A stretch of 22,980 bases of DNA, from the IMG/VR virus record IMGVR_UViG_3300034198_016214, positions 1-22,980 of that record; one strand, 5' to 3'. This DNA comes from a virus. A program made the translations under genes and the position numbers. The notes below the pieces were generated by a model. That model saw nothing but the letters and a program-made list of their open reading frames with translations, made no database searches and was not told the origin of the DNA. Shown piece by piece: positions 1 through 22,980 of this stretch (position 1 is its first letter; the number at the start of each line of letters is the position of its first letter).

Positions 1-666
1 CACGCCGAAAACCGCTTGCTGGACTTCGCCCCCAACCCCAGCCGGCCACTCTATACATTCTGGGACATCGGCGTGAGCGACTTCACATCCATCTGGCTCC
101 TGCAGCTCGACGGCCCCCGCGTCCTCTGGCTGAACTGGCACGAAAACGCCGGCCTATCCGGCGGCCACTATGCCGACGTCATCCGCCAATGGGAAGGCCA
201 CTACAACCGCCCCATCAACAGCCACTTTCTCCCCCACGATGCCGCCACCCGCGACAAATTCAGCGCGAAAACCTACGTCACCAGCTTGCAGGAAGCCGGT
301 TTGAAAAACATCGTCGTCGTCCCCCGCACCCCGGACAAATGGCACGGCATCAACCAGGTCCGCGACCTACTCCCCAATTCCTACTTTCACAAAACCCACA
401 CCAACACCAAACGCCACAAAGACGGCAAAGACTACCCCAGCGGCTTCGAATGCCTGGAAGGCTACTCACGCGGCATCTCCCGCGATGGCCTGCTTGTCAT
501 CGAGAGCGTCGTCCACGACCATTTCAGCCACACCGCCGATGCCGCCCGCACCTTCGGCGAAGCCTACCGCCTCGGCATGATCGACCCCAGCAGCACCGTC
601 GGCAGCTTCACCAACCCCACACGCCCCAAAATCATCCGCCCCGGCGGAATCGGAAACCGCAGATAA
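1..666 (+). CDS. Terminase large subunit, C-terminal part (5' truncated by window edge)
   Basis: The frame is open from base 1, so the gene starts upstream; only the last 221 residues are visible. The terminase large subunit is the ATP-driven motor and nuclease that cuts concatemeric DNA and packages it through the portal. The ATPase half is outside the window. What remains looks like the RNase H-fold nuclease domain: an early hydrophobic strand ending in TFWDIGVSDFTSIW, where the first Asp is the expected metal ligand, a central basic region, and a C-terminal HTADAARTFGEAYR resembling the conserved Asp-Ala-x-Arg helix that ends many TerL nuclease domains. A basic tail (RPKIIRPGGIGNRR) follows. 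The portal is about 2.3 kb downstream, farther than in most podoviruses because five accessory genes intervene. The assignment rests on motif resemblance and on the gene order. Confidence 0.85.
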   Translation, partial: HAENRLLDFAPNPSRPLYTFWDIGVSDFTSIWLLQLDGPRVLWLNWHENAGLSGGHYADVIRQWEGHYNRPINSHFLPHDAATRDKFSAKTYVTSLQEAGLKNIVVVPRTPDKWHGINQVRDLLPNSYFHKTHTNTKRHKDGKDYPSGFECLEGYSRGISRDGLLVIESVVHDHFSHTADAARTFGEAYRLGMIDPSSTVGSFTNPTRPKIIRPGGIGNRR

Positions 667-682
667 TCACCACCAAAACACA

Positions 683-1033
683 ATGACCATCACACTACCC
701 TGCTCGCCGCATGGCGGAAACCGCAAAAAAATGACCAACGCGGAGATTACAGCCATTTCCGTGCCGCTCATCAATCGGTGCAAAAAAATCACCGGCTACA
801 CGTTGGAGCAATTGCGCAACGCCAAACCGCCCGAAATCAAATTGCTACGCGCACGCATGGCCTTGGCCCATGTCATCCTTGCCGCCGGCGTGACCTGTAA
901 AAACGCCGCTGTCATCACCGGCACATCATACCACGCCGCCCACTGGTCCCAATGGCGCGCCCGTAGCTTATACGATTCCAACCAAGATTTCCGCGATTTG
1001 TGCAATGCAATTGCGAACACAAAAAATCCATGA
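683..1033 (+). CDS. Small helix-turn-helix-like protein (DnaA domain IV-like)
   Basis: A predicted 116-aa basic protein 16 nt after TerL. Residues about 50-112 resemble the C-terminal DNA-binding domain of DnaA: a helix RARMALAHVILAAGVT, a turn, then TGTSYHAAHWSQWRA in the place of the GGRDHSTV-type recognition helix, and a closing NQDFRDLCNAI helix. A role in DNA binding is inferred. A small terminase subunit is an alternative, because TerS proteins are small DNA-binding HTH proteins coded beside TerL, although usually upstream of it. There is no Shine-Dalgarno sequence at 683. An in-frame ATG at 731, after an A-run, would give a 100-aa protein lacking the low-complexity N-terminus and is a reasonable alternative start. 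The stop overlaps the next start as ATGA. Confidence 0.6.
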   Translation: MTITLPCSPHGGNRKKMTNAEITAISVPLINRCKKITGYTLEQLRNAKPPEIKLLRARMALAHVILAAGVTCKNAAVITGTSYHAAHWSQWRARSLYDSNQDFRDLCNAIANTKNP

Positions 1034-1263
1034 ACGAAGAACTTGAAAAACTGCGAATTTACGAGAAGCACCTAGAAACGGCCCGCAACGAAACTGAATC
1101 CGCCCGCAGAGTGGCAGAACTGCTATGGAACGAACTGAACATAATGACAAAGCGTTATGTCAGCCGCAACGCGCCTAAACCACCCAAACTACCGTGGAAC
1201 GCAAAAGAGCAGCCGCCGCCGAACGTCCAAGGCCAGACGACCCCAACGGCATCGAAGCCTTAA
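1030..1263 (+). CDS. Small coiled-coil protein of unknown function
   Basis: A predicted 77-aa protein whose ATG at 1030 overlaps the previous stop (ATGA), suggesting translational coupling; an in-frame ATG at 1000 inside the upstream gene is less likely. The first roughly 45 residues (MNEELEKLRIYEKHLETARN and onward) are charged and strongly helical with heptad-like Leu/Ala spacing, so a short coiled coil is likely. The remainder is Pro/Gln/Thr-rich (NAPKPPKLPW, QPPPNVQGQ) and probably disordered. No family is recognised. It could partner the upstream HTH-like protein, but nothing in the sequence shows that. Confidence 0.6.
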   Translation: MNEELEKLRIYEKHLETARNETESARRVAELLWNELNIMTKRYVSRNAPKPPKLPWNAKEQPPPNVQGQTTPTASKP

Positions 1264-1273
1264 ATATCCGCCC

Positions 1274-1621
1274 ATGAAAAATCTATCATCGAAGCCAAAA
1301 CGCACCGCAAACAAAAAAGCTAGTGGGGGTCGATCTGCGCCGACTTGTTCGCTTTCCATAGCGGTATGGGCTGGGGAGCTTGTGCCAGGTGGGGCGCGAC
1401 GACTGGCAGCGCTGATCTGCCGACATGGAGGAATCCCAAAACACGCATGGAAATGCCCCGTCTGTGGTGGTCAAATCCAGGCAGACGATGACGGCGGAGT
1501 CGTGAAAATGCAGTGGCGATATTCCATTGGCTGCAAGGATCAACAGTGCGCCTCCGTGTGGGGGCCAAGCGTTAAATCAGTCATCCGAATGTGGGTGTCT
1601 GAATGTGAAGCGAACGATTGA
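1274..1621 (+). CDS. Zinc-ribbon protein, Lar-like
   Basis: A predicted 115-aa protein starting at the ATG 10 nt after the previous stop; the longer in-frame extension back to 1157 overlaps the upstream gene and is basic low-complexity sequence, so it was rejected. Residues 59-66 read WKCPVCGG and residues 87-92 CKDQQC, giving a CxxC...CxxxxC pattern (C61, C64, C87, C92) that should bind one zinc. The following SVKSVIRMWVSECE resembles the short helix after the second Cys pair in Lar/restriction-alleviation zinc ribbons (typically Ala-x-x-x-Trp-Asn). Lar-family proteins modulate host type I restriction, but small phage zinc ribbons of this shape are diverse, so anti-restriction activity is only a possibility. 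The N-terminal 20 residues are Lys/Ser-rich. Base use is less C-biased than in the structural genes, suggesting separate acquisition. Confidence 0.65.
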   Translation: MKNLSSKPKRTANKKASGGRSAPTCSLSIAVWAGELVPGGARRLAALICRHGGIPKHAWKCPVCGGQIQADDDGGVVKMQWRYSIGCKDQQCASVWGPSVKSVIRMWVSECEAND

Positions 1622-1624
1622 CCT

Positions 1625-2446
1625 ATGGCACGGCGCGAACAGACATGGATTGCAGGTGACGGCTTATCGCCGTTGCCATCAGGTCCTTGTTGTGTGTCTT
1701 CGGTATGCAGGCTGTTCGTCGGCTTGCACCAACCGTCAGACGCTCAGCACTTCGATGCTGCATTCGTGTCTGTGAATCGCCTTAGAAAGCGCAAGTCTGA
1801 CTTCAAGGTCGGGGACTGGATCATGGACAGCGGAGCCTTCACGGAGATCGCAACCCATGGGAAATATCGCGAAAGCGTGGACGGCTACGTCGAACAAATC
1901 GAACGCTGGCGGAAGTGTGGAAACATGCTCGCCGCCGTCTCCCAGGACTACATGTGCGAAGCGTGGATACTGGAAAAGACCGGGCTGACCATCGCGGACC
2001 ATCAACGGCTCACAATCGAGCGATACGACGCGATCCAAGCGAAAACCTCGGTCTATATCATGCCCGTGCTACAAGGCTTCGACCCCGGCGACTACGTGGC
2101 ACACGTCCGCGCCTATGGCGACCGCCTGGCCTATGGAATGTGGGTGGGTGTCGGCTCGGTCTGCAAGCGCAACGGCGACCCCGGCGCGATCTATGACGTG
2201 CTCAGTGCGATCAAGGCCGAAAGGCCGGACCTGCGCTTGCACGGCTTCGGGCTGAAAACGACGGCGCTCGGCGACGGCGGTGTCTTCGATCTTCTCCACA
2301 CGGCGGACAGCATGGCGTGGAGCTTCGCAGCTCGCATGCAAGGCAGGAACGCGAACGACTATCGCGAGGCGAAAAACTTCGAGCGCCGCATTCTCGGACA
2401 GGAGCGGCAAGGACGCCTCTTCTTTCCACACAACAGCAAATTATAA
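1625..2446 (+). CDS. DpdA-like tRNA-guanine transglycosylase superfamily protein (7-deazaguanine DNA modification candidate)
   Basis: A predicted 273-aa protein. It carries landmarks of the TGT/DpdA TIM-barrel family: LFVGLHQPSD near residue 30, MDSGAF at 67-72 (the counterpart of the TGT DSGGFQ motif, with D68 as the expected catalytic Asp), MPVLQGF at 146-152 (compare the VQG loop of TGT), GVGSVCKRNG at 175-184 and ADSMAW at 227-232, where D228 is the candidate nucleophile. Bacterial Tgt swaps guanine for preQ1 in tRNA; DpdA enzymes do the equivalent on DNA, inserting 7-deazaguanines that protect phage DNA from restriction. The length fits phage DpdA types rather than full-length bacterial Tgt (about 370-380 aa). 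No preQ0 synthesis genes (queC, D, E or folE type) lie in the window, so the base would come from the host or from genes elsewhere. Start uncertain: a GTG at 1694 lies closer to the conserved domain. Confidence 0.8.
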   Translation: MARREQTWIAGDGLSPLPSGPCCVSSVCRLFVGLHQPSDAQHFDAAFVSVNRLRKRKSDFKVGDWIMDSGAFTEIATHGKYRESVDGYVEQIERWRKCGNMLAAVSQDYMCEAWILEKTGLTIADHQRLTIERYDAIQAKTSVYIMPVLQGFDPGDYVAHVRAYGDRLAYGMWVGVGSVCKRNGDPGAIYDVLSAIKAERPDLRLHGFGLKTTALGDGGVFDLLHTADSMAWSFAARMQGRNANDYREAKNFERRILGQERQGRLFFPHNSKL

Positions 2447-2470
2447 CACCCCAGCGTTCAATAATCACCC

Positions 2471-2872
2471 ATGACCCCCCGAGAATCCGCCCGCCGCGCC
2501 TGGGAATCCGATTGCACCGCGTCCTTTGATCGCGCGGAAATGCTTTGCCTGCTTCACGGCACCGTCATTTCCACCCCCCGGCTTTACATCATGGCCGCAT
2601 TTTTCCCTCTGAACACCCCCCATCACATCCTCAACTCGATTTCACGACAACACCGCCACATGACAACCACCGGCCCATTGTGTCATGTTTGGCTCGCTGC
2701 AGGGAAATTGCCGGAACTTCTCGCCTTACTCGCGGATTTCCCGTGCATTTCCCACATTTCATTTCAAAAACGAGGCTATGAAATAATCACCCTACCAATC
2801 CACCGACTCCATGGGAAAAGGACCAAAACCACCACCACCACCGCCCCCGCCGGTGACCTCGACGAATATTGA
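2471..2872 (+). CDS. Conserved-looking hypothetical protein upstream of the portal cluster
   Basis: A predicted 133-aa protein, 24 nt after the DpdA-like gene. No family can be named. Its middle has the texture of a folded domain: MLCLLHGTVISTPRLYIMAAFFPL, then CHVWLAAGKLPELLALLADFP and ISFQKRGYEIITLPIHRLHGK, with hydrophobic strands and a Trp-Leu-Ala-Ala-Gly segment. I recall similar small proteins upstream of portals in podovirus-like genomes, but cannot verify this. The last 62 nt overlap the next gene in another frame; in that stretch the protein is Thr-rich (KRTKTTTTTAPAG) because it reads the proline run of its neighbour, so the C-terminus may be unconstrained. The first copy of the 25-nt repeat motif lies inside the gene. 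Confidence 0.6.
   Translation: MTPRESARRAWESDCTASFDRAEMLCLLHGTVISTPRLYIMAAFFPLNTPHHILNSISRQHRHMTTTGPLCHVWLAAGKLPELLALLADFPCISHISFQKRGYEIITLPIHRLHGKRTKTTTTTAPAGDLDEY
2641..2665 (+). promoter_or_regulatory. 25-nt repeated motif, copy 1 (candidate phage control element)
   Basis: The copy begins TTCACGACAA, has C at position 13 and G at position 15, and ends CACATGACA at positions 17-25. The same 21 invariant positions recur at 6267 and 21839, all on the + strand. It sits 170 nt before the start of the small Pro-rich gene that opens the portal cluster, inside the preceding coding sequence. A promoter for a phage RNA polymerase is the favoured reading from size, orientation and placement; this is inference. 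The last 8 bases also form the left arm of a hairpin. Confidence 0.55.
2658..2688 (+). other. Perfect 8-bp inverted repeat overlapping motif copy 1
   Basis: ACATGACA at 2658-2665 pairs with TGTCATGT at 2681-2688 across a 15-nt loop. Only three T residues follow, so it is a poor intrinsic terminator. It may be an operator-like dyad, an RNA hairpin near the 5' end of a transcript started at the motif, or coincidence within a coding region. Confidence 0.4.
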
Positions 2873-2984
2873 CAAAGCATTCGCAGAGGACCAGCAGAAG
2901 CGCAAACAGCGCCAGCGGTATTCGTATTCCGATACCATCCTCGCCGCGCCCGCCACCCCCGTCGCAAAAGAAACCCTCGGGTAA
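2811..2984 (+). CDS. Small Pro-rich pre-portal protein (57 aa)
   Basis: A 57-aa protein beginning MGKGPK followed by eight prolines, then a charged helix (KAFAEDQQKRKQRQR) and a tail SYSDTILAAPATPVAKETLG. Many podovirus genomes code a short protein of this layout directly before the portal: a Gly/Lys/Pro start, a basic helix, a Ser/Thr-Ile-Leu element and a Leu-Gly end. Its role is unknown; a virion or connector accessory role is plausible. The stop and the portal start share bases as taATG, so the two are probably translationally coupled. It overlaps the end of the upstream 133-aa gene by 62 nt. It is short enough to be missed by gene callers with a 60-codon cutoff. Confidence 0.8.
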   Translation: MGKGPKPPPPPPPPVTSTNIDKAFAEDQQKRKQRQRYSYSDTILAAPATPVAKETLG

Positions 2985-4636
2985 TGCAGGACGACCTCAC
3001 AAAGCAAGTTCTCGCGGAAGTCACTTCGCTGGAAGCCGATCGCCAGTTATTTGACAGCCTATGGCAAGACCTCGCCAAAGTCTGCATGCCGCGAAAACAA
3101 GTCACCCGGAAAAGCAACAGCATACCTGATACAACCGACATCGAGGAACAGCTTGACGTTACCGCCCAACAGTCAAACCAAACCCTCGCCGCCGGGCAAA
3201 TGGCCCACATCACCCCCATGGGCGGCGCGGAATGGTTTCGCCTGGAACCACCGCACAAACTCGCCAACGTCCCCGCCGCAGTCCGCTGGTATTCGGAGCT
3301 TTCCGTAACCATCGCCCGCGCCCTGGCAAACAGCAATTTCTACAACGAAGCGCACGAACACTACCTTGACCGCGGAGCTTTCGGCATTGCCGCCATGGAA
3401 GTCACCGCAGGGCCCGGCGGCATGGGCGTGCATTTCCGCAGCTTCCACATCGGCACCTACTCAGTCGCAGAGGATGAATTCGGCAAAGTCAACCGCATCG
3501 CCCGCCGCTACAAGATCACCGCGCAACAAGCCGTCGGATTCTTCGGACCCGATGCCAACCTTCCCGATCCGATCCGCAAAGCATTCGACAACGGCACCAC
3601 CGAGAAATTCGAATTCGTTCAATACATCCGCCCCAACAAAGATTACAACCCGCAAAACATCTTTTCCAAAAAGTTCGAGAGCTTCGATCTCGCTATGGGC
3701 GGGAAAAACCAGCTCATCCGCAAAACCGGCTTTCACGATTTTCCATGCGCCGTCTCCCGTTGGCAAAAATGGGGCGAGGAATCCCCCTACGGCTGGTCCC
3801 CCGCGCTTTACGCCCTGCCCCCTGCTCGACAAGCCAATCACCTGGAAACCCTGGGCGACCTTTTGGCCGAGAATGCCGCCTTCCCCCGCATGCTCCTGCC
3901 CAGCAGCATGAAAGGAGAAATTGACCTTCGCCCCGGCGGCGCATCGTATTATGACGTTGCCATGGGAGCCGCCGAAATGCCCCGCGAATGGCTCACCCAA
4001 GGCCGCTATGACATCCTCGAAGCCCGCCTTGACCGCAAGAAACAAGCCATCGAAGCCGCATTTTTCGTGCAGCTTTTCGAATTGATCACCGAGAAACAAA
4101 AATCCATGACCGCCTACGAAGTCTCGCAGTTGGTCAGCGAGAAAGGCGCATTGTTTCACCCCATCTTTGTCCGCGCCGTAGTGGAGTTTCTTACCCCCAT
4201 CATTCTCCGCGTGTATTCCTTGCTTGCCCGGCAGCCCGGTGCCTTGCCCCCACCACCGCCGGAAGTCATCATGCAAGGCCCCAGCGGCCCGGAGCTTCCC
4301 GACCCGGAAGTCACCTACATTTCCCCGCTGGCCCTCGCCATCACCCAGAATCAAGTCAACGGCCTGCCAAACGTCCTGCAACAGCTTGCCCTCATTGGCC
4401 AGATTGACCCCACGGTTTATGATTCTGTCGCCACCGAGGAAATTTACCCCACCCTCGCCCGCGCCAGTGGCCTGCCGGAAAAACTCATCCGCACCCCGGA
4501 AACCGTTGCCAACATCCAACAAAGCCGCGCCCAAGCCCAGCAAATGGCCCAGGCCGAGCAACTCGCCGGCGCCGCCGGAAAACTAGGCGGTGCCGAAGGT
4601 ATCGATAAACTTTCGCAAATGCTCCCACAACAGTGA
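2984..4636 (+). CDS. Portal protein (T7 gp8-type head-to-tail connector)
   Basis: A predicted 550-aa protein, close to the 536 aa of T7 gp8. The dodecameric portal forms the DNA entry channel, nucleates head assembly with the scaffold and docks the tail tube. Features matching the podovirus connector family: an N-terminal helix with LFDSLWQDLAKVCMPR; HIGTYSVAEDEFGKVNRIAR near residues 155-175 followed by YKITAQQAVGFFG; SPYGWSPALYALPPARQANHLE near 265-285; a C-terminal MTAYEVSQLVSEKGALFHP segment near 370-390 followed by VEFLTPIILRVYSLL and a Pro run (LPPPPPE). The last 50 residues are Ala/Gln-rich helix, as expected for the crown region. The start overlaps the upstream stop (taATG) and the end overlaps the next start (gTGA). 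No Shine-Dalgarno sequence is present. Confidence 0.95.
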   Translation: MQDDLTKQVLAEVTSLEADRQLFDSLWQDLAKVCMPRKQVTRKSNSIPDTTDIEEQLDVTAQQSNQTLAAGQMAHITPMGGAEWFRLEPPHKLANVPAAVRWYSELSVTIARALANSNFYNEAHEHYLDRGAFGIAAMEVTAGPGGMGVHFRSFHIGTYSVAEDEFGKVNRIARRYKITAQQAVGFFGPDANLPDPIRKAFDNGTTEKFEFVQYIRPNKDYNPQNIFSKKFESFDLAMGGKNQLIRKTGFHDFPCAVSRWQKWGEESPYGWSPALYALPPARQANHLETLGDLLAENAAFPRMLLPSSMKGEIDLRPGGASYYDVAMGAAEMPREWLTQGRYDILEARLDRKKQAIEAAFFVQLFELITEKQKSMTAYEVSQLVSEKGALFHPIFVRAVVEFLTPIILRVYSLLARQPGALPPPPPEVIMQGPSGPELPDPEVTYISPLALAITQNQVNGLPNVLQQLALIGQIDPTVYDSVATEEIYPTLARASGLPEKLIRTPETVANIQQSRAQAQQMAQAEQLAGAAGKLGGAEGIDKLSQMLPQQ

Positions 4637-4881
4637 CCAAAGCAGAACAAGCCGCACGCGATTTGCAGGAAGCCTACCGGCACATTTTCGCCGGTCCCCA
4701 TGGCGATCTTGTCAAAGCCGACCTCCGCGCCAAGTTCCGCCTCGATGCCCCATGTTTCATCGTTGGCAGCGAGTCATGGCAACCCGCATTCCGCGACGGC
4801 GCAAAGTCCGTGATACACTACATTTTTGAGCAAATAGAATCTATTCCAAACGAACAACAAACACCGACCATCATCAAATGA
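4633..4881 (+). CDS. Bbp19-like small phage protein
   Basis: A predicted 82-aa protein with a GTG start overlapping the portal stop (gTGA). It contains LQEAYRHIFAGPHGDLVKADLRAKF, the Tyr-x-x-x-Phe...Gly...Val-x-x-Asp-Leu pattern of the small family typified by Bordetella phage Bbp19, followed by a GSESWQPAFRDGAKSVIHYI segment in the place of the family's Gly-Arg-Arg-x-Val helix. These proteins occur immediately after the portal in several podovirus-like genomes; their function is unsettled. The end overlaps the next gene as ATGA. The assignment is by motif memory and order only. Confidence 0.7.
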   Translation: MTKAEQAARDLQEAYRHIFAGPHGDLVKADLRAKFRLDAPCFIVGSESWQPAFRDGAKSVIHYIFEQIESIPNEQQTPTIIK

Positions 4882-5324
4882 CCATTTCATTTACACCCAA
4901 CAGCGCGGGTTACTTAGTCAGGCAAGAGCTTGAAGGAAAAAAAAAATCAATCGGCAATTTCATCCCCGGCCCCGAGGAAGGCACATGGATTTTCCAGCCA
5001 AAGCCCGGCATCACCCTGGCCGAAACCGCCATGGAAACCGTGGACGAAAAATTCATCGCCTACCTGGAACGCCAGAACCACACCACCCCCAAAGAATCCC
5101 CCGGCGATGGCGCAGCCACCCCGCCACCGCGCCCCGATCAAGACCCCGCTTTGGGTGCCATGGGTGATGAATTCATGAAGTGGGCCGCCCTCTACATGCC
5201 CGATGAAGAATTCACCATGCATTACGGCTACTTGTGGGCGCGGAAATCCTTTCGCAACAACTTTGCCAAAGACCCCGCTTTCATCGACCGCTGCACCAAC
5301 TCATTTCCGCCCGATTGCATCTGA
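4878..5324 (+). CDS. Hypothetical protein between portal and scaffold
   Basis: A predicted 148-aa protein overlapping the previous stop (ATGA). The N-terminus (ISFTPNSAGYLVRQELEGKKKSIGNFI) looks like a short beta-rich fold; the middle (residues about 65-95) is Pro/Asp-rich and probably flexible; the C-terminal part FMKWAALYMPDEEFTMHYGYLWARKSFRNN is aromatic and helical. No family is recognised. The position suggests a head-assembly accessory role. A run of ten A residues at 4937-4946 codes Lys-Lys-Lys and could allow slippage or hide a sequencing indel; the zero frame continues cleanly through it. Confidence 0.7.
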   Translation: MTISFTPNSAGYLVRQELEGKKKSIGNFIPGPEEGTWIFQPKPGITLAETAMETVDEKFIAYLERQNHTTPKESPGDGAATPPPRPDQDPALGAMGDEFMKWAALYMPDEEFTMHYGYLWARKSFRNNFAKDPAFIDRCTNSFPPDCI

Positions 5325-5330
5325 TTCAAA

Positions 5331-5349
5331 TCACTGATCACTGATCACT
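5331..5349 (+). repeat. Short tandem repeat TCACTGA
   Basis: Two full copies of TCACTGA plus a partial third (TCACT) fill the middle of the 47-nt gap before the scaffold gene, creating two overlapping TGATCA palindromes. A related string, CACTGATCACTG, occurs inside the giant gene near 18365. No function is visible; it may be a binding site or simple-sequence drift. Confidence 0.6.
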
Positions 5350-5371
5350 TCACACTAGCCACTTAATCCCC

Positions 5372-6250
5372 ATGCCCGACCTCCTCGACACTCCACCCGC
5401 AGTACCAGCCCCCGCAACCCCCGCGGCCACACCAGCAACCTTGCTCGATGCCCCCGCATCCAACACCCCAGCCCCCGCGCCGACCGACTGGAAAAAAGAC
5501 CTCCCAGATGGCTGGATTTCCGCCCTGGGCGATAACTTCGCTCCCCACGCGGAAGCCCTGAAAAACTTCAAGTCGGTGGACGACCTCGCCAAAAGCTATT
5601 TGCATTTCCGCAAGACCGGCCCCGCCTACCCCACCGAGGACAGCACCCCGCAGGACATCGAGCGATTCCGCGTTCTTGCCAACGTCCCCGCCACCCCGGA
5701 AGGCTACGGCCTCACCAAACCGGAGAACCTACCCGCCGGTGCCGAGTGGGATGAATCCATTGCCGCGGAGATTGCCGCCGTCGCCCACAAACACCACGTA
5801 CCCGCCCCGGCCTTGAAAGCCCTGGCCGATGCCCAACTTGCCGCCGAGAACCGCCGCGCGGAAGCCTACGCCAAGGAACAAGTCGCCGCACAGGAAAAAC
5901 TCCGCGCCGAACTCACCGGCCTTCTTGGCACCGGCGAGACATGGACGCTCAACGCCGGCAACATCCGCCACACCATCGGCACACTGGCGGAAAAGGCCAA
6001 CATCGATCCCCAAGACCCCGGTATCATTGCCCTATTCAGCAACGGCCCCGCCCTGAAAATTTTTCACCAGATTTCCCAGATGATGAACGAGGACGGCGCA
6101 CGCCGCCCCACTGGCTACGGCGATCTTCGCAACGACCGCCAACGCGCCCAAGACATCATGGACGGCAAAGACCCCGAATGGGGATCCAAATACAAAGCCG
6201 GCGACAAAGAAGCCATCGCCCGCGTCGCCCGCTTGCTGCAAAGCAAGTAA
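5372..6250 (+). CDS. Scaffolding / head assembly protein
   Basis: A predicted 292-aa protein, close to the 307 aa of T7 gp9. Scaffolds guide capsid protein into procapsids and then leave. The first 45 residues are almost only Ala, Pro and Thr and probably disordered. After DWKKDLPDGWISALGD comes a domain common in phage scaffold-position proteins (LKNFKSVDDLAKSYLHFRK, then a Pro-rich ANVPATPEGYGLTKPENLP near residues 105-125), a long charged Ala-rich helix (about 130-200) that fits the elongated scaffold shape, and a C-terminal MMNEDGARRP...DPEWGSKYKAGDKEAIARVARLLQ. It lies directly before the major capsid gene, and a strong terminator follows its stop. No Shine-Dalgarno sequence is seen at the ATG. 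The exact family is not certain; the role is inferred from order, size and composition. Confidence 0.85.
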   Translation: MPDLLDTPPAVPAPATPAATPATLLDAPASNTPAPAPTDWKKDLPDGWISALGDNFAPHAEALKNFKSVDDLAKSYLHFRKTGPAYPTEDSTPQDIERFRVLANVPATPEGYGLTKPENLPAGAEWDESIAAEIAAVAHKHHVPAPALKALADAQLAAENRRAEAYAKEQVAAQEKLRAELTGLLGTGETWTLNAGNIRHTIGTLAEKANIDPQDPGIIALFSNGPALKIFHQISQMMNEDGARRPTGYGDLRNDRQRAQDIMDGKDPEWGSKYKAGDKEAIARVARLLQSK

Positions 6251-6266
6251 TTCGTAGCAAAAACAT

Positions 6267-6291
6267 TTCACGACAATCCCGCCACATGACA
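6267..6291 (+). promoter_or_regulatory. 25-nt repeated motif, copy 2, upstream of the capsid unit
   Basis: The same 21 invariant positions as the copies at 2641 and 21839: TTCACGACAA first, C at 13, G at 15, CACATGACA last. It is intergenic, 16 nt after the scaffold stop and 210 nt before the capsid start. Its variable positions are those that make the left arm of the overlapping terminator hairpin pair perfectly. A promoter reading predicts that read-through from scaffold ends here while new capsid transcripts begin here. Confidence 0.6.
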
Positions 6292-6306
6292 AGTGGCGGG
6301 ATTTTT
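6275..6306 (+). terminator. Intrinsic terminator after the scaffold gene
   Basis: A perfect 11-bp stem (6275-6285 with 6293-6303; arms AATCCCGCCAC and GTGGCGGGATT), a 7-nt loop and a T-run reaching 6306. It is placed 24 nt after the scaffold stop codon. It overlaps repeat motif copy 2. The hairpin may alternatively act as a 5' stabilising structure for a transcript that begins in the motif. Confidence 0.85.
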
Positions 6307-6331
6307 GCAATTATGCCCCCGTTCGTCATTC

Positions 6332-6411
6332 AGCGCGGCCCACCTGGTCACCAGACCCGCGCAGGAAAACGACTCAGGACCAGGACAACGACCCGCAGAG
6401 CGCGGCCCACC
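6332..6411 (+). repeat. 13-nt direct repeat in the capsid leader
   Basis: AGCGCGGCCCACC occurs at 6332-6344 and again at 6399-6411, 67 nt apart, inside the gene-free 226-nt stretch before the capsid gene. Between the copies lies the dyad CTGGTCACCAG (6344-6354). Apart from the motif and terminator, no other structure or coding sequence is recognised in 6251-6476, which is probably the capsid mRNA leader. The repeats could be binding sites; this is unproven. Confidence 0.55.
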
Positions 6412-6476
6412 GATTGCCGGAACTACCCATTCCATCAACCGCTACCCGCTTCATCACAATCTAACAACTCTGCAAT

Positions 6477-7424
6477 ATGTCTGACAACCTTTATATCCCA
6501 GATCACGCCCGCATCATGTTCGCCAACACCTGGCGCGATGCGATCCAACAAAAAGAATCACGGCTTCGCGGCCTGGTCAACATCCAGACCGGATGCACCG
6601 GCAGCTCATCGACCATCGACATCGGTGGAATCGTGGAAGGCGAAGACGTAACCGGCCAACGCTTCAAAGAAGTGGCGATCAACGAATCGCTTTCCACTCA
6701 GCGCTGGGTTTATCCCGTCGAGTATCAACTTGCCACCCACGAAAGCCGCTGGGATGCCAACAGCATCGCCCCGCTCGTTGCACCAGGAGGCAAAGCAGCC
6801 GGTGAACACACCGCCGCTTACAGCCGCTTTGTGGACCGTCACTTGCTGGCGCAAATGCTGGGCAATGCCACCGAAACCACCCAAGGCAGCGCAACCCCTA
6901 CCACCGTCGCCCTTCCCGCCGCTCAAAAAGTGGCAGTGAACTACAACGGCACCGCATCCCCGGCCAACTGCAACCTGACCACTGAAAAACTGCTTCGCGC
7001 TCTCGAAATCCTCGAAATCGCGGAAGTGTGGGGCAAGGATCAAATGGAATCCGGCGCAAAAGTCTGCATTGCCGTGAACTCAAAAGCCACCAAGGCACTT
7101 CTCCGCGAAGTGAATTCCGGTTTGGCTGCAAAGCTAATGTCGAAAGATTTCATGCCTCCTGTGCTGGATAAAAACAGCCACATCAGTGAATACCTCGGCA
7201 TCAACTTCATTCGCACCGAGCTTGTCACCGTCACCAGCTCGATTGCTTACATGCCCATGTGGGTTAGCAATTGCGTTCAGTTGAACTTCTGGGAAGACAT
7301 GAGCATGTCGATTGACAAGCTCCCCACCCGTTCCAACGCCCTTCAATTCCTGACCCAAGGCCGCCTTGGCGCAACCCGGATCGAAGACGAAGGAGTCGTT
7401 CAAATTGCCGCCGATCAATCCTGA
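6477..7424 (+). CDS. Major capsid protein
   Basis: A predicted 315-aa protein, similar in size to T7 gp10A (345 aa), expected to form the icosahedral shell with the HK97 fold. Recognisable traits are the start DNLYIPDHARIMFANTWRDAIQQKESRLRG, where an N-terminal arm leads into an Asp-x-x-Arg helix as in phage capsid-like families; a beta segment STIDIGGIVEGEDVTGQRFKEV; an Ala-rich spine helix near residues 175-190 (LLRALEILEIAEVWG); KVCIAVNSKATKALLREVNSG; YLGINFIRTEL; and the conclusion WEDMSMSIDKLP...LGATRIEDEGVVQI, typical of capsid C-termini. It follows the scaffold and is flanked by terminators on both sides of the two-gene unit, consistent with very high separate expression. The ATG at 6477 lies in an AT-rich context with no Shine-Dalgarno sequence. 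Confidence 0.9.
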   Translation: MSDNLYIPDHARIMFANTWRDAIQQKESRLRGLVNIQTGCTGSSSTIDIGGIVEGEDVTGQRFKEVAINESLSTQRWVYPVEYQLATHESRWDANSIAPLVAPGGKAAGEHTAAYSRFVDRHLLAQMLGNATETTQGSATPTTVALPAAQKVAVNYNGTASPANCNLTTEKLLRALEILEIAEVWGKDQMESGAKVCIAVNSKATKALLREVNSGLAAKLMSKDFMPPVLDKNSHISEYLGINFIRTELVTVTSSIAYMPMWVSNCVQLNFWEDMSMSIDKLPTRSNALQFLTQGRLGATRIEDEGVVQIAADQS

Positions 7425-7461
7425 TTCTAACCAGCAACCAACCATCAACTGAACTAACATT

Positions 7462-7914
7462 ATGGCTAATTTCCAAACAAACATCGCCGCCAAAGAAGGC
7501 AAAATCGGCGGGGCCGGTCTTATTGACCCGACGCTATACCAAGGCAATGTCCGTTACGCAATCGCCACTTTGGCGATTACCACGGGCATGGCAGCTAACG
7601 ACACCTTCGACGTTTGCGCAGACCTCCCAGCAGGCGCGCGGATTCTCCCGCAGTTGTCGCGCTTTGTCTGTCACGGCGACCCCGGCACCACGCTGACGAT
7701 CAGCATTGGCGACAGCGGAAACAGTGCTCGTTACTGTTCCGCCGCTGTTCTCAGTTCCGGCGGCATCGTGGAGTTTTGCACGGCAAACATTCCCGCCGCA
7801 GTAACTACCCCCGTTAAGCTCACCAGCGCGCGCGGAATCACCGGCTTGATTGCCAGTGCTACCAGCCTCACCGCGACGAACATCGACATCATGTTCGCCT
7901 ACGTCGTCGGCTAA
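7462..7914 (+). CDS. Probable capsid decoration / minor head protein
   Basis: A predicted 150-aa protein, 37 nt after the capsid gene and within the same terminator-bounded unit. It is rich in Ala, Thr, Gly and Ile in alternating beta-strand patterns (VRYAIATLAITTGMAAND, RILPQLSRFVCHGDPGTTLTISIGDSG, TNIDIMFAYVV) with few charges, as expected for a beta-sandwich virion protein. Co-transcription with the capsid gene and the composition suggest a head decoration or cement protein. No specific family is recognised, so the role is inferred. A head-tail joining protein is the alternative. Confidence 0.75.
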   Translation: MANFQTNIAAKEGKIGGAGLIDPTLYQGNVRYAIATLAITTGMAANDTFDVCADLPAGARILPQLSRFVCHGDPGTTLTISIGDSGNSARYCSAAVLSSGGIVEFCTANIPAAVTTPVKLTSARGITGLIASATSLTATNIDIMFAYVVG

Positions 7915-7948
7915 GTCTTCCTGTTGTTGTAAGTGTTCGAAATCATAG

Positions 7949-7980
7949 CAGGGAGGCGTTTCAAAGCGTCTCCCTGTTTT
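7949..7980 (+). terminator. Intrinsic terminator after the capsid unit
   Basis: A 10-bp stem (CAGGGAGGCG at 7949-7958 with CGTCTCCCTG at 7967-7976, one G-U pair), an 8-nt loop and TTTT at 7977-7980. It lies in the 79-nt gap after the decoration-type gene and just before tail tubular A. It would end the capsid transcript or lower tail-gene expression relative to capsid. Confidence 0.85.
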
Positions 7981-7993
7981 CCTTTACCCCATT

Positions 7994-8614
7994 ATGGCCT
8001 ACGCTACAAAAGATGCCCTTTGCAATGCCGCCCTGAACTTTCTCGGCGAACCGGATGCCACCCCCTTCACCGGCGGCACCACCGTGCGGGACGTTGCCTG
8101 TTCCCGCCACTACGATCAAGCCTTGCAACACGTCCTCATGCTTCACCGTTGGGACTTCGCCACGGACCTGCACACCCTGGCCGCCGTCAGCAGCCAGCCA
8201 TCAAATAAACCCGCTGATTTCCCCGTCGCCTACACTCTCCCATCGGACTACTTGCGCTTGCAGGAAATCATTCTTTCCACCGGGTTTAGAAAAAACACCT
8301 TCCGCCTTCTCGGTTCTTACTTATGGCTGGAAACAACCGGAATCGTGGGAAAAATCGTTTACACCAAAAACGACGTTGCCACCACCGCCATGCCCAGCAC
8401 TTTCGCCGATTGCGTGATGATGGAACTTTGCAAGCGCATGGCCCCCATGCTCACCCAGGACGCGCAGAAGATGGAGCAGATGCACGCCCAGCACCGCGAG
8501 ACATTCGCCCACGCCACCGCCGCGGAAACCCGCATGAGTCGCAGCAACGAAAACACCAGCCCGCTCGATCTCGCTTATCAATCCGAGGTATTCCTTTCCC
8601 GCTTCCGCCGATGA
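7994..8614 (+). CDS. Tail tubular protein A (T7 gp11-type adaptor)
   Basis: A predicted 206-aa protein against 196 aa for T7 gp11. It would form the ring that joins the portal to the tail nozzle. Diagnostic pieces: ATKDALCNAALNFLGEPDATPF at the N-terminus (the family's Leu-Asn-x-x-Leu-Gly-x-x-Pro element), then CSRHYDQALQHVLMLHRWDFA near residues 38-55, where a Tyr/Arg helix ends in the near-invariant Trp-Asp/Asn-Phe-Ala, a PSDYLRLQEI strand and a VMMELCKRMAPML helix. The stop overlaps the next start as ATGA. A terminator lies immediately upstream, so expression depends on read-through or on an unseen promoter between 7980 and 7994. Confidence 0.92.
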   Translation: MAYATKDALCNAALNFLGEPDATPFTGGTTVRDVACSRHYDQALQHVLMLHRWDFATDLHTLAAVSSQPSNKPADFPVAYTLPSDYLRLQEIILSTGFRKNTFRLLGSYLWLETTGIVGKIVYTKNDVATTAMPSTFADCVMMELCKRMAPMLTQDAQKMEQMHAQHRETFAHATAAETRMSRSNENTSPLDLAYQSEVFLSRFRR

Positions 8615-11307
8615 ACCTGCCAAAAATCACCATGAACGGCGGGGAAATCACCCCGCGACTCTGGTATCGCTCGGACATGGAGAAAAACCAGTCCGGCCTT
8701 GCCCGCTGTCACAACTTCCTGCCCACCCCGTACGGAGAAGTGACCAAACGCCAAGGCACCGCATTCGTGGCCGATCTTTCCTATTGCACCGGCAAGGAGC
8801 AGCTTCACCAGTTCCTTGGCTCCGATGGCAAGCGTTACGTTCTCATTTTCACGCCAAATCGTTTTATGGCCTGGGACATCGCCGGAGCAAGCCTACATTC
8901 CCAAGCCCTCGCATGGACCCTCACCACGGACACCATGCCCACCTTGCGCGTCACGATCCTGAACGACGTGATCTTTCTCACATCCCCCAGTTTCCACCCG
9001 CTCAAACTTACCTACGCATCCGGCACCAGTTGGACACTGGAAAAAGTCACCTTCCGCGAGCCGCCATATCTCGATGAAAACTTGGAACTCAAGGACAAAA
9101 TCAGCGTTCTCAGCAACCCCGTTGCCAACACCTGGGCCACCGCGACATCTTATTCCCTCGGCAACACCCGCTTGAATACCGAGGGAACGTGCGAATACGA
9201 ATGCATCACCGCCCACACCAGCGGCACCACCAGCAAACCCGGAACCGGCACCGCATGGCGCACTTACTGGAAAATCAAGACCTACGCCAAAAACGCCGCC
9301 ATCACTCTGAAAACGCATCTTGGCGTGACCGCATGGGCCAACGCCACCGGCTACCTGGTCGATGCATACGTGACCTACAACGGCAGCACCTACGTTTGCA
9401 CCGTCGCCCATACTTCCGCCACCGGAACGAATGAACCCGGCGCGGAATTCATCATCGGCATTATCTGGACCAAAGTCGCCACTATTTTCCGCTCGACTCA
9501 TGTTGTCAGTGATACCACATACACCCCCGCCGCCACCTACGCCGTCCGCCAGGCCCGCGACCCGAACAACTCGGAATCGGAAATCCGCTTGATCGACGGA
9601 AGCGACGGAAAATATTCACCTGAAATCATTGTCGATGGGGCATGGAATCTTCGCACGTATGGACTATGGCGCGGCACCATCACCTTGCAAAAGTCTCTCG
9701 ATAACGGCACTACTTTCACCACCGTCCGCACATTTGAAAGCAGCACCGCCAGCACCGGCGTTACCGATGCCGGACGCAATTTTGATGCCGCAGGCGAGGA
9801 AAGCGAGCCGTGCATCATGCGCATGTTGACAGACCTTCACTCGGATTGCGCCAGCACCGGCGACGCTCGCGCCGTGCTTTCCCCGGAAGAAATCTACGTC
9901 CGCAGTCAATTCAGCGTGTACACCTACACCAGCGCCAACGAAGTCACCGCCTACGCAAAGACCCTCGCCATTTCCGGCACAACCGAAAAATGGTCGGAAT
10001 CAGCATTTAGCCGCTGGCAAGGCTGGCCGATTGCCTGCGCCTTCCACGACCGCCGCCTTGTTTACGCTGGCACCGCATTGCGCCCGCTTTCCCTATGGCT
10101 TTCCGCCGTGGAGGATTTCCTTGATTTTGAGCAAGGCACGGAGGATGCCAATGCGTTCTTTGTCACCATTGCCGCCGACGATCAAAGCCCAATCCGTTGG
10201 ATTACCTCGCAACGACATCTTTTTGTCGGCACGCAAAACGCTGAATGGATTGTCGGCAGCGAAACGCGGGAAACCCCCACCACCCCCACCGATTTCCTCG
10301 CCCGTCAATACACCAGTTACGGAAGCGCGGCAATCAATCCGCTGAAAATCGGCAGTGCCGTGGTATTTGTGCAGCGTCACGCCCGCCGCATCCGCGAAAT
10401 GGCCGGCGCACTTGACCAGGAATCCTACGATGCCGCCGACCTTACCCGCCTGGCCGAACACATTTTCCAAACAAATTCCATCGTGCAAATCGCCTGGATG
10501 CAGTCCCGCGAGCCGATGCTTCTTGTCATCGATTCCGCCGGCGGTCTCGCCATTTTCACATACATCCGCAGCGAGCGCGTCTTTGCATGGTCCACCCACA
10601 GCACCCTGGGCGGCACGTTCAAAAGCGCCTGCGTGGTCCGCACTGCCACCGATACCGACACCGCTTATTTCATCGTTCTCCGCAATGGTCACTATGTTCT
10701 GGAATCATGGCAACTGGAAGGAAACACCGGCAATGTCGCCTGGGCGGATTATCAGAAAGGCTTCGATTGCTGGCGCACTACCAACATCGCCAGCCTTCCC
10801 ACCACCGCCCCCACCGACAGCACCGGCATTGTTGCCAATGCTTACCTTTCCTATTGGTCCCCTGCCGGTTACCTTCTCGCCAACGCCGTAGAAGACTTGG
10901 TATTCGCCCAAGGCGCATCAATGACCACCGCAAACGCCACCGTCGGCACCCACCATTACGGCGCGCTTGTCACCGGCTACGTCACGACGTTACCAATTGA
11001 TACCCCGGACACCATCGGCAGAAAAAAAACCGTCTGGAAAACCCGCGCCCATGTCCGCTGGTCAAACAAGTTGGAAGTCGCCACCACCGCCGTCGCGTCC
11101 CCGTCCTATTCCACGCTTGCCGCCTCGTTCGATTCTCTCCCCTTCAACGTCACCGAGTCCCGCAGCACCAGCGCGCTTTATTCCGGCTGGCAGGAGGCAA
11201 ACGTGAACCTTTCCGGCCCGGTCGTATGGCTGGCATTCCGCCACGCCCACCCGGTCCCCTGCACCATCACCGCGCTTGTCGCAGAAATCGAAGTGAAGCA
11301 ACCATGA
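8611..11307 (+). CDS. Tail tubular protein B (T7 gp12-type nozzle) with two CBM-like repeats
   Basis: A predicted 898-aa protein starting at the ATG overlapping the stop of tubular A (ATGA); the frame extends upstream to 8323, but that part only shadows tubular A. T7 gp12 is 794 aa and forms the hexameric nozzle. Family marks: NGGEITPRLWYRSDMEKNQSG with LARCHNFLPTPYGEVTKRQGT at the N-terminus; WPIACAFHDRRLVYAGT near residue 470; PIRWITSQRHLFVGTQNAEWIVGS; TSYGSAAINPLKIGSAVVFVQR; and the following Arg-Glu/Asp-Leu-Thr-x-Leu-Ala-x-His region. Extra content: two tandem modules at about residues 174-225 and 241-291 with the Trp...Tyr-x-x-Gly...Tyr-x-Cys...His-Thr...Pro...Trp spacing of chitin/cellulose-binding CBM5/12-like domains (YECITAHTSGTTSKPG and YVCTVAHTSATGTNEPG). 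These probably sit on the nozzle exterior. Confidence 0.92.
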   Translation: MNLPKITMNGGEITPRLWYRSDMEKNQSGLARCHNFLPTPYGEVTKRQGTAFVADLSYCTGKEQLHQFLGSDGKRYVLIFTPNRFMAWDIAGASLHSQALAWTLTTDTMPTLRVTILNDVIFLTSPSFHPLKLTYASGTSWTLEKVTFREPPYLDENLELKDKISVLSNPVANTWATATSYSLGNTRLNTEGTCEYECITAHTSGTTSKPGTGTAWRTYWKIKTYAKNAAITLKTHLGVTAWANATGYLVDAYVTYNGSTYVCTVAHTSATGTNEPGAEFIIGIIWTKVATIFRSTHVVSDTTYTPAATYAVRQARDPNNSESEIRLIDGSDGKYSPEIIVDGAWNLRTYGLWRGTITLQKSLDNGTTFTTVRTFESSTASTGVTDAGRNFDAAGEESEPCIMRMLTDLHSDCASTGDARAVLSPEEIYVRSQFSVYTYTSANEVTAYAKTLAISGTTEKWSESAFSRWQGWPIACAFHDRRLVYAGTALRPLSLWLSAVEDFLDFEQGTEDANAFFVTIAADDQSPIRWITSQRHLFVGTQNAEWIVGSETRETPTTPTDFLARQYTSYGSAAINPLKIGSAVVFVQRHARRIREMAGALDQESYDAADLTRLAEHIFQTNSIVQIAWMQSREPMLLVIDSAGGLAIFTYIRSERVFAWSTHSTLGGTFKSACVVRTATDTDTAYFIVLRNGHYVLESWQLEGNTGNVAWADYQKGFDCWRTTNIASLPTTAPTDSTGIVANAYLSYWSPAGYLLANAVEDLVFAQGASMTTANATVGTHHYGALVTGYVTTLPIDTPDTIGRKKTVWKTRAHVRWSNKLEVATTAVASPSYSTLAASFDSLPFNVTESRSTSALYSGWQEANVNLSGPVVWLAFRHAHPVPCTITALVAEIEVKQP

Positions 11308-11705
11308 CCGCCGCACCCGCATCCCTCGATTGCCGCCTTTATTCCAAATCGGAATATCACACCCTTGCGCATTGGTTCCTCGAGCAAGGATGGAACAACC
11401 CACCCAACCCCGCGATGATGCAGCGCGGCATGATCACCGACCACGGCGCGATTTTTCTTTTCGAGGACGAGCTGGTCCCGGTCCTTGGCATTCTTTTTTT
11501 CGTCGCCAACCCGGCCAACACCGCCGCCCAAACGGTCGAAACCCTCGAAATCCTTTTGTACAATGCGGAGGAATACGCCCGCCACAAGGGGAAAAGCGGG
11601 CTTTGGTCATCGGTCCAAAAGGAATCCCTCCGCAATCATCTCATCACCGCCGGATGGCAGAACGCCGGACAACACTTCAACCTCATAAAAGCATGGGATT
11701 TGTAG
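11304..11705 (+). CDS. T7 gp13-position protein, GNAT-like
   Basis: A predicted 133-aa protein from the ATG overlapping the tubular B stop (ATGA); the in-frame extension to 11226 is shadow coding. It occupies the slot of T7 gp13 (138 aa), between nozzle and gp14. The pattern is that of a small GNAT fold: YHTLAHWFLEQGWN, a strand AIFLFEDELVPVLGILFFV, then a helix YNAEEYARHKGKSGLWSSVQ and a closing HLITAGWQNAGQHFNLIKAW, the usual late Gly-Trp segment of acyltransferases. No clear acetyl-CoA Gly loop is visible, so the catalytic state is uncertain and a purely structural or assembly role is possible. It overlaps the next gene by 13 nt. Confidence 0.75.
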   Translation: MTAAPASLDCRLYSKSEYHTLAHWFLEQGWNNPPNPAMMQRGMITDHGAIFLFEDELVPVLGILFFVANPANTAAQTVETLEILLYNAEEYARHKGKSGLWSSVQKESLRNHLITAGWQNAGQHFNLIKAWDL

Positions 11706-12229
11706 CAGCAGCACTACCATTGATTTCACTCGCTTCCGGCGCGATCGGTGCCGGCGTATCGGCCTATTCAGCCATTGCCCAGGGGCAGGCAGCAAAGGAC
11801 GCGGGCAACGCCGCAAACGCCAACGCCAAGGCGGAAGCCCGCAATGCAGAAATGCAGGCAGCGGAGCAATCCACCCGCGAGCGCATCAAAGCCCGCCGCA
11901 TGCTTTCCACCATCCGCGCCCGCATGGCCGGCACTGGCCTTGTCACCGATACCGGCGCACCCCTCGCCATTCTCGGGGAGAACGCGGGCAACATCGAACT
12001 CAGCTTCCAGGATGCCGCCCGCCGCACCGCCATGCAGGCCGCCTCGATCCGCCAGCGCGGCGAGATGGCCGCATGGGAAGGCAAGCAACAGGCCACCAGC
12101 GCGACAATCGGCGCCATTGGCGGATTGATCGGCAAGACGGCAAAACTTGGCGGAAAATACAGCGACTTCGTCAAGATCGGCGCACTTCCCGATACGTTCG
12201 GAATCTACAAAACACAATCAGAATTCTGA
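11693..12229 (+). CDS. Internal virion protein, T7 gp14-type
   Basis: A predicted 178-aa protein against 196 aa for T7 gp14, which forms the outer-membrane pore part of the ejected complex. The ATG at 11693 was chosen because it follows the order and overlaps the previous gene by 13 nt; the frame is open to 11330 but that is shadow. The N-terminus GFVAAALPLISLASGAIGAGVSAYSAIAQGQ is a hydrophobic segment, followed by an Ala/Glu/Arg helix to about residue 70, then RMLSTIRARMAGTGLVTDTGAPLAILGENAGNIELSFQDAARRT, the typical gp14-like pattern (Arg-x-x-x-Ala, Gly-x-x-x-x-x-Gly-Ser/Ala-Pro-x-x-x-Leu), and a second small hydrophobic helix ATIGAIGGLIG. The next gene begins 3 nt after the stop. Confidence 0.82.
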   Translation: MGFVAAALPLISLASGAIGAGVSAYSAIAQGQAAKDAGNAANANAKAEARNAEMQAAEQSTRERIKARRMLSTIRARMAGTGLVTDTGAPLAILGENAGNIELSFQDAARRTAMQAASIRQRGEMAAWEGKQQATSATIGAIGGLIGKTAKLGGKYSDFVKIGALPDTFGIYKTQSEF

Positions 12230-12232
12230 CCC

Positions 12233-14281
12233 ATGGCAATTCCCATCGTTCAAATCCCCTCCCTCGATCCGCAATCCATCGGCTACGCCACACCCTCCGC
12301 GCAAGCCCTCGCTGGCCCCACCGCAGCCCTGGGCGAAGTCGCGCGCGGCATTGCCGAAGTCGGCGGAGAACTAGGCCAGCACGCCGCCCAGGTGCAGCAA
12401 ATGGAAAACGCCTTTCAGGAAAGCGAAGCCCGCCAGAAAATCGCCGGAGAATTTGCCAATCTCGATCTTGAGTTGCAGCGCAATACCGACCCCGCCACCT
12501 ACGCAAAAAAGCTCGATGAGACGTTGCAGCGCACCGGTGCCATTGTGCAAAATGAATCATTCGCGCCAAGTGTTCGCATGAACCTTGCCAAGGATCACAG
12601 CGACATCGCCGCGCAGCAACGCATCAAAACCGCGCAGCTTGCCGCCAGCATGACCGCCAAGCGCGCGGCCCTCGCCCTGAAAAATGAAATGGATGCCGCC
12701 CGCACCTACGGCGACCGCCCCGCTTTCGAATCCGCCTTAAATCGCGGCGGAGATGCCGGATTGGTATTGCCAGAGCAAAAACAATCTGCCTTGTTGGAAT
12801 TCGATCAATACGAATCCTACAATGCCATGGCAAAAGCCATCGATGCCGACCCGCAAACTTTGCTGGAACAACTCAACAGCGAGGATTTCCAAAACAATCA
12901 CCCGCTCATCACCCCTGAAAACCGCGAGCGCCTGCAAAGCTACGCCGTCAAAAAAAACAATCTCCACAAAGCGGAAACATGGGACCAAATCGCCATTGCT
13001 GGCATGGAAGGTACGATTCTTTCCCGCGAGGACATTTTGACCATGGCAAAGGAAGGCGACATTTCCCCCGCCCAGGCAGGCAGTTACATCAATGCCTACC
13101 ACGGCCCCACACCACCAACGCACGACCCGCTACTTTTCGAATCAGCCCGCTCGCAGATTCTCGCCTACGACCCCGCCAACGACGAATCCGGCGCCATCCG
13201 CGCACAGATCGCCGCCAACATCGCCACGCTGGCCTTGCCAAAAGAATCCATCCGCGAGCTGCAAAACCAATTCCAGGCCCGCGTTGATCCAAAGAAATCC
13301 GAGCAACCCAGACACCGCCTTGCCGCCGAATACGAAAAACGCCTTGACCAGGAATGGAAAACCGAGGCTTTTGGAAATTGGTTCGAATACCAAAAAAACC
13401 CCATTGACGGCCGCATTGCCCAGAAGATCATCAACGAAAAAGACTTCGACACCGCCCTTTCCTACAAGGACAAGGTGAGCCGCTATTTCAACCACTGGCT
13501 AAACCAGCAGCCCGACGACCTGGATCCGCTCGATGCGGGCAAGAAATACAACGAGATCAAAGCAGACATTCTCAAAAATCACACTCCGGTTGACATTGAG
13601 ATTCCGTCTTTCGCCCCAATCCCCACCTTTACCGATCCACTGGAAGGCACCACGCCCAACGATGCCCCCGGCGAATTTCCAAAAACGTCATACATCCCGA
13701 ACGCTCACAACAGAGAATCCACCATCCCATACGAAAAAGGAGGGCCGGCCGCCAATGTCCGCTACAACAACCCGGCAGCAGCATGGCCCCGACCCGCAGA
13801 CGTGAAATATGGACTCATCGGCTATGGCAAACTCAACGACGGCGAAGGAAATAAAATCGGCCGCTTTCCTACGCCGGTCCAAGGAGCCGCTGCAAACTTT
13901 GATTTATTTGCCAGCAATTACAAAGGCATGACCATAAAGGATGCCATGACAAAATGGCGGGGCCGACCATCGCCCGCACCAGCGGGATATGATCCGAACG
14001 AAGTAATCACCAGCGATTTTCTGCAAAACCCATCAAAGGCCATTGATTTTTTCAAGAAGATGGCACTACACGAAAGCCCAACATTCAACACCATGAATGA
14101 TGGTGATTGGAAAAAAGCATGGAGCATGTGGAAAACCTTATCTCATTCCTACACTGGCACGCTGGAAGAACGCAAAACCAGTTTTTTCAAAACCCAAAAA
14201 CCCCGCACCGCCGATGAAGTCATGACCGGACTTCATTCCGTTTACGACGACTATTATCAGCAACTAGCCACCGAATCCTAA
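12233..14281 (+). CDS. Internal virion protein, T7 gp15-position, with C-terminal P5/transglycosylase-like domain
   Basis: A predicted 682-aa protein against 747 aa for T7 gp15. Residues 1-460 are mostly helical and charged (VQQMENAFQESEARQKIAGEF, LAASMTAKRAALALKNEMDAAR), fitting the tubular gp15 fold that spans the periplasm. A Pro-rich linker (about 460-500) leads to a distinct domain at about 505-640: NVRYNNPAAAWPRP, LIGYGKLNDGEGNKIGRFPTPVQGAAANFDLFASNY and MTIKDAMTKWRG. This resembles the P5/structural-protein-type peptidoglycan domain (Asn-Pro...Phe-x-Thr/Ser-Pro-x-x-Gly...Tyr...Thr-Ile-x-x-x-x-x-x-Trp). If active it would open cell wall during ejection. E630 in MALHES is a conceivable catalytic acid, not established. 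The end shares its last base with the next ATG (taATG). Confidence 0.75.
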   Translation: MAIPIVQIPSLDPQSIGYATPSAQALAGPTAALGEVARGIAEVGGELGQHAAQVQQMENAFQESEARQKIAGEFANLDLELQRNTDPATYAKKLDETLQRTGAIVQNESFAPSVRMNLAKDHSDIAAQQRIKTAQLAASMTAKRAALALKNEMDAARTYGDRPAFESALNRGGDAGLVLPEQKQSALLEFDQYESYNAMAKAIDADPQTLLEQLNSEDFQNNHPLITPENRERLQSYAVKKNNLHKAETWDQIAIAGMEGTILSREDILTMAKEGDISPAQAGSYINAYHGPTPPTHDPLLFESARSQILAYDPANDESGAIRAQIAANIATLALPKESIRELQNQFQARVDPKKSEQPRHRLAAEYEKRLDQEWKTEAFGNWFEYQKNPIDGRIAQKIINEKDFDTALSYKDKVSRYFNHWLNQQPDDLDPLDAGKKYNEIKADILKNHTPVDIEIPSFAPIPTFTDPLEGTTPNDAPGEFPKTSYIPNAHNRESTIPYEKGGPAANVRYNNPAAAWPRPADVKYGLIGYGKLNDGEGNKIGRFPTPVQGAAANFDLFASNYKGMTIKDAMTKWRGRPSPAPAGYDPNEVITSDFLQNPSKAIDFFKKMALHESPTFNTMNDGDWKKAWSMWKTLSHSYTGTLEERKTSFFKTQKPRTADEVMTGLHSVYDDYYQQLATES

Positions 14282-17200
14282 TGCCCGACGTTCTCCCGCT
14301 TCCCGATACCACCGACCTGCAAATGGAACTCGGCGCGCCGATCCCCGGCGAGGACGAGGCATGGACGGCCTACAACATGCTCAAGGACGAACGCGCAGCA
14401 GGCAAGCCGATGCCACCGGACATCCGCAGCAAAGCCGTGCAGACATGGACCACCTACCGCGACACCACCAAACGCTTCAACCGCCAGCTATTCCCAAAGC
14501 AAGTCGCCCCGATGCTCGAGCAGCGCAAGAAATGGCAGGACGGCTTACTATCCGGCCTCGATCAACTCCCGCAGCACTTGACCCCGGAGCAAGGAAAAGC
14601 CCTTTCCACCCGCCTTGCCATCTTCCCGGAAACCGAGCGACCCGAGGAAATCGCCCGCACCGCCAATTACGCCCTGCTTTCCGCCACAGTCGGCCAGAAG
14701 ATCAAGCCGGAGGCATGGCCCGCTTTCCGCACCGCCTACGCCAAGAACGTGTTGAAGATCGATGACACCACCGATACCGGCATTTACAACGAACTCAAAC
14801 GCCGCAACGACGTAAAGCTTGATGCCGACAAGAACCTTTCCGGCGACTTGGAAATCCTTTACCCGCAGGCCATTGCCGGCGCGAAGATCGACCTCAAAGC
14901 CCACGGCGACCAATACCGTCAACTATTCCCCCCGGAAATCGCCCAGGCAGCGGAGTTCGAGCTACGCACGCAACTAAACACCGCTCGCCAGCAAGGCAAG
15001 CGCATCCGCCCGATCGGTGATGCCTTGCTGAAATTCACCCTACAAGAATCCTTTCGACAGGAGCTTGTCACCCCACCGGAACCCGGCGACGCACCTATCC
15101 CCGGCACGCTGGGCGAAGCCGCCCGACGTTTCGAAGACCTATCGGAAGCGGACAAGACCGCGACCGCCATTTACCTGAACCAGAAGCTTCGCAATCTCCC
15201 GCCGGATCAAGCCGGCCTTGCCGAACGTTTCGCCGAAGCCATGGGAAATACCGCCATCGAAGGCGGGCGATCCGCCCTGAACTTTGTCAACCGCGCCGCG
15301 CTCGATGCCGCAGGCGGCACCACCAAGGACCATGAAACATGGCAGCAGTGGCTCAACGCATCCGGCTACTTGCGCGGCAAGGCCGCCAACATCCGCAGCA
15401 TCGTGCAGCCCACCGACACCTGGGGCAAACTCAGCCTGTTGGCCGCCGGCGAACAGCTCCCCTACATGATTGCCGCAGCAGGCGGTCCCGTCGGCATGGC
15501 CCTGAACGGTCTTGGTATGGCCGGCCAATCGTACGAACAAGCACGCCAGCGCAACCCGGAGGGGAACGACCTTGCTCAATTCACCGCCGCCGCTGCCTCA
15601 GGATTTACGCAGTCGGCGCTCGAGACACAGGCCACCAAGATCACCGGCCGGGCCATCGGCGCGCTTCCCGGCCTCCGCAGCACGTTCGGCGCGAAGTTTG
15701 GCACGGAGTCATTCCTGAAACTCGCAGGCATTCAAAACAACCTCCTACGCGCTGCCACCGGCGGGGCCCTCACCGCGGGCCTTGTCGGCGTGACGGAATA
15801 CGGAGAAGAATGGTCTCAGGACGTTGCCGATCGCACCTTGCAGGACATCGCCAGCATTGCCACCGGAGTCACCGACGACACCGGCGCACCATCCACGATG
15901 TTCAAGAACCTGAAAACCGTAACGCAGTCATGGGACCCGCGCACGGAAAAAGGCTCGAAAATGCTTCTCTCCCTGCTTCCCTTTATCATCATCGGCGGCG
16001 GCGGCGGCGGTTTTGCCTCATTTCAAAACGGCCACATCCTCAAAGAAAACGCCGCAGCGATGGAAGCCCTGGGAGTCCCCGCCCCAGTGATCAATGAGAT
16101 TGTCACCACCCCGGACATCACCAAGGCGGAATCCCTCTTGAAAGAAGCCTTGCAAGTGGAACAAATCGAAATCGACAAGAGCAAGGCAAATGCCCTGTCC
16201 GATTGGATTGACGACAAAGAAAACGCTCTGAAACAACTCGGCATTTCTTTGATCGTCCCCGAGATGAACAGCTTCACCGAGGAACAACAATACCGCGTCA
16301 ATTTCCCCGACGGTCCGAAGTATTTCAACACCCTAGAAGAATCCCACGCCGCCATTTACGAGAAAACCCGCGAACTTGAGAACCAATACATCGAAAGCGG
16401 CCGCGAAGCCCTCACCACGGAAACGGTCGATTTCCTCATGGAACCCGGCCAACGAGCCGCCCAGGGTGATTTCCGCGTGAAGCAACAGGACTTCCAAAGC
16501 ACCATCCCCGAGCTTTTGAAAAAGGGCCTTGTCACCAAGGAGCAAGTTCTTTCCCGCGCCGAAGCCATGGCGTACCAACTCGGCATTACCCAATCCGATG
16601 CCCTCGCCCAGATCAACAGCGGCCGTGTTCGCATCGCCGCCCGCAATTTCATCGAGCAGATCGGCAAGAAGGCCAACCGCTACGTGATCGAGCTTTTCCA
16701 AGGAGCCGACCCGATCAACGCGATTGAGGACTTCGCCGAAGCATTCTGGAAGGCAGGCGAATTCGAAGGACTTTACAAACCGGAACAGGCCATCGGCTGG
16801 ATTCGTGAAGCGGAAGATTCCACCGGCAACAGCTACTTGCCCAAGGATTTCACTTGGACCCCCGGCGGCGAAAACATGCCATTCTGGGAAGCACTCGGCC
16901 AACTCTCCCGCCAGCACGCCCTGGGCAATCACGACAACATCAGCTTTCCCAAAGGCTTCAAGCAGTGGATCGAAATGATGCTCATGGTCATGGGCCAGGC
17001 GTGGCAATGGTTTAAGGACCTTACCCAAGGAAAGGAACTACAAACTGCCATCACCGGCGGCATGCTCAACAAGAAATTTGTCGGCATGCTTTCCGATTCC
17101 ATCGGCCTGAACGAGAAAATGCGCGAGCAACGTGTCATCGAGCAAGAATCCGCCAACGCCCGCGCGGACTTCATGGACGAATTCCCCGCCCTCACCGATC

Positions 17201-20200
17201 GAATCAAGGGCAAACTCCTGCACCCCGCCCGCGCCTGGCAGGACGGCAATCCACTCGCCGGCGAACTCCAAAAGATTTACGATGAGCTGGTCGTTTCCCA
17301 CAAGAAAACCAGCAAGTCAGGCCGCAAAACTTGGCAGAAATACAACATCGCCGCAGAAAATTTCTTCGCCCCCCGCACCGAGTCGGTGAACATGTCCGAC
17401 CTATTCCAAACCATGCAAGGCGAAGGCTTCACATTCGATTCCATCGCCGAAATGCTTGATGCCGTAGAGGATGCCATGTTCTACGGCAAAGAATCCTACG
17501 CCACCCACGGCGGCCTCGCCACAAACCAAATCGCCGCAGGCTACCGGCAGAGTTTTTCCCTCTCGCGCGATCCTGTTGACAGCAATGGTAAAATTCCCGT
17601 GATGCCACTTGACCAAAATAATGACGCCGCCTTGGCGAACCAAGACGGCGAAAATCAGGTGCCAAACACCACGCAAAGCGTGCTCAATGTCGGCTCGCTC
17701 AATATGATTGAATACCGCCAAACGGTCAAGAATTTTTTTGCCGCTCCTGCAAGTATCGCAGGAGCCTTGCAGCAAATTACCCGATTACTTAAGCGCAGCG
17801 GAATTACTTATGAACAAGAAGACAGCAAAAAATCACAAAGCGCCTACATTCACATCACCAAAAAAACAGGGGAAGAAATTAATGTCATTTACAAAATTCG
17901 CATTTCCGACCACGAATTGCCCGACAAATATTCACAAGACTGGGATTCGCAAGTATATGTGAACTGGACCAGTCGCAGCAATTCCCCCAATCGTTACGGA
18001 AACGAACACTGGTTTCCTGCTACCATTCAAGCTATCGAAACAGCAGGAGGAAAACTTACCGCTAAAGATTCCCAACAATTTGCGGAATACCTTGCCAAAC
18101 AGAGAGAGAAAAACGTTTCCATGGCAGCGGAGCAAATAGCAGCTAAAGAAAGACAACAGCAACAATTATCGAAAACTAAAAAAATCGCTTTATGGGCCGC
18201 AGAAAATATGTCTGCTTCATGGGATGAAATTCAACGCATTCAAACCAGCCTTGATGAAACGAACGAATATGGGAACGCGCTCAGTGGACAACCAAGAAAA
18301 GAAGCCAAACAAGAACTGAAAAAATTATGGGATAAAATCACTTTGCAATTTTCAAAAGCTTTCCCACTGATCACTGCTGACTCACCACTCAACACTTCTT
18401 TCTCCCTTTCCCGCGACACCAACACCAGCCTGGAAGCCCTCATTGAAGCCCGCATGAACCGCGGACCGGAGGAACGCGTGCGCATGCTCGAAACCATGCG
18501 CACCCGCCTGCAAGCCATCGTTGCCAAGCTGGAAGACCGCCGCGACGGCCTGCTTTCGCCCATGGAAAAACAGCTTCTCGGCTGGCGCGGCAATGACGAC
18601 CTCACCCCGGAGCAGCGCGAGCGTCTCCGCATCGAAGATGCCATGGCCGCAGTCAAAGGCGTGATAAACTCCCTCCCCGTGGAAATCCGCTCGAAAGTCG
18701 CCATTCCCATCACCCGCATTCTCGATGCCGATACCGACCTGAAAACCACCAACGCTTTCCGCGAACTCATCCAGAACGCCGACAACGTGATTGAGGAATT
18801 CCTACAAGAATCCTACACCGAGCGCATCGCCAACATCCTCGACACCGCCCGCCCAACATCCAGCGAATCCAGACAAAACAAAACCCTGCTCACCCCGGAA
18901 ACCCAGCGGCAAATTGATTCCATCGATGAGATTGTTCAGATGGAAGAATTGCAAGTCATCGCCGCCGAAGCCGCAGCGGAGGCCCAAATCATCGCCTTGC
19001 AAGATCAAATCGATTCCCTCGACCAGGCCGATCCCGACCACGACACCAAAGCCCGCGCCATCACCCGCCAGCAAATCGAATTCGTCCAGCGGCTCGACCA
19101 AATCCACACCTTCGGCAGTCTGGGCAAAGCATCATCCCCAGAACTTTCCAACGCCTACGAGAAACTCCACCGCCTCTACACCACCGGCAGATACGCCCGC
19201 AAGAGCATCGATCAAGCCAGCCGCGAACAACTTCGCGCCAGCCGTCAGGACATCAAGGAAGCCGTCGGCAGGCCCGACGGCGTGACCGGCCCGGAACATT
19301 CCCGCGCCACAACTAAGACATGGTTTGGCGGTCTGAAAGAATCCGCAAAAGCCTACGCCCTGGAACACCTGAACTTTCACGAAGTTCTCGAAACCCTATT
19401 CCCGAACTCGATCACCGCCCAGCAGTGGAGCAAGAAAGCCATCGCCGCTATGCGTGGCACCAAACGCCGCCGCCTTGCCGCGTCCGACCGCTTCAATGCC
19501 TTCATGGCCGACCGCTTCGGTGCCACCACCACCCTTGCCCGCGGGCGCATCCTCGCCGAGCTATCGGAAAAGAAAGACCTCGCCATCCGCACCCGCGAGG
19601 CCGGCAAGCCGCGCATGGAAAAAGTCCCCATCGAAATGGTCCCGCGCATTCTCAACGGCCAACTCCCGCAATCCTGGTCGAATGATTTCATCGCCATGGA
19701 ACAACTCCGCCAGGCATGGCGCGATTACCAGCTTTCCCCGAAAAAATCCCGCTCCCGCATCCAATCGTTGAAAATCCAGTTCGTCGAAACATGGAAACCC
19801 GCCGACAATCTCCACCTATCACAACTTGAAATCCTCGACGTTCTCATGACCTACGCGCAGGAAGGCTATCGCCCCAGCCTGCACAAGTATGGCTTCAACG
19901 AACAAGCCATCGCCGAGCTGCAGGCGATCCTTGACCCCCGCACCGTGAAAATCCACGCATGGCTGCAATCGGAATACGAAACCGGCTGGGCGGAACTCAA
20001 CCCGGTCTATCAGTCACTTTTCAACATGGACATGCCCCGCATCCGCAACTACGCCCCCGGCACGTTCGAAAACTTCACCAATTCCAGCGGCCAACAAACC
20101 AGCGGAAACCCGCTGGGCGGGGATCAAGGCAACGCGACGGCTATGTCCGCGGGATTCTCGAAAAACCGCCGCGCCCACCTGGCCCGCCCGAAAACAATGA

Positions 20201-21837
20201 ACGCCCTCGCCAAGTTCTGGGCGCACCACGAACAAACAAGCTACTGGATCGAATGGGCCGAGCTGGTCCGCGACATTTCCAATGTCCTACGCGAGCCGGA
20301 AACCCGCCGCGCGATCGAAGCCACCCACGGCAAAAAGCTGGCAAACGACCTCGCCCAATGGATTGACCGCCTGAACACCGATGGAGCCAGCGCAGCCCGC
20401 GAGCACATCGAAACCACCGCTTTCCTCGACCGCATCATTTCCACCAACTCCGCTCTAGCCCTGTCCTGGAATTTTGGCGTGCCATTCAAGCAGTTCTCCG
20501 CCGCCCTTGGCTCCATGGTATTTGTCCCGGCCCACGAAGCCATCAAAGCCTTCGCCCGCCTCATGACCAAACCGGAAACCTTTGCCCACATCTGGAAAAG
20601 TGAAGCAATCCAACAGCGCATCAAAGACGGATTTAGCCCCGAAGACCGCGCCGCCATGGATGCCGCAAAAGTCACCCCAAACCATCTTACGGAAATGATT
20701 GCCGCAGGCCGCTTGCCCATTTCCTACACGGACGCGGCATTCACCACCATTTCCGCCGCCATCGCCTACGATTACCACCACACCGCCGCCCTCCGCGCAG
20801 GCATGGCCCCGGAACTTGCCGAGCGCGAGGCCATGCAATACATGGACATGGTAACAGCCCGCACCGCCCAGCCGGAAAACACTCAAATGAAATCCCTCGC
20901 GGAACTCAACGCCCGCGGTGCCGGAAAATTGCTGATGATGTTCAAGTCGGATCCCCGCCGCGCCATGGGCGCCGTCATCGCCGCCGCCTGGAAAGCCCAG
21001 CGCAGCCAATCCCCCGCCGATGCCGCGCACTTCGCCCAGGTTTTTGTCACCCAATGGGTTTTGTATGGCATTCTCGCCCAATTAGGCGGCAACATATTCA
21101 AAAATCTCACCACCGATTCCGACGACGACGACGACCCGCAACCTTTCATCGATTGGAAAGCCTACGCCGTCGCCGCCCTACTCGGTCCCATCGAAGGTCT
21201 GTTTGTTTTCGGTGCCATTGCCAACGCCGTGAAAAAGATTCTGGGAGTGAAAGTCTTCACCAACTCCATGAACCCGCTCGATGATTACATCGGCCGCGGA
21301 ATCAGCGCCATGCAGAAAAAAGACAGCACCGCTCTGGAAATTCTCAGCGGCCAAGGCGTGCTGAACGCCGTTGGCATGGTCGGCGGTGCCGTCAATCGCC
21401 CCGAGGCCGCTTTGCTCCCCATCCTCGCCCGCGCATCCCGCCAGGCGCTTGGCGCAGTGGACAACCTCACAACCACCGAGGAAGAAAAACAAAAGCGCAT
21501 AATCCGCGACACCCGCGAAGCCTACACCAACGACCGCACCACCCGCGCCGATTCCCTTGATTCCGTGATTTCACAAGCCATGGCCCTGCCCCTGGCCGAG
21601 CGCGATGCCCTCATTCAAACCCTCGACGAGAAGGACCGCCGCAAAGCCCGCGCCAAGATCACCGAGCTTGAAAAACAAAAGTCCATGACCGATCCCGAGA
21701 AAATGCTGGCAAAACTCCCCACCGCCGCCCGCCAGATCGCCGCCGCGGAGATTCACAAAACCATCACCGACCCCGCCGCCCGCGCCCAACACGCCGCCAG
21801 GATGAAAGAACTGTTCGAAATCGAATTCCAAAATTGA
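14281..21837 (+). CDS. Giant multidomain internal virion / large polyvalent protein (2518 aa, T7 gp16 position)
   Basis: A single uninterrupted frame covering a third of the window, in the slot of T7 gp16 (1318 aa). The N-terminal 330 residues are helical and charged. Glycine-rich hydrophobic stretches follow: about 384-425 (LLAAGEQLPYMIAAAGGPVG), 487-505 (LRAATGGALTAGLVGVTEYG) and 559-580 (LLSLLPFIIIGGGGGGF), suited to membrane insertion. The module at 1098-1372 is bounded by SFSLSRD copies and differs in base composition. Residues about 1840-1930 (LEILDVLMTYAQEGYRPSLHKYG ... MPRIRNYAPGTF) and 2195-2235 (TARTAQPENTQMKSLAELNARG, KLLMMFKSDPRRA) recall large polyvalent proteins of phages and conjugative elements. 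Two more hydrophobic segments (about 2253-2275, 2294-2320) flank an acidic DSDDDDD at 2279-2285. Probable role: packaged in the head and ejected to form the trans-envelope channel. No catalytic site is identified. Confidence 0.8.
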   Translation: MPDVLPLPDTTDLQMELGAPIPGEDEAWTAYNMLKDERAAGKPMPPDIRSKAVQTWTTYRDTTKRFNRQLFPKQVAPMLEQRKKWQDGLLSGLDQLPQHLTPEQGKALSTRLAIFPETERPEEIARTANYALLSATVGQKIKPEAWPAFRTAYAKNVLKIDDTTDTGIYNELKRRNDVKLDADKNLSGDLEILYPQAIAGAKIDLKAHGDQYRQLFPPEIAQAAEFELRTQLNTARQQGKRIRPIGDALLKFTLQESFRQELVTPPEPGDAPIPGTLGEAARRFEDLSEADKTATAIYLNQKLRNLPPDQAGLAERFAEAMGNTAIEGGRSALNFVNRAALDAAGGTTKDHETWQQWLNASGYLRGKAANIRSIVQPTDTWGKLSLLAAGEQLPYMIAAAGGPVGMALNGLGMAGQSYEQARQRNPEGNDLAQFTAAAASGFTQSALETQATKITGRAIGALPGLRSTFGAKFGTESFLKLAGIQNNLLRAATGGALTAGLVGVTEYGEEWSQDVADRTLQDIASIATGVTDDTGAPSTMFKNLKTVTQSWDPRTEKGSKMLLSLLPFIIIGGGGGGFASFQNGHILKENAAAMEALGVPAPVINEIVTTPDITKAESLLKEALQVEQIEIDKSKANALSDWIDDKENALKQLGISLIVPEMNSFTEEQQYRVNFPDGPKYFNTLEESHAAIYEKTRELENQYIESGREALTTETVDFLMEPGQRAAQGDFRVKQQDFQSTIPELLKKGLVTKEQVLSRAEAMAYQLGITQSDALAQINSGRVRIAARNFIEQIGKKANRYVIELFQGADPINAIEDFAEAFWKAGEFEGLYKPEQAIGWIREAEDSTGNSYLPKDFTWTPGGENMPFWEALGQLSRQHALGNHDNISFPKGFKQWIEMMLMVMGQAWQWFKDLTQGKELQTAITGGMLNKKFVGMLSDSIGLNEKMREQRVIEQESANARADFMDEFPALTDRIKGKLLHPARAWQDGNPLAGELQKIYDELVVSHKKTSKSGRKTWQKYNIAAENFFAPRTESVNMSDLFQTMQGEGFTFDSIAEMLDAVEDAMFYGKESYATHGGLATNQIAAGYRQSFSLSRDPVDSNGKIPVMPLDQNNDAALANQDGENQVPNTTQSVLNVGSLNMIEYRQTVKNFFAAPASIAGALQQITRLLKRSGITYEQEDSKKSQSAYIHITKKTGEEINVIYKIRISDHELPDKYSQDWDSQVYVNWTSRSNSPNRYGNEHWFPATIQAIETAGGKLTAKDSQQFAEYLAKQREKNVSMAAEQIAAKERQQQQLSKTKKIALWAAENMSASWDEIQRIQTSLDETNEYGNALSGQPRKEAKQELKKLWDKITLQFSKAFPLITADSPLNTSFSLSRDTNTSLEALIEARMNRGPEERVRMLETMRTRLQAIVAKLEDRRDGLLSPMEKQLLGWRGNDDLTPEQRERLRIEDAMAAVKGVINSLPVEIRSKVAIPITRILDADTDLKTTNAFRELIQNADNVIEEFLQESYTERIANILDTARPTSSESRQNKTLLTPETQRQIDSIDEIVQMEELQVIAAEAAAEAQIIALQDQIDSLDQADPDHDTKARAITRQQIEFVQRLDQIHTFGSLGKASSPELSNAYEKLHRLYTTGRYARKSIDQASREQLRASRQDIKEAVGRPDGVTGPEHSRATTKTWFGGLKESAKAYALEHLNFHEVLETLFPNSITAQQWSKKAIAAMRGTKRRRLAASDRFNAFMADRFGATTTLARGRILAELSEKKDLAIRTREAGKPRMEKVPIEMVPRILNGQLPQSWSNDFIAMEQLRQAWRDYQLSPKKSRSRIQSLKIQFVETWKPADNLHLSQLEILDVLMTYAQEGYRPSLHKYGFNEQAIAELQAILDPRTVKIHAWLQSEYETGWAELNPVYQSLFNMDMPRIRNYAPGTFENFTNSSGQQTSGNPLGGDQGNATAMSAGFSKNRRAHLARPKTMNALAKFWAHHEQTSYWIEWAELVRDISNVLREPETRRAIEATHGKKLANDLAQWIDRLNTDGASAAREHIETTAFLDRIISTNSALALSWNFGVPFKQFSAALGSMVFVPAHEAIKAFARLMTKPETFAHIWKSEAIQQRIKDGFSPEDRAAMDAAKVTPNHLTEMIAAGRLPISYTDAAFTTISAAIAYDYHHTAALRAGMAPELAEREAMQYMDMVTARTAQPENTQMKSLAELNARGAGKLLMMFKSDPRRAMGAVIAAAWKAQRSQSPADAAHFAQVFVTQWVLYGILAQLGGNIFKNLTTDSDDDDDPQPFIDWKAYAVAALLGPIEGLFVFGAIANAVKKILGVKVFTNSMNPLDDYIGRGISAMQKKDSTALEILSGQGVLNAVGMVGGAVNRPEAALLPILARASRQALGAVDNLTTTEEEKQKRIIRDTREAYTNDRTTRADSLDSVISQAMALPLAERDALIQTLDEKDRRKARAKITELEKQKSMTDPEKMLAKLPTAARQIAAAEIHKTITDPAARAQHAARMKELFEIEFQN
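17551..18417 (+). other. SFSLSRD-bounded module within the giant virion protein
   Basis: The peptide SFSLSRD occurs at residues 1091-1097 (17551-17571) and 1373-1379 (18397-18417), and only there. The 21-nt coding strings match at about 15 of 21 bases, so the peptide is better conserved than the DNA. The 275 residues between them are AT-richer by eye and use A/T-ending codons more often than the flanks. The module includes a helix KNFFAAPASIAGALQQITRLLKRSG (about 1148-1172), a beta-rich part SAYIHITKKTGEEINVIYKIRISDHELPD (about 1185-1215), a Gln/Lys-rich coiled coil (about 1275-1310) and another helix pair. It may be an exchangeable domain inserted between linkers. Confidence 0.6.
17743..17765 (+). 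other. 8-bp perfect hairpin inside the SFSLSRD module
   Basis: GCTCCTGC at 17743-17750 pairs with GCAGGAGC at 17758-17765 over a 7-nt loop, within coding sequence for AAPASIAGALQ. A seven-T run lies just before the left arm rather than after the right arm, so it would terminate only in the reverse direction. It may be a relic of the source DNA of the module. Confidence 0.35.
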
Positions 21838-21838
21838 A

Positions 21839-21863
21839 TTCACGACAACACAGACACATGACA
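21839..21863 (+). promoter_or_regulatory. 25-nt repeated motif, copy 3, upstream of the fibre block
   Basis: The third copy with all 21 invariant positions (TTCACGACAA, C at 13, G at 15, CACATGACA at 17-25). It begins one base after the giant gene's stop and ends 29 nt before the next ATG. This is the only copy placed directly ahead of a gene without a long leader, which favours a promoter-like function for the small beta-rich gene and the fibre gene. No hairpin overlaps this copy. Confidence 0.6.
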
Positions 21864-21892
21864 CCGCCCGCGATTTATGGAATCATCGCCGC

Positions 21893-22165
21893 ATGGACTC
21901 GATTTCCAATAGTAGCAAGACCTACCCCACCACTCCCGGCAACCGCTACGCCGTAGCATTCTCTCATCAATCCGGCGGCAGCGCGGCAATTACCGTGAAA
22001 TGGATCGACGACGCAGCCAATGAAAACACCTTCACCCTGGCAGACGGAACCGCCACATCTGTCACCGCCACATCCGGCGGCTGGGAAATCATCGCCCCCG
22101 CCACATCCGTAAAAGTCGCATCCACCGGCAATTTTTACATTTCCTTCACTCCCGTCCGCGATTGA
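21893..22165 (+). CDS. Small beta-rich protein before the tail fibre
   Basis: A predicted 90-aa protein starting 55 nt after the giant gene. It has alternating hydrophobic and polar residues with frequent Ser, Thr, Gly and Ala (RYAVAFSHQSGGSAAITVKWIDD, FTLADGTATSVTATSGGWEIIAP, VKVASTGNFYISFTPV), which predicts a compact beta-sandwich such as those of small virion or fibre-associated proteins. No family is recognised. It likely shares a transcript with the fibre gene, whose ATG begins 1 nt after this stop, and follows repeat motif copy 3. A fibre-attachment or capsid-surface role is conceivable; the sequence does not decide it. Confidence 0.7.
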   Translation: MDSISNSSKTYPTTPGNRYAVAFSHQSGGSAAITVKWIDDAANENTFTLADGTATSVTATSGGWEIIAPATSVKVASTGNFYISFTPVRD

Positions 22166-22166
22166 C

Positions 22167-22980
22167 ATGATCGCCCGCCCACTTGCTGGAAGCCTTGCCA
22201 AAAGTCTTGCTCAAAGTCTTGCCCGCCAACTTGCGCCAGCTTCCGCTGGCCCGGACGCCGCCTACGTCGCAGCTTTAAGAGCCGCAGGAGCTACCGTGAC
22301 CGCCCCACAGGTAGCAGCTATATCCACTTTCATTTCTGGTGAAATTGCGGCGGGACGATGGAGCAAGCATAAAAGGATTTACTTCCCTGTGTGGCAACTT
22401 GCTGCCGCAAATGCAATCTGTATGAAGTCGCTCCTCAGTGGAACATTTTCAGGTAATGTTGGCCATACAACTGACGGAGTAGTTATATCAACGTATGGCG
22501 CAGCAGGCAACATGAACACAAACACCAATTTGGGTGACTTGGGAATAACAAAAACCAATTTTCATTTTGCAATGCTCCTACCTAACGGGCCAGAAGATAA
22601 TTATTCCATACCATTTAGCGTCAATGATTTTACTACAAGTAGTATTTTCCCTTTTTGGAATGACGGTTATTCTTACACGCGAGTAATGGAGCGGCAATTC
22701 TTTACGGATATTTTTTCATACACGGGCAGTGTAGTTAGTTTGGGCAACGATAGCGTTGCAGGTAATCTTTACCTGAAACAAAAAGTAGATACCAGTACTG
22801 CATCCGATATAATTGCTGGTAGCGTAGCTACTGCATTCCCCGCTGCTAATTTGTTTATTTTAGGACTGTCCGATGGAACTATTGGAATAAATAACCCAAT
22901 AGGAGCTTTTAGTACCAGCACTGAATTATCATCCGCGCAAGACACAGCTTATGTTAGTGCTTTGACAACACTATGGGAGG
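22167..22980 (+). CDS. Tail fibre / receptor-binding protein (3' truncated by window edge)
   Basis: An open frame of 271 codons from the ATG at 22167, one base after the previous stop, running off the right edge. The N-terminus is a short periodic helix (LAGSLAKSLAQSLARQLAP), a Ser-Leu-Ala-Arg/Lys pattern familiar from phage fibre proteins. It is followed by DAAYVAALRAAGATVTAPQVAAISTFISGEIAAGRWSKHKRIYFPVWQ, resembling the conserved start of a lectin/LamG-type fibre domain, then a beta-rich region with Gly, Asn, Thr and aromatic residues (GVVISTYGAAGNMNTNTNLGDLG, LYLKQKVDTSTASD). The tail ALTTLWE resembles a domain end, so little may be missing. From about 22320 the sequence becomes AT-richer with A/T-ending codons, unlike the upstream genes, suggesting recombinational replacement of the receptor-binding part. 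The order (T7 gp17 slot) supports the call. Confidence 0.8.
   Translation, partial: MIARPLAGSLAKSLAQSLARQLAPASAGPDAAYVAALRAAGATVTAPQVAAISTFISGEIAAGRWSKHKRIYFPVWQLAAANAICMKSLLSGTFSGNVGHTTDGVVISTYGAAGNMNTNTNLGDLGITKTNFHFAMLLPNGPEDNYSIPFSVNDFTTSSIFPFWNDGYSYTRVMERQFFTDIFSYTGSVVSLGNDSVAGNLYLKQKVDTSTASDIIAGSVATAFPAANLFILGLSDGTIGINNPIGAFSTSTELSSAQDTAYVSALTTLWE

Follow-up and report, generated by a model that had tools for sequence, protein, structure and literature searches.

The window analysed here, a fragment of 22,980 bases from IMG/VR (the other half of the phage genome lies outside the record), carries the genes listed below; the copies named are those of the repeat described afterwards.

1-666, terminase
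1625-2446, gene of the DpdA family (PF23859, E 3.9e-37)
2471-2872, open reading frame (ORF) that holds copy 1
2984..4636, + strand, portal (head-tail connector) gene (phrog_332, E 6.7e-101; PF12236, E 4.9e-96)
5372-6250, probable scaffold
6477..7424, + strand, major capsid gene (phrog_3437, E 5.9e-34; PF19821, E 6.3e-36)
between the capsid gene and the 2518-aa protein gene, tail tubes A and B, then internal virion proteins
14281-21837, gene of a 2518-aa protein
21893..22165, + strand, first ORF after copy 3 (90 aa)
22167-22979, next ORF, open at the contig end

The order terminase, portal, scaffold, capsid, tail tubes A and B, internal virion proteins, and fibre is shared with HTVC010P-type (Ubiqueviridae), BPP-1-type, and ct8d5349-like podoviruses, in which proteins related to those of the window are 25-30% identical; the terminase stands directly before the portal, as in HTVC010P, BPP-1, and Podoviridae ct8d5349 and unlike T7. 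The 2518-aa protein has no Pfam, PHROG, or notable PDB match. The DpdA family gene suggests 7-deazaguanine modification of the phage DNA, and the related record L004 has different genes at its place. No clear Shine-Dalgarno sequence was found within 20 nt before the start at the 14-15 gene starts examined in the window, a possible sign of a host lineage not dependent on such sequences.

Three exact matches to a 25-nt pattern, TTCACGACAANNCNGNCACATGACA, lie at 2641-2665, 6267-6291, and 21839-21863, all on the + strand, as the first-pass annotation of this DNA had reported. That annotation also saw no fourth or reverse-strand copy and regarded chance recurrence as negligible, and both statements hold: the window has no further match on either strand with up to 3 mismatches, and 0 matches are expected by chance (100 dinucleotide shuffles of the window). 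With a weight matrix built from five motif copies, the three copies score 38-42 bits and the next-best place in the window 13 bits; this runner-up is the reverse strand of the hairpin of copy 2 itself, and there is no weaker fourth copy. The motif is absent from the 84,980 bacterial and archaeal genomes of GTDB, which makes a site of host origin unlikely, and Rfam gave no match. The features at the three copies are as follows, hexamers being scored against TTGACA and TATAAT, the assumed sigma70 preference of the host.

2641..2659, + strand, upstream box of copy 1, TTCACGACAACACCGCCAC, inside the ORF at 2471-2872
2660..2665, + strand, -35-like hexamer ATGACA of copy 1 (5/6 to TTGACA)
2683..2688, + strand, weak -10 candidate TCATGT of copy 1 (2/6 at spacer 17)
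2684-2689, + strand, alternative -10 candidate CATGTT of copy 1 (3/6 at spacer 18)
6267..6285, + strand, upstream box of copy 2, TTCACGACAATCCCGCCAC, its 3' part being the 5' arm of the terminator
6275..6306, + strand, intrinsic terminator overlapping copy 2, stem TCCCGCCAC / GTGGCGGGA, then TTTTT
6286..6291, + strand, -35-like hexamer ATGACA of copy 2, in the terminator loop
6309..6314, + strand, -10-like hexamer AATTAT of copy 2, with TG in front
6321..6476, + strand, predicted capsid 5' leader
21839..21857, + strand, upstream box of copy 3, TTCACGACAACACAGACAC
21858..21863, + strand, -35-like hexamer ATGACA of copy 3
21881..21886, + strand, -10-like hexamer AATCAT of copy 3, with TG in front

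The copies had been described as standing in front of the portal, capsid, and fibre blocks. The first two of these identities are borne out by family matches; for those that follow copy 3 no ORF gave a convincing family match, so "fibre" is only a positional label. The surroundings of the copies also differ: copy 1, 343 nt upstream of the portal start, is not intergenic, copy 2 overlaps an intrinsic terminator, and copy 3 falls within the 55-nt gap after the 2518-aa gene.

The first-pass annotation had proposed a search of related phages, and the motif is present at the same places in two of them. L004, with 92% portal identity, has copy 1 at 1438 with two differences, which fall in the same codon, and in the position of copy 2 it has a box with a changed end, TTCACGACAACCCGGACACTATTCA; L005, with 96% portal identity, has copy 2. 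L006, with 56% portal identity, does not have the motif sequence of the window; no direct repeat in it is longer than a pair of 34 nt, TTCNCACCTGCCACCCGCGCCAGNTGNCNGNATG, of which one member, at 368-401, lies in the homologous ORF before the portal and the other stands before the capsid gene, preceded by a terminator. The members of this pair match at 23/25 positions, against a shuffle maximum of 19. When the window and L006 sites are aligned without gaps on ATGACA, ten columns of the box plus -35 hexamer are invariant, and on these common columns the two repeats look like diverged versions of one element. Direct half-sites inside the box (CACGACA / CACATGACA) were considered and dropped, as they are not kept in L006. 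Beyond these relatives, aligning the portal to IMG/VR brought up no more than distant relatives and aligning it to GTDB brought up none, while a search with the L006 portal found only itself. A relaxed motif search of IMG/VR added a single match, in L023, which was taken as chance for want of the ATGACA end and of flanking features; apart from this apparent chance match, neither the window form nor the L006 form was found elsewhere in IMG/VR. Comparable repeats before portal and capsid were also sought in HTVC010P, HTVC024P, BPP-1, ct8d5349, and ctVRi840; pairs above the level of 20 shuffles do occur, none of them forming a consistent repeat, and no comparable repeat is evident at these places in genomes of the HTVC010P, BPP-1, and ct8d5349 types.

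A plain sigma70 scan of the window gave two matches that fall on copies 2 and 3, ATGACA-17-AATTAT and ATGACA-17-AATCAT, and it is from these that the idea of the 3' end of the motif as a -35 element arose. TATAAT matches were then scored at offsets from -80 to +89 around ATGACA at the five independent sites, three in the window and two in L006. The offset of the 17-nt spacer is the top of the 170, with 18/30 against a mean of 6.8 (sd 2.8, thus about 4 sd) and a next-best sum of 13, a result from only five independent sites, two of which (copies 2 and 3) gave rise to the idea. With random anchors, a sum of 18 occurs at a frequency of 1e-5 or less for spacers of 16-18, of 9.5e-5 when AT-matched, and of 2.8e-4 over all 170 offsets. 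The L006 sites, which had no part in forming the idea, fit the 17-nt spacer: their -10 hexamers, TATGCT and TATCTT, each match at 4/6 at exactly 17 nt, with a per-site background of 2.7%. Four of the five independent sites, two in the window and both in L006, thus have a TATAAT-like hexamer at a downstream distance of exactly 17 nt, and the A at position 2 and the T at position 6 are present in 4/5. The -35 hexamer is ATGACA (5/6) in the three window copies and L006 copy 2, and TTGTCG (4/6) in L006 copy 1. At copy 2 of L004 the box is kept and the -35 place reads TATTCA (3/6). The -10 matches at spacer 17 do not exceed 4/6, a value reached by window copies 2 and 3, the two L006 sites, and L004 copy 2. 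Copy 1 is the weakest site for a -10 match and the exception, so the 17-nt rule holds for two of the three window copies; the L004 counterpart of copy 1 is poor as well (2/6 at spacer 17, 3/6 at 18). A 19-nt box just upstream of the -35 hexamer is common to all copies, those of the relatives included.

At copy 2, the hairpin TCCCGCCAC ATGACAA GTGGCGGGA with TTTTT folds at -21.9 kcal/mol (z -5.3). It has the stable GC-rich hairpin and subsequent T run of intrinsic (Rho-independent) terminators, and differs from these in the second role of its 5' arm and loop, which also supply the upstream box and the -35 element. The folds of copies 1 and 3 are unremarkable (z -0.15 and 0.86), and neither has a terminator. 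In L004 both arms at the corresponding place are changed and the place still folds into a hairpin (-22.2, z -4.9). At this gene junction L006 carries a terminator of its own, separate from the repeat and directly upstream of it. Taken together, the three genomes show the terminator as a kept feature of the junction, one that in the window is fused with the predicted promoter. Transcription beginning near 6321 would leave the 5' arm out of the RNA, which would thereby escape termination. The predicted capsid leader that follows is better conserved to L004 than the capsid protein is (75% amino acid identity); it has no reading frame in common with L006 and no match in phage records, and it was rejected as a structured RNA, its fold being no better than shuffles. 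For copy 3, the predicted start near 21893 coincides with the ATG of the next ORF, so that a leaderless message is possible. A literature search by wording returned no overlapping promoter and terminator, which does not show that none has been published.

These repeats are probably phage late promoters, a part of the first-pass interpretation that is well supported by synteny in the relatives and by the TATAAT-like hexamer at 17 nt. We consider it reasonably likely that they are the upstream halves of host sigma70 late promoters with an activator-bound box, copy 2 being fused with a terminator. Host RNA polymerase with its main (sigma70-type) sigma factor would read these promoters, with ATGACA, the last six bases of the motif, as the -35 element and the TATAAT-like hexamer 17 nt on as the -10 element. 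The 19-bp box, at about -54 to -36, would be bound by an activator of transcription, probably phage-made, that may switch on the portal, capsid, and distal structural units together; at the capsid promoter, transcripts from upstream would stop where capsid transcripts would start. The start of transcription at the sites, their reading by the host polymerase, and the binding of an activator to the box are what we infer from this arrangement.

Promoters of such a design are known from Mu. The late promoters of Mu, dependent on the activator C, are read by the host sigma70 polymerase, have non-consensus -10 and -35 elements, and carry the activator site immediately upstream of the -35 element (PMC4461284), and the Mor site of Mu extends from -51 to -36 (PMC4287176). 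The Mu late promoters (Plys, PI, PP, and Pmom) and Pm with its activator Mor resemble the present case in being few host sigma70 promoters with an upstream site, and the Mor site falls where the box is predicted. The Mor site is a dyad, whereas the box, by reading, has no evident inverted repeat, so the box is not filed as a Mu-type site but only as one that would work like it. Its sequence also differs from that of Mu, the present sites are known from sequence alone, and no homologue of the Mor/C activator family was found among the window proteins scanned, which stem from one half of the genome. The sequence of the signals is new; the kind of element, a switch of this sort, is well known. 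A bolder formulation is possible but rather doubtful: the copies would form an undescribed class of late promoters with a recognition factor of their own, either from an activator family not yet described or in the form of a phage polymerase encoded in the missing half, and at one promoter, merged with a terminator, one 40-bp segment would serve both to end the scaffold transcript and to start that of the capsid.

The first-pass annotation had likened the copies to promoters of phages with their own single-subunit RNA polymerase. Like the T7 late promoters phi6.5, phi10, and phi17, the copies are short, repeated on the same strand, and placed before portal-side, capsid, and distal genes; the difference in box sequence between L006 and the window clade, moreover, is of the kind seen in promoters that co-evolve with phage polymerases. 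The conserved block is nevertheless too far upstream: aligning the CAC of the motif with T7 CACTATA puts the start of the conserved part near -23, and T7-type promoter contacts do not reach that far. A T7 promoter is conserved over about 17 nt upstream and at a G-rich start, a layout that does not recur here, as 25 conserved nt are followed by variable sequence with no common G-rich start, and a TATAAT-like hexamer at 17 nt would not be expected. The polymerase gene that the annotation had proposed to look for did not appear, as PF00940 has no match among the window proteins scanned or in nine relatives (five of them complete phage records), with a positive T7 control, and no T7-type polymerase gene was found in recognisable relatives, HTVC010P, BPP-1, and ct8d5349 included. 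The 2518-aa protein was considered as a virion RNA polymerase and rejected, having neither a DFDGD nor a T7-type motif in addition to its lack of a notable PDB match. A T7-like or other phage-encoded polymerase is thus unlikely, and keeps some probability because its gene could lie in the missing genome half.

Host polymerase directed by a phage-encoded or alternative host sigma factor, with all 25 nt as an extended -35 element, would account for a conserved block that runs continuously into ATGACA. A sigma factor alone normally contacts less than 19 bp beyond the -35 element, so that the 19-bp extension seems too long for it, and the -10 hexamers, with A2 and T6 in most sites, resemble ordinary sigma70 ones; we regard this reading as quite unlikely, even though phage sigma factors are on record, for example in phiEco32 and 7-11 (PMC8948821).

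Very unlikely, in our estimate, is an RNA element in the transcript, an antitermination or processing site, with copy 2 acting on the terminator that it abuts and overlaps. The persistence of box and hairpin in L004 agrees with it, but copies 1 and 3 have neither terminator nor unusual fold, the L006 repeat comes after its terminator and not before, and the downstream -10 hexamer is left unexplained. A repressor operator or a DNA site with a role outside transcription (replication, packaging, or recombination of modules) is highly improbable: short, nearly identical repeats where modules meet could favour exchange and copy 1 does lie within a gene, but all copies point the same way, two of the three abut late genes, the -10 geometry is fixed, and the absence from bacterial and archaeal genomes speaks against a host site.

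Of the phages that are known from metagenomes alone, most have no transcription map. If the copies are host sigma70 promoters with an activator-bound box, a repeated box with fixed -35/-10 geometry would define late promoters and offer a handle for finding the activator in a podovirus group with no known polymerase of its own; one published phage of the HTVC010P type has no RNA polymerase gene and is presumed to use the host polymerase with phage regulators (PMC10504331). The fusion of terminator and promoter before the capsid gene would be a compact means both to insulate and to boost capsid expression. As a minor observation, an inverted repeat, ACATGACA / TGTCATGT, follows copy 1 (window 2658-2689) and is kept in L004; L006 copy 2 likewise has ATGACA and then TGTCAT, but at a different distance.
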